From: Corynebacterium sp.
GTDB lineage: Bacteria; Actinomycetota; Actinomycetes; Mycobacteriales; Mycobacteriaceae
Direction: 5' to 3'
NCBI RefSeq assembly: GCF_030538285.1
Contig: NZ_JAUNUG010000015.1
Coordinates: 1 to 57,900 of the forward strand
Length of the DNA: 57,900 nucleotides
Below are positions 1 to 57,900 of the stretch, piece by piece. The notes under the pieces are model-generated. The model did no database searches and had not been told where the DNA came from. It saw nothing but the letters and a program-made list of their open reading frames with translations. Position 1 is the first letter of the stretch. Each line of letters begins with the position of its first letter. A program made the position numbers and the translations under genes.

Positions 1-392
1 CGGCGAAGTGGTCGTTGCCGAAGTAGGACTGGGAGGCGCCGGCGGCGACGATGAGGGAGTCATACTCGAATTCGCGGGTGTACGCGCCGAGCGAGGTGGT
101 GACGATCTGCTTCTCCAGGTTGATGTCGGTCACCTCGCCCTTGACCACATTCGTGTTGTCCTGGCCCTTGAGGACCTGGCGGGTGGAGGGGGCGATCTCT
201 CCGGAGGAGAGGATGCCGGTGGCTACCTGATAGAGCAGGGGCTGGAAGAGGTGGTGGTTCGTGCGGTCGATGATGGTGATGTCGACGTTTGCGTTCTTCA
301 GGTCCTGAGCCGCAAACAGGCCGCCGAAACCGGAGCCGATGATGACCACGTGGTGGCGGCCGCCCTCAGGACGGAAAGGGGTGTTCGTCATG
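1..392 (-). CDS. ndh: Type II NADH dehydrogenase (NDH-2), 5' part only
   Basis: Membrane-associated flavoprotein that passes electrons from NADH to menaquinone without pumping protons. The reverse-strand reading frame starts with ATG at 392 and runs off the window edge, so about 130 N-terminal residues are visible. They begin MTNTPFRPEGGRHHVVIIGS and contain the dinucleotide-binding motif GSGFGGL near residues 19-25, followed by TIIDRTNHHLFQPLLYQVAT, which is typical of bacterial NDH-2. A GAGG Shine-Dalgarno lies about 10 nt upstream. A possible -10 (TACGAT on the minus strand) sits at 435-440. Another FAD/NAD-dependent oxidoreductase cannot be fully excluded without the C-terminus. Confidence 0.88.
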
Positions 393-520
393 AAAAAAGC
401 TTCCTCATCTTCTGTGCGAATTTCAACGGGGTCCATCGTATATCGTTCACCCCGCGAACTGCGACGTGACCGGTCGCGCCTGCCCTTAACTGTGGCCAGA
501 CAGCGTTAGGATGTCTCGTT

Positions 521-1795
521 GTGAGGTATCCCCATCTGGCGGCAATCGACGCCGTCGCGTGGCCCGGCGTGGCGCGAGTTCCTGCTGGGCGGCTCGTTGA
601 CCTGCGCGCACGGCTGGCGGAGGCGAGTTTCGCCCGCGCGTGCGGCAACGCCGGGCTGGAGTTGGATCCGGATGCCGAGCCTGATCTCGTCGTTGAACAC
701 GAGGCGTTGTTTTCCCGTCTGGCTGTGTCCGGTTGGTTGGGGTTGGCGGAGAGTTTCATGGCGGGGGAGTGGCGTTCAGACACGCTTGTCGACGTCCTCG
801 CCGCGCTGATTTCCACCGGCTACCGACCGCGCGTCTCCGTGCCCGAGTCGCCGGGTTATGGCGGCGGCGAGTTGCCCGCCGAGCTCGTTGCGCTGGGTTC
901 CGGCGACGGGTTGAGCGCCTTCGGCGGGGTTTTCGCCTCCGGGGTGCCCACCACCGTGCGCACCGCCGTCCCCAACCACGCGGCGGGCAAGGGCCCGGAC
1001 ACCCACTTCGTCGATCTGACCACTTTTTCCGCCCCGGCTGCCGTGGACCGAGAAGATCTCGGCGACGCCCAGACACGCACCGCCACCATGCTTCTCGACG
1101 CCGCCCGCGTCTCCGCCGGCACCCACCTCTTGGAATTCGCCTGTTCCGGCGGTGCCGTGGCGATCCAGGCAGCGCACCGGCGGGCTACCGTGGATACGCT
1201 CACCGCTGATCCGCAGCAGGCAACGGCCGTGGGGGAGCAGTTGCTGTTGGCCGGTGTGGAGCCCAACGTGCTGGTCTCCGTCGTCGATGGCCCGGTGCCG
1301 CGCGAGCACCGCGGTTCCTATGATGCGATCGTCTCGGTGGAGAAGCTCGAAGTGCTGGAAACCCGCGACCGCGTCCGATACCTGCAGATGCTCGACCGTT
1401 CGTTGAGCGTCGGGGGATACGCGGCGATGCAATCCGTGGTGGCCACCGACGCGCTGAGCGGCGCAGCCAAGCAGGCACTGCACGCGCTGCGCGCCTACAT
1501 CTGGCCCGGGTTGGAGCACATGAACATCGAGGAAGTCCACAAGATGGCGGACCGGGAGACCGGCCTGCGGATCGTCGGTCAAACCCATATCGGTGGCCAC
1601 CACGAGGTATCCCTCGCCATGCAACGCTCCCTGTTCGAGGGGCACTTGCGGGAAGCTGCGGCCGCCGGTTTCGACATTGCTTTCCGACGCCTGTGGCTCT
1701 ACCAATTTGCCCTGCGTGAGGCCCTGTTCCGCCTCGGCATGCTCGATACTGTCCAGTTCACCATGACGCACCGCAACCGGCGGGGGCGCCGATAA
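521..1795 (+). CDS. Cyclopropane-fatty-acyl-phospholipid synthase-like methyltransferase
   Basis: A 424-residue protein of the CFA synthase / mycolic-acid methyltransferase superfamily, which uses S-adenosylmethionine to modify unsaturated acyl chains in phospholipids. The N-terminal domain carries LAESFMAGEW (the usual 'GESYMDGWW' region, about residues 72-82). The SAM fold has LLEFACSGGAVAI at about 202-214, where the glycine-rich loop is poorer than usual. The C-terminus YQFALREALFRLGMLDTVQF matches the CFA-synthase tail. The GTG start at 521 is supported by a TAGGAT -10 at 507-512, eight bases upstream, meaning a leaderless mRNA. Because the SAM loop is atypical, substrate and even activity are uncertain. 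Confidence 0.78.
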   Translation: MRYPHLAAIDAVAWPGVARVPAGRLVDLRARLAEASFARACGNAGLELDPDAEPDLVVEHEALFSRLAVSGWLGLAESFMAGEWRSDTLVDVLAALISTGYRPRVSVPESPGYGGGELPAELVALGSGDGLSAFGGVFASGVPTTVRTAVPNHAAGKGPDTHFVDLTTFSAPAAVDREDLGDAQTRTATMLLDAARVSAGTHLLEFACSGGAVAIQAAHRRATVDTLTADPQQATAVGEQLLLAGVEPNVLVSVVDGPVPREHRGSYDAIVSVEKLEVLETRDRVRYLQMLDRSLSVGGYAAMQSVVATDALSGAAKQALHALRAYIWPGLEHMNIEEVHKMADRETGLRIVGQTHIGGHHEVSLAMQRSLFEGHLREAAAAGFDIAFRRLWLYQFALREALFRLGMLDTVQFTMTHRNRRGRR

Positions 1796-1804
1796 GCTGG
1801 CACC

Positions 1805-2344
1805 ATGGGGCTCATGACCACACGTGAACCCACCGGATACCTGTCCACCGGCCCCGTCTGGCCTGAGTTGATCATCACCCGCCGCATCGCGCACGTCATC
1901 GATGCGGTCTGGAACCAGATCACCGACCCCGAGCTTCTCGATACCTGGTACGGCACCTTCGCCGGCGATCCAGCCGGTGGGGAAGTCACGGTGACCACCC
2001 ACGAGGTCCCGGATGCGCCGGGTACCGCGCGCATCGACCACTGCGAAGCGCCCCACGCACTGGCCGTCACCTTGCAGAGCCCCGCCGGGGAGTGGGTGCT
2101 CAGCGTAACCCTGAGCGCCGAGGGTGATGACACTGATCTGGAGTTCCGCCAGCGCCTCGACGGCCTCGAGTACGCCGCCCGTGACCTGGGCCCCGGGTGG
2201 GAGTACTACCTGGACAAGCTCGTCATGTCCTTGGCAGGGGAGGACGTGGCGACGCTGCAGTGGGACGACTACCATCCGGTGCTCTGCGAGCATTATGACT
2301 GCGCGCACCCCGAAGAACCCGGCCAGATGCCCGAAGAGAACTAG
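1805..2344 (+). CDS. SRPBCC (AHSA1-like) domain protein
   Basis: A 179-residue START/SRPBCC-fold protein, the family that binds hydrophobic ligands or acts as an Hsp90-activator-like module. The pattern ITRRIAHVIDAVWNQITDPE ... LDTWYGTF, then VLSVTLSAEGDDTDLEFRQR and GPGWEYYLDKL, is characteristic. No specific ligand can be named. The start is ATG 1805: TAAGCT at 1793-1798 is a -10 six bases upstream, predicting a leaderless transcript even though the previous gene ends only nine bases before. The acidic C-terminus and stop codon lie inside the first copy of a 176-bp-period tandem duplication that continues downstream. Confidence 0.75.
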   Translation: MGLMTTREPTGYLSTGPVWPELIITRRIAHVIDAVWNQITDPELLDTWYGTFAGDPAGGEVTVTTHEVPDAPGTARIDHCEAPHALAVTLQSPAGEWVLSVTLSAEGDDTDLEFRQRLDGLEYAARDLGPGWEYYLDKLVMSLAGEDVATLQWDDYHPVLCEHYDCAHPEEPGQMPEEN

Positions 2345-2637
2345 CCACCTGATTCCCTCACATATCACCATTATTAACCTGGGGAAACGATCGGCGCTGG
2401 CCTTCGTTTGGTAAGAGAATCAGGCGGGCCTGGCCGTGGGCGGGGTTGAGATGGAAGGGTTCTGTGATCCGGTGCTATGCGCGTGCCCCAGAGTGCCCCG
2501 AGGAGCCCGAAGAGAACTTGCCACCTGATTCCCTGACATATCACCATTCCTGACCTGGGGAAACGATCGGCGCTGGCCTTCGTTTGGTAAGAGAATCAGG
2601 CGGGCCCGGCCGTGGGCGGATTTGAGCTAGAAGGGTT
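2330..2637. repeat. Imperfect tandem duplication, 176-bp period
   Basis: Bases 2330-2461 recur at 2506-2637 (132 bp each, offset exactly 176) with a handful of substitutions. The unit begins in the last codons of the SRPBCC gene (CCCGAAGAGAAC) and includes GGAAACGATCGGCGCTGGCC and TTTGGTAAGAGAATCAGGCG. In copy 2 the stop codon TAG has become TTG. A weaker match (ATCCGGTGCT at about 2276 and 2467) suggests that the original duplication reached further into the gene. Confidence 0.85.
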
Positions 2638-2743
2638 TGCCGTCGAGGTCGGGCATGCCGCAGGAGATGGGGCAGGTCCGGAGCGAAACCCCGACGTACC
2701 AGGCTGATGGCGTGGGCCCATCCTAGGGCAGTGCTGAAATGAC

Positions 2744-2757
2744 ATAATGTACATTAT
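2744..2757. promoter_or_regulatory. 14-bp perfect AT-rich palindrome
   Basis: ATAATGTACATTAT is a perfect dyad in a GC-rich background. It could be a dimeric-repressor operator or a recombinase core site. No promoter or gene is adjacent, so the role is unknown. Confidence 0.4.
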
Positions 2758-2817
2758 CGGCGCATTAGCCTCGTCGCCAAAGGTAGGAGACCGCGTCTTC
2801 CTGGGCCGATCCCTTAG

Positions 2818-2935
2818 GGCCTGTCCGGCCTTACGCAGACGCCGCCTGGCTTCTGCCAAACGTCAGACGCCTTATCGTTGCCCGGTCGCACCCACCTGGT
2901 GGATCCCATACGGCCCGTCTGGCGTTACGCAGACG
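2818..2935. repeat. Pair of 24-bp direct repeats with inverted ends
   Basis: 2818-2841 and 2912-2935 match at 21 of 24 positions and share TTACGCAGACG. The second copy is itself a dyad: CCGTCTG, 8 nt, CAGACGG at 2915-2936. Another CGTCAGACGCC lies between them (about 2861-2871). The spacing of inverted half-sites resembles a resolvase-type site, but no recombinase gene is nearby. Confidence 0.45.
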
Positions 2936-3016
2936 GAAGGTGCGAGAATCGCCACCGGACCCCGCTTCCCCATGTCCAGGAATACGCCCGATTAACGTCA
3001 CAGTGACGAAAAAGGG

Positions 3017-3190
3017 CTACTCTTGGTCCCGGTACCTGTATGCCATCCAGAGCTGCCAGATGGACACCAGGACCAAAATGCCGGCGATGATGCCGATAAA
3101 CCAGTAGCCCTGCCACGTGACGTAGAGGCCGAAGACGAGGATGACGATGAGACGAACCCAGATCATCGGGATCATGCGGGACGGGTTCAT
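3017..3190 (-). CDS. Small membrane protein (57 aa)
   Basis: ATG at 3190 (MNPSRMIPMIWVRLIVILVF) to TAG at 3017. The protein has two hydrophobic segments, about residues 9-23 and 28-45, with a charged tail ending YRYRDQE, so it is probably a two-pass membrane protein. It starts only 8 bp after the YceI stop codon, so the two are likely co-transcribed. No family is recognised. Confidence 0.62.
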   Translation of the reverse strand: MNPSRMIPMIWVRLIVILVFGLYVTWQGYWFIGIIAGILVLVSIWQLWMAYRYRDQE

Positions 3191-3198
3191 GGAGTGAC

Positions 3199-3903
3199 CT
3201 ACTTTCGCAGCATGATGCGGATGTTGAGCTCGCCGGTGTCGTCGATCTTGGCGGCGACGAACTCGGGCGACTCGACGCCGTATTCATTGCGGTTGATCTC
3301 GATGTCGCCGGAGACGATGACCTCGTCGCCGTCGCGGAGGATGTCGAACTCGTGGCTCAGCGGGCGGGTCTCGCCGCGGATCTCCATCTCCCCGGAAAGG
3401 GTCACCTTCCCGGGGGTGCCGTCGGCAGGGACGTGCGTGACGTCGGCGGGCTCGGTGATGGTGAAAATTGCCGTCGGGAACTCGTTGGTGTGGAAGATCT
3501 TGTTGCGGACATTGATGTCGCGGCGCTCGTTGTCGGTGGTGACATTGGTCATGTCCACGACGATCTCACCGGACTGCAGCGTGCCCTGCTCGATGGTCGC
3601 CCAGCCCTCCACGGATTGCGTGGAGCCGGAGGTCTGGCGACGATCAGAGGGCAGGATCTCGAAGAAGGTGAAGCCCACCGAGGTGGTGTTGGCATCGCCG
3701 CGCCGGTGCGCCACGTGCCACTCGCCGTTGATGTCGGTGCTGGCCGGGGCCGCGCCCTCCGCCTTGAGGCCCTCCGTCTTCACGCCGGGGCCCATCGCCA
3801 AGGCGAACAGCATCGGAACCACGGCGACCAGTGCCAGTACCACGATAAGGATCACGAAGATCGCGATGATGATCTTGCTGGCCGGCTTGCTCTGGGTGGT
3901 CAT
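3199..3903 (-). CDS. Membrane-anchored YceI family protein
   Basis: A 234-residue protein with one N-terminal membrane segment (IIIAIFVILIVVLALVAVVP, about 11-30) and a YceI lipocalin-like beta barrel outside the membrane. YceI features include NGEWHVAHRR, the strand with VTTDNERRDINVRNKIFHTN and TFEIxG-like repeats ending IDDTGELNIRIMLRK. The family binds polyisoprenoids or amphiphiles. The substrate is unknown here, though a quinone or polyprenol would suit corynebacteria. It is followed by the small membrane protein in one transcription unit. Confidence 0.85.
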   Translation of the reverse strand: MTTQSKPASKIIIAIFVILIVVLALVAVVPMLFALAMGPGVKTEGLKAEGAAPASTDINGEWHVAHRRGDANTTSVGFTFFEILPSDRRQTSGSTQSVEGWATIEQGTLQSGEIVVDMTNVTTDNERRDINVRNKIFHTNEFPTAIFTITEPADVTHVPADGTPGKVTLSGEMEIRGETRPLSHEFDILRDGDEVIVSGDIEINRNEYGVESPEFVAAKIDDTGELNIRIMLRK

Positions 3904-3911
3904 CGCCCTAA

Positions 3912-4247
3912 CTACCTCAACTTCTCAATCGTCCGTGCGAGTGCCACCAGTTCGGAGCACAGGACGCGGATCTCGTCCGGTTCGGCGCCTTCTGCTGATG
4001 CGGTGGCGACGTCTTCAGCCGCGCACCGCAACTCGAAAAGGGAGTCCCTCAACGCTGCGGCACGGTCCGGATGAATGATAACCGCTTCCGCCGGAATACT
4101 GGTACCCGAAACACTTTGACGTTGCTCATAGGCGCGCTGCTTGCACGAGCGGCTGCAGTACTTGCGCGGTCGGCCACGGCCGGTAACAACCAGCTCCTTG
4201 CCGCACCACGCGCATGAGATGACGGGATTGGGCGTGGATATCGTCAC
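3912..4247 (-). CDS. Small zinc-finger protein of unknown function
   Basis: Read from GTG 4247 the protein has 111 residues. Near the N-terminus CAWCGKELVVTGRGRPRKYC followed by SRSC gives a Cx2C...Cx3C zinc-ribbon-like cluster next to a basic stretch, suggesting nucleic-acid binding. The C-terminal part is helical and acidic (ALRDSLFELRCAAEDVATA). GGTGG lies a few bases before the GTG. A longer frame back to 4304 exists but its extra residues look non-coding. It is divergent from rbpA and ends 8 bp before the YceI gene. Confidence 0.68.
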   Translation of the reverse strand: MTISTPNPVISCAWCGKELVVTGRGRPRKYCSRSCKQRAYEQRQSVSGTSIPAEAVIIHPDRAAALRDSLFELRCAAEDVATASAEGAEPDEIRVLCSELVALARTIEKLR

Positions 4248-4280
4248 GTGACCACCATATCGGATGAACTCACCCCGCCC

Positions 4281-4309
4281 GGGAACAAACCCCCTCCCCC
4301 GCACGTTAT
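4281..4309 (+). promoter_or_regulatory. SigH/SigR-type promoter of rbpA
   Basis: GGGAACA at 4281-4287 and CGTTAT at 4304-4309 with a 16-bp spacer fit the actinobacterial SigH consensus (GGGAAT-N16-20-CGTTAA). TATACT overlapping at 4307-4312 could also serve as a housekeeping -10. Control of rbpA by a SigR/SigH-type oxidative-stress sigma factor is known in relatives; here it is inferred. Confidence 0.6.
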
Positions 4310-4356
4310 ACTGATACGTCTATTGGAACTGAGCCGAAGAAAAGGATGATGCCGCA

Positions 4357-4746
4357 ATGGCAGATCGCGTACTCCGCGGCAGCCGCATGGGTGCTGTCAG
4401 CTATGAAACTGACCGCGACCATGACCTTGCCCCGCGCCAGATGGTGAAGTACCGCACCGACAACGGTGAGATCTACGAGGTCCCGTTCGCCGACGATGCG
4501 GAAATCCCCGAGGAGTGGATGTGCAAGAACGGCCAGCTGGGCACCCTCATCGAGGGTGAGGGCGTCGAGTCCAAGCCCGTCAAACCGCCGCGCACCCACT
4601 GGGACATGCTGCTGGAGCGTCGATCACTGGAGGAGCTGGACGTCCTCTTGGAGGAGCGCATTGAGCTGCTGCGCAAGCGCCGTCGCTCCGCCGCCCGCCT
4701 GCTCAAGGAGCAGCAGGCCGCAGAAGCCGCCGAGAAGAACAGCTAG
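4357..4746 (+). CDS. rbpA: RNA polymerase-binding protein RbpA
   Basis: A 129-residue general transcription factor that binds RNA polymerase and group 1/2 sigma factors and stabilises the open complex; it also affects rifampicin tolerance in actinobacteria. The N-terminal tail MADRVLRGSRMGAVSYETDR, the core with YEVPFADDAEIPEEWMCKNG, and the sigma-interacting C-terminal helix (THWDMLLERRSLEELDVLLE) are all present. Only one Cys remains of the zinc-type cluster, as in many actinobacterial homologues. Preceded by a SigH-type promoter and followed by a strong terminator. Confidence 0.96.
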   Translation: MADRVLRGSRMGAVSYETDRDHDLAPRQMVKYRTDNGEIYEVPFADDAEIPEEWMCKNGQLGTLIEGEGVESKPVKPPRTHWDMLLERRSLEELDVLLEERIELLRKRRRSAARLLKEQQAAEAAEKNS

Positions 4747-4761
4747 ACGCCAGACGAAGAC

Positions 4762-4793
4762 CCCCCCGGTGCCACCTGGCACCGGGGGGTTTT
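4762..4793 (+). terminator. Rho-independent terminator after rbpA
   Basis: Perfect 12-bp stem CCCCCCGGTGCC / GGCACCGGGGGG with loop ACCT, followed by TTTT. It lies 12 bp from the end of the convergent ppm1 gene and may also stop that transcript, although the reverse side lacks a good T run. Confidence 0.92.
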
Positions 4794-4804
4794 CTGCAGG
4801 GTGA

Positions 4805-5611
4805 TCAGTCGCGCTGGCGGGAGCGCTTCCAGTGGCGGTACTCGTGGGTGACCATACGCTTGGAGATGGCCGCGGCGTCGGAAAGCTGCTCCAGGCGGTG
4901 GGCGAGACCCCACTTGGTCACCTCGAAGAGGGAGTCCTTGACGAAGCTGCCGTCCAGCTTCGACTCGCCGATCTCACGCTCGGTGAAGGTGATGGGTACT
5001 TCGCGGACGTCGAAACCGCCGGAGACGGCACGCCACGCCAGGTCCACCTGGAAGATGTAGCCGGCGTTGGAGAGTTCATCTAGGTCGAGGGACTCGAGGA
5101 CGTCGCGTCGATAAGCACGGTAACCCGCGGTCATATCAGTCAGTCCGGCGCCCAGCAGCAGGGAGATGTAGATGTTGCCGCCCTTGGACAGGATCCACCG
5201 CTTCTTCGGCCAGTTGATCACCTTGCCGCCCGGCACGTAGCGGGAGCCGATAACCAGGTCGGCGCCGGCGTCGACCTCATCGAGTAGCAGGTGCAGCTGC
5301 TCGGGTGCGTGGGAGCCGTCGGCGTCCATCTCGCACAGGACGGTGTACTCGCGCTCCAGGCCCCACTGGAAACCGGCGACATACGCGCCGCACAGGCCGC
5401 CCTTGCCCTCGCGGTGGAGAACGTGGATGTGAGTGTCATCGGCGGCGAGCTCATCGGCTTTGTCGCCGGTGCCGTCGGGGCTGTTGTCGTCGACGATGAG
5501 GATGTCGACCTCCGGGGTGGCAGAACGGACCCGGCCGACGATGAGCGGCAGGTTTTCCAGCTCGTTGTAGGTGGGGATGATCACCAGGGTCGCGTCACTG
5601 GGTTGAGTCAC
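4805..5611 (-). CDS. ppm1: Polyprenol monophosphomannose synthase
   Basis: A 268-residue soluble GT2 enzyme that moves mannose from GDP-mannose to polyprenyl phosphate, giving the lipid donor for lipomannan/LAM and protein O-mannosylation. Motifs: PTYNELENL (13-21), DDNSPDGTG (42-50), the metal-binding DADGSH, and GSRYVPGG. No membrane segments, as in the synthase half of mycobacterial Ppm1. Its GTG start overlaps the lnt stop (GTGA), so the two are translationally coupled. In M. tuberculosis the same two activities are fused in one protein; here they are separate, as in C. glutamicum. Confidence 0.93.
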
Positions 5612-7107
5612 GAAGGTCTCCTTGCTTGTGCGGTGTGCTGTCGCCGGCCGGTCACCAGCGCGGCGACGAAGAGCAGGCCACCGGCAATTATAAGGCCATA
5701 CTGGACGACATGGCCGAATCGGGCGGCGAACGTCACGGACTCGCGCAGCGGCAGGGACTCCACCAGCTTGGCGGGCTCGAAGATCCCGGTCTCCTGGCTG
5801 ACGGATCCATCCGGATGCACCATGGCGGACACCCCTGAGGTGGCGGCCACGACAACCGCGCGGTCCACCTCGATCGCACGCAGGCGGGACATGGCCAGCT
5901 GCTGGTAGGTCATGTCGGTGAATCCGAAGGTGGCGTTGTTGGTCGGGGTGGTGAGGATCTGCGCGCCATCGAGCACGGCGGTGCGCAGCGCCGGGTCGAA
6001 GGCCACCTCATAGCAGGTGGCGACACCGACGACGACATCGCGGATGCCCACCGTGAACTCCGGTGCACCCGGCTTGAAATCGCCGGCCTGGTCGACGTAC
6101 TCGGAGAAGTTGCGGAAGAAGTCCCGCATGGGCATGTACTCGCCGAAAGGCTGAAGGAAGTGCTTGTGGTGGTGGTCGCCGCGGCCGCTGTCCGGATCCA
6201 TGACGACCATTGTGTTGCGGTCGCCGACCTCATCGCGGGTGATGGTGCCTACCAGGATCGGGGTATCCACACTATCGACGGCGCGGGCGACCATCTCCCC
6301 CGCCTCCTCATCGGCGAAGGGGTTGACGTCGGAGGAGTTCTCCGGCCAGATGACCATGTCCAGCTCCTCCCCCGCCAGCTCCTCGGTGACCGCCACGTGG
6401 TTGGCCAGCACGGCACGACGCTGGGCATTGAAGTCCAGGCCCATGCGCGGCACATTGCCCTGCACGGCGGCGACCCGGACCTGGCCGGTGGTGGGTTCTT
6501 CCCGGTTGACCACTGTCAGGCCCGTCGCCACACCGGCGAGCAATGGCAGCACGACGGCCCCGAGGGCCACCCAGCGCACCTGCCGTACCGCCAGCCCGAC
6601 CAGCCCGACGCCGACGAGTACCGCCGCGAAGGACACCAGCGCCGGGCCTCCCCACACGGCGAGGTTCGCCAGCGGGCCGCCTATCTGCCCCCAGGCCAGA
6701 CGCACCCAGGCGAAACCGCCGAAGGGGAAGGAGCTGCGCGCCCACTCCACCAGCACGTAAATGAAGGGGAAGGCGAGGAAGCCGTAGCGCCAGCGGGCGA
6801 CTGCCACACCGCCGACACCCATGACCAGTGCGTAGAGGGCGCAGAAGACGGACAGGGCGATGTAGGGCATGCTGCCCACGAACTCCCCGATCCACGGCAG
6901 CATGAACAGGTACGCCACCAGCGCGTGGGTGAAGCCGATGAGCGCGCCCGACCACCACCCAGGCCCCTGCCCCCGCCAGGGCATAAGCGCGACATAAAGT
7001 CCGGCCATGCCCACCAGCGCAGCCCACCACCAGCCGAGGGGTTCATTAGAGGTGTAGGCGAGGAAACCGGTGGCCGCGGCAAGAAGCAGTCGCAGCAGGA
7101 AGATCAC
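5608..7107 (-). CDS. lnt: Apolipoprotein N-acyltransferase (Lnt / Ppm2)
   Basis: A 499-residue membrane enzyme that adds the third acyl chain to the N-terminal cysteine of lipoproteins. About six N-terminal membrane helices precede a periplasmic nitrilase-like domain with the Glu-Lys-Cys triad visible in [18 protein letters not shown] and [10 protein letters not shown], and a last membrane helix lies near the C-terminus. It overlaps fxsA by ATGA upstream and ppm1 by GTGA downstream, forming a tight fxsA-lnt-ppm1 operon. Confidence 0.93.
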
Positions 7108-7604
7108 TTGAAGTCCTCCGGGCGTACGTCGCGGGACCAGTCCTCGATGTCCGTGTCGTCCGGTTCATCGATGACCTGGGACGGGTCGGAGAAGCTGCCG
7201 TAGGAGGTACCGGGGCGTCGAGAAGCAGTCGCCTCGTAGCTGCGCACGCCCAGATCCTCAATGGAGGCCATCATCTTCTTCGCGGCGACCCGCCGCGCAA
7301 TGGCGCGAGTCGGCGGGAAAATCAGCAGCAGTCCCAGGATCGAGGAGGCGATACCGGGCGTGCCCGCCAGGACGCCGCCCAAGGAGAGCAGGCCGTAGTC
7401 ACCGGCCAGGCGACCGGCGGAGATCTTCTGTCCGGCGGCGAGCTGGCCGACGCGGCGCATTTCGATCGGTGCAGCCACCACTCCGAGGGCCATGAGCCCG
7501 AACATGAGCAGCAGGGCCCAGCCCACACCGAGCCAGGAACCGAAAGCCCAGAAGACGAGGGCCTCGATGATGAGGATGGGAAGGACGGCAAGTAGAAACG
7601 GCAC
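7104..7604 (-). CDS. FxsA family membrane protein
   Basis: A 166-residue protein with four hydrophobic segments (LLAVLPILIIEALVFWAF, GWALLLMFGLMALGVVAA, the glycine-rich LAGTPGIASSILGLLLIFPP, and neighbours) and a polar C-terminus, matching FxsA/YtzA. In E. coli FxsA relieves F-plasmid exclusion of phage T7; its cellular role here is unknown. GTG 7604 has TAGGGT six bases upstream (leaderless). It is the first gene of the operon with lnt and ppm1. Codons near 7216-7226 (Ala-Ser-Arg-Arg) embed the window-wide motif GCTTCTCGACG. Confidence 0.85.
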   Translation of the reverse strand: MPFLLAVLPILIIEALVFWAFGSWLGVGWALLLMFGLMALGVVAAPIEMRRVGQLAAGQKISAGRLAGDYGLLSLGGVLAGTPGIASSILGLLLIFPPTRAIARRVAAKKMMASIEDLGVRSYEATASRRPGTSYGSFSDPSQVIDEPDDTDIEDWSRDVRPEDFK

Positions 7605-7613
7605 GAGCCCACC

Positions 7614-8900
7614 CTACCGGCGTAGCTGATCGATCAACCACCCGACGTGGCGGGTCAGGTGCCGGTAATAGGGGCCGAAGTGATTGGCGCCGGTACGGCC
7701 CGGGATGGGCCAGGTGTCGTCGGCGAACCACTCCACGTCTGCTCCCCCGCTGCGCCACATGTCGCGCAGGTCGAGGACCTGTGAGAAGGGGACGACGTCA
7801 TCGTGGCGCGAGCCCCACAGCAGGACGGGCACGTCCGGTGCCCGTCGGCCCAGCGCCCGGGCCTCGAACTCGGCGGAGACGCACGGGAGGTCGTCGAGAA
7901 GCTCACCGAGCGGCACCCCGGCGTGGGTCCAGCGGTGGGTGCCGCGCCACCCGGAGGTGAACACGGAGCTGACGGCGCAGGTGGCGGTGTCCGCGGTGAT
8001 GTGGTCGAGGCCCTCAGGGGTGAGCGCGCCGAGGATCTCAGCGCGGATGTCCGGGGAGGCGACCATGAGCCCGGCGACGGCGTAGGAGAGCACGCCGGTG
8101 ACCAGCGAGCCGTCGACGTGGGCGAGGACCTCATCCAGGCGCGAGGGTGGTGCGCCGATCACGGCTGCCACCGGGGCGATGTCCGGGGCGTAGTCGGCGT
8201 TCTCCAGTGCCGCGCCCACGGCCGCACCGCCCTGGGAAAAGCCCCACATGCCGACCGGGGTGTGAGTGGGTAGACCGAGGTGGCGGGCGGCGCGGACGGC
8301 GTCGAGAAGCGAGTTGGCGCCGGAGGCATGATCGCAGTAGAGCTGCCAGCCGAAGTCGGGGTCGCGCGGGTAGTCGGTGAGCACGACGTGCATGCCGGCG
8401 GCGAGCATGGCGGTGATGGCGGGCAGTTCATAGCTGGCGACGATATCGATGGGGCCGCGCAGGGTGAATGACATGCCCACGGACATGGAATAGGAGGGAT
8501 CGCAGTGCGGCGCCACGCCCTGGGTGGAGGGTGCGAAGGCGATGACGGGGCGGGTGCCGCCGCGCCAGGGGCTGTGCGAGTGGAGGTAGGCGCCGGTGGC
8601 GGTGATGGTGCGGCCGCGGGCATCCGTGGTGACGTATTCCATGCGGGTGGCGGTGACGCGGCTACCGCCTATGAGCTGCATGGGGGCGTCGGCAAGCAGC
8701 GTTCCGGGCGGTTGGCCGATGACCCAGGTGGCGTCGCCGAAGCTGGGTTCGGCGTCCCATTCGGCATGCGTGGGGCGGGTCGGTTGGTGTCGGCGGCGCA
8801 GCACTCCCCTGCTGATTTCGTGGGCCAGCGGCAACCACGCGCGGGTAAGCGTGGAGCCCACGCCGGCGCGGTGGACCGGTGTCGCGCGCGAAAAGAACAT
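7614..8900 (-). CDS. Secretory-lipase-family alpha/beta hydrolase
   Basis: About 428 residues with an alpha/beta-hydrolase core. The nucleophile elbow GFSQGG sits near residue 222, a late Asp in SRHDDVVPF and a C-terminal His in GANHFGPYY could complete the triad. Overall it resembles the LIP (PF03583) secretory lipases and mycobacterial mycolyl-ester or triacylglycerol hydrolases. No clear signal peptide is visible. Start ATG 8900 is chosen over GTG 8909 because TAAGGT (minus strand, 8908-8913) lies seven bases before it. The substrate is inferred to be an acyl ester. Confidence 0.75.
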   Translation of the reverse strand: MFFSRATPVHRAGVGSTLTRAWLPLAHEISRGVLRRRHQPTRPTHAEWDAEPSFGDATWVIGQPPGTLLADAPMQLIGGSRVTATRMEYVTTDARGRTITATGAYLHSHSPWRGGTRPVIAFAPSTQGVAPHCDPSYSMSVGMSFTLRGPIDIVASYELPAITAMLAAGMHVVLTDYPRDPDFGWQLYCDHASGANSLLDAVRAARHLGLPTHTPVGMWGFSQGGAAVGAALENADYAPDIAPVAAVIGAPPSRLDEVLAHVDGSLVTGVLSYAVAGLMVASPDIRAEILGALTPEGLDHITADTATCAVSSVFTSGWRGTHRWTHAGVPLGELLDDLPCVSAEFEARALGRRAPDVPVLLWGSRHDDVVPFSQVLDLRDMWRSGGADVEWFADDTWPIPGRTGANHFGPYYRHLTRHVGWLIDQLRR

Positions 8901-8907
8901 GCGTCCC

Positions 8908-8921
8908 ACCTTAACTAGAAT
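8908..8921. promoter_or_regulatory. Back-to-back divergent -10 boxes (lipase / cobG-like)
   Basis: The 29-bp intergenic region holds a minus-strand -10 TAAGGT (8908-8913), two bases, then a plus-strand -10 TAGAAT (8916-8921), lying 7 and 8 nt from the two start codons. Any -35 would have to lie inside the opposite gene. Confidence 0.55.
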
Positions 8922-8929
8922 GGCCCCCT

Positions 8930-9562
8930 GTGACCCACGCCAAGCTATATGTCGACCTTGTGCCCGCCTCCGGAATCGTCACCCCGGGTGGCTGGGAGCC
9001 GCTCGCCGTCCTGGCCGAACAGCTTTCCGACGCCCGCATCCACCTCACCGAGGCCGGTCATGTCCGGCTTTATGGTGCTTCAGCAGATTCGCTTATCGAC
9101 GTCGCCGGCTTCCACCCCGCCAGGGATCCCGCACCGGAGCCCGGCGAGATCGGCTGGCTCGGCCAGACCGACGGGCACGTGCATCTGGGGGCCGGGCTGC
9201 GCTTGGGGATGATGAGCACGCAGATCGCCCGGATGCTCGATGTGATTGAGGCGCCGGTGCGCGTGTGCCGCGGCGGCATCCTGCAGATCGAGGGCCTGGA
9301 GGAAGGCGTCGCGGAGCAGGTGGTGCGGGTGCTGGCGCCGCTGGGGCTGATTTTCGACGCCGGCTCCTCGTTGCTGCAGGTCAGCGCCTGCGGCAACTGT
9401 GGGCTCTCGCGTTCCGACGTCCACCTCGACGCCCTGCAGGCCGCCGCGGAAGGGGTGGATGGGCCGACCCATTTCGCCGGTTGTGGGCATCGTTGTGGCG
9501 CCCCGAGCGGGGATCACGTCGAGTACCTGGCCTTGGGCGAAGGGGAATACGAGGTCAGTTAG
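8930..9562 (+). CDS. Half-size CobG / precorrin-3B synthase-like protein
   Basis: A 210-residue relative of CobG and of nitrite/sulfite reductase ferredoxin-like domains. IHLTEAGHVRLYGAS is the first conserved strand region. Cysteines in SACGNCGLSRSD and FAGCGHRCGAP can bind an Fe-S cluster and siroheme or precorrin. Typical CobG is about twice as long and has two repeats; this is one. It stands alone, with no other corrinoid gene in the window, so a role in cobalamin synthesis is uncertain. GTG 8930 is preceded by TAGAAT (leaderless). Its last four bases overlap the convergent SDR gene. Confidence 0.7.
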   Translation: MTHAKLYVDLVPASGIVTPGGWEPLAVLAEQLSDARIHLTEAGHVRLYGASADSLIDVAGFHPARDPAPEPGEIGWLGQTDGHVHLGAGLRLGMMSTQIARMLDVIEAPVRVCRGGILQIEGLEEGVAEQVVRVLAPLGLIFDAGSSLLQVSACGNCGLSRSDVHLDALQAAAEGVDGPTHFAGCGHRCGAPSGDHVEYLALGEGEYEVS

Positions 9563-10278
9563 CGGGGCATGCGCCGCCAGACGGGGCGCGGCACCAGGCG
9601 CATGACCCAGGCCAGCAGGCGCAGGCGGCGCGGGATCCACAGGGTGCGCGAACCGCGGCCGCCGGTGATCTCTGCCGCGATGGCGTCGGCGACCTCTGCC
9701 GGGGTGACCGACATGGGTGCCGGGTCCATCCCTGCGGTCATGGTGCCGATAACGAAGCCGGGGCGGGCGGTGATCAGCCGCAGCCCGGAGCCGTGGAGGC
9801 GATCGGACAGGCCCTGGCAGAAGGCATCGAGGCCGGCCTTGGTGGAGCCATAGACGTAGTTGGCGCGGCGGGCCCGCCACCCGGCGATCGAGGAGAAAGC
9901 GATGATCTCGCCCTGCGTCATGACATCCGCCAGCACCGTGAGCATCGAGACCTGCGCGGTGTAGTCGATGGTGGCGATTTCTGCGGCGTGCGCCTCATCT
10001 GCTTCCGCGCGGGCCTGGTCACCGAGGACGCCGAAGGCCACGATGGCGGTGGATACTCCCCCGCTGAGCTCGATCGCTTCCTCCACGACCGGGCGGTGGG
10101 AGGCCAGATCGGTGGCTTCGAAGGGGAGGTGGTGGATGGCGGTGGCGCCGGCGTCGATAAGCAGCTGGACGTCGGGCTCACGACGGGCGGCGAGCACGAC
10201 CTCCCGCCCGGCGCACAGGCGGGTGGCCAGCTCGAGCCCGATCTCGGAGGTGCCGCCGAGCAACAGGATGGCGTTCAT
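9559..10278 (-). CDS. Short-chain dehydrogenase, DprE2-like
   Basis: A 239-residue SDR. The cofactor motif GGTSEIG lies at residues 8-14 and the catalytic Ser...Tyr-x3-Lys in SSIAGWRARRANYVYGSTKA. The latter strongly resembles DprE2, the reductase completing epimerisation of decaprenyl-phospho-ribose to arabinose. No dprE1 or arabinogalactan genes are adjacent, so this is more likely a paralogue than DprE2 itself. It follows the DODA-type dioxygenase gene by three bases and is probably co-transcribed with it. One LIDA codon block carries the motif GCTTATCGACG (10152-10162). Confidence 0.75.
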   Translation of the reverse strand: MNAILLLGGTSEIGLELATRLCAGREVVLAARREPDVQLLIDAGATAIHHLPFEATDLASHRPVVEEAIELSGGVSTAIVAFGVLGDQARAEADEAHAAEIATIDYTAQVSMLTVLADVMTQGEIIAFSSIAGWRARRANYVYGSTKAGLDAFCQGLSDRLHGSGLRLITARPGFVIGTMTAGMDPAPMSVTPAEVADAIAAEITGGRGSRTLWIPRRLRLLAWVMRLVPRPVWRRMPR

Positions 10279-10281
10279 ACC

Positions 10282-11055
10282 TTAAGACGCTACCCGGTAA
10301 CCCGTCATGGACAGTGAACCCATCGTGCGGTGGTCATTGAACACATCGACTGTCCCGCCGAGTGCGGAGGACACCCCGGCGACATAGGCCAGCGGGAGGA
10401 AATGATCGGGGGTGGGCACGGAACGGGTGTAAGCGTCGTGCTCCCGGAGGGATTCGAGGCGATCGGGATCGCCCAGCATGATGTCGCGGGCGGCGGCGTC
10501 AAAATCATCGGCCCAGGCGTAGCCGGTGTCCCCGCCGTGCCAGTTGACGAGGGAGAGATTGTGCACGACGTTGCCGGAACCGACGATGAGCACACCGTGT
10601 TCGGTGGCCAGCCGCGCGAGGCGCGCGCCCAGGTCGTAGTGCTCGGACAGGGGCTTGGTGGCGTCGATGGACAGCTGGACGACGGGGATGTCGGCTTCCG
10701 GGTACATGTGCTTGAGCACGGACCAGGTGCCGTGGTCGAGGCCCCAGTCATGGTCCTGCTGCACGAGGGTCGGCTTCGCGACGTCGCGCACCAGCTCCGC
10801 GATCTCGGGATCGCCGGGGGCGTTGTACTGGACGTCAAAAAGCTCCTGCGGGAAGCCGTAGAAGTCATGGATCGTGCGGGGATCAGACATGGCCGTGACC
10901 CCGGTGCCCTTGGTGTACCAGTGGGCGGAGACGGACAGGATGGCGCGCGGGGTCGTCTCCTCCCCCAGTCGGGACCAGGTGCGGGTGACGTCGTTGTCGT
11001 CGATGGCGTTCATGGGAGTGCCGTGGCCGACGAAGAGGGCGCGGGTGGTGGTCAT
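10282..11055 (-). CDS. 4,5-DOPA dioxygenase extradiol-like (DODA/YgiD) protein
   Basis: A 257-residue class III extradiol dioxygenase-like protein. Metal-ligand histidines are in LFVGHGTPMN and VSAHWYTKG, with a third in GLDHGTWSVL and a later one in VGSGNVVHNLSLV. In bacteria YgiD acts on catecholic substrates, but the physiological substrate is unknown. A GAGGTAG ribosome site overlaps the stop region of the upstream peptidase gene. The three-gene set peptidase-DODA-SDR is close-packed on the minus strand. Confidence 0.85.
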   Translation of the reverse strand: MTTTRALFVGHGTPMNAIDDNDVTRTWSRLGEETTPRAILSVSAHWYTKGTGVTAMSDPRTIHDFYGFPQELFDVQYNAPGDPEIAELVRDVAKPTLVQQDHDWGLDHGTWSVLKHMYPEADIPVVQLSIDATKPLSEHYDLGARLARLATEHGVLIVGSGNVVHNLSLVNWHGGDTGYAWADDFDAAARDIMLGDPDRLESLREHDAYTRSVPTPDHFLPLAYVAGVSSALGGTVDVFNDHRTMGSLSMTGYRVAS

Positions 11056-11060
11056 GATGT

Positions 11061-12170
11061 CTACCTCAGATCACGTTGTTGATGTGACAGCGATTCTACG
11101 CCTGTAGGAGACACAACAACAATATCCTCCAGTCGCATTCCCCACTGCCCCGGCAGATAGATGCCCGGCTCGATGGAAAAACACATCCCCTCCTCCAGCA
11201 CCAGCTCGTTACCAGCCATGATGTAAGGCTCCTCATGGGTGGACAATCCGATGCCGTGCCCGGTGCGGTGGATGAAATACCCGCCGAACCCAGCCTGCGT
11301 GATCACCTCGCGGGCGGCGGCGTCCACCGAGGCCGCCGTCACCCCGGGGCGCGCCTGCGCCATCGCCGCGGCGTGGGCCTGTTGCAGGACCTCGTAGGCC
11401 GCGGCAGCATCTGTCGGAGCATGCTCCGCACCACCCACAATGTAGGTGCGCGTGGAATCCGAGTGGTACCCGGGACCGCGCGTGCCACCCACGTCAACGA
11501 CCACGACGTCACCTTCCTCCAGCACCCGGGCCGAATGCGAGTGGTGCGGATTCGCCCCATTCGGCCCCGAGCCGACGATGACGAAATCCACCACCGCATG
11601 CTCCTTGAGGATCAACGTGCGAAGATCCGCGGCCACCTGGTTTTCCGTACGGCCGGCCCGCAATAGCGACGGCACCCGCTCATGGACCCGGTCGATGGCC
11701 GCTCCGGCCAGCGCCAGCTGCTCGATCTCGGCGGCATCCTTCCGCATGAACAGCTCTTTGAGGGTGGTGGCGGCGGGGAGCACGGGGGCGTCGATAAGCT
11801 CCTGCAAGCGCAGCACATGCAGCGTGGTCAACGACGAACCCAGCGCCACGGGGCCGGGATCCAGCACCGCGACAGCGCGGGCGTGGGCATCCTCCCCATC
11901 CACCCACCCACGGACGATGACATCCAGATGGGGCAACGCCGAGAGCGCCAGATCCCCGATATCCGTCTGCGGGGCCAGCAGCACCGGGTGACCGTGCGCC
12001 GGAATCACCAGGGCCGTCAGTCGTTCATGCGAGCTGATCCAGGACCCCGTGAGATACGCCAGCTCCGGACCCGTGCCGATGATGAGCCCTGAAAGGCCCT
12101 GCTCACGGCACAATTCGGCGGCTCGGGTAAGACGCTCGGCGTATACATGCGTGGGAAACAGATCAGTCAT
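11061..12170 (-). CDS. pepQ: Xaa-Pro aminopeptidase / prolidase (M24)
   Basis: A roughly 369-residue cytoplasmic M24 metallopeptidase cleaving Xaa-Pro bonds. The two-metal site is complete: Asp residues in VVDVGGTRGPGYHSDSTRTY, His in HRTGHGIGLSTHE, and Glu in SIEPGIYLPG and MRLEDIVVV. The N-terminal creatinase-like domain covers about residues 1-130. ATG 12170 (MTDLFPTH) is preferred over ATG 12179 because TACGAT lies seven bases upstream (leaderless). Confidence 0.9.
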   Translation of the reverse strand: MTDLFPTHVYAERLTRAAELCREQGLSGLIIGTGPELAYLTGSWISSHERLTALVIPAHGHPVLLAPQTDIGDLALSALPHLDVIVRGWVDGEDAHARAVAVLDPGPVALGSSLTTLHVLRLQELIDAPVLPAATTLKELFMRKDAAEIEQLALAGAAIDRVHERVPSLLRAGRTENQVAADLRTLILKEHAVVDFVIVGSGPNGANPHHSHSARVLEEGDVVVVDVGGTRGPGYHSDSTRTYIVGGAEHAPTDAAAAYEVLQQAHAAAMAQARPGVTAASVDAAAREVITQAGFGGYFIHRTGHGIGLSTHEEPYIMAGNELVLEEGMCFSIEPGIYLPGQWGMRLEDIVVVSPTGVESLSHQQRDLR

Positions 12171-12177
12171 ATCACCC

Positions 12178-12191
12178 ATCGTAGGTACGCT
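12178..12191. promoter_or_regulatory. Back-to-back divergent -10 boxes (pepQ / protease)
   Basis: Minus-strand TACGAT (12178-12183), two bases, plus-strand TACGCT (12186-12191), at 7 and 8 nt from the starts. The layout is base-for-base the same as at 8908-8921, again within a 29-bp intergenic region. Confidence 0.55.
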
Positions 12192-12199
12192 GGGAAACC

Positions 12200-12808
12200 G
12201 TGTCGCACGCCATCACCGTCCGCCTGAATTCCGGCCGCTCCTACTGCTCCGGGGTACTCATCGCGCCGGACCTTGCCGCCGCGGAGTCCTCCACCGAATA
12301 CATCCTCAGTTGTGCGCATTTCCTGCGAGAACGCACCGGGGAGATCAAGGTCGGCGGGGCCTTCTTCCACGCACGCATCCGCGGGGCCGTGCGCATCCCC
12401 CGCACCGACATCGCCGTCCTGAGGATGGATCGCCCGTCACCGCCGAAACACCTCCTCGGCTTAGCAGCGCACCCCGCCCCCTTCTTCGCCCCCACCCGCA
12501 CCGAGGGATTCGGGGGAAGTTGGCACCGGAAGCGTCAACGGCTGGGTCGGGTGGTGTTGCGCACCCCCTTCGCACTGGGCCGTAACCTATCCACGTTCGT
12601 TACTTCGGCGGCGATCCTGCACAACAGCCCCAAGGCGATCAAGGGCGATTCGGGTGGGCCGGTGATCATCGGCGACGAGGTGGTGGCGGTGCAGTCGATG
12701 ATCACCGACCCCTTCGGTGTCAACACCGGGCTGGCGACCGTGGCGCAGGTCGCCGCGCACCGGCGCTCTATTCTGGCGGCGGTGGCGGCGCTGGAGCAGG
12801 CCTACTGA
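12200..12808 (+). CDS. Trypsin-like serine protease without signal peptide
   Basis: A 202-residue chymotrypsin-fold protein. Catalytic residues: His in LSCAHFL (about 39), Asp in PRTDIAVLRM (about 71) and Ser in IKGDSGGPV (about 153). It begins directly at the first beta strand (SHAITVRLNSGRSYCSGVLI), with no signal peptide and no zymogen segment, so it should be cytoplasmic and constitutively folded, which is unusual for this family. GTG 12200 has TACGCT eight bases upstream (leaderless). The target is unknown. Confidence 0.78.
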   Translation: MSHAITVRLNSGRSYCSGVLIAPDLAAAESSTEYILSCAHFLRERTGEIKVGGAFFHARIRGAVRIPRTDIAVLRMDRPSPPKHLLGLAAHPAPFFAPTRTEGFGGSWHRKRQRLGRVVLRTPFALGRNLSTFVTSAAILHNSPKAIKGDSGGPVIIGDEVVAVQSMITDPFGVNTGLATVAQVAAHRRSILAAVAALEQAY

Positions 12809-12899
12809 GAAACCTTCGAGAGACGTTGGACGGGGGCCGTCCATCGGTCCTTCTGAATGGTCGAGATCAGTGTGAACTCGACCGCGGCCTCTCGACCGT
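12809..12899. other. Convergent gap with inverted repeats
   Basis: Between the protease and helY ends are GGTCGAG (12859-12865) / CTCGACC (12877-12883), ACGGGGGCCGT near 12829, and CGAGAG near 12817 complementary to CTCTCG near 12889. These could fold as a structured 3' end for both transcripts, but no U tract is seen. Confidence 0.35.
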
Positions 12900-15680
12900 T
12901 TAGCTGCCGATGGCCACCACTCCGCGGCGGATGGCGTCGATGGCGCGACGGGCGTTGGCCTGTACGTCGTCGGTGTAGGCGGTCTTGGCCACCTGGCCCA
13001 ACAGATCCATGACCTGGCGGCACCAGCGGACGAAATCGCCGGGGGTCATCTCCGCCCCGGACTCGGCGGCCGCGGCCAGGCAGTACCCCAGAGGCGCGCC
13101 GGCCGCCCACTGGTGGATCGCCAGGGAGAAACCGGCCTCCGGCTCGCGGGTGATCGGCAGCCGGTGACGCTGCTCATCAGCGGCCAGCTCCTGCCAGATA
13201 CGGATGGTGGCGTCCATCGCCTCCGCCATGCGGTCGGTGGCGGCGTTGGGTTCCCCGCCGAAATCCTTACGGTTTTCAAACGTGCACAGCGAGACCACGC
13301 CGGCGAGTTCCGCCGGGTCCAGGTCGTTCCAGATGCCGCGGCGCAGGCACTGGGCGACGAGCAGGTCAGACTCGTTGTGGATCTGGGAGAGCAGCACGCC
13401 CTCCGGGGTGATCACCGGCTCCCGCTCAGGCCCCTCGAACTCGACGTAGCTCATCTCAGAGAGCAGACCGATGATGCGCTCGAAGTGACGGCCGAGGGTA
13501 TCGGTCGCCTTCTCCACACGGGCGTTCAGGCGGGTCAGTTCCCGTTCGCGGCGGGCCAGCTTCTCGGCGACCCGCGCCAGCTGCTCGCGGTCGGTGGCCG
13601 GCCAGGAGTGCACCGGATGGTTGCGCATGGCCTCGCGCAGCGCGATGACCTTCTTTGAGTCCCGCACCCGGGCCTGCTGGCGCATCTTCTTCGGGCGTTT
13701 GAAGCTGGTGCGCTGGAACTGGTCGACGATGTGGCGGGTGTTGCGGCGCGGGTTGTCCAGGACCTTGCGCGGCAGTTTCATGCGGCCGATGGTCTGGGGC
13801 GGGTTGTTGAAGTGGGAGGCGTCGATACGCCCGGACCAGCCCTGTTCGGTGGTCACCCAGGGGCGGGGGTCGCGGGTCTGGTTGGCTGGGGTGACCACCA
13901 CGGCGAGTACGGGGTGCTTGCGGCCGGGGGTGACGATGACGTCGCCAAGCTGCAGTTTGCCCAGGATCGTGACCGTTTCCTGCTGCCGCTGCTCCAGGGA
14001 GTGCACGCGGGAGGACTTCTCCTCCTCGCTCAGGTCCCGGCGCAGGCTCATGTACTCCATGAGCTGATCCGCCGGGTCCTCCCCGTCGCGGACGGGTGGG
14101 GCGAAGGTGGCGATGGCGTCGAGAAGCTGCGAGCGCAGCTCGCGGACCTTGTGTTCGGCGCGTTCGATCTCGCGGACATCATCAACGACGGAACCGTCCG
14201 CCTGGTACTGCGCGAAGGACTTCTCCAGCAGGCGCAGGGAGGGCTCGAAACCGATCATGCCCAGCAGGTTGACAGCCATGTTGTAACCGGGCGCGAAGGT
14301 GGAGATGAGCGGGTAAGTGCGGGTCGAGGCCAACCCGGCCACCGCGCGTGGATCCATCGCCGGGCTCCACTGGACGACGGCATGGCCGATGACGTCGATA
14401 CCGCGTCGTCCCGCACGGCCCGTCAGCTGCGTGTACTGGCCCGGCGTGAGCTCGACATGCCCTTCGCCGTCGAACTTGACCAGCTTCTCCAGCACCACGG
14501 AGCGCGCCGGCATGTTGATGCCCAGCGCCAGAGTCTCGGTGGCGAACACCATGCGCACCAGCCCCTGCACAAAGAGCTTTTCGACGATGTGCTTGAACGC
14601 CGGCAGCATGCCCGCATGGTGGGCCGCGAATCCGCGCTTGAGCGCGGCCTTCCACTGGGAGAACTGCAGGACCTCCAGGTCCTCCTCGGGGATGCCCTCG
14701 ACGCCGGCGTCGATGATCTCCTCGATTTTCTGGGACTCCTCGTAGTTAGTGAGCACCAGGTTGGAGCGCAGGCACTGGAACAGGGCGCCGTCGCAGCCGG
14801 CGCGGGAGAAGATGAAGGTGATCGCCGGCAGCATGTCGCGGCCCTGCAGGACGCGGATGACATCCGGGCGACCGACCGGCTTCCGGCGATCCTGGGGGCG
14901 TTTGATGCCCGAGCGGCGTCCCTCGGCGCGGGCCCGGAAGCCACGCCCTGACTCGTAGTCCGCTCGCCCCTCTTCTGCCTCATCGGCCTGAATGCGGGCG
15001 ATGACCTGCTCAAGTTCGTGGTTGACCTCACCACCCGTCCCGGGTTCGAAGAGCGGATAGACCTTGCGGCCGACCATCATCCACTGCTCCAGCGGAACGG
15101 GACGCTGATCGGTGACGATCACCTTGGTGTCGCCGCGAACGGTGGACAACCAGTCGCCGAACTCCTCCGAGTTGGACACCGTCGCCGACAGGCCGACGAT
15201 GTTGACCGATTCATCCAGGTTGAGGATGACCTCCTCCCACACCGCACCACGCTCCCGGTCGGCGAGGTAGTGGATCTCATCCATGACGACGTGGCTGAGA
15301 CGGTCGAGGGTCGGGGAGCCCGCATAGATCATGTTGCGCAGCACCTCGGTGGTCATGACGACGATCTCGGCATGGGAGTTGATCGACACATCACCAGTGA
15401 GCAGGCCGACGACTTGCTCGCCGTAGTCCTTGCGCAGATCGTTGAACTTCTGGTTGCTCAGCGCCTTGATCGGCGTGGTGTAGAAGCACTTCGTGCCCTG
15501 GGAGAGGGCCAGGGAGACGGCGAACTCACCGACGATGGTCTTGCCGGCACCAGTGGGTGCACAGACCAAAACTCCGTGTCCCTCCTCCACCGCGCGACAC
15601 CCCTCCAACTGGAAGTCATCGAGGGGGAAGGAGAAGCGGGAGGCGAACTCCCGGAGGTGTGTGACATGGGTGTCGTTCAT
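12900..15680 (-). CDS. helY: DEAD/DEAH-box RNA helicase, HelY/Mtr4-Ski2 type
   Basis: A roughly 926-residue superfamily 2 helicase of the Ski2-like branch with a C-terminal DSHCT domain. Motifs: Walker A APTGAGKT (about 41-48), TPIKALSNQK (Ia), MDEIHYL (DExH, II), LSATVSN (III) and QLTGRAGRRGID (VI). It probably unwinds structured RNA in decay or ribosome maturation. ATG 15680 is chosen because TAACGT lies seven bases upstream (leaderless), not GTG 15689. It sits beyond the Pup/Tat cluster, as in other actinobacteria, separated here by the inserted tautomerase gene. Confidence 0.93.
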   Translation of the reverse strand: MNDTHVTHLREFASRFSFPLDDFQLEGCRAVEEGHGVLVCAPTGAGKTIVGEFAVSLALSQGTKCFYTTPIKALSNQKFNDLRKDYGEQVVGLLTGDVSINSHAEIVVMTTEVLRNMIYAGSPTLDRLSHVVMDEIHYLADRERGAVWEEVILNLDESVNIVGLSATVSNSEEFGDWLSTVRGDTKVIVTDQRPVPLEQWMMVGRKVYPLFEPGTGGEVNHELEQVIARIQADEAEEGRADYESGRGFRARAEGRRSGIKRPQDRRKPVGRPDVIRVLQGRDMLPAITFIFSRAGCDGALFQCLRSNLVLTNYEESQKIEEIIDAGVEGIPEEDLEVLQFSQWKAALKRGFAAHHAGMLPAFKHIVEKLFVQGLVRMVFATETLALGINMPARSVVLEKLVKFDGEGHVELTPGQYTQLTGRAGRRGIDVIGHAVVQWSPAMDPRAVAGLASTRTYPLISTFAPGYNMAVNLLGMIGFEPSLRLLEKSFAQYQADGSVVDDVREIERAEHKVRELRSQLLDAIATFAPPVRDGEDPADQLMEYMSLRRDLSEEEKSSRVHSLEQRQQETVTILGKLQLGDVIVTPGRKHPVLAVVVTPANQTRDPRPWVTTEQGWSGRIDASHFNNPPQTIGRMKLPRKVLDNPRRNTRHIVDQFQRTSFKRPKKMRQQARVRDSKKVIALREAMRNHPVHSWPATDREQLARVAEKLARRERELTRLNARVEKATDTLGRHFERIIGLLSEMSYVEFEGPEREPVITPEGVLLSQIHNESDLLVAQCLRRGIWNDLDPAELAGVVSLCTFENRKDFGGEPNAATDRMAEAMDATIRIWQELAADEQRHRLPITREPEAGFSLAIHQWAAGAPLGYCLAAAAESGAEMTPGDFVRWCRQVMDLLGQVAKTAYTDDVQANARRAIDAIRRGVVAIGS

Positions 15681-15739
15681 GTCACCCACGTTACTGAAAT
15701 TGCAGGTGCCGGGAACCGGCCCACACTACGATTGCGCCC

Positions 15740-16186
15740 ATGCCGACCTATACAGTCCACGCCCGTGCGGGCCACCTCGATCATTCAGTCCGCGCCAACC
15801 TGGCCCGTGCGATCACCCGCGCCCATACCGCGGCCACCGGTGCCCCAGGGTTCTTCGCCCAGGTGGTGTTCCACGACATCGACCCGGAGCGACATTTTGT
15901 CGGCGGGGAGCCCATCGCCGACGATCTGGTGTTCGTGCACGGACAGATTCGGGCGGGCCGCACACCTGAACAGAAGGAAGCGCTGCTGGGTGCCCTGAAC
16001 AATGCGGTACAGACGGTGCTGGGCGTTCCACGACGCGCCGTCTGGGTGTACCTGCTCGAACTCCCGCCGTCTGACATGGTGGAGTACGGCTACGTCCTCC
16101 CCGCGGCGGGTGACGAGGCAACGTGGTTGGCGTCACTTGATGCCGAGACACAGCGTCACCTCAGATCGCTGGGGGACGCCAGCTAG
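15740..16186 (+). CDS. cis-CaaD / Cg10062-like tautomerase-superfamily enzyme
   Basis: A 148-residue tautomerase-fold protein. Numbering from the mature N-terminal Pro1, all six catalytic positions of cis-3-chloroacrylic acid dehalogenase and C. glutamicum Cg10062 are present: Pro1, His28, Arg70, Arg73, Tyr103 and Glu114 (motifs RAHTAA, IRAGRT, WVYLLE, MVEYG). Such enzymes hydrate acetylenic or haloacrylic acids; the natural substrate of Cg10062 is not established. TACGAT seven bases before ATG 15740 predicts a leaderless message. Its last four bases overlap the convergent tatC end. Confidence 0.88.
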   Translation: MPTYTVHARAGHLDHSVRANLARAITRAHTAATGAPGFFAQVVFHDIDPERHFVGGEPIADDLVFVHGQIRAGRTPEQKEALLGALNNAVQTVLGVPRRAVWVYLLELPPSDMVEYGYVLPAAGDEATWLASLDAETQRHLRSLGDAS

Positions 16187-17169
16187 AGCACATCGTCGAA
16201 AGAACCCGGCTGCGGGGCCCGGGGCATGTCGACGGGCGCGGGCCGCGCGATCGGCGACGGGGCGTGGGTTCCACCGGGTGCGGTGTCGAGCGGGGAGGCG
16301 GCCTCGTCGTCGAGATCCATCCACTCGGGGCGCTCCACCTGGCGGCGCTTGTCGTTCCAGCGGGTGAACTGGATGGCCATCTCCACGAGCAGCGTGAGGC
16401 AGCCGGCCAACACGACCATGGAGAAAGGATCCTGGCCCGGGGTCATGAACGCCGCGAAAACGAAGAGGATGAGGATGATGATGCGACGCTTGTCCCTGAG
16501 CGTCTCATAGGACAGCAGCCCGATGATGTTGAGCGTGACGATGATGAGCGGCACCTCAAAGCTCACGCCGAAGATGACGAGCAGTCCGAGCAGGAAGTTG
16601 TAGTAGTCCTGTCCGGTCAGGGCGGAGACCGCGAACTCGGTGCCCATCGTCATGAGGAACTCCAGCGCGAAACCGACGATGAAGTAGGCGATGAGAGCGC
16701 CCAACACGAAAAGCAGCACGGCGAGGGAGACGAAGGTGAACGTGGTGCGGCGTTCCTTCTTGTGCAGACCCGGGACGATGAAGGCCCACATCTGGTACAG
16801 CCACACCGGCGAGGAAAGCACGATACCGGCCAGCGCTCCGACCTTGAGACGCAGCATGAACATCTCAAAGGGGCGGGTGGCCAGCAGACGGCACTCGTTG
16901 TCGCGGGTGAAGTCGGCGCGGATCTCCGGGGGCAACTCACAGTAGGGCCCGCGGAGGATCTCCCCGAGAGGCTGGGTGCCGAAAGGCGCGTACTGGTACC
17001 ACATGAAACCGATGATGGTGCCGGCGAACAAGGCCAGCAGCGAAATGATCACGCGGCGGCGGAGCTCCTGCAGGTGCTCCACCAGGGACATGTCACCGGT
17101 CGGGGACTTCTTCTTTTTCTTCCTGCTGAAGCGCAACCGACGCTGGGTGAGCTCACCGGACTGGGACAT
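16183..17169 (-). CDS. tatC: Sec-independent protein translocase TatC
   Basis: A 328-residue polytopic membrane protein, receptor for twin-arginine signal peptides. The conserved first cytoplasmic segment is MSLVEHLQELRRRVI. The six membrane helices include FAGTIIGFMWY and PVWLYQMWAFIVPGLHKKER, the signature before helix 3. A very basic N-terminus (FSRKKKKKSPTG) and a Pro-rich cytoplasmic tail of about 50 residues extend it beyond the usual 250. It follows tatA by 19 bp. Confidence 0.96.
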   Translation of the reverse strand: MSQSGELTQRRLRFSRKKKKKSPTGDMSLVEHLQELRRRVIISLLALFAGTIIGFMWYQYAPFGTQPLGEILRGPYCELPPEIRADFTRDNECRLLATRPFEMFMLRLKVGALAGIVLSSPVWLYQMWAFIVPGLHKKERRTTFTFVSLAVLLFVLGALIAYFIVGFALEFLMTMGTEFAVSALTGQDYYNFLLGLLVIFGVSFEVPLIIVTLNIIGLLSYETLRDKRRIIILILFVFAAFMTPGQDPFSMVVLAGCLTLLVEMAIQFTRWNDKRRQVERPEWMDLDDEAASPLDTAPGGTHAPSPIARPAPVDMPRAPQPGSFDDVL

Positions 17170-17188
17170 GGAAAGCTACAACCCTGCT

Positions 17189-17491
17189 CTACTGGTTCGG
17201 GTTCTGCTGGCGCGGATCGTAGTTCGGGTTCGGCTGGTTCTGCGGCTGCTCCCAGAAGTCCTGCTGGGGTGCCGGCTGCTGAGGCTGCTGCGGCGGGGCG
17301 ATCTGGCCCTGCTGGGGCTGCTGCGGCTGCTGGGCCTGTGGCTGATCGTCGTTACCCATCTCCTTGACCTCAGACTTGAAGATGCGCATGGAGCGGCCGA
17401 TGGAACGTGCGGCGTCGGGAAGCTTCTTAGCGCCGAACAGCAGCACGACGACGAGCACGATGATCAGGATTTCCCAGGGACCGGGGGTCAT
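17189..17491 (-). CDS. tatA: Sec-independent protein translocase TatA
   Basis: A 100-residue pore component: N-terminal membrane helix [20 protein letters not shown], the FGxxKLP hinge, an amphipathic helix [20 protein letters not shown], then a long Gln/Pro-rich tail. Start ATG 17491 (MTPGPWE) has GAGAGG about ten bases upstream. A longer in-frame start at 17548 would put charged residues before the helix and is rejected. No tatB is adjacent. Confidence 0.95.
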
Positions 17492-17498
17492 GTGTGTA

Positions 17499-18503
17499 TT
17501 ACCTCTCGAGACAAGTTCGGTTGGTGTCGAACGTAGGGCCTTGATCATACGCTGTCAATGCCGATGCCGCCCTCCGACTCACTTCCTCCACCAAGACCTG
17601 CGGCCCGATGACGCGCAGCCGGTCGGCCTGGCCGAGGGCGAAGCGGATGAACCAGTCCTTTGATCCGACCGGCATCCGGGCGTGGACGTAGCCATCGGCG
17701 GCCACCTCCCCCAGCGTGATGGGGAAATAGTCGGCGATCCACGTGTGCTCGGGGTGGATGAGCAGGTCGGCCTGGTCGGCGATCATGCGGTAGCCGAAGG
17801 GGTCCTTCTCATCGAAGGGCAGGGAATCCAGGTGTGGCTGGGCGGATTCGTCCAGGATTTCGATGTCACTCATGCGGTCGGCGCGAAAGTTCTTGTGCCG
17901 CCCGGCTTCTTCCTCCCAGGCAGTGAGATAGGTTTCGCCGCCGGTGACGAAAATCTTCGCTGGGTCGACAACACGGCGGCGGGTGGTGTCCGAGGACTGG
18001 GAACGGTACGTGAAGGCGACGCGGTGTCCCCCGGCGATGGCCTCCCGCAGAAGCTCCTGCGGGGTGGCCTCTGCCGGGTCCTCCGCGGCAAGGGAGTCGA
18101 AGATGGCGACAGCGCGATCACCCATGATGTCGCGCAGCTTCCTCGCGGCAGACATCACGGCCGCGCGGTCAGCCAGCCCCGGCACGGCCTCCAGGGACTC
18201 TAAGGTGAGCAGCAGTGCACCCGCTTCGGTGGGCGTCAGGCGCAGGGGGCGATCCATGCCTTGGGAGTTGGCGATCGACACCTTCGACCAGTCGGCCTTA
18301 AGGTCCACCAGCTCCTCCGGCCAGCGGCCGACGCCGCAGCAGGCCAGGCGCTGGATCTCCTCGTAAAGGGAGGCGGGGTCGCGCCCGAGGTCCTTGGCGG
18401 CTTCCATGAGTGAGCGATCCGGGTGGGCCTGGAAGTAGGGAATGAGGTTGAGCGCGCGGACCAGCGTATCGAGCTTGCCGGTCGAATCCACGGTCTGGCT
18501 CAT
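17499..18503 (-). CDS. pafC: WYL-domain transcriptional regulator PafC
   Basis: A 334-residue partner of PafB; together they activate RecA-independent DNA-damage genes in mycobacteria. An N-terminal winged-helix segment (about 1-80, [17 protein letters not shown]) precedes a WYL ligand domain with HRVAFTYRS and [20 protein letters not shown]. It overlaps pafB by four bases (ATGA-type). Pupylation genes lie immediately upstream; the link with the Pup pathway is one of position rather than direct biochemistry. Confidence 0.9.
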
Positions 18504-19453
18504 CGGGCGGCCTCCTGGAGCAGTGCGATGACATCCTCGCGGACATCGGCGGGTTCGTGGACGATAACCTCCGGGGCGAATCCGCTGGCGGTGCGCACCA
18601 GCCAGGAACGGTCGACGTCGATAAGCGAAAAACGACCGTCTGCCAGGCGCTGACCGGCATCACTGAGCTCGAAGGCGACGCCTGCGGGGATGGTGAGCAC
18701 GGCGTCGACACGCTGGTTCATCGCCCGCAGGGAATCCTCGACGATTGACTGCAGGTCCTGCGTCGGCTGCGGGTGTGTCGCTGGCTCGCGTTTGGCGTAG
18801 ACCTGTGAGATGCGCAGCAGGCGGAAAGAGCGCGGGGCGTCGCGGTCGATGTCGTGGCCGACGAGGTAGAGCTTGTCCTGCAGCGGCACAATCGCCCACG
18901 GATCCATCGTCCGGCGTACCGGCTCGGAGGTCGGGGTGGGCACGTAGTCGAAGCTCATGCGCAGCCCCTCCCGGATGATCGTGAGGATGTTGCCCAGCAT
19001 CTGCGGGGACAGGCGGTGGGTGTCGTTGACGGCGGTGAACACCGGTGCCTCCTGCAGGTCCCGGCTCACCCCTGACGCCGCCAGCTTCGTCCAGCCGGAG
19101 CGGGCGAACACGCCCAGCTCACTGCTTTGCCCCATGTCCCCGGCCAGACCCAGCACGGCGGCCTCCTCCGGGGTGAAGGTCACCTCGGGGAGCTCGTAGC
19201 GGTCGTTGAGCAGTCGGTAGGCGGTGCCGCCGTCCTCAGAACGCCGTTGCTCCAGCGGTACGCCCGCGCGCCCCAACGTGACGATATCGCGCGTGAGACG
19301 CCTGTGGAAGGCGTCCCGGTTACCGTCGTCGTAACCGTCGACGTGGCGGCGGATCCACTCCGGCGTGAGCATGCGCCCACCCTGGCGATCCGCCTCCCGG
19401 AGCGCGAACACTAGGTTCATCAGACGGTGGACCGCCTTGTCCTGCTTGCCCAT
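18500..19453 (-). CDS. pafB: WYL-domain transcriptional regulator PafB
   Basis: A 317-residue HTH-WYL protein. The N-terminal HTH region is RLMNLVFALREADRQGGRML; the WYL domain contains RMSFDYVPTPTSEPVRRTMD and KLYLVGHDIDRDAPRSFRLL. It starts directly after the pafA stop codon and overlaps pafC, so the two should be produced in equal amounts as a heterodimer. The LIDV block near the C-terminus carries GCTTATCGACG at 18616-18626. Confidence 0.9.
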   Translation of the reverse strand: MGKQDKAVHRLMNLVFALREADRQGGRMLTPEWIRRHVDGYDDGNRDAFHRRLTRDIVTLGRAGVPLEQRRSEDGGTAYRLLNDRYELPEVTFTPEEAAVLGLAGDMGQSSELGVFARSGWTKLAASGVSRDLQEAPVFTAVNDTHRLSPQMLGNILTIIREGLRMSFDYVPTPTSEPVRRTMDPWAIVPLQDKLYLVGHDIDRDAPRSFRLLRISQVYAKREPATHPQPTQDLQSIVEDSLRAMNQRVDAVLTIPAGVAFELSDAGQRLADGRFSLIDVDRSWLVRTASGFAPEVIVHEPADVREDVIALLQEAAR

Positions 19454-20869
19454 CTATGACCTTCCGTAGGCACCTGCGTTCTCATCAAGATAGGCCAGGA
19501 GCTTATCGACGCGCGCGTCAACGGCCGAGAAAGGATCAAGAAGTTCCACCAGTTGCGGTTCCGGCTCATTGACTTTCAGGTGCACCCAGTCGGTGGTGAT
19601 CGGCGCGCCGAGCTCCGCAGCGCGCGCGATGAGCTGGCCGCGTAGCCGGGCGCGGGTGGTCTCCGGAGGCGTATCGACAGCCCGCGCAACGGCCTCATCC
19701 GTCGTCCAGCGCTCCACCATCCCGCGGGATTCGAGCAGGGGGAACAGGCCGCGGCCGGGGCGGATGTCGTGGTAGGTGAGGTCGATCTGGGCCAGCTTCG
19801 GGTTGGTCCAGTCCTCCCCCAGGCGCTCACGGTAGCGGTTGAGCAGGTTGAGCTTGATCACCCAGTCGATTTCCCGGTCCACCTGCGAGAAGTCCTGCGT
19901 GCGGATGGCCTGCAGTTGGCGGGTCCACAGGTCCACGGCCCGGCGTAACTCCTCCGTCGGGGTGCCCTCATCGGGGCGCTCGTCCAGCCAGTCGGTGGCG
20001 GCTGCCAGTGTCGCCTCCTGTACCTCGAGGGCGGTGACGGTGCCGCCGTCCTTGAGCAGCAGTTCGGTGGCGCCGGTCATGTCGCGGGCGATGTCGCGGA
20101 TGTGGCCGATGGGGTTGTCCATCTCGAAGTCGGGCAGCTCCACGCCCGCCTCGACCATCTCGAGCACGAGCAGGGTCGCACCGACCTTGAGGGCGAAAGT
20201 CGTCTCCGACATGTTCGAGTCACCGACGATGACGTGCATGCGGCGGAAGCGCTCGGAATCGCCGTGCGGTTCATCGCGGGTGTTGATGATCGGCCGGGCC
20301 CTGGTCGTCGCCGAGGAAATGCCCTCCCACACCTGGTCCGCACGCTGGGAGAGCACGAAGCCGGGTTGGAAACCACCCGTCGCGCGCCCCACCATGCCGG
20401 CGCCGCAGATGAGCTGGCGGGTGATCATGAACGGCAGCAGCTGCTTGCCCAGGCTTTTCAGCGGCAGGTGGCGGCCGACGAGGTAGTTCTCGTGGCAGCC
20501 GTAGGAGTTGCCCACTGAGTCGACGTTGTTCTTGAAGAGGTAGACGCGGGCGTCGATACGCTCTTGAGCCAGCACTTCCTCCGCGCGTTGGGCGAGCTTG
20601 TCGACGACCATGTCCCCCGCCTGCTCATGGTTGAGCAGCTGCGTCAGGCTGTCGCATTCGCCGGTGGCGATCTCCGGGTGGGAGCCCACATCAAGGTAGA
20701 GGCGGGAGCCGTTGCGGGTGAAGATGTTCGAGCTGGAGTGCTTCTCGACGATCGGGCGAAACAGGTAGCGCGCGATCTCATCCGGGGTGAGCGAACGGGT
20801 GCCATCACCGGTGGTGGCGGTGATGCCGTATTCGGTCTCCACGCCCATGATGCGGCGGGCGAAGATCAC
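19454..20869 (-). CDS. pafA: Pup-protein ligase PafA
   Basis: A 471-residue carboxylate-amine ligase of the glutamine-synthetase-like fold that joins the C-terminal Glu of Pup to target lysines. N-terminal RIMGVETEYGIT, YLDVGSHPEIATGECDS and NNVDSVGNSYGCHENYL match PafA, and it lacks the extra Dop loop. Start is GTG 20869, adjacent to the pup stop codon. Order and spacing (dop-pup-pafA-pafB-pafC) are those of actinobacteria. Confidence 0.97.
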   Translation of the reverse strand: MIFARRIMGVETEYGITATTGDGTRSLTPDEIARYLFRPIVEKHSSSNIFTRNGSRLYLDVGSHPEIATGECDSLTQLLNHEQAGDMVVDKLAQRAEEVLAQERIDARVYLFKNNVDSVGNSYGCHENYLVGRHLPLKSLGKQLLPFMITRQLICGAGMVGRATGGFQPGFVLSQRADQVWEGISSATTRARPIINTRDEPHGDSERFRRMHVIVGDSNMSETTFALKVGATLLVLEMVEAGVELPDFEMDNPIGHIRDIARDMTGATELLLKDGGTVTALEVQEATLAAATDWLDERPDEGTPTEELRRAVDLWTRQLQAIRTQDFSQVDREIDWVIKLNLLNRYRERLGEDWTNPKLAQIDLTYHDIRPGRGLFPLLESRGMVERWTTDEAVARAVDTPPETTRARLRGQLIARAAELGAPITTDWVHLKVNEPEPQLVELLDPFSAVDARVDKLLAYLDENAGAYGRS

Positions 20870-21058
20870 TTACTGGCCGCCCTTCTGCACATAGGAGCGG
20901 ACGAACTCGGCGGCGTTGGTCTCCAGCAGGCCGTCGATCTCATCGAGAAGATCATCGGTGCCGGTGGTGTTGAGCTGGGCCTGGCCGGCCTCGAAGGCGT
21001 CATCGTTGTTGTTGTCGTGGCCGCCGCCGGCGGAGATCTGGGACTGGGGTCCGGTCAT
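20870..21058 (-). CDS. pup: Prokaryotic ubiquitin-like protein Pup
   Basis: A 62-residue, disordered, acidic modifier. The C-terminus SYVQKGGQ ends in Gly-Gly-Gln, so Dop must deamidate Gln to Glu before ligation. The conserved helix segment LLDEIDGLLETNAAEFVRSY, which binds the coiled coil of the ATPase, is present. The N-terminus is Gln/Gly/Asn/His-rich. AAGGAG lies about nine bases before the ATG. The gene follows dop by 16 bp. Confidence 0.97.
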   Translation of the reverse strand: MTGPQSQISAGGGHDNNNDDAFEAGQAQLNTTGTDDLLDEIDGLLETNAAEFVRSYVQKGGQ

Positions 21059-21074
21059 GATGGGGGTGCTCCTT

Positions 21075-22637
21075 CTAGTGCTGGTGAGGCTTGTTGATGT
21101 GGGACTTGTTGTGGTGGGTGACGTAGTGGTCCGGGGCGTAGTTAACCCCGGTCAACTTGGCGATCAGCTCGTCGGTGTCGGCGGAGGAGTTGATGATCTC
21201 CCCCACGTGCTCCCGAGTGAGCTTATCCACCTCATTGGTCTGGAAACGGGCGGTGCCCTCGGAGTGTTTGAGGATCATCGTCTGCCAGCTGGCGGCGATG
21301 ACGTCGTCGGGGAAACGCGCGGAGACAGCGCCGCGGAACCAGGCGCGGGAATCGGCCGGGGGCTCCTCGGCGGCCCGGTTGATCTCCTCCTCGCTGGCGA
21401 TGGTCTCCATCCGGCCCTTGCGCACCAGGGCGTGGTAGAGGGACTTCGCCGGGTCGATGTCGGCGTACTGCAGATCGATGAGCTTGAGCTTCGGGTCGCC
21501 GATGTCCACGCCGCGGTCAAGATAACCCTTGATCAGGGCGTACTTTGCCGTCCAGTCGAGGAGGTGGGAGGTGGACAGAGGATCCTCGGCGAGCATGTCC
21601 ATCACCTGCCCCCACAAGGCGATGACGCGCTCGTCGACCTCATCGACGGCCGTGACACGCTCGCGGTAGAGCGCGAGGATGTCGAGGGCGGTGAGCTCGC
21701 GGCCGTCGCGAAGCTGCAGTGTGTGGGTGAGCGTGAGGTCGTGGGAGACGCGCTTGATCTCCGCTACCGGGTCGGCCAGGCGCAGGTCGGAGAAGTCGAC
21801 CTCGTTCTCAATGGCGTCGATAACCAGCTTCGTCATGCCGAACTTGAGGAAATTCGCGGTGTGCGACATGTTCGCGTCACCGACGATGGTGTGCAGGCGA
21901 CGGAAGTGGACGGCGTTGGCGTGCGGCTCATCGCGGGTGTTGACGATGCCCCTGTTGAGCGTCGTCTCCAGGGAGATCTCCTGGTGGAAGTAGTCGGCAC
22001 GCTGGGAGATCTGGAAACCATCCTGTTCACCCGCCTCGCCGATGCCCAGGCGACCGGCGCCGATGATGACGTTGCGGGTGACGAAGAACGGGATGAGCGC
22101 CTGGGTGAGCACCTGGAAATCGGTCTTGCGGGAGTACTGGTAGTTCTCGTGAGCACCGTAAGAGGCACCCTTGCCGTCGACGTTGTTCTTGTAGATCTTC
22201 AGCGGCGGGCACGGGTCGTGATGCTTGAGGATGCTCACGCCCTGCTCATAGAGCTCCGCCACATTGGCGACGGCCTTGCGCATGATGACATCACCAGCGG
22301 CGTCATAGACCAGCGCGTCATAGGCATTGGAGACCTCCGGGGAGGAGTACTCCGGGTGCGCATGGTCGACGTAGAAGCGGGCGCCGTTGGTGGTGACCAC
22401 GTTGGCGATACCCACCGCGTCCGGCTCCACGACCGGCACCGTGTGGTAGCGGCGCAGGTCGAAGCCGCGGGTGTCCTTGAGCGGGGACTCTTCTTCATAG
22501 TCCCAGCGGGAGCGCGCGCCGGTGTTCATCGCGGCATACGCCACCACCACGTGGGTCGAGGTGACGATGGGGCTCAGCCCCGGATCCGTCGGTGTGGAGA
22601 TGCCGTATTCGGTCTCCGTGCCCATATACCTGCTCAT
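21075..22637 (-). CDS. dop: Pup deamidase/depupylase Dop
   Basis: About 520 residues; converts Pup-Gln to Pup-Glu and removes Pup from substrates. It shares the PafA fold (MGTETEYGIST, FYVDHAHPEYSSPE, NNVDGKGASYGAHENYQ) and carries the Dop-specific insert after the first strand (about 20-60, THVVVAYAAMNTGARSRWDY). ATG 22637 lies four bases after the arc stop codon. No 20S proteasome genes lie between dop and pup or anywhere in the window. Confidence 0.95.
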   Translation of the reverse strand: MSRYMGTETEYGISTPTDPGLSPIVTSTHVVVAYAAMNTGARSRWDYEEESPLKDTRGFDLRRYHTVPVVEPDAVGIANVVTTNGARFYVDHAHPEYSSPEVSNAYDALVYDAAGDVIMRKAVANVAELYEQGVSILKHHDPCPPLKIYKNNVDGKGASYGAHENYQYSRKTDFQVLTQALIPFFVTRNVIIGAGRLGIGEAGEQDGFQISQRADYFHQEISLETTLNRGIVNTRDEPHANAVHFRRLHTIVGDANMSHTANFLKFGMTKLVIDAIENEVDFSDLRLADPVAEIKRVSHDLTLTHTLQLRDGRELTALDILALYRERVTAVDEVDERVIALWGQVMDMLAEDPLSTSHLLDWTAKYALIKGYLDRGVDIGDPKLKLIDLQYADIDPAKSLYHALVRKGRMETIASEEEINRAAEEPPADSRAWFRGAVSARFPDDVIAASWQTMILKHSEGTARFQTNEVDKLTREHVGEIINSSADTDELIAKLTGVNYAPDHYVTHHNKSHINKPHQH

Positions 22638-22641
22638 ATCC

Positions 22642-24147
22642 CTATCCAATCACTTGTGCCTGGACGACACGCTTGCCGTGCCGCCCCGTGATCCGTGACC
22701 ACTCGTCCGGGTTCGCCGTGTTCGGCAGATCCTCCGACTCGTTCTGCTCAGCGAGGACCGCCTCCGCGATGTGCTGGCGGCTCACGCCCGCTTCGCTGAT
22801 GCCGGCCAGGTGGTCCTTGATGGCCAGCTTCTTCGCCCTATCGACGATGTTGGCGACCATCGCCCCGGACACAAAGTCCGAGTAATCCAGGATCTCAATC
22901 TCCCCGTCCACCAGGGTCAGTTCAACGAAGGCACGCGGCGCAAAGAGCTTCTCGACGCCCACCTCAATCAGATCCGCCACCGGCTCCGCATGCGGGACGT
23001 CGTCGGTGAGATAGCGCTGGAAGATATCGCGCGCGCCCTCGCGAGTGGGCCGCTGGACGCGGATCTTGACGTCGAGGCGCCCCGGGCGCAGGAGTGCGGG
23101 GTCAATGAGTTCCTCACGGTTGGTGGCGCCGATGATGATGACGTTGGCGAGGTTTTCCACACCATCCAGCTCAGTGAGCAGCTGCGGGACGACGGTGGTC
23201 TCCATGTCGGAGGACACACCTGATCCGCGGGTGCGGAAGATGGACTCCATTTCATCGAAGAAGATGATCACGGGCCGGCCCTCCCCCGCCAGCTCACGCG
23301 CCCGCTCGAAGATCAGGCGGATGCGGCGCTCGGTCTCGCCGACGAACTTGTTCAGCAACTCCGGGCCCTTGACGTTGAGGAAGTAACTGGCCGAGCCATC
23401 ACCCACCCGCTGGCTCAGCGAGTTGGCCACCGCCTTGGCGATGAGCGTCTTACCGCACCCGGGCGGGCCATAGAGCAGGACACCTTTCGGCGGGTTGAGC
23501 TGGTAGTCGCGGTAGAGATCCGGGTGGGAGAACGGCAGCTCCACGGCGTCGCGGATCTGGTCGATCTGTTCGTCGAGGCCACCGATGTCGGCGTAGGTGA
23601 CATTCGGGACCTCCTCCAGCGAAAGCTGCGAGACCTCCGTCTTGGGGATGCGCTCATAGGCCAAGCCGGCCTTAGTGTCGACCAGCAGGGTGTCACCGGC
23701 GCGGGCGGAGGTGGCGATGGGCTCGGCCAGGCGTACCAGGCGCTCTTCCCCGGTGGAGTTGGCCACCAGGGCGCGCCCCTGCCCGATGCGTTCGGTGAGC
23801 ATGCCCAGCTCACCGGTGTCGGGGAAGCCGCAATCCTCCACCACGATGGACCCGTCGCCCAGGCGCACCAGCGCGCCGGGGGCGAGCTCCTCGGTGTTGA
23901 GGTTCGGGGAGACCTTGAGGCGCATGAGACGGCCGGAGGTAAATACCTCGGCGTCGCGGCCCACTCCCCCGGCCAGGTAGATGCCGTAGGTGGAGGCGGG
24001 CTCCGCGAGGGCGTCGATCTGGGCGGAGAGGTCCTTGAGCTTGTCCCGGGAGGCCTTGAGCAGCTGGGAAAGCTTGGAGTTGCGGCTGCTTAAGGTCCGG
24101 ATCTCGCGTTGCAGGGCGACTGCGTCCGTGGTGTCGGCGTTACTCAT
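22642..24147 (-). CDS. arc: AAA+ ATPase ARC/Mpa, Pup-dependent unfoldase
   Basis: About 501 residues: N-terminal coiled coil ([20 protein letters not shown]), OB domains, then one AAA module with YGPPGCGKT (Walker A), IIFFDEMES (Walker B) and [20 protein letters not shown]. In mycobacteria the last residues (Gln-Tyr-Leu) dock on the 20S core. Here the protein ends in VVQAQVIG with no penultimate Tyr, consistent with loss of the proteasome. ATG 24147 has TACAGT six bases upstream (leaderless). It likely unfolds pupylated proteins without a proteolytic partner. Confidence 0.95.
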
Positions 24148-24310
24148 GCCCCAACTGTAACCTGCACCACCCTGGGCCGGATTCATCCCCGGGCGATACC
24201 TAGGGTTTGCCCTGGGACGTTGTGCAAAACTCCACCCGAACGGTGTTCAAGTTCCTGCATTGTCCCTGTTCGCCGCTTCTTACTACGCCGCAGTTTGCAG
24301 ACGCCCGGGT

Positions 24311-25147
24311 CTATTTCCGCGCGCGGCGCTGCGGGCGCGGCGGGGTGACCCCATCAGCCAGGCGGCGGGCCCACACGAGGAAGGCGGTGTGGGCGTTCAT
24401 GCGGTGCTCGGGGCGGGTGGCCAGGCCCTCGACCTTCCATTCGCGCACCAGCGACTCCCAGGCCTTGGGCTCGGTGAAGCACTGCTGCTCGCGGATACCT
24501 TCCATGACCTTCATCAGCTGCGGCACAGTGGCCACGTACGTCATGAACACGCCCCCGGGGATGAGGACGTCCTTGACCACGTCGAGGCATTCCCAGGGCT
24601 CGAGCATGTCGAGGATGACGCGGTCGACAGGGCCGCCGAGGTCCTCGACCTTCACCTCCTTGAGGTCACCTAGGCGCGGGCTCCACGTGGCGGGGCGGCC
24701 GCCGAAGAATTCATCGACGTTGGACTCGGCGAACTCGAGGTGGTCCTCGCGGATCTCATAGGAGATGAGCTCGCCCTCCGGACCGATGGCGCGCAGCAGC
24801 GCCATGGACAGGGCACCGGAGCCGGCGCCGGCCTCGAGCACGCGGGCGCCGGGGAAGATGTCGCCCTCGATGAGGATCTGGGCGGAGTCCTTCGGGTAGA
24901 TCACGGCGGCTCCGCGCGGCATCGAGAGCACGTGGTCGACCATGAGGTGGCGGAAGAGCAGGTAGTCGGCCCCGAGGGAGGACTGGATGACCGAGCCCTC
25001 GTCCATGCCGATGATCTGCTCGTGCAGGATCTCACCCTTGTGGGTGTGGAACTTCTCCCCCGGGGTGAGGATGAGGGTGAAGTGCCTGCGCTTGGCGTCG
25101 GTGAGCTGGACGCGGTCGCCGGGCTGGAAGGGGCCGGAATAGGCCAC
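24311..25147 (-). CDS. trmI: tRNA (adenine-58-N1)-methyltransferase TrmI
   Basis: A 278-residue SAM-dependent enzyme making m1A58 in the T-loop of tRNAs. The N-terminal beta domain (GPFQPGDRVQLTDAKRRHFT) and SAM motif RVLEAGAGSGALSMALLR match the family, as does VDRVILDMLEPWECLD. GTG 25147 has AGGAG eight bases upstream. In actinobacteria trmI commonly adjoins arc/mpa, as here, with a 163-bp gap. Confidence 0.93.
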   Translation of the reverse strand: MAYSGPFQPGDRVQLTDAKRRHFTLILTPGEKFHTHKGEILHEQIIGMDEGSVIQSSLGADYLLFRHLMVDHVLSMPRGAAVIYPKDSAQILIEGDIFPGARVLEAGAGSGALSMALLRAIGPEGELISYEIREDHLEFAESNVDEFFGGRPATWSPRLGDLKEVKVEDLGGPVDRVILDMLEPWECLDVVKDVLIPGGVFMTYVATVPQLMKVMEGIREQQCFTEPKAWESLVREWKVEGLATRPEHRMNAHTAFLVWARRLADGVTPPRPQRRARK

Positions 25148-25163
25148 GGGGGTCTCCTATCGT

Positions 25164-26426
25164 TTAAGAACCAATCAAGTATGCCTCAAGAGCGTCGGCG
25201 AACCACAGCTGATCCGCCACGCCGGCCAGCTCCCGGGCGGAGTGCATGGACAGCAGCGGTACACCGACATCGACGGTGGGAATTCCCAGCCGGGTGGCGG
25301 TGATGGGGCCGATGGTGGAGCCGCAGGGCATGGCGTTGTTCGAGACGAAACTCTGCGAGGGAACCCCGGCGGCGCGGGCGGCCCGCTGCCAGCGGGCGAC
25401 GGTGTCGGCGGTGGAGGCGTAGCGCTGGTTGGCGTTGATTTTCACCACGGGGCCGCCGCCGATGATCGGATGATGGGCCGGGTCGTGTTTGCCCACGTAA
25501 TTGGGGTGCACCGCGTGGGCGGCGTCGGCGGAGACACAGAAGGAGCGGGCGTACATGCGGCGGGTGGCGTCCAGGTCAGCGCCGAGGGCTGCGGCGGTGC
25601 GTTCCAGCACATCGGCCAGGATGGGACCGGCCGCGCCTGTCGCGGATGCCGAGCCGACCTCCTCGTGGTCGAAGGCGGCGAGCACGAGGACGTCGCTGCC
25701 GGTGTCGCCCGATTCGATGGCGCGCAGCAAGGCGATGAGCGAGGCGTGCACCGAGGACAGGTTGTCCATGCGTCCGGCGGCGATGAGCTCGGCGTCCGCG
25801 CCGAATACTTCGCCGCGCTGGGCATCGCAGGTGATCAGGTCAAGGCCGTCAATATCCCGCTTATCGACGCCCACCTGCCCCGCCACCACCTCCAACACCG
25901 GGGTATGCCCCTCCCCGATGAGCCCGGTGATCGGCTGCATGTGCTGCTGCCGATCAAGGGTGAGCTCTGTGGAGCGGTCCAGGTGGATCGCCAGATGCGG
26001 GATCCGCGCGATGGGCCCGGTGTTAACCAGACGCTGGGAACCATCCGCCAGGACCACCCGGCCCGCGAAAGTGAGCTCGCGGTCGAGCCAGGAGGCGAGG
26101 ATCGGCCCGCCGTAGACCTCCACACCGGCCTGCGCCCACCCGGCCGTGCCCAGTTCAGGCGAGGGCTTGAGGGTGAAACCGGGCGAATCTGTGTGGGAAC
26201 CGATGATCCGGAAGCCCGACTCCGGGGACGCGTCCTCCGGCACCCACCACGCCATCACTGCCCCACCGCGCACCATCACATGCCCACCCGGGGTGGCATC
26301 CCACGGTGCGGACTCGTCCTGGGGGTGGAAGCCGGCGTCGATAAGCATGTCAGCAACGACCCGCGCGGCGTGATAGCTGCTCGGTGACGCCGCAATGAAA
26401 TCGAGGAAGTCGAGAGTCTGGTTCAT
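25164..26426 (-). CDS. M18 family aminopeptidase
   Basis: A 420-residue dinuclear-zinc aminopeptidase releasing acidic or neutral N-terminal residues. Metal and catalytic residues are in IGSHTDSPGFTLKP (His, Asp), AAFDHEEVGSASA (Glu-Glu) and the C-terminal GVPLLSMHSARE (His). HPNYVGKHDP is also typical. It starts 35 bp from the divergent nuclease gene and ends 16 bp before trmI. It contains two copies of the window-wide 11-mer (25859-25869 and 26336-26346). Confidence 0.92.
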   Translation of the reverse strand: MNQTLDFLDFIAASPSSYHAARVVADMLIDAGFHPQDESAPWDATPGGHVMVRGGAVMAWWVPEDASPESGFRIIGSHTDSPGFTLKPSPELGTAGWAQAGVEVYGGPILASWLDRELTFAGRVVLADGSQRLVNTGPIARIPHLAIHLDRSTELTLDRQQHMQPITGLIGEGHTPVLEVVAGQVGVDKRDIDGLDLITCDAQRGEVFGADAELIAAGRMDNLSSVHASLIALLRAIESGDTGSDVLVLAAFDHEEVGSASATGAAGPILADVLERTAAALGADLDATRRMYARSFCVSADAAHAVHPNYVGKHDPAHHPIIGGGPVVKINANQRYASTADTVARWQRAARAAGVPSQSFVSNNAMPCGSTIGPITATRLGIPTVDVGVPLLSMHSARELAGVADQLWFADALEAYLIGS

Positions 26427-26461
26427 GTGTCCAGCTTGCCACGGATAAGGTGGTGGCCATC

Positions 26462-27274
26462 ATGACCACCCCACGCCCGCTGGCACTTTCCCCCTCCCGC
26501 GCCTCCGACTACCAGCAATGCCCCCTGCTCTACCGGCTGCGCGCCATCGACCGCCTCCCGGAACCGAAGACAATCCCGCAGGTCAAGGGCAACCTCGTGC
26601 ACGCGGTCCTCGAGTACATGCACGCGCAACCGCGGGAGGAACGCACCTACCCGGCGGCCGTCAAACAGCTCAAACCCCACTGGGCGACCATGGTCGAAGC
26701 CGACGCGGAGCTCAACGAGCTGGTGCCGGAGGAAGACTTGCTGGACTTCCTTATCGCTTGCCGCAGCCTGCTGCGCGGCTACTTCGAGATGGAGAACCCG
26801 CAGGGTTTCGACGCCCACGCCGTGGAGATGTACGTGGACACCGTGCTGCCCAACGGGGTGCCCGTGCGCGGTTTCATCGACCGCGTCGACGTGGCGCCGA
26901 CCGGTGAGGTGCGCGTCGTCGACTACAAGACCGGCAAGAAACCACTACCCCGCTACAGTCAGGCCGCGCAATTCCAGATGCGTTTCTACGCCCTGGTGTA
27001 CTGGCGGCTCTACGGGGTCATCCCCCACCAGCTGCGACTGATGTACCTCAAGGTGCTGGACAACATGTTCCTCGCGCCCTCGAAGGAAGAGCTGGAGTAC
27101 TTCGAGCGGGATCTCGCCGACCTCTGGGGCAAGATCGCCGCCGACGGTGCCGCGGGGCGTTTTCGGCCGCAGACCTCCAAGCTGTGCGGCTGGTGCTCTT
27201 TTCAGTCGCTGTGCCCCGCGTTTGGCGGGACCCCGCCGGAGTATCCGGGCTGGCCGGGCTCGACCGCGGACTGA
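26462..27274 (+). CDS. RecB-family PD-(D/E)XK nuclease with Fe-S cysteines
   Basis: A 270-residue single-domain nuclease like Cas4 or the AddB/RecB C-terminal domain. SPSRASDYQQCPLLYRLRAI holds the first Cys. The active site is RVVDYKTGKK (Asp...Asp-Tyr-Lys). The C-terminal KLCGWCSFQSLCPAFGG supplies three further Cys for a 4Fe-4S cluster. No CRISPR array is seen, so a DNA-repair role is more likely than Cas4 function. ATG 26462 is preferred over GTG 26450/26453; AAGGTGG lies about eight bases before it. Confidence 0.85.
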   Translation: MTTPRPLALSPSRASDYQQCPLLYRLRAIDRLPEPKTIPQVKGNLVHAVLEYMHAQPREERTYPAAVKQLKPHWATMVEADAELNELVPEEDLLDFLIACRSLLRGYFEMENPQGFDAHAVEMYVDTVLPNGVPVRGFIDRVDVAPTGEVRVVDYKTGKKPLPRYSQAAQFQMRFYALVYWRLYGVIPHQLRLMYLKVLDNMFLAPSKEELEYFERDLADLWGKIAADGAAGRFRPQTSKLCGWCSFQSLCPAFGGTPPEYPGWPGSTAD

Positions 27275-27285
27275 AGTCACAGATG

Positions 27286-27349
27286 TTACGGGGGCTATGA
27301 GTACTTCCCGGTGGTTTGAACCACCCGTAAGTACTCATAGCCCCCGTAA
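27286..27349. repeat. 64-bp near-perfect palindrome (long hairpin)
   Basis: Arms 27286-27306 and 27329-27349 are 21-bp perfect inverted repeats beginning TTACGGGGGC. Inside is a second stem GGTGG (27310-27314) / CCACC (27321-27325) with loop TTTGAA, separated by 3-nt bulges. It lies between two convergent genes. No T tract follows, so it is not a standard terminator; it may be a dispersed palindromic element or a bidirectional RNA-end structure. Confidence 0.85.
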
Positions 27350-27366
27350 GAGCGGTGACATAACCG

Positions 27367-29031
27367 CTAGAACAGCCCGGTGATCTTCCCGTCGCCGCCA
27401 ATGTCGATACCCTCCGCCGCGGGGCGGGCCGGCAACCCCGGCATGGTCATCACCGCACCCGTGAGCGCCACGATGAAACCGGCGCCCGTGCGCGGGATGA
27501 GCTCACGCACGTGCAGAGTGTGGCCGGTCGGGGCGCCCAGTGCGCCGGGTTCATCGCTAAACGAGTACTGCGTCTTGGAGATGCACACCGGCAACTGATC
27601 CCAACCGTTGGCGCGCAGCACGGCCAGATCCTTGAGCGCCTGAGGCGCGTACTCCACCTTCTCCGCCCGGTAGATCCTCCGGGCGATGGTCTCGATCGAG
27701 GCCTCCACCCCGCGACGCGGGTCGTATAGTGGCGCCGAGCCGGTGCCGAGGTTATCCAGCACCACCTGCGCCAATGCCTCCGCCCCGGCCCCGCCGCGGG
27801 CCCACACCTGACACTCCTCCAGCGCGACGTGGAAGTCCTTCGCCCAGGCGCGCATGAAGGCCCGCTCGGCGTCGGTGTCAGTATTGAAGAGGTTGAGCGC
27901 AACGATGGGGCGCGCGCCGAACTGCTGGATGTTCGCCACGTGCCGGGCCAGGTTTGCCACGCCCTCCCGCAGGTGCTCGAGGCTTTCGGTCGTCAGGTCC
28001 GTGCGGGCCATGCCACCGTTATATTTCAGGGAGCGGATGGTGGCCACGATCACCACACCCGCCACGTCCAGACCGCCGTGGCGGGCCTTGATGTCGAAGA
28101 ACTTCTCGGCGCCGAGATCGGAACCGAAGCCAGCCTCGGTGAGGACGATGTCGGCGTGCTGCAGGGCCACGCGCGTGGCGATCAGCGAGTTGCAGCCATG
28201 CGCGATGTTGGCGAAGGGCCCGCCGTGCACATACGCCGGGGTGCCGCCGAGGGTCTGCACGAGATTGGGGTTAAGCGCCTCCTTCATCAGGGCAGCCAGT
28301 GCCCCGGTAGCGCCGAGTTGCTCGGCGGTGACGGGCTCGCCGTCGAAGGTGAACGCCACGGTCAGACGGGCGAGGCGGGCCTTGAGATCCTCCAGATCGC
28401 TGGCCAGGCACAGCACCGCCATGATCTCGGAGGCGGCGGTGATGGTGAAACCCGTCTCGCGCGGAGTGCCGTGCGCCGTACCGCCGAGACCGGTGATGAC
28501 ACCGCGTAGTGAACGATCGTTGACGTCGAGGCAGCGCTGCCAGACGATGCGGCGGACATCGATACGCAGCTTGTTGCCCTGCTGCACGTGGTTGTCTACC
28601 AGTGCCGCCAGCGTGTTGGTGGCCGCGGCGATGGCGTGGAAATCGCCGGTGAAGTGGAGGTTGATGTCCTCCATGGGGACGATCTGGGAGTATCCGCCGC
28701 CCGCGGCCCCGCCCTTGATCCCCATGACCGGGCCCTGCGAGGGTTCGCGTAGCGCGGCGGCAGCGTTGAGGCCGCGCCGGGACATGGCGTCAGTCAGCCC
28801 GATGAGCACCGTCGACTTGCCCTCCCCCGCAGGCGTGGGCGACATGCCGGTGACCAGCACCAACTTCCCCGCTTGCGGACGCTTCGGCAACTGCGTGATG
28901 TCCACCTTCGCCTTATAGGGGCCGAAGGTGATCAGCGCCTCCGGGGGGATCCCCGCCCGGAGGGCGATCTCCGTGATGGGTTCGAGGGTGTGGGCTTGGG
29001 CGATGGCGACGTCGGAAAGCGGCTGACTCAT
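27367..29031 (-). CDS. fhs: Formate--tetrahydrofolate ligase
   Basis: A 554-residue ATP-dependent enzyme making 10-formyl-THF from formate and THF. Signature elements: the P-loop TPAGEGKSTVLIGL (about 66-79), REPSQGPVMGIKGGAAGGGY, HGGPFANIAHGCNS and the C-terminal GEI/GD-type end IDIGGDGKITGLF. ATG 29031 has TAGCCT six bases upstream (leaderless). It ends 18 bp from the 64-bp palindrome; AGCGGT-N6-ACCGCT (27351-27368) also overlaps its stop. Confidence 0.96.
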   Translation of the reverse strand: MSQPLSDVAIAQAHTLEPITEIALRAGIPPEALITFGPYKAKVDITQLPKRPQAGKLVLVTGMSPTPAGEGKSTVLIGLTDAMSRRGLNAAAALREPSQGPVMGIKGGAAGGGYSQIVPMEDINLHFTGDFHAIAAATNTLAALVDNHVQQGNKLRIDVRRIVWQRCLDVNDRSLRGVITGLGGTAHGTPRETGFTITAASEIMAVLCLASDLEDLKARLARLTVAFTFDGEPVTAEQLGATGALAALMKEALNPNLVQTLGGTPAYVHGGPFANIAHGCNSLIATRVALQHADIVLTEAGFGSDLGAEKFFDIKARHGGLDVAGVVIVATIRSLKYNGGMARTDLTTESLEHLREGVANLARHVANIQQFGARPIVALNLFNTDTDAERAFMRAWAKDFHVALEECQVWARGGAGAEALAQVVLDNLGTGSAPLYDPRRGVEASIETIARRIYRAEKVEYAPQALKDLAVLRANGWDQLPVCISKTQYSFSDEPGALGAPTGHTLHVRELIPRTGAGFIVALTGAVMTMPGLPARPAAEGIDIGGDGKITGLF

Positions 29032-29047
29032 GCCTCAAGGCTAAACC

Positions 29048-30358
29048 TCAGAGCAGGATCGCGCCCAGCCCGTAGGCGAAAAGTACAGACAGAGCGATGT
29101 TGACCACGCCCGGGATCATGAAGGGGTGGTCGAAGACGAAACGACCGATACGGGTGGAGCCGGTGTCATCCATCTCGACGGCAGCGAGCAGGGTCGGGTA
29201 GGTCGGGAGGACAAACAGCGCGGACACGGCCGGGAAGGCGGCAATGGCGGTGAGCGGGGAGACACCGATCGCCAGGGCAGCCGGCATAAGCGCCTTGGCC
29301 GTGGCTGCCTGAGAGTACAGCAACGCCGCGGCGAAGAAGAGGACCACTGCGAGCAGCCAGGGGCTGGCGCTGAGAACATCTCCGGCCAGTACCTGGATGT
29401 CGTCGATGTAGTGGTTGATGATCGTGGTGCCCAGCCAGGCGACGCCGAGGACGCAGACGGAGGCCGACATGCCGGAGCGGAACACCTGGGTCTTGATGAT
29501 CTCGTCCGCCGGGATGCTGGTGGCCAACACGATGACGGTGGCGGCTCCGAGCATGATCGTCATGATGGCCTCGTTGCGCGGCAGGGTGGGATCATTGATG
29601 AGGCCCACCTGCTCGGAGATCGCAGTGGCGTAGGCCATGACGCCGACGATGGCGGCGAGGAAAATCCACACCGAGGCCTGCGCTCCCGGTTGCGGGCGCC
29701 AGTGGCCAGCGTCCTGCGGGGCACGGACCAGACCCTTGGCGAGGCGGTCGAGGTAGACGGGGTCGTCGAGAAGCTCCCTACCCATACGGTTGGTGAGCAG
29801 GGCCGTCGGGAAGATCGCCAGGAAAGTGGCGGGGATCATGATGCCCAGCAGCGTGAGGTAGCTGACGCCGAGCGGCTCGAGGAGGGAGGCCATGAAGACA
29901 ACAGCCGCAGAAATCGGCGAGGCGACGATCGCCATCTGGGAGGCGATGACCGCCACCGACAGCGGGCGCGAGGGGCGCACCTTGCCCTCCTTGGCTACCT
30001 CGACGATGACGGGCAGCGTGGAGAAGGCGGTGTGGCCGGTGCCGGCGAAGACGGTCATGAGCCAGGTGACCACCGGCGCCCACAGGGTAATCTGGCGGGG
30101 GTTGCGGCGCAGGAAGCGTTCCGCGAGGTGGACAAGGTAGTCCATGCCGCCGGCGCGCTGCATTGCGGAGATCGCGGCGATGACGCACATGATGATGCCG
30201 ATGACGTCGAAGGGGATGTCCTCCGCCGTGACGGGCACGCCGGTGAGGCTGAGGAGGAGGACGCCGAGACCGCCTGCGAAGCCGATCGCGATGGAGCCCA
30301 GCCGGGCACCGAGCACGATGGCACCGATGACGATGAGGATCTGGAGGGCGAGGATCAT
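29048..30358 (-). CDS. Anaerobic C4-dicarboxylate transporter (DcuA/DcuB family)
   Basis: A 436-residue, about 11-12-helix transporter exchanging aspartate, fumarate and succinate. ILIVIGAIVLGARLGSIAIG, the loop FAGTGHTAFSTLPVI and VASPISAAVVFM are Dcu hallmarks. It lies 102 bp downstream of aspartase on the same strand, making an aspartate-uptake/ammonia-release/fumarate module. ATG 30358 has TAGGCT six bases upstream, so it has its own leaderless promoter. Whether it is DcuA- or DcuB-type cannot be told from sequence alone. Confidence 0.9.
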   Translation of the reverse strand: MILALQILIVIGAIVLGARLGSIAIGFAGGLGVLLLSLTGVPVTAEDIPFDVIGIIMCVIAAISAMQRAGGMDYLVHLAERFLRRNPRQITLWAPVVTWLMTVFAGTGHTAFSTLPVIVEVAKEGKVRPSRPLSVAVIASQMAIVASPISAAVVFMASLLEPLGVSYLTLLGIMIPATFLAIFPTALLTNRMGRELLDDPVYLDRLAKGLVRAPQDAGHWRPQPGAQASVWIFLAAIVGVMAYATAISEQVGLINDPTLPRNEAIMTIMLGAATVIVLATSIPADEIIKTQVFRSGMSASVCVLGVAWLGTTIINHYIDDIQVLAGDVLSASPWLLAVVLFFAAALLYSQAATAKALMPAALAIGVSPLTAIAAFPAVSALFVLPTYPTLLAAVEMDDTGSTRIGRFVFDHPFMIPGVVNIALSVLFAYGLGAILL

Positions 30359-30406
30359 GCCCCAAGCCTATGGTCTGACCATGTCCGGAACCCAGTTACG
30401 GGCAGG

Positions 30407-30446
30407 CAAAAACGCCCGTTTGTGTGGAATCACACACAAACGGGCG
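30407..30446 (-). terminator. Terminator after aspA
   Basis: Read on the minus strand, a 14-bp perfect stem (CGCCCGTTTGTGTG / CACACAAACGGGCG, 30413-30426 and 30433-30446) with a 6-nt loop is followed by TTTTT. It separates aspA from the transporter gene. Confidence 0.92.
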
Positions 30447-30459
30447 CCTACGCGCTCCC

Positions 30460-31914
30460 CTACTGATCCAGGTACAGGCGGCCGCGGAACTCCGGATGCA
30501 TGAGGTTCTCCTTGCTCAGCACCCGCTCCAGGGTGTCCGCATCCATCAGTTCCTTCTCCAGGACGATCTCCTTGACCGAACGCCCCGTCTCCGCGGACTC
30601 GCGCGCCACCAGATCACCGTTGTGGTGGCCGATGAAGGGGTTGAGGTAGGTGACAATGCCGATGGAATTCTCCACATACGCGCGGCACACATCAGCGTTG
30701 GCGGTGATGCCCTCGACGCACTTCTCCCGCAGGGTCACGGCCGCGTTGCCCAGGATGCGGATCGACTGGAACATCGCCTCCGCCATGACCGGCTCCATGA
30801 CGTTGAGCTGCAGCTGACCGGCCTCGGCTGCCATGGTGACGGTGAGATCGTTACCGAAGACCTTGAAGCACACCTGGTTGACCACCTCCGGGATCACCGG
30901 GTTGACCTTGCCCGGCATGATCGAGGAGCCGGCCTGGCGCGGCGGCAGGTTGATCTCGTTGATTCCGGTGCGCGGCCCGGAAGACAGCAGACGCAGGTCG
31001 TTGCAGATCTTCGACAGCTTCATCGCCGCCCGCTTGACCGCCGAGTGGGCGTGGACGTAGGCGCCGGTATCCGAGGTCGCCTCAATGAGGTCGAGGGCGG
31101 ACTTGATGTCCAGACCAGTGACCTCTGCCAGCGTCGCGGTGACCTGGTGACGGTAGCCGGCCGGGGTATTGACACCCGTGCCGATGGCGGTGGCACCCAG
31201 GTTGATCTCCAGGAGACGGTCGGCGGCGTTGCGCAGCACGGCCTGCTCCTCGGCGAGGTTGTGGGCGAAGGCGTTGAACTCATCGCCTAAGGTCATGGGC
31301 ACTGCGTCCTGCAGCTGGGTGCGGCCCATCTTGAGGATGTCCTGGAACTCGCGTCCCTTCTCCCGAAACGCCTTCTGCAGGTCCTCCATCTGCTCAATGA
31401 GTGTGCTCAGCGCGGCGTAGAGCCCGAGACGGAAACCGGTTGGGTACGCGTCGTTGGTCGACTGCGACATGTTGACGTCATCGTTGGGGTTGATGACATC
31501 GTAGGACCCCTTCTCCTCCCCCAGGTACTCCAGCGCCAGGTTCGCGATCACCTCATTGGTATTCATGTTCACCGAGGTGCCCGCACCGCCCTGGAAGATG
31601 TCGATCGGGAACTGGTCCATGCAGCGACCCTCGTGGATGATCTGGTCGCACGCCCACACGATTGCCTCGTACTTCTTCGCGGGCAGGGTGTGCAGGCGCC
31701 GGTTGGCCATGGCCGCGGCCTTCTTCACCTGCGCCATGCCGCGGATGAACTCCGGCACGTGGTTGATGGTGGTACGCGAGATCTGGAAGTTCTCCACCGC
31801 GCGCATCGTGTGAATGCCGTAATAGGCATTCGCAGGGACCTCCAGGTAGCCGAGGAGATCCTCCTCGGTGCGGGTCTTGCGGGCTACGGCGGTGGTCTCG
31901 GGGTTGTCGGCCAT
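30460..31914 (-). CDS. aspA: Aspartate ammonia-lyase (aspartase)
   Basis: A 484-residue lyase converting aspartate to fumarate and ammonia. The superfamily signature [12 protein letters not shown] is present, and [11 protein letters not shown] and [14 protein letters not shown] form the rest of the active site. Start ATG 31914 (MADNPET) has GAAAGGA at the right distance; the longer frame to 31941 is unlikely. The sequence is aspartase-like rather than fumarase C-like, which its Dcu neighbour supports. Confidence 0.93.
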
Positions 31915-32000
31915 GGTGCGGTCCTTTCGCTGGATAAACACTCAATCGCCCATCGTAGCGATTTTGCTTATCGACGCCCCGTCGGCGACCACCTCACCAC

Positions 32001-32846
32001 TTAGATCCGGGCGATGCGCAGCTCAGAGGCCAAAATGGCCTCCGCGCCCAGCTCGTCGAGCTGGTCCATGACGGCGTTGACTCCCTTGCGCGGCACGAGG
32101 GCACGCACCGCAACCATGTCCTCGCGGGCCAGCGGGGACACCGTCGGACCGGACAGACCCGGGGTGACGGCGGAGGCCTGCTCGAGGTTCTCGCGGGAGA
32201 TGTTGTAGTCGATCATGAGGTAGTTCTGCGCGGTGAGCACGCCCTGAATGCGGCGGAGCACGAGGTTGTGCTCGCCGGTGGGCTGCAGGTCACGGCGCCC
32301 GACGACCACGGCTTCGGAGGTGACCAGCGGCTCACCGAACGGCGCTAACCCCTGCTTGCGCAGTGTGTTGCCGGTGGAGACGATATCGGCGATGGCGTCG
32401 GCGACACCGAGCTTGATGGAGATCTCCACCGCGCCGTCGAGGCGGATGACCTCCGCCTCCAGGCCGCGGGCCGCGAGATCGTCCTTGACCAGGTTGGGGT
32501 AGGCGGAGGCGATGCGCTTGCCGGCCAGATCCTCCACGGTCCAGGTCTCGTTGGCGGGGGCGGCGTAGCGGAAGGTGGAGGCGCCGAAACCCAGGGGCAG
32601 CAGCTCATCGACGTCAGCCCCCGAGTCGCGGGCCAGGTCACGGCCGGTGATGCCCATGTCGAGCTTGCCGTTGGCCACGTAAATGGCGATGTCTTTCGGG
32701 CGCAGGAAGTAGAACTCGACGTCGTTGGCCTTGTCGAACACGGCCAGCGCGCGGGAATCTCCGCGGCCCTTGTACCCGGCCTCCTCGAGAATCTCGACGG
32801 CAGCCTCCGACAGCGAGCCCTTGTTGGGCACAGCGATCTTGATCAT
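32001..32846 (-). CDS. hisG: ATP phosphoribosyltransferase (long form)
   Basis: A 281-residue first enzyme of histidine synthesis, joining ATP and [42 protein letters not shown] and [12 protein letters not shown] form the catalytic domains. The extra C-terminal domain of about 75 residues ([20 protein letters not shown]) is the histidine feedback-binding module of the long form. AGGAG precedes ATG 32846. It is coupled to hisE, 10 bp upstream. Confidence 0.96.
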
Positions 32847-32856
32847 GACGGAGCTC

Positions 32857-33120
32857 CTAGAGGTTCTTGTAGATGTCTTCGGGGGTCAGCCCACGGGCGA
32901 CCATCATGACCTGGGTCCAGTAAATGAGCTGGCTCATCTCCTCCGCCAGTTCCTCATCGGACTGGTACTCGGAGGCGATCCAGACTTCCCCGGCTTCCTC
33001 GATGATCTTCTTGCCGATGTGGTGCACACCCTTGTCGAGGGCTTCCACCGTTCCCGAGCCCTCAGGGCGGGAGGCGGCACGTTCGGTGAGTTCAGCAAAC
33101 AGGGAGTCAAAGTTCTTCAC
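32857..33120 (-). CDS. hisE: Phosphoribosyl-ATP pyrophosphatase
   Basis: An 87-residue all-alpha pyrophosphohydrolase for step two of histidine synthesis. The metal-binding pattern [14 protein letters not shown] with later [13 protein letters not shown] is characteristic. GTG 33120 starts it; AATAAT eight bases upstream may be a leaderless -10. hisE-hisG is the usual corynebacterial pair, separate from the main his cluster. Confidence 0.95.
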
Positions 33121-33148
33121 GAGGGAGCATTATTCCACGCCGCCCACC

Positions 33149-33841
33149 TCAGCGCTGCAGTTGGGCGAACCACCGGTACACCGTGTCCGCGTCCACCCGG
33201 ACGAAATCATTGCGCCCGTGCAGGGACTCCAGTGTCACCACACCCTCCGGGACGACGGTGTCGGCGTACCAGGGCAGGCCGATCACCCGGCACCCGGCCG
33301 CGACGGCCGCACTCATCCCGGTGAAGGAATCCTCGAACACGAGGCACTCCCCCGGTGCGGCCCCCACCAGCTCCGCGGCGCGCAAATACATATCGGGGGC
33401 GGGCTTCGGGCTGGGCACCTCATCCCCGGTCACCGAGTCGCGGAAATACTGCTTACCGACGGCCCCGATCGAGATGTTCGCCAACGTCCGCTCGGTATTC
33501 GTCGTGACGAGCATGGGCAGATCACGCCGCGCGAGATCGTCGAGAAGCTCGGTGATCCCCGGATTCGGTGCCAGAGAAGAACGCATCAGGTCCGCCATGC
33601 GCGCGTTCATGAACGCGCGGTAGCGCGGATGATCATCCTCGCTGATCTCCAAGCCCGCGTGCCCGGCGCACACGGCGACGGTGTGGCGGAAACTGCCACC
33701 GATGGTCGTTTCCCGCAGTTCGGGTGTGAGACGACGCCCCATCATCTCGGAGAGTTCATAGGTGAACTGCTCCCACAGGGGTTCGGTATCAACAAGGGTG
33801 CCGTCCATATCCCAGAAGATGGCGGCGGGTGAGCTACTCAA
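33149..33841 (-). CDS. HAD-superfamily phosphatase (beta-phosphoglucomutase-like)
   Basis: About 230 residues. The HAD motifs are AIFWDMDGTLVDTEP (I), LVTTNTER (II), KPAPDMYLRAAE (III) and VFEDSFTGMSAAVAAG (IV), with a helical cap, so a small phosphomonoester is the likely substrate. The start is unclear: TTG 33841 or TTG 33853, the latter overlapping the upstream stop. The open frame reaches back to 33991 but that part is antisense-like Ser/Pro/Arg sequence. Its ELLDD codons hold the 11-mer at 33538-33548. Confidence 0.85.
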   Translation of the reverse strand: MSSSPAAIFWDMDGTLVDTEPLWEQFTYELSEMMGRRLTPELRETTIGGSFRHTVAVCAGHAGLEISEDDHPRYRAFMNARMADLMRSSLAPNPGITELLDDLARRDLPMLVTTNTERTLANISIGAVGKQYFRDSVTGDEVPSPKPAPDMYLRAAELVGAAPGECLVFEDSFTGMSAAVAAGCRVIGLPWYADTVVPEGVVTLESLHGRNDFVRVDADTVYRWFAQLQR

Positions 33842-33845
33842 GGGG

Positions 33846-34232
33846 TTAATCAATCTCCGGAAGTTCAGACAGGGCCTCATCCTCCGCGCCGGTTGCGGCG
33901 GAGGCGTCATGGATGAGTTCGTTGAGCACAGCGGTCTCCTCCGGTTCGAGGATGGCACCGTCATGCTTGGCGTTGAAGGCCTCAAGCTCATCGATAGCGG
34001 CCTGGACCACCTTGGACAGGTCCTCCCCCTCCGGGTCAGAGAGCAGGTCGAGGGTGTCCAGGAGCTTTTCCAGGATGCTCTTCAACTCCGGCAGCGCGGC
34101 CGGATCGAAGGGCTGGTCCCAGAATTCCTTCTCTTCTTCCTTGAGGTAGCTACCGGTGCCGAACTCGTGCAGTTCGGCAATGAACTCATCGACATTTTTC
34201 TGGAAATCCCTGCGGATGCTCATGCCGGCCAT
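33846..34232 (-). CDS. Conserved acidic helical protein, function unknown
   Basis: A 128-residue acidic protein (FQKNVDEFIAELHEFGTGSY ... LKSILEKLLDTLDLLSDPEG) predicted to be almost entirely alpha-helical, with no membrane segment. It sits 15 bp after mshC and just before, possibly overlapping, the HAD gene, so it is probably in one operon with them. CAGGGAC precedes ATG 34232; ATG 34223 is an alternative. No family is recognised. Confidence 0.7.
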   Translation of the reverse strand: MAGMSIRRDFQKNVDEFIAELHEFGTGSYLKEEEKEFWDQPFDPAALPELKSILEKLLDTLDLLSDPEGEDLSKVVQAAIDELEAFNAKHDGAILEPEETAVLNELIHDASAATGAEDEALSELPEID

Positions 34233-34247
34233 TGTCCCTGAAAAACC

Positions 34248-35483
34248 TCAGACCCGCACGCCCAGCAAAGCGTCGAGGGCGTCACGGACCAGCTCCGCGG
34301 CTCGCGCCTCGTTTGCCCCGCGAGTGGCCGCCGCCCAGGTGTCCACCACCGCCAGTGCCCCCGGGGTGTCCAGATCTGCGGCCAGGTGGGTGCGTAGCTC
34401 CTGCACCAGCGCCTGGGCACCGGCCAGTGAGCCAGCCTGCCGGCAGGCGGCACGCCAGGTGGCCAGCCGCGCTTCCGCGTCGGCCAGAATCTCCTCCGAC
34501 CAGTCACGATCAGCCCGGTAGTGGGACGCGAACACGCCAAGGCGGATGGCGTCCGGCTCATGCCCGGCGGCGGTGAGCTTGTGCACGAAGACGAGGTTGC
34601 CCAGGGACTTGGACATCTTCGTCCCCTCCAGCCCGATCATGCCGGAATGCACGTAATGCCCCGCCATACGCTCAACACCCAGGCCGGCTTCCGCGTGCGC
34701 CGCAGAGAATTCATGGTGCGGGAAGATCAGGTCGCTGCCCCCGCCCTGGATGGCGAAGGAGGATCCCAGACGATTCGTCGCAATCGCCGAGCATTCGATA
34801 TGCCATCCCGGGCGGCCCGGACCCCACGGCGAATCCCAGGCGGGCTCACCTTCACGGTGGGCGCGCCACACCAGTGCGTCGAGGGGGTCACGTTTGCCGG
34901 GGCGCTGCGGGTCGCCGCCACGTTCGGCGAAGAACTCCTCCATGGTGGCGCGGTCGTAGTTGGACTCGTAACCGAAGTTCTCGGTGGCGGAAATGGAGGC
35001 GTAGATGTCCGGGTACTCCGCGTCATCGACCACGTAGGCGGCACCGGTGTCGAGCAGCCTGCCCACCAATTCGACGACCTCGTCGACGGATTCCACCGCG
35101 CCGATGTAGTCGCGCGGGGGGATCACCCGCAGGGCTTCCATGTCGGAGCGGAACAGGTCGATCTGCCCGGAACCGAGCTCCCGCCAGTCGACGCCATCGC
35201 GTTCCGCGCGCTCGAACAGAGGATCATCGACATCGGTGATGTTCTGCACGTAGTGCACCCGAAGCCCCTGGTCAAGCAGCATCCGGTGGATGAGGTCGAA
35301 AGTGAGGTAGGTCGCTGCGTGTCCCAGGTGGGTGGAGTCGTAGGGCGTGATGCCGCAGACGTACATTCCGGCGGTGTCTGTCGCCTCGACGGGGCGGATG
35401 ACGCCGTCGGCGGTGTCGTGGAGGGCGAGCGGGACGGACGGGCCGTCTAGGCGCGGGATGTCGGGTTGAGGCCATGAACGCAT
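34248..35483 (-). CDS. mshC: Cysteine:GlcN-Ins ligase, mycothiol synthesis
   Basis: A 411-residue class I aminoacyl-tRNA-synthetase-like enzyme that joins cysteine to GlcN-inositol, the penultimate step to mycothiol. HIGH-type motif [10 protein letters not shown] and KMSKS motif TKMSKSLGN are present. [15 protein letters not shown] is typical of MshC/CysS; length and the 'AARLLPAIP'-like N-terminus ([17 protein letters not shown]) favour MshC. ATG 35483 has TAAGGT seven bases upstream (leaderless). Linkage to uppP is as in other Corynebacteriales. Confidence 0.93.
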
Positions 35484-35615
35484 GTCAACAACCTTAGCGT
35501 TAGAGCACTGGGCGCCGACACGGCGCGTGCGGACGTGGCCCTTTGTGCAAGCAGCGTCCGGAAAACCCCAGCTCATTACGTCAGACCGCGCACAGAGGGG
35601 TACGCTACAACGCCG

Positions 35616-36491
35616 CTACACCGGCTGCAGCACTCCGAAAGCCAGCAGGGCCATGACGGCCAGGCCGACCGGGATGCGGTAGGCGGCGAACCAGGCGAAG
35701 GAGTGGTGGGCGACGAAGCGTAGCAGCCACGCGATGGACAGGTAACCCAACACGAAGGTGATCAGCGTGCCCACGCCCAGCTGCAGCGCGGACGCCGCCT
35801 GCCCAGCCTGGGGGGCAAAGGCATCGGGCAGCGAGAACAGTCCGGAGGCCAGCACCGCTGGAATGGCCAGCAGGAAGGAGAAACGGGTGGCGACTTCGCG
35901 GTCGAGGTTCATGAACAGACCCGCCGAGACGGTGCCACCGGAACGCGACACACCGGGGATGAGCGCCAGGCACTGCGCGAAGCCCATGATGACGGCGTCT
36001 TTCATGTTCAGCTCCTCGAAGGAGCGCTGCTTCTTGCCGAATTTCTCCGCGAAGATGAACACGAAAGAAAAGAGCACGAGCACGGTGGCGGTGATCCACA
36101 GGTTGCGGGCACCCTCGCGGATGATGTCCCGGCCGAAGAAGCCGATGATCGCCACGGGCAGGGTGCCCACGATGACCATCCAGCCCATGCGGTAGTCGAA
36201 ACCGCGGGCCTGTTTGTTGAACAGTCCGCGGAACCAGCCGGTGAGGATCTGCCAGATCTCCTTGGCGAAGAAGACCAGCACGGCGATCTCTGTGCCCAGC
36301 TGCACGACGGCGGTGAACGAGGCACCGGCGTCGACGCCGAAGAACAGCTCGGAGACAATACGCAGGTGCCCGGAGGAGCTGACGGGCAGAAACTCGGTGA
36401 GGCCCTGCACGATTGACAGCACGATGACCTGGAGCCAGGACATCTGTTCAGCGGCCGCGCCCGCGGAGGCCAGGATGGTCACGTCATTCAC
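35616..36491 (-). CDS. uppP: Undecaprenyl-diphosphatase
   Basis: A 291-residue, eight-helix membrane enzyme that recycles undecaprenyl diphosphate for peptidoglycan and arabinogalactan synthesis. The two motifs [14 protein letters not shown] (about 31-44) and [16 protein letters not shown] are intact. GTG 36491 with TACGGT seven bases upstream is a leaderless start, back-to-back with the divergent reductase promoter. The 124-bp gap to mshC shows no further gene. Confidence 0.96.
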
Positions 36492-36498
36492 CCGGACA

Positions 36499-36514
36499 AC
36501 CGTACTACTACTGT
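36499..36514. promoter_or_regulatory. Back-to-back divergent -10 boxes (uppP / AKR)
   Basis: Minus-strand TACGGT (36499-36504) and plus-strand TACTGT (36509-36514) are four bases apart, each seven bases from its start codon, in a 30-bp intergenic region. Confidence 0.5.
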
Positions 36515-36521
36515 GGACTGG

Positions 36522-37427
36522 GTGAAACAGCGATTGGTGGGCTCCAGCGGACTGCGTGTCTCAGATATCGGCCTCGGCACGGCCACCTGGGGTGCGGGCA
36601 CGGACACTGCCGAGGCACAGGTGTTGCTGCGGATGTTCCGCGACGCCGGTGGCACGCTCGTCGATTCCTCGCCCTCCTATGCCGGGGGCCGGGCGCAGGA
36701 GGTGTTGGGCCGGGTATTAGCGGACGCTGACGTTTCCCGCCACGATCTCATCCTCTCCTCCTCTGCCGGGGTGGTCCCCGATTCGCCCATGGGCCGGCGG
36801 GTGGACTGTTCGCGCCGCGCGCTGGTGCAGCAGCTCGAGGAGACTCTCGCCGTGCTGGGTACTGACCATCTGGATCTTTGGTCGGTGGGCTATTGGGATG
36901 ACAAGACCCCACCTGCCGAGGTGATGGACACCCTGGACTGGGCGGTGCGGACAGGCCGGACCCGGTATGCGGGGGTGCGTGATTACACGGGTTGGCAGCT
37001 GGCCGTGACTGCCTGCCCGGCGGTGGTGTCCACCCAGGCCGAATATTCCCTGTTGTCTCGCGGGATCGAGGAGGAGCTCATACCCGCCGCCCGCCACCTG
37101 GGTGTGGGGGTGATCGCCGCTGCGCCGCTGGCGCAGGGGGTCCTCACCGGCCGTTATCGCGCGGGCGTGCCCCCGGGGGTACGGGCCGAGGTGCACGCCC
37201 GCCTGGGCACGAAGGCGCATACGGTCGTGGATGCGTTGAGCACCGCGGCCCAGGGCCTGGAGATCCCTCCGGCGGTGGTGGCGCTGGCCTGGGCACGTGA
37301 CCGTGCCGGGGTTGCCGCGACGGTGGTGGGGGCGTCGCGCCGGGAGCAGCTCGCGGAATTGCTCAGTGTGAGTGGCACGGTGTTACCGCGGGCGATCGTG
37401 AAGGCACTGGATGATGTCTCGCGCTAA
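36522..37427 (+). CDS. Aldo/keto reductase-like protein with missing catalytic residues
   Basis: A 301-residue TIM-barrel protein of the AKR superfamily. N-terminal [20 protein letters not shown] and NADP-site [11 protein letters not shown] are typical. Of the catalytic tetrad Asp-Tyr-Lys-His, Asp and Tyr are visible ([10 protein letters not shown]). The strand that normally ends 'TK' reads ILSSSAG and the 'HR/HW' strand reads LWSVGYWDD, so Lys and His appear absent. It may bind NADP(H) without classical reductase activity. GTG 36522 is chosen over GTG 36513 because of its -10 TACTGT. Confidence 0.82.
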
Positions 37428-37451
37428 GCGGCGCTGATAGGCTCATTTAAC

Positions 37452-38471
37452 GTGAAAGCCGGACGTGTGACTGCCCTGGCGGCGCTGACCGCCCCCGTTT
37501 GCCTGCTGGTTGCTTGTGGCACAAGCCCCACCAACCCGGAGGTGCCCGATCTTGGTAATGCGGTGGCGGCGTCCTCCCCTGCCGCTGATTCCCCGGCGGG
37601 TGAGACGATGGAATTTTCCGGCGAGATCTCCGATATGGAGGCCGCCGGCGAGGTCCTTGGCCTGCGGCACGGTGCGACGCTGACCCTGGGCACGCTGGAG
37701 GAGCTGCGCGCGGGGCAAACCCACGATGTGGACGTCCCGGATACCTGCGCTGATCTCACGGCGACGCAGGAGACGTTCGTCCTGGCGTGCGGCGATGAGG
37801 TGCTGCTTATCGACGCCGCCGACGGCACCGTCGACAGTCATTCCGTCGCCGATTCTGACGCCGCTCCCGCGGCTTCAGCCGTGTTGACGTCGACGGGCGA
37901 GCTTGTCGTCGGATCCGCTGAGAACGACCGGGTGGTGGTTTTTGTGGAGGGTGAGGAGCAGTCCTCCATCACGGTGGCCGGGATGACTTCCCAGCTGCTG
38001 GCCACCGCGGTGGGCGGCCAGGATGACGCGGTGGTGCGCACCAACCACGAGAACACGACCATCCAGGACATTCACTGGCGCGACGGCAGGCAGGGCGGCA
38101 CCCTCCGCGTGGGTCTGGGTATCGGCCAGGCGGCCGTTGGCCCGGAGGGGCTGGTCCTCGCGTCGGACAATCGTGGTGGACAGTTAGCCGTCTACACCGC
38201 CGACAATGTAGTGCGCCTGCACCAGACGGTGCCGGTCACCAACAGCCCGTGGGCCGTGGCCTGGGACGTCGAGCGTGACCTGGCGTGGATCACCACCACT
38301 GCCGACAACCAGCTCCATGCCTTCACCCTGGCTACGGGCGTGCCGGAAGAGGTGGGCACGATCGAGACGATCGAGGATGCCCACAACCTGGTGGCCCTGC
38401 CGGACGGCACCCTCGTGATCGCCTCTGCCACCGGTGGTGGCGTGCAGGTCATCACCGACCCCGAACTCTAA
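37452..38471 (+). CDS. Secreted lipoprotein, predicted beta-propeller
   Basis: A 339-residue exported protein. The signal peptide [18 protein letters not shown] has a lipobox (LVAC) with Cys at about residue 22. The rest consists of repeated beta segments such as [19 protein letters not shown] and [20 protein letters not shown]-like blocks ([13 protein letters not shown]), suggesting a WD40/NHL-like propeller. GTG 37452 has TAGGCT eight bases upstream. No enzymatic motif is seen. It lies 13 bp before pyrD. Confidence 0.78.
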
Positions 38472-38484
38472 GGAAGGACTTCCC

Positions 38485-39594
38485 ATGTCCCTGCGTCGCT
38501 CCGCTTATCAGCTGGCCCTCAAGGGCATGTTCACGCTGCGCCCCGAACGCATTCACGGGCTGATCGCCGGTGGTCTCGAGGTGCTGCAGGCCGCCGGGCC
38601 GGCCAACCGACTGTTGGGCAAGATTGTCCCGGTCACTGACCCGGTCCTGGCCCAGGAGGTTTTCGGGGTGAACTTCCCGCGCCCGCTGGGCCTGGCCGCC
38701 GGCTTCGACAAGAACGCCTCCGCCGCCGACACGTGGTCGGCCCTCGGTTTCGGCTACTCCGAGCTGGGTACCGTCACCGCGTCCCCGCAGTTCGGTAACC
38801 CCACCCCGCGCCTGTTCCGCCTGCCGGCTGACAAGGCGATCCTCAACCGCATGGGCTTCAACAACGAGGGTGCGGCCGCGGCCGCGGAGAACCTGCGCCG
38901 CCGGAAGTCGCAGGACGTCATCGGCATCAACATCGGCAAGACCAAGGTGGTGCCCGCTGAGGAGGCCGTCGCAGATTACCGACGCTCCGCCTCTCTGCTC
39001 GGCGACCTCGCCGACTACCTGGTGGTCAACGTCTCCTCCCCCAACACCCCGGGCCTGCGCGACCTGCAGGCCGTGGAATCCCTGCGCCCCATCCTCGCGG
39101 CCGTCCAGGAATCCACCGCCACCCCGGTGCTGGTGAAGATCGCCCCGGACCTCTCCGATGAGGATGTCGACGCAGTGGCCGATCTCGCTCTCGACCTGGG
39201 CTTGGCGGGCATCGTCGCCACCAACACCACCATCTCTCGAGAGGGCCTGATGACCCCCGCCGCCGAGGTCGCCGACATGGGTGCCGGCGGCATCTCCGGC
39301 CCGCCGGTGGCTGCGCGCGCGCTCGAGGTTCTCCGGCGCCTCTACGCCCGCGTCGGCGACCAGCTCGTGCTAATTTCTGTCGGCGGTATCTCCACGCCTG
39401 AGCAGGCCTGGGAGCGCATCGCCTCCGGAGCCACCCTCCTCCAGGGCTACACCGGCTTCATCTACGGTGGCCCCGACTGGATCCGTGACATCCACCGCGG
39501 CATCGCCGATCAGATCCACCGCCACGGTTTCGCCGACATTACCGAGGCCATCGGCTGCGGTGAGCCCTGGCTGGCCAACCCAGCGCGCGACTAG
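38485..39594 (+). CDS. pyrD: Dihydroorotate dehydrogenase (quinone), class 2
   Basis: A 369-residue flavoenzyme of pyrimidine synthesis that delivers electrons to menaquinone. [16 protein letters not shown], the catalytic-Ser loop [14 protein letters not shown], and the FMN site [16 protein letters not shown] are present. The N-terminal ~50-residue helical extension of class 2 enzymes (membrane association) is visible. AAGGAAGGA precedes ATG 38485. Confidence 0.96.
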
Positions 39595-39603
39595 CCGAAG
39601 AAA

Positions 39604-39643
39604 AACGCTCGTGGTACCCCGACTGCGGGGCGCCACGAGCGTT
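39604..39643. terminator. Bidirectional hairpin between convergent genes
   Basis: AACGCTCGTGG (39604-39614) / CCACGAGCGTT (39633-39643) with an inner CCCCG/CGGGG stem. On the minus strand it is followed by TTTTTC, so it best terminates the membrane-protein gene at 39661-40059; it may also stop pyrD. The 11-mer CGTCGATAAGC (39644-39654) abuts it exactly. Confidence 0.85.
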
Positions 39644-39660
39644 CGTCGATAAGCAGCCGA

Positions 39661-40059
39661 TCAGGCCTTCGGTATCATCGACCGACGGATGATCAGGGCG
39701 CACAGAAACGCGAAAACCGCGTACATCGCCAGCCAGTACTGCGCCATGGTGGTCAACGGCTCAGAAGGGAGGAAACGCGCGAAAATGATCAGCGCGACCG
39801 CCACCACCAGCGCGATCACCTGCGTGCGGCTTGACGCCTGATCAGTGCGGATCGTGGCGAAAGCACCGAGGATGACCGCGGCGAGCAGGATCGCCAGGAA
39901 ACGCGGGGTGACGGCGAAAGGCGCCATCCACCCGTCGGTGAACACCGCCACGACAGCGAAAATGGCCAGCGCGACGGCCAGCGCCATGAAGGCACCGCCG
40001 ACGCGCAGGGCCGCGGGCACCCGGTAGGTCCGCTCGGGGCGGGAGTTCTTTTGGCTCAT
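39661..40059 (-). CDS. Four-helix membrane protein, unknown function
   Basis: A 132-residue protein with four hydrophobic segments (ALAVALAIFAVVAVF, FLAILLAAVILGAFA, VIALVVAVALIIFARF, YWLAMYAVFAFLCALII) and a basic N-terminus (SQKNSRPERTYRV). It resembles small actinobacterial integral membrane proteins of unknown role. A TAGGCT nine bases before ATG 40059 could be a leaderless promoter. It lies 12 bp after the PEBP gene. Confidence 0.75.
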   Translation of the reverse strand: MSQKNSRPERTYRVPAALRVGGAFMALAVALAIFAVVAVFTDGWMAPFAVTPRFLAILLAAVILGAFATIRTDQASSRTQVIALVVAVALIIFARFLPSEPLTTMAQYWLAMYAVFAFLCALIIRRSMIPKA

Positions 40060-40071
40060 AGCCTGAAGAGC

Positions 40072-40611
40072 CTACTTGTTCTCGTACCAACCCCAGAGAA
40101 TGGCCCGGCCGAGAGAGTGGAAATACAGGTTGAAACCCAACACCGTCGCCGTGGCACCCGGGTCGATGTCCAGCTTCTCGACGTCCACCGCGTGCACCGC
40201 AAAAAGATAGCGGTGCGGGCCGTGGCCCTCCGGCGGGGCGGCACCGTAGTACTCGCGCTGCCCGGAGTCATTGGCCAGGGCGATGACGCCGTCCAGGCCC
40301 AGATCCTCCTGCGAACCGGCGCCGGTGGCCAGCTCCGAGGTGTCCACCGGGATGTTGAACGCCGCCCAGTGCCAGAAACCGGAGGCCGTCGGCGCGTCCG
40401 GGTCAAAGCAGGTCACCGCAAGGGACTTGGTGCCCTCCGGCAGGTCGGACCACGCCAGCTGCGGGGAGACGTTCGCCGGGGCGCACTGCTCCTCGGCGAG
40501 CTTCTCGCCTTCCGCCAGGTCCGTGGAGCTGAGCGGGAAGGATGGCAGGTCCTTGAGCGGGGCGTAGGGATCGGGGCCGGGGAAACGGGAATCAGATGCG
40601 TAAGAGGTCAT
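40072..40611 (-). CDS. YbhB/YbcL family Raf-kinase-inhibitor-like protein
   Basis: A 179-residue PEBP-fold protein. The two ligand-site motifs FDPDAPTASGFWHWAAFNIP and GHGPHRYLFAVHAVD are intact. No signal peptide is visible, so it is cytoplasmic. Bacterial PEBPs bind anions or phospholipid-like ligands; the function is unknown. It is followed by the four-helix membrane protein. Confidence 0.9.
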   Translation of the reverse strand: MTSYASDSRFPGPDPYAPLKDLPSFPLSSTDLAEGEKLAEEQCAPANVSPQLAWSDLPEGTKSLAVTCFDPDAPTASGFWHWAAFNIPVDTSELATGAGSQEDLGLDGVIALANDSGQREYYGAAPPEGHGPHRYLFAVHAVDVEKLDIDPGATATVLGFNLYFHSLGRAILWGWYENK

Positions 40612-40636
40612 ATACCCGTTCTACCTGAGATTCCGC

Positions 40637-42409
40637 TCACATGCTCCAACGGGCGAAAAGGGTGGCGTAGCGGCCCTGCGCCTGCAGCAGTTCATCATGG
40701 GTGCCAGCCTCCACGATCCTGCCTTGCTCCATGACGAGGATGTGGTCGGCGCCCATCGCCTGGTCGAGGCGGTGGGCGACAATGAGACTCGTCCGGTCCC
40801 GGGCGGCCTCAGCCGCCGCCTCCTCGAGTACGCGGGCATCGTCGCTGCCGGCCTCCGAGGTGGCTTCGTCCATGATGAGCACCGGCGGGTCGCGAAGAAT
40901 CACCCGGGTAAGCGCGATCTGCTGGGCCACCTCCGGCGGCAGGGGCTGCGCCCCCGCCCCGATGAGGGTGTCCAGTCCGGCGGGCAGGTGTCGGGCCCAG
41001 GCCGGGGATTCGGGGCTGAGACCAGTGCTGGCCAGGGCGCGCAGCAAGCGGGTGTCGGGGGCTTGCGGGGCGGCCATCAGCAGGTCCTCGCGGAGGGAAC
41101 CAGAAAACAGGTGCACATCCTGGGTCAGCAGGGTGACCTGACGGGTAGCCCAGGCGTCATCGACCTGTGCCGTATCCACACCACCGATCAGGATGTGTCC
41201 TGCATCTGGGCGCTGCAGACCGGCGATGAGGCCCGCCAACGTGGATTTCCCCGCCCCAGAGGTTCCCACCAGCGCCGTCGTGCTCCCCGCGGGCAGGGTG
41301 ACGGAAATGTCCGGGAGGATCACCGCACCCCCGGGATAGGAAAAACGCAGGTTCTCGATGCGGATTTCCGGCGGGGACGGCAGGTCCGCTGGCATCTCAC
41401 GCGCCTCCGTGGGGGCCAGGCGAGCCAGCGCCACCGCGCGACCGAGCGACGTGCCGGCCTCCTGGATGTCCCCGGCAAGGAACAACAAATTGAACACGTG
41501 CCCCTCCAAACGCACGACCAGCACCATCGCGGCGGTTGCCGCCCCCACCGTGATGAGGTCACGGGCCACCAACCACGTGGCCAGCCCCATTGTGCTCGCC
41601 AGCAGCGTGACATAGGCGATGTTGCCGTATCCGAGCAGGTGCACGAACAACGGGGCGCGGTCCGCCCGAGCCTGCACCGCATCCCACGATGCCCGGCGGG
41701 TGCGTTGCAGGGCCCAGGGACCCAGGTGCAGGGCACGCAGAGTCGGCAAACTGCGGACAGTATCGAGGAGCACCGCGTTACGACGTGCCTCCGCCGTCGC
41801 CACGATATTCGCCGCCTGCGGCATCCGCGGCAGCACCAGGCGCAACAGCGGAAACACGACAGCCAGGGTGAGCCCTAGCGCCAGAACGAACTCCCAGCGG
41901 ATCACCACCAAGGCCACCAGCGTCACCGGGAACATGAGGATGGTCACCGCCAGACGAATACCGGTCGCCGACATCATCCGCACGACCGTGTCAATGTCCT
42001 GCGTCATGCGCGTGATGACATTGCCGGTCCCCAACTCCAGCACATCGGGCACCGGGGCTCGCAGCACCGAGCCCAGCGCGCGGCGGCGCAGATCCACCGA
42101 CATCATCCGCGTACGCGCCGTGAGCAACCACCCGCCAGCCGCGCGGGCCGCGGTCTCTACCAGCAGTGCCACAGCCACTGCGACGAGCAGCCACACGAAG
42201 GGCTCCACCGGCCCCTCCGCGACATCCACCGCGCGACCTAAAAGTGTGGCCGAAACCGTCATCGCGGCAACTGCCACGCTAAACACTGTGGTTGTACCCA
42301 ACAACCAGGCCAACCCGGGGCTGGACGGCAGGGCACGCAACGTTTCCATTGAGTGCCGTACTGAAGCCGGGGCGAGGACATCCTCTCGATCGCTTGTCTT
42401 CCAGCTCAC
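40637..42409 (-). CDS. ABC exporter half-transporter B (Walker A present, signature lost)
   Basis: About 590 residues: six-helix exporter domain (about 1-320) then an ATPase domain. Walker [10 protein letters not shown] is near 382, the Q-loop is LTQDVHLF, Walker B plus catalytic Glu LIMDEATSE near 512, and the H-loop IVAHRL near 546. The ABC signature is lost: [14 protein letters not shown] stands where LSGGQ should be. GTG 42409 overlaps the stop of the preceding subunit (GTGA) with GGAGG upstream, so the two proteins are made together as a heterodimer. The substrate is unknown. Confidence 0.88.
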
Positions 42410-43989
42410 CGGAATTCCTCCACCTGATCTGCCACGGCCCGCCATGCCGCCGAGGTACTCACGACGACGGTTGCCCGCCCCCGCCGCAAGCGCGCCACGT
42501 TCTGCGCCACGAGGTCGAGGGTGACGGCATCCAACCCGGTGGTCGGCTCATCCAGCACGAGCACCTCTGGGTCGTGCACCAGCCACCGGGCGAGGGCGAC
42601 GCGCTGGCGTTGCCCGCCAGATAGATTGAGCCCAGCTTCCCCGATCGGAAAATCAGGCAGCGTGCCACCATCCATCCCACCCAGCCGGGTGATGATGTCC
42701 CCACACGCCGCTGCCGACAATGCCGCCTGCACTTGTTCCGGGTGGGCGGTGCCCAAGGGGTCGATGTTGTCGGCCAGAGTGCCCTCGAACACGGCCGCCG
42801 CATGCGGGGCGACGACCACCTCCGGAGAGGCCTCCAATTCCGCGAGGCGCTGCCGTACCCGCCGGATACCGGCAGCGCTGTGGGCCGACCACACAATCAC
42901 CCCCGCCTCCGGGATGTCCGAGTGATGGGGGCGGAACTCCGAAACTTGCAGATCACCGACCAGTTTCTGGATCCGCCCCGCCGAAACCATCCCGCGCGAC
43001 CAATAATCCACTGCAAAACTCAATGCGAAACCCAGGTACATCAGCGCGGGCGGCACCATGAGCGCGACGGTTACCAGCTCCGCATCTGTGATCGTGTCGC
43101 GGCGCAACATGAGGGCCGCCACGACCACGATCCCCACCACACACAACGTGGGCACCACCTGGCGCACCAGTGTCAGCCAGCCCGTCAGCCGCGCCTCCAT
43201 GAGCATGATGCGCAGGGCGCGGCCGGTCGCGGCGTCGAAACGCTCCTCCGACACCTCAACTGCCCCCAATCCCTTCACCACCCGTGAACCCTGCGCCACG
43301 TCCGTCGCCAAAGATACGGCCGCACCTTCTGCTTCTCGACGCCGCGCCCCCACCCGCGCCAGCGGACCTGCGGTGGCAAACGTGGTCACGGTCGTGAGAA
43401 CACCTGCCAGCACCAACAGACCACCCAGCACAGGATGCGCCACACCCACTGCGACCGCTGAACCCAACAAGTAGGCCACCATCATCACCGGCCAGTTGAG
43501 GACCTCCTTCAGCTCACCCACCTGGAAGGAATCCCCATCCACCGTGTTGAGCACTTGCCCCGGAGTCAGCTCCGTCGGCTCCGCCCCCACCAAGCGCTCC
43601 GTCAGCGACAGGCGCACCGAATGCACCGTCCGGGCAGCTGCCATATCCGCCATCGCATCACCCGTCGACTCCGCCACCCACGACGCCAAAGCCACCCCGA
43701 CTATCACCAGCACCGCGATCAGCGCCACCGGCAGCGAGGCCGATTCGAAGGCCCGCGTACCGCCCTGGGCCACCACCACCGAGACAAGCACCGATGCACC
43801 CATCCCCACGATGGTCGAGACCAGCAGGACCATCACCGCGCGTCCATGCAGACCCGCCAACACTACTGCGCCGCGAGCCCGCGAGGACCACGCCTCCGGC
43901 CGCACCTCGACATCTCGCTCCGGGGCACGCCGGGGTACGAACCACGACCAGGTTGGTATCCGCCGGGGCGGGCGATACAAGCGATCCAT
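42406..43989 (-). CDS. ABC exporter half-transporter A (Walker A missing, signature kept)
   Basis: About 527 residues with an exporter membrane domain ([38 protein letters not shown] and others). The ATPase domain is shortened at its start: after [20 protein letters not shown] there is no GxxGxGKS/T P-loop at all. The rest is normal: [17 protein letters not shown] near 453 and Walker [13 protein letters not shown] near 478. The H-loop His is replaced ([12 protein letters not shown]). Together with subunit B only one ATP site can be complete. Confidence 0.87.
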
Positions 43990-44043
43990 AATGCTTAGAA
44001 AAACTACCACTTACAGCCGTGTAACTACGGTTGACATGCGGAT

Positions 44044-44073
44044 TTGTGTCTTTGTCAGAAGTGCGGCTACAGT
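44044..44073 (+). promoter_or_regulatory. Probable tRNA-Leu promoter
   Basis: TTGTGT (44044-44049) and TACAGT (44068-44073) with an 18-bp spacer place the start near 44080, about 45 nt before the tRNA. TTGACA at 44031-44036 is an alternative but poorly spaced -35. Confidence 0.45.
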
Positions 44074-44124
44074 AGTGCAGGTGCCCAGCCGAGAGGGTGA
44101 GCACAAACAAGTGAATGACACCCA

Positions 44125-44213
44125 GCCCGGGTGGCGGAATGGCAGACGCGCTAGCTTGAGGTGCTAGTGTCCTATTAACGGACGTGGGGGTTCAAGTCCC
44201 CCTCCGGGCACCA
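44125..44213 (+). tRNA. tRNA-Leu (anticodon GAG)
   Basis: Acceptor arms GCCCGGG (44125-44131) and TCCGGGC (44203-44209) pair. The anticodon stem CTAGC/GCTAG encloses loop TTGAGGT, giving anticodon GAG for CUC/CUU. A long variable arm (GTCC TATTAAC GGAC) and T-stem GGGGG-TTCAAGT-CCCCC complete a class II tRNA. A(discriminator)-CCA is encoded at 44210-44213. Confidence 0.97.
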
Positions 44214-44217
44214 TGAA

Positions 44218-44242
44218 GGGCCACCGAAAGGTGGCCCTTTTT
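44218..44242 (+). terminator. Terminator after tRNA-Leu
   Basis: Stem GGGCCACC / GGTGGCCC with GAAA tetraloop, followed by TTTTT. Confidence 0.93.
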
Positions 44243-44266
44243 GCATCATCATGGATAGTCACCCTC

Positions 44267-44314
44267 GGTTGGTGCATTTTGGCTGTACTCAAGTATGGCG
44301 TATATGCACCAACC
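44267..44314. repeat. 48-bp dyad with a nested palindrome
   Basis: GGTTGGTGCAT (44267-44277) and ATGCACCAACC (44304-44314) are perfect 11-bp inverted repeats. Exactly at their centre (between 44290 and 44291) is TACTCAAGTA, whose outer four bases on each side pair. The three-part symmetry suits a protein-binding site or cruciform rather than a terminator. Confidence 0.7.
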
Positions 44315-44377
44315 CAGGGCCCCGCGGCCCCACGCCCCTAGTGGGAGGCCTGGACGCCGCGCGGGGCGTCGAGAAGC

Positions 44378-44803
44378 TTAGTGCTGCTCGTTCGGATCGT
44401 TGTCCGCGTCTTCCTTCGTCTCGTGGTAAGTGCCAGCGACGTGATCCGGGGCGGCGTAGATCGAGTAGAGCTTCACCGTCTCGGTGCCCTCGTTGACGAA
44501 GTTGTGCCACTTGCCGGCCGGGACGAAGATCGCGAAATCGTCCTCGACTTCCTGATCGACGTCGAGGTTGTCCTCGCTGTCGCCGATCATGATGCGGCCC
44601 TTGCCGGCCTCGAGGCGCAGGAACTGGTCGTGGTCGTCGTGGACCTCGGCGCCGATCTCGCCGCCAGCTGGGATGGCCATGACGGTCATCTGCAGGAACT
44701 GGCCGGTCCACAGGGTGTCACGGAAGGCCTCGTTCTCCTTGGTGACATCCTCGATGTCGAGGACGTAGGGGTTCGGGCCGTGGTCGGTGCGCAGGTCTGC
44801 CAT
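44378..44803 (-). CDS. Cupin-domain protein
   Basis: A 141-residue single cupin. Metal motif 1 is in GGEIGAEVHDDHDQFLRLEA (His, His and a Glu-equivalent), motif 2 in VPAGKWHNFVNEG (His). It resembles the small stress-linked cupins of unknown substrate. AAAGGAG precedes ATG 44803 ideally. The 11-mer CGTCGAGAAGC (44367-44377) directly adjoins its stop codon. Confidence 0.88.
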   Translation of the reverse strand: MADLRTDHGPNPYVLDIEDVTKENEAFRDTLWTGQFLQMTVMAIPAGGEIGAEVHDDHDQFLRLEAGKGRIMIGDSEDNLDVDQEVEDDFAIFVPAGKWHNFVNEGTETVKLYSIYAAPDHVAGTYHETKEDADNDPNEQH

Positions 44804-44867
44804 TGATACTCCTTTGTTGGTTGACGTACGCCTCCCCAGTGTAGACGCGGGCGTAGACTGACCCCTT

Positions 44868-45569
44868 GTGAAACGGTTCGGGCAGTACTTCCTGGCTCTG
44901 CTGAGCGACGCCGCCGGGGCCGTCGCCGCCTGGTCATGGGCCCGTCGCATCGTCGTTGCGGGGGCGTTGGCGGCGTTTTTGGCCGTCACATTGCTTATCG
45001 ACGTCCCCGCCATCACCACCCTGCGCCAATGGTCGGAGGCCGCCGGCCCGTGGTTTGTGGGCCTGTTCTGGCTGGCTTATGTGGTGATCACGCAGTTTCC
45101 GGTGCCGCGGACGATCCTGACGCTGTCGAGCGGACTGCTGTTCGGCCCGTGGATGGGCATCATCGTGGCTTTGACAGCGACCACCGTGGCCGCGGCACTG
45201 AGCCTGTCGGTGGTGCGCGGGTTGCTGGGTGAGTGGATGGCCCCGCGGCTGCGGCATCCGGCGGTGGCGGGCATCAACGCACGCCTGGAGCAACGTGGGT
45301 GGTTGGCAGTGACCAGTCTGCGGATGATCGCTGGCGTGCCTTTCTCCATCATGAACTACGCCGCCGCGCTGACGAGCGTGCCGTTGGGGATGTTCACGGT
45401 GGCCACCCTGATCGGCTCGGCACCGGGAACAGTGGTGACGGTGGTGCTCGGAGATGCATTGACAGGGGAGCTCGACCCGTTGGTCATCGGGTTGACGGTG
45501 GTGTTGGCGGTGCTGGGGTTGGTGGGACTCGCCGTCGACCAACGCCTCCCGGTCAAGTCTGTGACGTAG
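44868..45569 (+). CDS. TVP38/TMEM64 (DedA-like) membrane protein
   Basis: A 233-residue protein with about five membrane segments. The family core TLSSGLLFGPWMGIIVALTA and later LRMIAGVPFSIMNYAAALTS, where the conserved 'R..P..PF...NY' is visible, identify it. DedA/TVP38 proteins act in membrane-lipid flipping or ion homeostasis; the function here is unproven. GTG 44868 has TAGACT eight bases upstream (leaderless). It ends 10 bp before the HTH gene. Confidence 0.85.
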   Translation: MKRFGQYFLALLSDAAGAVAAWSWARRIVVAGALAAFLAVTLLIDVPAITTLRQWSEAAGPWFVGLFWLAYVVITQFPVPRTILTLSSGLLFGPWMGIIVALTATTVAAALSLSVVRGLLGEWMAPRLRHPAVAGINARLEQRGWLAVTSLRMIAGVPFSIMNYAAALTSVPLGMFTVATLIGSAPGTVVTVVLGDALTGELDPLVIGLTVVLAVLGLVGLAVDQRLPVKSVT

Positions 45570-45579
45570 ACTCACAGTC

Positions 45580-46152
45580 ATGTTGGCTGTTCATGCACGG
45601 TACCGGGGGCGCGAGGTACGCCGCGCCGAGTTGGTGCGCCGCTCCGCGGAAGCTCTCTCAACGCTAGACGGGGTCGGTGAATTCGAGGTCCTCGGCGTGG
45701 AGGATATCTGTGCGGTCGTCGACTCCCCGGAGTCTGTGTGCGACACCGTCATGGCGCTGCTGTCCGACGGCAGTTGGGCCATCGGAATCGGTGTTACCCC
45801 GGGTTCCGGTGCCCAGGCCCAGGCCAGGGCCACCGCCACCCGAGCGCTGAAAGGATCAGCTCGGGCGGGAGTGGTCAAGGTGCTGCGCCACCCGCGGGGC
45901 GCTGAGGGGCTCGGCGTCGATATCGCCGCCGCTTTCGCCTTGCTGGGCCATGTGCTGAGCAAGCGCACCCTGGAGGGCCGGGAGGCCACGTCCCTGGTGC
46001 GTTCGGGTCTGAATCAGAATGAGGCCGCGGAAGCGCTGGGCATCTCCAAGCAGGCGATGTCCCAGCGTCTCCAGGCGGCCGGGTGGCAGGCGGAGACCGC
46101 CGGCTGGCAGCTGGCGGTCAACCTCCTGGCGCGGGCGGACGCCGACCAGTAG
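45580..46152 (+). CDS. HTH protein with SatD-like N-terminus, function unknown
   Basis: A 190-residue protein. The N-terminal half (LDGVGEFEVLGVEDICAVVD) has a mixed alpha/beta look that may be a degenerate nucleotide- or ligand-binding domain. The C-terminal SLVRSGLNQNEAAEALGISK followed by QAMSQRL is a clear helix-turn-helix. Probably a DNA-binding regulator. TAGACT seven bases before ATG 45580 gives a leaderless start inside the end of the upstream gene. It is convergent with the SPFH gene. The SatD resemblance is weak. Confidence 0.65.
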   Translation: MLAVHARYRGREVRRAELVRRSAEALSTLDGVGEFEVLGVEDICAVVDSPESVCDTVMALLSDGSWAIGIGVTPGSGAQAQARATATRALKGSARAGVVKVLRHPRGAEGLGVDIAAAFALLGHVLSKRTLEGREATSLVRSGLNQNEAAEALGISKQAMSQRLQAAGWQAETAGWQLAVNLLARADADQ

Positions 46153-46155
46153 CTG

Positions 46156-47391
46156 TTAGCGCCCCTCCACCTCTGGCTCTCGCTGCTCACCGAAATCGAA
46201 GCTCGGGGCAGGCGGGGTGGATTCAATCTCGCGCTGCTCCGGCGACGGTGACGTCGCGGGCGCCGATGCCTTCTGCACCTTGATCTCGTGCGGCTCCGGG
46301 TCGACGGGCTTGTTGGCCACGGCGGTGGCGGCGGCGACGGCCGCGGCGATCTCGGGGTCGGTGGCGGTGTTGAACCACTCGTCGGTGTCCTCGGTGCCGG
46401 CCATCTGGCGGGTCTCGTCGTCGACAAGCGAGGGCTCGTAGCGGAAGACTCCCTCGTCGTCCTTCTGGGCGAATGCGCGGGCGAACTGCTCGAGAGAATC
46501 GCCGAACTGGGAGGGGATCATCCACATGGTGGAGGCCTGGCCCTCGGCGAGCTTCGGCAGCTTCTCCAGGTACTGGTAGGCCAGCACCTCGGGGGTGACT
46601 TTGGAGGACTTGATGGCGGCGTTGACCTTCTGGATGGCCTGGGCCTCACCCTGTGCCTGCAGGAAGCGGGCGGCGCGCTCACCCTCGGCCTTGAGGATCA
46701 TGCCCTGGCGCTCGGCCTCGGCCTGAAGGATGGCGGCGTGCTTCTCACCCTCGGCGGAGAGGATGCGGGCCTGCTTCTCACCCTCGGCGGTTTTGATGTC
46801 GGACTCGCGGCGACCCTCGGCGGTGAGGATCATGGCTCGCTTTTCGCGGTCCGCCTTCATCTGCATCTCCATGGACTGCTGGATGGACGGCGGCGGGTCG
46901 ATCGCCTTGAGCTCGACGCGGCTGATGCGCAGGCCCCACTTGGAGGTGGCGGCATCCAGCTCGCCGCGCAGGCGGCGGTTGATCGTCTCGCGCGAGGTGA
47001 GGGTCTCCTCCAGGGTCATACCACCGACGACGTCGCGGAGGGTGGCCACGGAGATCTGCTCCACGCCCACGATGTAGTTGTCCACGCCGTAGATCGCCTT
47101 GGCCGGATCATTGATCTGGAAGGTGACCACGATGTCGATGGCGACGGTGAGGTTGTCCTGGGTGATCACGGCCTGCGGCGGGAAAGACACAACGCGCTCG
47201 CGGGTGTCCACGCGGGCGCGGATGCGGTCGACGAAGGGCACCAGCAGGGTGAGCCCGCCGGCGACGGTGCGGGTGTAGCTGCCGAGTCGCTCGATGACCG
47301 CGGCCTCACCCTGGGGGATGAGCGCGATCGACTTGATGACGACAACGGCGACGAAGATGAGGAGGACAATAAGAAGTATGAGTCCGGCCAT
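46156..47391 (-). CDS. SPFH/Band-7 membrane protease-partner protein (QmcA-like)
   Basis: A 411-residue stomatin-like scaffold: N-terminal membrane helix (LILLIVLLIFVAVVVIKSIA), then the SPFH domain (IPQGEAAVIERLGSYTRTVA, FQINDPAKAIYGVDNYIVGV). A long coiled coil follows, with repeated EGEKQARILSAEGEKHAAIL units, and then an acidic Pro-rich tail. Such proteins organise membrane domains and hold NfeD partners; the next gene encodes NfeD, six bases away. GGAAGGAAA lies upstream of ATG 47391. Confidence 0.92.
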   Translation of the reverse strand: MAGLILLIVLLIFVAVVVIKSIALIPQGEAAVIERLGSYTRTVAGGLTLLVPFVDRIRARVDTRERVVSFPPQAVITQDNLTVAIDIVVTFQINDPAKAIYGVDNYIVGVEQISVATLRDVVGGMTLEETLTSRETINRRLRGELDAATSKWGLRISRVELKAIDPPPSIQQSMEMQMKADREKRAMILTAEGRRESDIKTAEGEKQARILSAEGEKHAAILQAEAERQGMILKAEGERAARFLQAQGEAQAIQKVNAAIKSSKVTPEVLAYQYLEKLPKLAEGQASTMWMIPSQFGDSLEQFARAFAQKDDEGVFRYEPSLVDDETRQMAGTEDTDEWFNTATDPEIAAAVAAATAVANKPVDPEPHEIKVQKASAPATSPSPEQREIESTPPAPSFDFGEQREPEVEGR

Positions 47392-47397
47392 GGGTGT

Positions 47398-47826
47398 TTA
47401 TGTTTCCTTCCAGACGACTGCGGTGGCGCCGTCGATACTGATCACGGACACGCGCTCACCTGCGGCGAACGTGTGGGTGGGGTCAAGGGAACGGGCCGAC
47501 CAGATCGACCCGTCGAGGCGGACCTGACCGCCGTGCTCCCCGACCGCGTCGAGGACCACCGCCGAGGAGCCGACCAGGGCCTGCGGCGAGGTGTCCAGCG
47601 CCTTCGGGGCGGCCATACGGCGCCGCAGGACGGGCTTGAGGAACACCAGCAGGCCGAACGCGGAGATGGCGAAGGCCACGACCGAGGCCCACAGGGGTGC
47701 TCCGGCCAGGGACACACCCGCGGCGGCCAAGGCGGCGCCAGCGAGCATGAGCAGGGTGAGCTCGCCCACGGCCAGCTCGAGGCCGGCGAGGACGAGTGCT
47801 GCGATGAACCAGACTATTGCTCCCAC
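47398..47826 (-). CDS. NfeD-like membrane protein
   Basis: A 142-residue short NfeD: hydrophobic helices (VWFIAALVLAGLELAVG, LTLLMLAGAALAAAGVSLA, VVAFAISAFGLLVFLKPVL) then an OB-fold domain (ALVGSSAVVLDAVGEHGGQV). GTG 47826 has TACCTT seven bases upstream (leaderless), only 11 bp after the DUF3097 stop codon. It precedes the SPFH gene, the normal partner order. Confidence 0.9.
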   Translation of the reverse strand: MGAIVWFIAALVLAGLELAVGELTLLMLAGAALAAAGVSLAGAPLWASVVAFAISAFGLLVFLKPVLRRRMAAPKALDTSPQALVGSSAVVLDAVGEHGGQVRLDGSIWSARSLDPTHTFAAGERVSVISIDGATAVVWKET

Positions 47827-47849
47827 GTGATCCAAGGTACCGAAGGCGG

Positions 47850-48698
47850 CTACATGAGGTCGGCCTTGGACAGCTCGGGCGTGGTGACGAAATCGACGAG
47901 GCGTTCGACCGCGCCGATGAGGGTGGAGTCCAGATCCCGGAAGCTCCCCACGGCCGAATACACGCGGTTCCATCCCTCCCGGGGGTCGGACCAGCCGAGA
48001 CGTCGGCACACACCGGTCTTCCAATCCTCGCCATAGGGAACGTCGGGCCAGGCGCGGATGCCGACGGCCTGCGGCTTCACCGCCGCCCAGATATCGACGT
48101 ACGGGTGGCCGGTGACCAGCACGTGCTCCCCCACCGTCTGCGTCATGCGGGTCTCCTTGGAGCCCTCGACGAGGTGGTCAGCAAGCACACCGACGCGGCG
48201 GCCTGGCCCCGGTTCGAATTCGGCCAGGCGGTGTTCCAGGTTGTCCAGGCCCTCGAGGTATTCGACGACGACACCCTCGACGCGCAGGTCATGCCCCCAC
48301 ACCTTCTCGACGATCGCCGCGTCGTGCACACCCTCCACCCAGATACGCGAGGGTGCGGCGACCTTTGCCTCGACGTTGTCGACCCGGCGGGAGCCGGAGT
48401 TGGAGCGCTGCACCACCGGCTGCTTTTTCGGCAGGTGGCGGATGAGGGTGACGGGGCGGCCGTCGATAAGAAAGCCTCCCGAGACCAGCTGGAACAGGCG
48501 CGTGACGCCGCGGCGGTCCTCCAGGCGGACGAACTCGCCGTCGTAGGTGCGCTCCCAGCCGACCACGGCGCCCACATAATCCTCGCCGCGGACCTCGACG
48601 ACCAGGCCCGGCTCGGCGGGGACCTTGGGGTATTCGCGGGGGCGGGAACGGGCGTGTCCGGAGAGGATGTCGCCGGAGTAGGGATCGTGAAAGCTCAT
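47850..48698 (-). CDS. DUF3097 family protein
   Basis: A 282-residue conserved actinobacterial protein of unknown function. Hallmarks include VEGVHDAAIVEKVWGHDLR, LAEFEPGPGRRVGVLADHLV (Toprim-like 'VEG.HDA...' layout), EHVLVTGHPYVDIWAAVKP and IRAWPDVPYGEDWKTGVC. The order of acidic residues and 'VTGHPYVD' suggests a nucleotide- or nucleic-acid-binding fold, but this is inference. ATG 48698 has TAAGGT eight bases upstream, back-to-back with the next gene's promoter. Confidence 0.88.
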   Translation of the reverse strand: MSFHDPYSGDILSGHARSRPREYPKVPAEPGLVVEVRGEDYVGAVVGWERTYDGEFVRLEDRRGVTRLFQLVSGGFLIDGRPVTLIRHLPKKQPVVQRSNSGSRRVDNVEAKVAAPSRIWVEGVHDAAIVEKVWGHDLRVEGVVVEYLEGLDNLEHRLAEFEPGPGRRVGVLADHLVEGSKETRMTQTVGEHVLVTGHPYVDIWAAVKPQAVGIRAWPDVPYGEDWKTGVCRRLGWSDPREGWNRVYSAVGSFRDLDSTLIGAVERLVDFVTTPELSKADLM

Positions 48699-48706
48699 GG
48701 CCGCAC

Positions 48707-48723
48707 ACCTTATCGGCTAGACT
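48707..48723. promoter_or_regulatory. Back-to-back divergent -10 boxes (DUF3097 / hypothetical)
   Basis: Minus-strand TAAGGT (48707-48712) and plus-strand TAGACT (48718-48723), five bases apart, each eight bases from its start codon, in a 33-bp intergenic region. Confidence 0.55.
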
Positions 48724-48731
48724 GCCCCGCC

Positions 48732-49445
48732 ATGGATATCCGCGCCGAGGTCTGGTCACCGCTGCAAAACACCGCCGTCTGGCTCGGCGCCTGGCTCCAC
48801 GGCCTGGAGGCCACCGACAATCTCGTCGATGCGCTGCACGATCTCGGCGCGGAAGGCCTGGTGGAGGTCCTGGGCGATATCCGTCGTTGCGCGCTTATCG
48901 ACGCCGCGTCCCCCGCCGTCAGGCTCATCCTGTCCGGTCCCGGGGAGGCTCCCGCCTTGCCGGCGGGTGGTGCGGCGGCGCGGGCGGCGTCGATAAGCGG
49001 ACAAGCGTTGGTGCTGGCCGAGAGGCACGTGCTCGTCCCCGACAAGGAGGGGAATTGGCAGTGGTTCGAGGAGGAGGATCCGCTGCCGGCGCCCGCGTGG
49101 CTGAGCCCCGGCGAGGCTGATGAGCTGCTCACCCGGGCGACGGCGCAGGCTGCGCAGCTGGTCACCGACTCCGGTTACCGCACGGACGTGCTGGAGGCCC
49201 CACGCCTGACGGTAGGCACGCTGGCGGACTTCTACGACACCCCCGGGCTCCCGGCGGCCGTCCCGCCGCGCGCCGCGAAGCTCTTTGCCCGCGCCGATCG
49301 GGTGGCAGCGATCATCGAGACGGTGAAAACCCGGATGAAGGACCACCGCATCGACCCGCAACTGCTGGGGCTGTGGCGACACATCCGGGCCGCGCGCATG
49401 GCCGGGGTGGACTACGCGGTGCGGGATTTCGACCGGCTGATCTGA
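48732..49445 (+). CDS. Coryneform conserved hypothetical protein
   Basis: A 237-residue soluble protein ([20 protein letters not shown]) without recognised motifs; mostly helical, Ala-rich, ending [13 protein letters not shown] 48732 has TAGACT eight bases upstream. The gene's last 34 bp overlap the end of convergent hemH. It contains two copies of the 11-mer, at 48893-48903 as LID (CTT ATC GAC) and at 48988-48998 read as Ser-Ile-Ser with the rare ATA codon. The longer open frame extending upstream is a shadow of the DUF3097 gene. Confidence 0.75.
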
Positions 49446-50476
49446 CAGCAGCCCGGGCGGCAGGCCTGCCCGTTGACGGTGCAGCCCTGGACGGTGACCT
49501 CGCCGAGGGAGGCGGGCGGATCGTTGGCCACGAGCTCGTCGATGATATCGACAACCATGCCGGCGAAATCCTGCTCCGGGCCGGCGGTGCGGGTGCGTTC
49601 GACGTGGACGTCGAGGTCGCGGGCGGCGTCGGCAAGCTCGGTGTCCAGATCCCAGATCACCTCCATGTGATCGGAGATGAAACCCACCGGACACACAACG
49701 ACGGCCTCGATACCCTCCGCGGCAATGGCCGTGGTGTGGTCGACGATGTCCGGCTCGAGCCACGGGGTGCGCGGGTTACCGGAACGGGACTGCCACACGA
49801 CGTCGTATTCCCCCACCCCGGCGGCCTCTGCGATAAGACGGGAAGCTTCGGCGACCTGACGGGAATACAAGTGGGAATCCTCCGGGCCACCCGCCGCCTC
49901 ATCGGCGGCCGTGGGCACCGAATGTGCGGTAAACAGCACCCGGGTATTACGCCCCGCAGGCACCTTCGCCAGCGACTCAGCCAACGCCTCGGCCATGAGC
50001 CGGATGAAGGTGGGATGATCGTAGAACTGACGCAGCTTGGTGAACTCGATCGGCGCGACGCCCTTGTCCTCCAGGTGGGCGATAATCCGCCGGATGTCCT
50101 CGTTGTACTGCAGGCACGCGGAATAACCTCCCCAAGCGGAGGTCGCGAACACCAGCGCCCGCCGCACACCGTCGGCGGCCATCTGCTCGGCGGTATCCTC
50201 GCCGAAGGGGTGCCAGTTGCGGTTGCCGAAGTAGACCGGTAGATCCAGGTCGCGGGAGGCGAGCTCGGACTTCAGGTTCGCGATGATCTCCTTGTTCAGG
50301 CGGTTGAGCGGGCTGACTCCCCCGAAGTGGAAGTAATGCTCACCGACCTGGGCCAGGCGCTCGCGCGGGATGCCGCGGCCGCGGGTGACGTTCTCCAGAA
50401 AGGGGACGACCTCCTCGTCCCCTTCGGGGCCACCGAAGGAGAGGACGAGGAGGGCGTCGAAATTCAGTTCAGTCAT
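49412..50476 (-). CDS. hemH: Coproporphyrin ferrochelatase
   Basis: A 354-residue enzyme inserting iron in the coproporphyrin-dependent haem route of actinobacteria (also called CpfC). [49 protein letters not shown] (metal-site His) and [13 protein letters not shown] (Glu) are diagnostic. The Cys-rich C-terminus [10 protein letters not shown] is consistent with the 2Fe-2S cluster of actinobacterial enzymes. ATG 50476 has TAGGCT seven bases upstream (leaderless). A palindrome just upstream may be an operator. Confidence 0.95.
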
Positions 50477-50490
50477 GCACCCGAGCCTAT

Positions 50491-50504
50491 CAACCTTTAG
50501 GTTG
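50491..50504. promoter_or_regulatory. Palindrome over the hemH promoter
   Basis: CAACCTTTAGGTTG is a 6-bp dyad with a 2-bp centre, directly upstream of the hemH -10 (50484-50489, minus strand), where a repressor could block polymerase. The loop is too short for a terminator. Which regulator binds is unknown. Confidence 0.4.
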
Positions 50505-50513
50505 AGGGCTGCG

Positions 50514-52283
50514 CTAGATCAGGCGCACGGCGTGGGGCGACATTCCAGACCAGCGGACCGGGGAGATCTTAACGGAGGAACCGGAGTTCGGGGCCTCGAT
50601 CATCGTGCCGTCCCCCAGGTAGATGGCCACGTGCTGGTTGCCACCGGGGCCGTAGAAGATGAGGTCACCGCGCTGCATCTGGCTGGGGTCGACCTTGGTG
50701 CCGTGGTTGTACTGGTAGCCGGTGTAGTGCGGTAGAGCGATGCCGACACCGGCGAAGGCGTAGAGCACGAGGCCGGAGCAGTCGAAACCGATTTTGTTGA
50801 AGTCACCGAAGGAGTCGGCCACACCACCGTCGCGGATGCCGCGGGTCGGGCCGCTGGCGTTGCCGCCGCCCCAGGCGTAGGGCACGCCGATCTGGGACTG
50901 GGCGCGGGCGATGACTGCCTCGATCTTCGCCGAACGGTCACCGATGTCAGCGACCTGCTCGGCGGCCTGTTCGGTGACATCCTCGATGGTCTCCAGCACC
51001 GGCGCCTGCGGCAGATCCTCCTCGACGACCTCCGGTTCCGGGTTCTGCACCGCCGCGATGGGGGCAGGGGCAGTGTCCTCATCGCTGGTGGACGGGTAGG
51101 GGTTGTCCAGGTTGCCGTGGTCGGGCTGGGAGGCGACGATGACGGCGGCCGCGGCAGCCACGGCAGCAGCGGTGGCGGCGTCGCGGAAGGCCTGGGCCTC
51201 GGCTTCGCGGGCGGCGGTGGCGGCGGCTTCTTCCTCGGCGCGGGCCTGCGCTTCCTGGCGGGCCGCGGCCTCTGCCTCGGCCTGCTCGGCGGCCTGGCGG
51301 GCAGCCGCGGCGGCTTCTTCTGCTTCTCGACGCTCGCGTGCGTCGCGCTCCACAGCTTCCTGCGCCGCTGTTTCCGCTGCGGCGGCCTCAGCGGCGGCGG
51401 TCTCAGCGGCCTGGCGGGCGGAGTCCGCGGCTGCGGACTCTTCTGCGGCGACGCGGCGTGCTTCCTCAGCCGCGGCCGTGTCCGCCGCCGCATTGTCTTC
51501 GGCGGCGCGGCGCTGGGCATCTGCCGCGCGGTACTCCTCAGCGTCCTGGCGGGCGGCGTTGCCGGCGGCGATCTCCTCGCGGGCCTCATTGAGCTGGGCC
51601 TGGGCAGCATCGCGCTCAGCAGCCAGGCGATCGCGCTCGGCAGTCAACTCACCGATGCGGAAATTGTTGGTCTCGATGGCGGCGCGGGCCTGCGTCTCGC
51701 GCTCGGCGGCGCGGGCCTCGCGCGCTTCGGCGACGTTGCGCAGGTAGCGCAGCTCGGACTCGCGGTTGGCCTGCTCGGTGCGCAGCTGATCCAGTTCCTC
51801 GATGGCAGCGCGCTGCTTTTCGGCATTGGTGCGCAGGTACGTCTGGCGGTCGAGGGAGTCGTTGGAGGCTTCTTCGCCGGCGAGCGTGGCGACGGCGGTG
51901 GGGGTAGCCGTGCGACGGTAGGCGGCGCGGGAGATCTCGTCGAGCTTGGCCTGCGCCTCATCGATCTCGGCCTGGGTCTTGTCCAGCTCCGCGCGGGCGA
52001 CGATGACGGCCTGGCGAGCCTGTTCGGCGGTGGCCTGGGCATCGTGCAGATCAACGAGAGCCTTGTTGACCTCCTCGTGGAGTCCACCGATCTCCAGCGC
52101 CAGGCGGTCCATCTCAGACTCCGTGCGGGAGACGTCGGTGGCGAGCGAGGCCACGCCCGATTCCGTCGGGGTAGCGGGGGTCGCGGAGACGACAGCCGGG
52201 GTGAAGGCTGTCAGGCTGCCTGCGCACAGGGCGGTGGCAAGCACGGTGCGCAGGCGTGCGCGGATGGCGGTGGTCGAGGCCAC
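50514..52283 (-). CDS. NlpC/P60 peptidoglycan endopeptidase, RipA-like
   Basis: A 589-residue secreted cell-wall hydrolase. Signal peptide ([15 protein letters not shown], cleavage near ATPA about residue 35); long Ala/Glu coiled coil, about residues 45-370; low-complexity linker; C-terminal NlpC/P60 domain. The domain has the catalytic Cys in [12 protein letters not shown], His in [11 protein letters not shown] and a further polar residue in APNSG. Homologues (Rv1477 RipA, C. glutamicum Cg1735, C. diphtheriae DIP1281) cut D-Glu-mDAP bonds during cell separation. GAGGAG precedes GTG 52283. The long leader and a distant CRP-type box suggest tight control. Confidence 0.93.
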
Positions 52284-52733
52284 GTGAACTCCTCACGAAC
52301 CCACCCATGACAAGACCTCAGGCTTGACGAAGGCGGGTGCCGAATCGGTTGATCATCGGTGTAGGCACACGGGTATCCGGACCCGCCTCATCCTTAAGTG
52401 TCTCTTCGCGCTTGGCGTGCTTCCCCACATGCCCGTGCGATGACGATGACGACCCGGTTGGCCGTGACTCTGTTAGATGCCGGTGGCTTCCATCGACCCG
52501 TGAGCCGATATTGGCACCATAGAACACGTGAGGCTCCTGTGACCCAACGTTTATCAAGATTCACATCAGTAAAGCCTGACCCCATGACCAACAGGGCCGG
52601 TTGACCTGCGAAATGACGAATCGATAACAAATGTGTGAGTTCAGTCACACTTTGTGCTCCACCCGGCGTGTCGGCATGCTAGCCACATAACAATGCGGCA
52701 ACAGTTTGCCCGTCAAAACATCTCAGCGCGTCA
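52284..52733 (-). other. 450-bp leader/promoter region of the RipA-like gene
   Basis: No gene is supported. On the minus strand it contains the CRP/GlxR box (52634-52649) and then about 350 nt of relatively AT-richer DNA. Foldable pieces just before the start codon include GCGGGT-CCGGAT-ACCCGT (about 52367-52385) and CCGA/TCGG around 52341-52362. A structured 5' UTR is possible. I checked for the ydaO (c-di-AMP) riboswitch often upstream of such genes but did not see its conserved core. Confidence 0.5.
52634..52649. promoter_or_regulatory. Perfect CRP/GlxR-type binding site
   Basis: TGTGAGTTCAGTCACA matches TGTGA-N6-TCACA exactly, the consensus of GlxR, the cAMP-dependent global regulator of corynebacteria. 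It lies about 350 bp before the RipA-like start codon and 82 bp after the end of the Rv1476-like gene. Confidence 0.75.
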
Positions 52734-53234
52734 AGCGCTCAACCTTGACGGCGCCACCCTCCGGGCGTTCCATGCCGTTAGCGCAGCCGCCACAGCGACC
52801 AGCAGCAACACCACCACCAGGATCCCCACCCAGTTCAGTGACCACCCGTTGACGTCGTCGATAAAGCGATGGACGCCCCCCACCACATCCCCGTCCGCCA
52901 GGAAGGGGTACTGCGCGGTCTCTATCTCAGCCCGCGAGTGAACATCGGAGACAATCGCCCCCGATCCCGGCGCCCGGACAATTACCGTCTCCACCTCCGT
53001 GGCCACCAGCACATCCTGGGCGATATCCCGCAGATCCGGGGTATGCGCTGGCGTGTGCTCTAAAACAACGACCCCCAACGACCCAAAACCGGAGGACTCG
53101 GCGTGCGACGCGGCGTCGATAAGCCCAGGTTCCAACTCCCCCATCTTCTCCGCCGGCACGAAGGAGCCGAAGGCGACGGAGTCCTCGTCGATCTGGCGGG
53201 CAAGGTCGTCGATATCGACACCTTCAGGAATCAT
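52731..53234 (-). CDS. Rv1476-like single-pass membrane protein
   Basis: About 167 residues: a soluble N-terminal domain of about 120 residues (MIPEGVDIDDLARQIDEDSV ... HSRAEIETAQYPFLADGDVV) and one C-terminal membrane helix (WVGILVVVLLLVAVAAALTA). The pattern resembles TPM-type proteins with a tail anchor. The neighbourhood acn - this gene - RipA-like hydrolase is kept in mycobacteria (Rv1475c-Rv1477). ATG 53234 is preferred over TTG 53240. The role is unknown but linked to the hydrolase by synteny. Confidence 0.85.
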   Translation of the reverse strand: MIPEGVDIDDLARQIDEDSVAFGSFVPAEKMGELEPGLIDAASHAESSGFGSLGVVVLEHTPAHTPDLRDIAQDVLVATEVETVIVRAPGSGAIVSDVHSRAEIETAQYPFLADGDVVGGVHRFIDDVNGWSLNWVGILVVVLLLVAVAAALTAWNARRVAPSRLSA

Positions 53235-53342
53235 CAGCAATCACTTTCGGGGGCGAAATGTAGTTCCGGTTCACCCCTTTTCTATCCCCCGCGGGTGGGA
53301 CGGGGGTGGCGACGCGCCGCCCAGCCAGCCGAAAGCCACAAA

Positions 53343-53365
53343 CAAAACGCTCGTACTGTTAGAAT
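53343..53365 (+). promoter_or_regulatory. acn promoter with AcnR operator
   Basis: CAAAACGCTCGTACTG (53343-53358) matches the published C. glutamicum AcnR motif CAGNACnnncGTACTG with one change (G to A at position 3). The -10 TAGAAT follows at 53360-53365, so bound AcnR would cover the spacer and block polymerase. The transcription start should be near 53372, leaving a leader of about 130 nt. Confidence 0.8.
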
Positions 53366-53502
53366 TAGCGGCGGTCGTTGGTACGAATCCCTAGACTTGG
53401 AGGAGTACCACCGCGTTCTGCCGGTACACGCCTGCCTTGATCGGGCCGGACGGGTACAGGTATCGAACATTCCAGTTCAATGAAGAGGAAATGGAGCTCC
53501 CT

Positions 53503-56280
<2,778 letters not shown>

Positions 56281-56308
56281 TTCATCTCCCGCAGTGTGAA
56301 CTGCCTCT

Positions 56309-56375
56309 GAGAGGGGGCTGCATCCCCGGATAAGGCGTCCACGCCGCCGGGGAGGGCAGCCCCCTCTCCCCTTTT
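56309..56375 (+). terminator. Large hairpin between acn and acnR
   Basis: GAGAGGGGGCTGC (56309-56321) / GCAGCCCCCTCTC (56356-56368), with inner CCCCGG/CCGGGG, then CCCCTTTT. A strong acn terminator. Partial read-through would feed acnR, giving little repressor relative to enzyme. Confidence 0.88.
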
Positions 56376-56396
56376 CCCCCTCCAGGAGTGTTCCCC

Positions 56397-56963
56397 ATGC
56401 CCGTGGTCAGCGACTACGAACTCTCGCGTCGGCAGACCGAGATCCTCGAAGGTGCCCGGCGTTGCTTCGCCGAGTACGGCTATGAGGGCGCGACCGTGCG
56501 CCGCCTCGAAGAGGCCATCGGCAAATCCCGGGGGGCGATTTTCCACCACTTCGGTGATAAAGAGAACCTGTTTTTGGCTCTGGCGCGGGAGGACGCGGCC
56601 CGCCAGGCGGAGCTGGTCGCACAGTCCGGGCTCGTCGAGGTGATGCGCGAGATCCTCGATCACCCTGAGCGTCACGATTGGTTGGCTACCCGCCTGGAGA
56701 TCACGAAAATGCTGCGTACCGACGCCGCGTTCCGGGCCCGATGGCACGCCCATCAGGAGGTGCTTGACGACGCCGTCCGCGAGCGCCTCGCCCGCCTCGG
56801 CGCCGACGGGCGGATGCGTACCGATGTCACCCCCGAGGTCCTGCACACCTACCTGGAAACCGTCCTCGACGGTCTGATCACCCGGCTGGCGTCCGGGGGT
56901 TCCACCGTTGGCCTGGACCGAGTTCTCGACCTGGTCGAGGGATCCGTGCGGCGTTCCGTATAA
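56397..56963 (+). CDS. acnR: TetR-type repressor of aconitase, AcnR
   Basis: A 188-residue TetR-family regulator. The N-terminal HTH (RQTEILEGARRCFAEYGYEG ... RGAIFHHFGDKENLF) is canonical, and a helical ligand/dimer domain follows. In C. glutamicum AcnR represses acn and senses citrate/Mg. Its predicted operator is seen in front of acn. ATG 56397 has AGGAG eight bases upstream; the GTG at 56388 overlaps that site and is rejected. Confidence 0.96.
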   Translation: MPVVSDYELSRRQTEILEGARRCFAEYGYEGATVRRLEEAIGKSRGAIFHHFGDKENLFLALAREDAARQAELVAQSGLVEVMREILDHPERHDWLATRLEITKMLRTDAAFRARWHAHQEVLDDAVRERLARLGADGRMRTDVTPEVLHTYLETVLDGLITRLASGGSTVGLDRVLDLVEGSVRRSV

Positions 56964-56972
56964 GCTGTAATG

Positions 56973-57707
56973 ATGCCCCAGATCCTTCTCGTCTCCCTGC
57001 GTTCCGGTGAACTCGCCGAGCAGATTGCCGCGGCCGAGGAACGCGATTTCCTCCAGTCCACGCGCCTGGATCCAAGGGACCTCACGCACATCAACATCGG
57101 GTCAGTCACCGACACCGCCGGGGATCTGGCGGGCTATGACGGGGTGCTGGTCGGTGGCTGCTCCTTGAACATGACCAATGAGGTGTGGGACGAGTGGCAG
57201 CACCACGTCCACGCCGAGCTCGAGCGTATCTGCGATTCGGGGTTGCCGGTCTTCCTCGTCTGCTACGGCACGAGCTGGCTGGCACACACCCACGGTGGGC
57301 AGATCGGGCATTCGCATGCCGAGACTTCCGGCGAGTCCGTCATCGAACTGACTGCGGAAGGCCTGGCCGACCCGATCTGCGCGGGGTTGCCCGCCACGTT
57401 CACCTCGTTAACCGGGCACACCGAGAATGTGGAACAACTCGGGGAGGGACTGAGCGTGCTGGCGACCGGTCCGACCTGCCCGGTCCAGCTCATCCGCCGC
57501 GGCGACCGGGTCTGGGCCTCCCAGTTCCACGCCGACATGGATGCCGTGGCCATGCGCTCCCGCATGGATTTCTACTACGACTACGGCTATTTCTCCCCGA
57601 GCGATTATCAGACGATTCTGGCGGCGTTGCCCGCGATCGACACGACGTGGTCAAACAAGCTCCTGGAGAACTTCGTCGATCACTGCAAACGCCACGACAC
57701 GCCTTAG
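56973..57707 (+). CDS. Class I glutamine amidotransferase-like protein
   Basis: A 244-residue GATase-fold protein, homologue of Cg1739, the gene after acnR in C. glutamicum. Nucleophile Cys in FLVCYGTSWLAH and catalytic-type His in ASQFHADMDAVAM are present. No synthase domain is fused, so it may hydrolyse a gamma-glutamyl compound or act with a partner. ATG 56973 is chosen over 56970 because TAAGCT (56961-56966) lies six bases upstream, overlapping the acnR end (leaderless). Confidence 0.88.
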   Translation: MPQILLVSLRSGELAEQIAAAEERDFLQSTRLDPRDLTHINIGSVTDTAGDLAGYDGVLVGGCSLNMTNEVWDEWQHHVHAELERICDSGLPVFLVCYGTSWLAHTHGGQIGHSHAETSGESVIELTAEGLADPICAGLPATFTSLTGHTENVEQLGEGLSVLATGPTCPVQLIRRGDRVWASQFHADMDAVAMRSRMDFYYDYGYFSPSDYQTILAALPAIDTTWSNKLLENFVDHCKRHDTP

Positions 57708-57735
57708 CCTGGATCCACCGATGTAGTTCGGTTTC

Positions 57736-57900
57736 CGGCGGCATGGGAATAAAAGAAATGCCCTTCTGATACGGGAATATACGACTTGTCTAAGGCCCGT
57801 ATCCCACATCAAGAAAGAGCATCTCTCAGGTGCAATTATCCCATACTGTTAGGGACGTGCTTTTAGTAGCACGGTTCTGACGAACGGATAGCGCGGGTAT
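57736..57900 (+). mobile_element. Left end of a probable insertion sequence
   Basis: From about 57750 base composition turns AT-rich. An inverted pair GATACGGG (57768-57775) / CCCGTATC (57796-57803) lies before CTCTCAGG and a start at GTG 57830 (VQLSHTVRDVLLVARF). Codons TTA, ACT, AGG and GTA are foreign to this genome. The frame stops at 57878-57880, but skipping one T gives DERIARV, so the copy may be frameshifted. A QLSHT start occurs in some IS1380-type transposases, but the visible part is too short to assign a family. Confidence 0.4.

Follow-up and report, generated by a model that had tools for sequence, protein, structure and literature searches.

Motif sites in the window

The window, that is, the whole 57,900-nt stretch of DNA analysed here, carries 15 exact copies of GCTTATCGACG and 13 of GCTTCTCGACG over both strands, as determined by a word count that reproduced each position and strand given for them in the initial annotation. 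Fewer than one copy of either word had been said to be expected from composition, and dinucleotide shuffling indeed yielded means of 0.02 and 0.03, with none of 100 shuffles reaching the observed count. The reported variants with G or T at the fifth base are present as well (GCTTGTCGACG and GCTTTTCGACG). Once position 5 is set to N and position 6 to Y, the window contains 40 sites (Table 1), and the motif should be widened from the two 11-mers to GCTT-NY-CGACG. Its flanks are biased, the fuller form being 5'-(T/C/A)GCTT-NY-CGACG-CC-3', and it is non-palindromic, as it differs from its own reverse complement. Seven of the 40 sites fall outside the genes predicted by a rough gene caller; they include all three copies described earlier as intergenic, and some of the other four may reflect missed genes. 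The acn gene is free of sites, as had been noticed, and one site directly abuts the end of a called gene.

Table 1. Motif sites in the window, found by exact word match (word) or by match to the widened pattern (widened), with the state of the core at the orthologous site of C. pollutisoli and remarks on placement or other relatives.
Positions	Strand	Sequence	Match	C. pollutisoli	Remarks
784..794	+	GCTTGTCGACG	word		
1090..1100	+	GCTTCTCGACG	word		
1679..1689	+	GCTTTCCGACG	widened		
4876..4886	-	GCTTTCCGACG	widened		
5106..5116	-	GCTTATCGACG	word		
7216..7226	-	GCTTCTCGACG	word		
7892..7902	-	GCTTCTCGACG	word		
8300..8310	-	GCTTCTCGACG	word		
8687..8697	-	GCTTGCCGACG	widened		
9022..9032	+	GCTTTCCGACG	widened		
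9091..9101	+	GCTTATCGACG	word		
10152..10162	-	GCTTATCGACG	word		
11789..11799	-	GCTTATCGACG	word	core intact	
14117..14127	-	GCTTCTCGACG	word	core intact	
14576..14586	+	GCTTTTCGACG	word	core intact	
17413..17423	-	GCTTCCCGACG	widened	core intact	
18616..18626	-	GCTTATCGACG	word	2 core changes	
19501..19511	+	GCTTATCGACG	word	1 core change	
20596..20606	+	GCTTGTCGACG	word	core intact	
20740..20750	+	GCTTCTCGACG	word	1 core change	
22947..22957	+	GCTTCTCGACG	word	core intact	core also intact in L027, L043 and C. hylobatis
25859..25869	+	GCTTATCGACG	word	core intact, centre GT	
26336..26346	-	GCTTATCGACG	word	1 core change	
29010..29020	-	GCTTTCCGACG	widened	1 core change	
29764..29774	-	GCTTCTCGACG	word	intact	
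31966..31976	+	GCTTATCGACG	word		outside called genes
33451..33461	+	GCTTACCGACG	widened		
33538..33548	-	GCTTCTCGACG	word		
37805..37815	+	GCTTATCGACG	word		
39644..39654	-	GCTTATCGACG	word		outside called genes
40173..40183	+	GCTTCTCGACG	word		
43331..43341	+	GCTTCTCGACG	word		
44367..44377	-	GCTTCTCGACG	word		outside called genes; abuts end of gene called at 44378-45019
44993..45003	+	GCTTATCGACG	word		
46419..46429	-	GCTTGTCGACG	word		
48893..48903	+	GCTTATCGACG	word		
48988..48998	-	GCTTATCGACG	word		
49627..49637	-	GCTTGCCGACG	widened		
51322..51332	+	GCTTCTCGACG	word		
53114..53124	-	GCTTATCGACG	word		

Genome-wide excess, conservation and placement

The source draft genome contains 1,273 copies of GCTTMTCGACG (655 and 618 by strand), compared with seven copies (2 and 5) of the reversed word. 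In 316,674 bases of its coding DNA, 80 copies of GCTTATCGACG and 48 of the second counted word are seen, versus 2.9 and 4.0 after codon shuffling, and the same control applied to genome G019 gave 11.5 copies with a CT centre and 4.8 with a GT centre, versus 85 and 40 observed. CTT makes up 106 of the 128 leucine codons in the context xxG-Leu-N[TC]C-GAC-Gxx, compared with 582 of 10,584 leucine codons (5.5%) in the source coding sample overall. The motif is kept at synonymous sites. Genome-wide counts no higher than controls, or normal synonymous codon ratios, had been named as outcomes that would count against a signal, and neither was found. Chance or base composition is ruled out by the shuffle counts, and an artefact of peptide or codon use by the codon shuffles; the sites occupy several reading frames, both strands and also intergenic DNA, in line with the earlier statement that they do not encode one peptide. 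A mobile repeat is likewise ruled out, the flanks being common to the copies over a few bases only.

At orthologous sites of near relatives, identity is higher in the motif core than in the flanks, with values of 0.949 versus 0.856 in C. pollutisoli (Fisher p 0.006), 0.929 versus 0.817 in L027 (p 0.002) and 0.872 versus 0.792 in L043 (p 0.06), and the two-base centre varies freely. This advantage is absent at larger distance, as judged from C. hylobatis (core 0.759, flanks 0.747), and in C. lemuris the core is not better kept either (0.722 versus 0.764).

The absence of strand polarity claimed in the initial annotation is also seen in two chromosome-arm segments of G019, on a contig with dnaA at base 1, where 196 sites are leading and 198 lagging (leading fraction, 95% CI 0.447-0.548). 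KOPS, the FtsK-orienting sequences, were rejected as candidates, their origin-to-terminus polarity not being found in these two segments. Sites are not mainly intergenic: 38 of 221 lie in the 14.2% of sequence between genes in one sample and 33 of 202 in 15.4% in another. Close pairs of sites are as frequent as chance predicts (12 versus 12.7 and 16 versus 17.7 expected). Convergent pairs account for 20 of 39 against 25% expected in a post hoc test (p 0.0004), and three of the nine within 45 bp are intergenic. Placement and pair counts rule out terminator pairs as the main role of the motif.

Distribution and dialects

The motif is a genus-wide Corynebacterium signal with a second dialect, GCTTNNCGATG. 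Among 121 Corynebacterium genomes, 89 carry the first dialect (median 764 sites per genome), seven carry GCTTNNCGATG instead, three hold residues and 22 show neither, with copies reaching about 1,750 per genome at most. The second dialect is a one-base change, from CGACG to CGATG, and was judged by absolute counts because the reversed-pattern control serves poorly as its baseline; its seven genomes contain 159-1,080 copies of GCTTNNCGATG next to 22-64 of GCTTNYCGACG. Four of the five second-dialect genomes examined fall in one clade (support 100/100), so that dialects are shared within clades, G108 being a second-dialect genome outside that clade. Separation is incomplete: 150-159 copies of GCTTNNCGATG are also present in the first-dialect genomes G011, G036 and G098. 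Among 196 genomes from elsewhere in the class, not one approaches the Corynebacterium counts; at the level of the order, the M pattern occurs 3-54 times per genome, and its ratio to the control scatters up to 6 (19 versus 3, G057). De novo searches of G030, G063 and G014 (100, 100 and 200 kb) and of pooled loci of the C. jeikeium clade gave no comparable word. The top de novo words of G014 stem from a dispersed repeat.

The motif is scarce in the plasmids and phages checked, with 14 sites in 11 plasmids (740,268 bases) and five sites in five phages (291,402 bases), where the comparison is with the median of the 89 motif-rich genomes and the hosts of these 16 records were not all counted by name. 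Three of the four sites on plasmid pTP10 are located inside mshC, a chromosome-type gene.

Competence and Tad genes

Both comEC and dprA occur in all 121 Corynebacterium genomes, comM in 120 and a Tad ATPase scoring over the TIGR03819 cut-off in 112; comEA was found in each of 19 genomes compared, and the genomes examined have a tad locus. Motif-rich and motif-less species cannot be told apart by the presence of comEC, the Tad ATPase, dprA and comM, a point against the uptake reading. The comEC match is split in two pieces in motif-rich G001, G136 and G138, as is the tadA match in G125 and G136, and no tadA match was obtained in two motif-rich drafts, G099 and G116; genuine loss, errors in sequencing or the incompleteness of drafts may account for these cases. 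A strict test for dialect-diagnostic residues (5 and 9 genomes) returned no column in 11 protein families of the Tad and com loci, in which the small proteins may be mismatched because the names TadE, TadF and CpaE rest on position and matches were accepted as best up to E 10. A Pfam scan assigned no family to TadE, for which one wrong frame was used, or to the CpaE-like protein.

A putative DNA uptake sequence

We regard it as probable that the motif is a genus-wide tag of self DNA, most likely a DNA uptake sequence with dialects. Hundreds to thousands of copies above the codon-shuffled expectation, both orientations without polarity, the dialects and the low density in mobile DNA lend support to the original proposal of an undescribed genome signal resembling a DNA-uptake signal, and occurrence in both orientations without replication polarity is typical of uptake sequences. 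In naturally competent cells, a DNA receptor at the surface, for which the Flp pilin, a minor pilin resembling TadE or TadF, or ComEA are candidates, would bind double-stranded DNA at the non-palindromic core GCTT-NN-CGACG and favour the entry of tagged fragments via ComEC; their recombination into the chromosome would fall to DprA, ComM and RecA. Alleles that bear the tag would enter and recombine more frequently, and sites arising by point mutation would therefore persist and spread, even at synonymous positions; under such a bias, sites would be randomly oriented, spaced almost at random and scarce in phages and plasmids. We surmise that a change of receptor could shift the preferred word and give rise to a new dialect, such as CGACG to CGATG in one clade, and that loss of specificity could lead to the decay of sites, as in the C. 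jeikeium clade and others. The receptor, uptake and competence in Corynebacterium are what we infer from genome sequences.

Four other readings were weighed. A Chi-like recombination signal with dialects, read by an AdnAB/RecBCD-type nuclease-helicase, appears unlikely. Chi sites are likewise frequent, non-palindromic, rare in phages and clade-specific in wording, but known Chi sites span 5-8 bases and show a leading-strand bias, whereas the Corynebacterium word has nine fixed bases; this option, raised in the initial annotation, is disfavoured because the 394 sites on two chromosome arms lack strand polarity. The even spread without polarity, within and between genes, would suit a site bound by a nucleoid-associated or chromosome-organising protein, yet we consider this quite unlikely: known organising sites of such kind number in the tens rather than a thousand, and neither the scarcity in resident plasmids nor a clade's clean change of dialect by one base is predicted. 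Very unlikely, in our view, is an abundant genomic word of undefined process and without known function, comparable to HIP1 of cyanobacteria, which is also a clade-bound word rare in mobile DNA but, unlike the Corynebacterium word, palindromic. A recognition word by which a methyltransferase or similar enzyme labels self DNA is highly improbable, despite the scarcity in phages and plasmids, the dialects and the patchy losses, as selection would not normally be expected to increase the number of such sites at synonymous positions and the word is long and ungapped save for two free bases. The methyltransferase and nucleoid-protein options explain less of the dialects and of the phage and plasmid scarcity than an uptake signal does.

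Returning to the uptake reading, we lean towards the view that the genus is naturally transformable via a Tad-pilus/ComEC machine reading a dialect-specific watermark, which would have originated independently of the Neisseria and Haemophilus systems. If true, Gram-positives evolved their own form of self-recognition in DNA uptake anew, and the watermark would predict between which corynebacteria genes can pass in a genus that spans soil organisms, skin commensals and pathogens. The motif makes natural transformation in Corynebacterium a directly testable question and provides a simple marker of foreign DNA.

Comparison with known systems

To the best of our knowledge, the only established cases of uptake sequences come from Gram-negative bacteria, among them Neisseriaceae and Pasteurellaceae. 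Searches of the open-licence literature with the exact motif words and by topic retrieved, among the papers listed, no description of the Corynebacterium genome motif, and the topic search no study on natural transformation of Corynebacterium; in passages of PMC5217627, Corynebacterium is mentioned for CRISPR repeats only. As far as these searches show, the motif would represent the first DNA-uptake-sequence system in Gram-positives.

Among actinobacteria, Micrococcus luteus resembles the present case in having a tad locus and com genes, and its tad genes, which encode a Tad/Flp competence pilus, are required for transformation according to PMC4322843; the main text of that paper does not contain the terms uptake sequence, uptake signal or sequence-specific. 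The USS of Haemophilus, as described in PMC5217627, is similarly a short word, of about 1,300 copies, but its inverted pairs often build terminators, whereas close pairs of the Corynebacterium motif occur at chance frequency. The DUS of Neisseriaceae shares with it a short non-palindromic word, about a thousand or more copies and dialects that follow phylogeny; these dialects act as barriers (PMC3630211) and ComP is the DUS receptor (PMC3868556). In contrast, the Corynebacterium motif belongs to another phylum and is another word, with two free centre bases and a putative role in uptake, and it is probably of independent origin.

Selection on the DNA word in the window's genome

All 28 copies that the initial annotation reported for its two 11-mers were recovered at their positions and strands, compared with shuffle means of 0.02 and 0.03. 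When words in the window were scored against a second-order Markov model, the 16 highest-ranked at lengths of 9, 10, 11 and 12 nt alike all overlapped the motif or the bases directly beside it. The source genome is a draft of 94 contigs and 2.95 Mb (96.11% complete, 6.73% estimated contamination) from a Corynebacterium adjoining C. pollutisoli (Dop 93% identical over 515 columns). It carries 655 + 618 copies of GCTTMTCGACG, against 2 + 5 of the reversed word, and 1,753 copies of GCTTNYCGACG, against 27 of the reversed control. In a 366-kb sample, GCTTNNCGACG occurred at 250 sites and the motif centre was AT (109), CT (52), GC (18), TT (16) or GT (10). The commonest single core change was G at position 3 (44), followed by two at position 4 (33 and 32), with all others at 16 or fewer; in G019, a GC-richer Corynebacterium genome, variants at positions 3 and 4 were commoner (165, 203 and 78 vs 427). 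Among the flanking bases, G is rare at position 0, where T, C or A is usual, and C occupies position 13 in 81% and position 16 in about 65-70% of sites.

The proposal that a DNA signal rather than codon usage underlies the excess was borne out when synonymous codons were shuffled within genes (100 shuffles, genes from a rough gene caller): in the own sample, GCTTATCGACG was observed 80 times vs 2.9 expected and GCTTCTCGACG 48 times vs 4.0 (shuffle maximum 8 for each). Synonymous ratios agreed, CTT encoding 106 of 128 leucines in motif context vs 5.5% of Leu codons (97 of 154 vs 2.1% in G019). In the same coding sample, no excess was seen for the reversed word (2 vs 3.7), the GCTC and GCTG versions (19 vs 25.6 and 20 vs 24.3) or GCTTNYCGAC without the next G (4 vs 11.0). 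The purine version GCTTNRCGACG exceeded expectation (27 vs 4.5), and Y at position 6 is therefore a preference and no rule. G019 showed excesses for the CT (85 vs 11.5) and GT (40 vs 4.8) centres, and its GCTC version (55 vs 41.6, maximum 53) lay slightly above the shuffle, as did the version lacking the first G (37 vs 23.2, maximum 32). No description of the exact motif words was found in open-licence literature, hence priority is unproven; nor was any uptake-sequence, competence, Chi or over-represented-word description found there for Corynebacterium or Actinobacteria.

Distribution of two dialects

Corynebacterium was sampled evenly with 121 genomes, 116 of which had a completeness of 90% or more and contamination of 5% or less. 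In 89, here called motif-rich, GCTTNYCGACG numbered five times the reversed control or more, with a median of 764 copies and sums of 34,819 forward and 34,791 reverse. Three (G065, G086, G144) retained 77-107 residual copies each, and 22 carried neither dialect. Of 32 named genomes reached via loci, 26 held 103-1,510 copies, and six held 11-36 (C. falsenii, C. dentalis, C. spheniscorum, C. suicordis and two C. jeikeium). The C. jeikeium group forms a clade on the Dop tree (support 100/100, or 93/93 when C. parakroppenstedtii is included); C. parakroppenstedtii, whose motif-less label there came from a 21-kb sample, has 217 copies genome-wide. Outside the genus, the highest count among 196 genomes of the same class was 188 (G286, 10 Mb) and the top ratio to control 2.6 (G190, 39 vs 15); GCTTMTCGACG numbered just 3-54 copies in 24 genomes from other families of the order.

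In C. oculi, zg-331 and C. mastitidis (loci L028-L030), GCTTNYCGACG is reduced to 494, 103 and 181 copies, and GCCTCGATGA-like words are mildly over-represented in the pooled loci, which may reflect another dialect, decay or shared peptides.

A second dialect, GCTTNNCGATG, which shifts the core from CGACG to CGATG, is carried by seven of the 121 genomes, where the first dialect numbers 22-64 copies. It emerged de novo in G118 (50 vs 4.0 expected in 200 kb) and was the top gapped word in G006 (45 vs 3.1 in 100 kb). The ten named genomes in which it was also counted held 36-61 copies, with no excess above background. The separation is strong yet not absolute, since the second pattern reaches as many as 159 copies in some genomes of the first dialect. 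On a five-protein tree covering 19 genomes, one clade (100/100) unites four second-dialect genomes with G014, which lacks the motif, and G108 lies apart.

G077 (L203-L207) has an extended second dialect, in which the two positions that follow the core are C at 89% and 96% of sites, and GCCGATGCC is over-represented there by itself (51 vs 2.9). G014 (L183-L192), without either dialect, contains a dispersed repeat family with about 10 copies in the 200 kb sampled and words like CTCAACAGTTA.

Motif copies by genome and located features
Genome or element	Feature	Location	Copies
C. pollutisoli	GCTTNYCGACG		1,451
C. gallinarum	GCTTNYCGACG		1,010
C. propinquum	GCTTNYCGACG		980
C. urinipleomorphum	GCTTNYCGACG		940
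C. silvaticum	GCTTNYCGACG		884
C. glucuronolyticum	GCTTNYCGACG		853
C. lubricantis	GCTTNYCGACG		689
C. ulceribovis	GCTTNYCGACG		226
G006	GCTTNNCGATG		1,021
G077	GCTTNNCGATG		680
G097	GCTTNNCGATG		213
G108	GCTTNNCGATG		159
G118	GCTTNNCGATG		736
G129	GCTTNNCGATG		974
G135	GCTTNNCGATG		1,080
G019	Motif-free stretch	contig 1, 2439786-2464300 (L246-L248)	
C. striatum plasmid pTP10	mshC with motif sites	L213, 11684-12898	3

Placement, turnover and mobile DNA

Intergenic sites were roughly proportional to intergenic sequence (38 of 221 in 14.2%; 33 of 202 in 15.4%), and spacing was close to random (coefficients of variation, 0.90 and 0.95). On the complete G019 contig, with dnaA at its start, 400 kb of one arm held 104 plus and 98 minus sites, compared with 100 plus and 92 minus in 380 kb on the opposite arm; replication polarity was thus absent from these two segments (leading 196 vs lagging 198), whose gene strand biases of 227:121 and 103:167 indicate that arm orientation was correctly assigned. 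Motif pairs closer than 100 bp showed no excess over chance in the own sample (12 vs 12.7), G019 (16 vs 17.7), named loci (8 vs 4.7) or other loci (3 vs 2.9). Convergent pairs made up 20 of 39 close pairs against an expected quarter (p 0.0004, post hoc and with some pairs orthologous), and three of nine at most 45 bp apart were intergenic. At 24.5 kb, the widest gap between sites in the sampled parts of G019 is occupied by a type I-E CRISPR-Cas locus, whose repeats number at least 211 and recur about every 61 bp.

Window sites alone were followed into relatives, a choice that in itself biases towards neither core nor flank conservation, although sites gained in those relatives fall outside the count. 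Of 13 sites alignable with C. pollutisoli, eight had an intact core, four one mismatch and one two. Core identity exceeded flank identity in C. pollutisoli (0.949 vs 0.856, Fisher p 0.006), locus L027 (0.929 vs 0.817, p 0.002) and locus L043 (0.872 vs 0.792, p 0.06). The advantage was gone in C. hylobatis (0.759 vs 0.747) and C. lemuris (0.722 vs 0.764), and motif sites therefore turn over.

Eleven plasmids (740,268 bases) held 14 first-dialect sites and six reversed controls, and five phages (291,402 bases) five and none, a scarcity measured against the genus at large because host chromosomes were only partly counted by name; the second dialect numbered 10 and three sites. Plasmid pTP10 has four sites, one in a tetracycline-efflux gene and the others in mshC, which suggests a chromosomal origin of the mshC piece.

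Putative competence machinery and comparison with known systems

We found comEC and dprA in all 121 genomes, comM in 120 and comEA in all 19 compared. The Tad ATPase (TIGR03819) had some match in 118 of 121, with 112 over the cut-off, and two others matched weakly; Tad gene order was common to the 20 loci compared. In these 20 genomes (L133-L152) the Tad cluster adjoins a DEAD-box/MrfA-type helicase gene, and its Flp-type pilin matches Pfam DUF4244.

The machinery genes are equally present in motif-less species and do not separate them from motif-rich ones, and a strict test of 11 Tad- and com-locus protein families (5 and 9 genomes) revealed no residue tracking the dialect. Among motif-rich genomes, the comEC match is split in two pieces in G001 (L156), G136 and G138 and the tadA match in G125 and G136, which may be real loss or sequencing error, and a tadA profile match is absent in the drafts G099 and G116. 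For these reasons, an uptake reading rests on motif behaviour and analogy. On that footing, we lean towards the motif being a DNA uptake sequence. In Micrococcus luteus, Tad genes are reported to serve transformation (PMC4322843). Known uptake sequences (PMC3630211) are frequent, non-palindromic, orientation-free and self-specific words with dialects and losses, and the Corynebacterium motif resembles them in each of these features.
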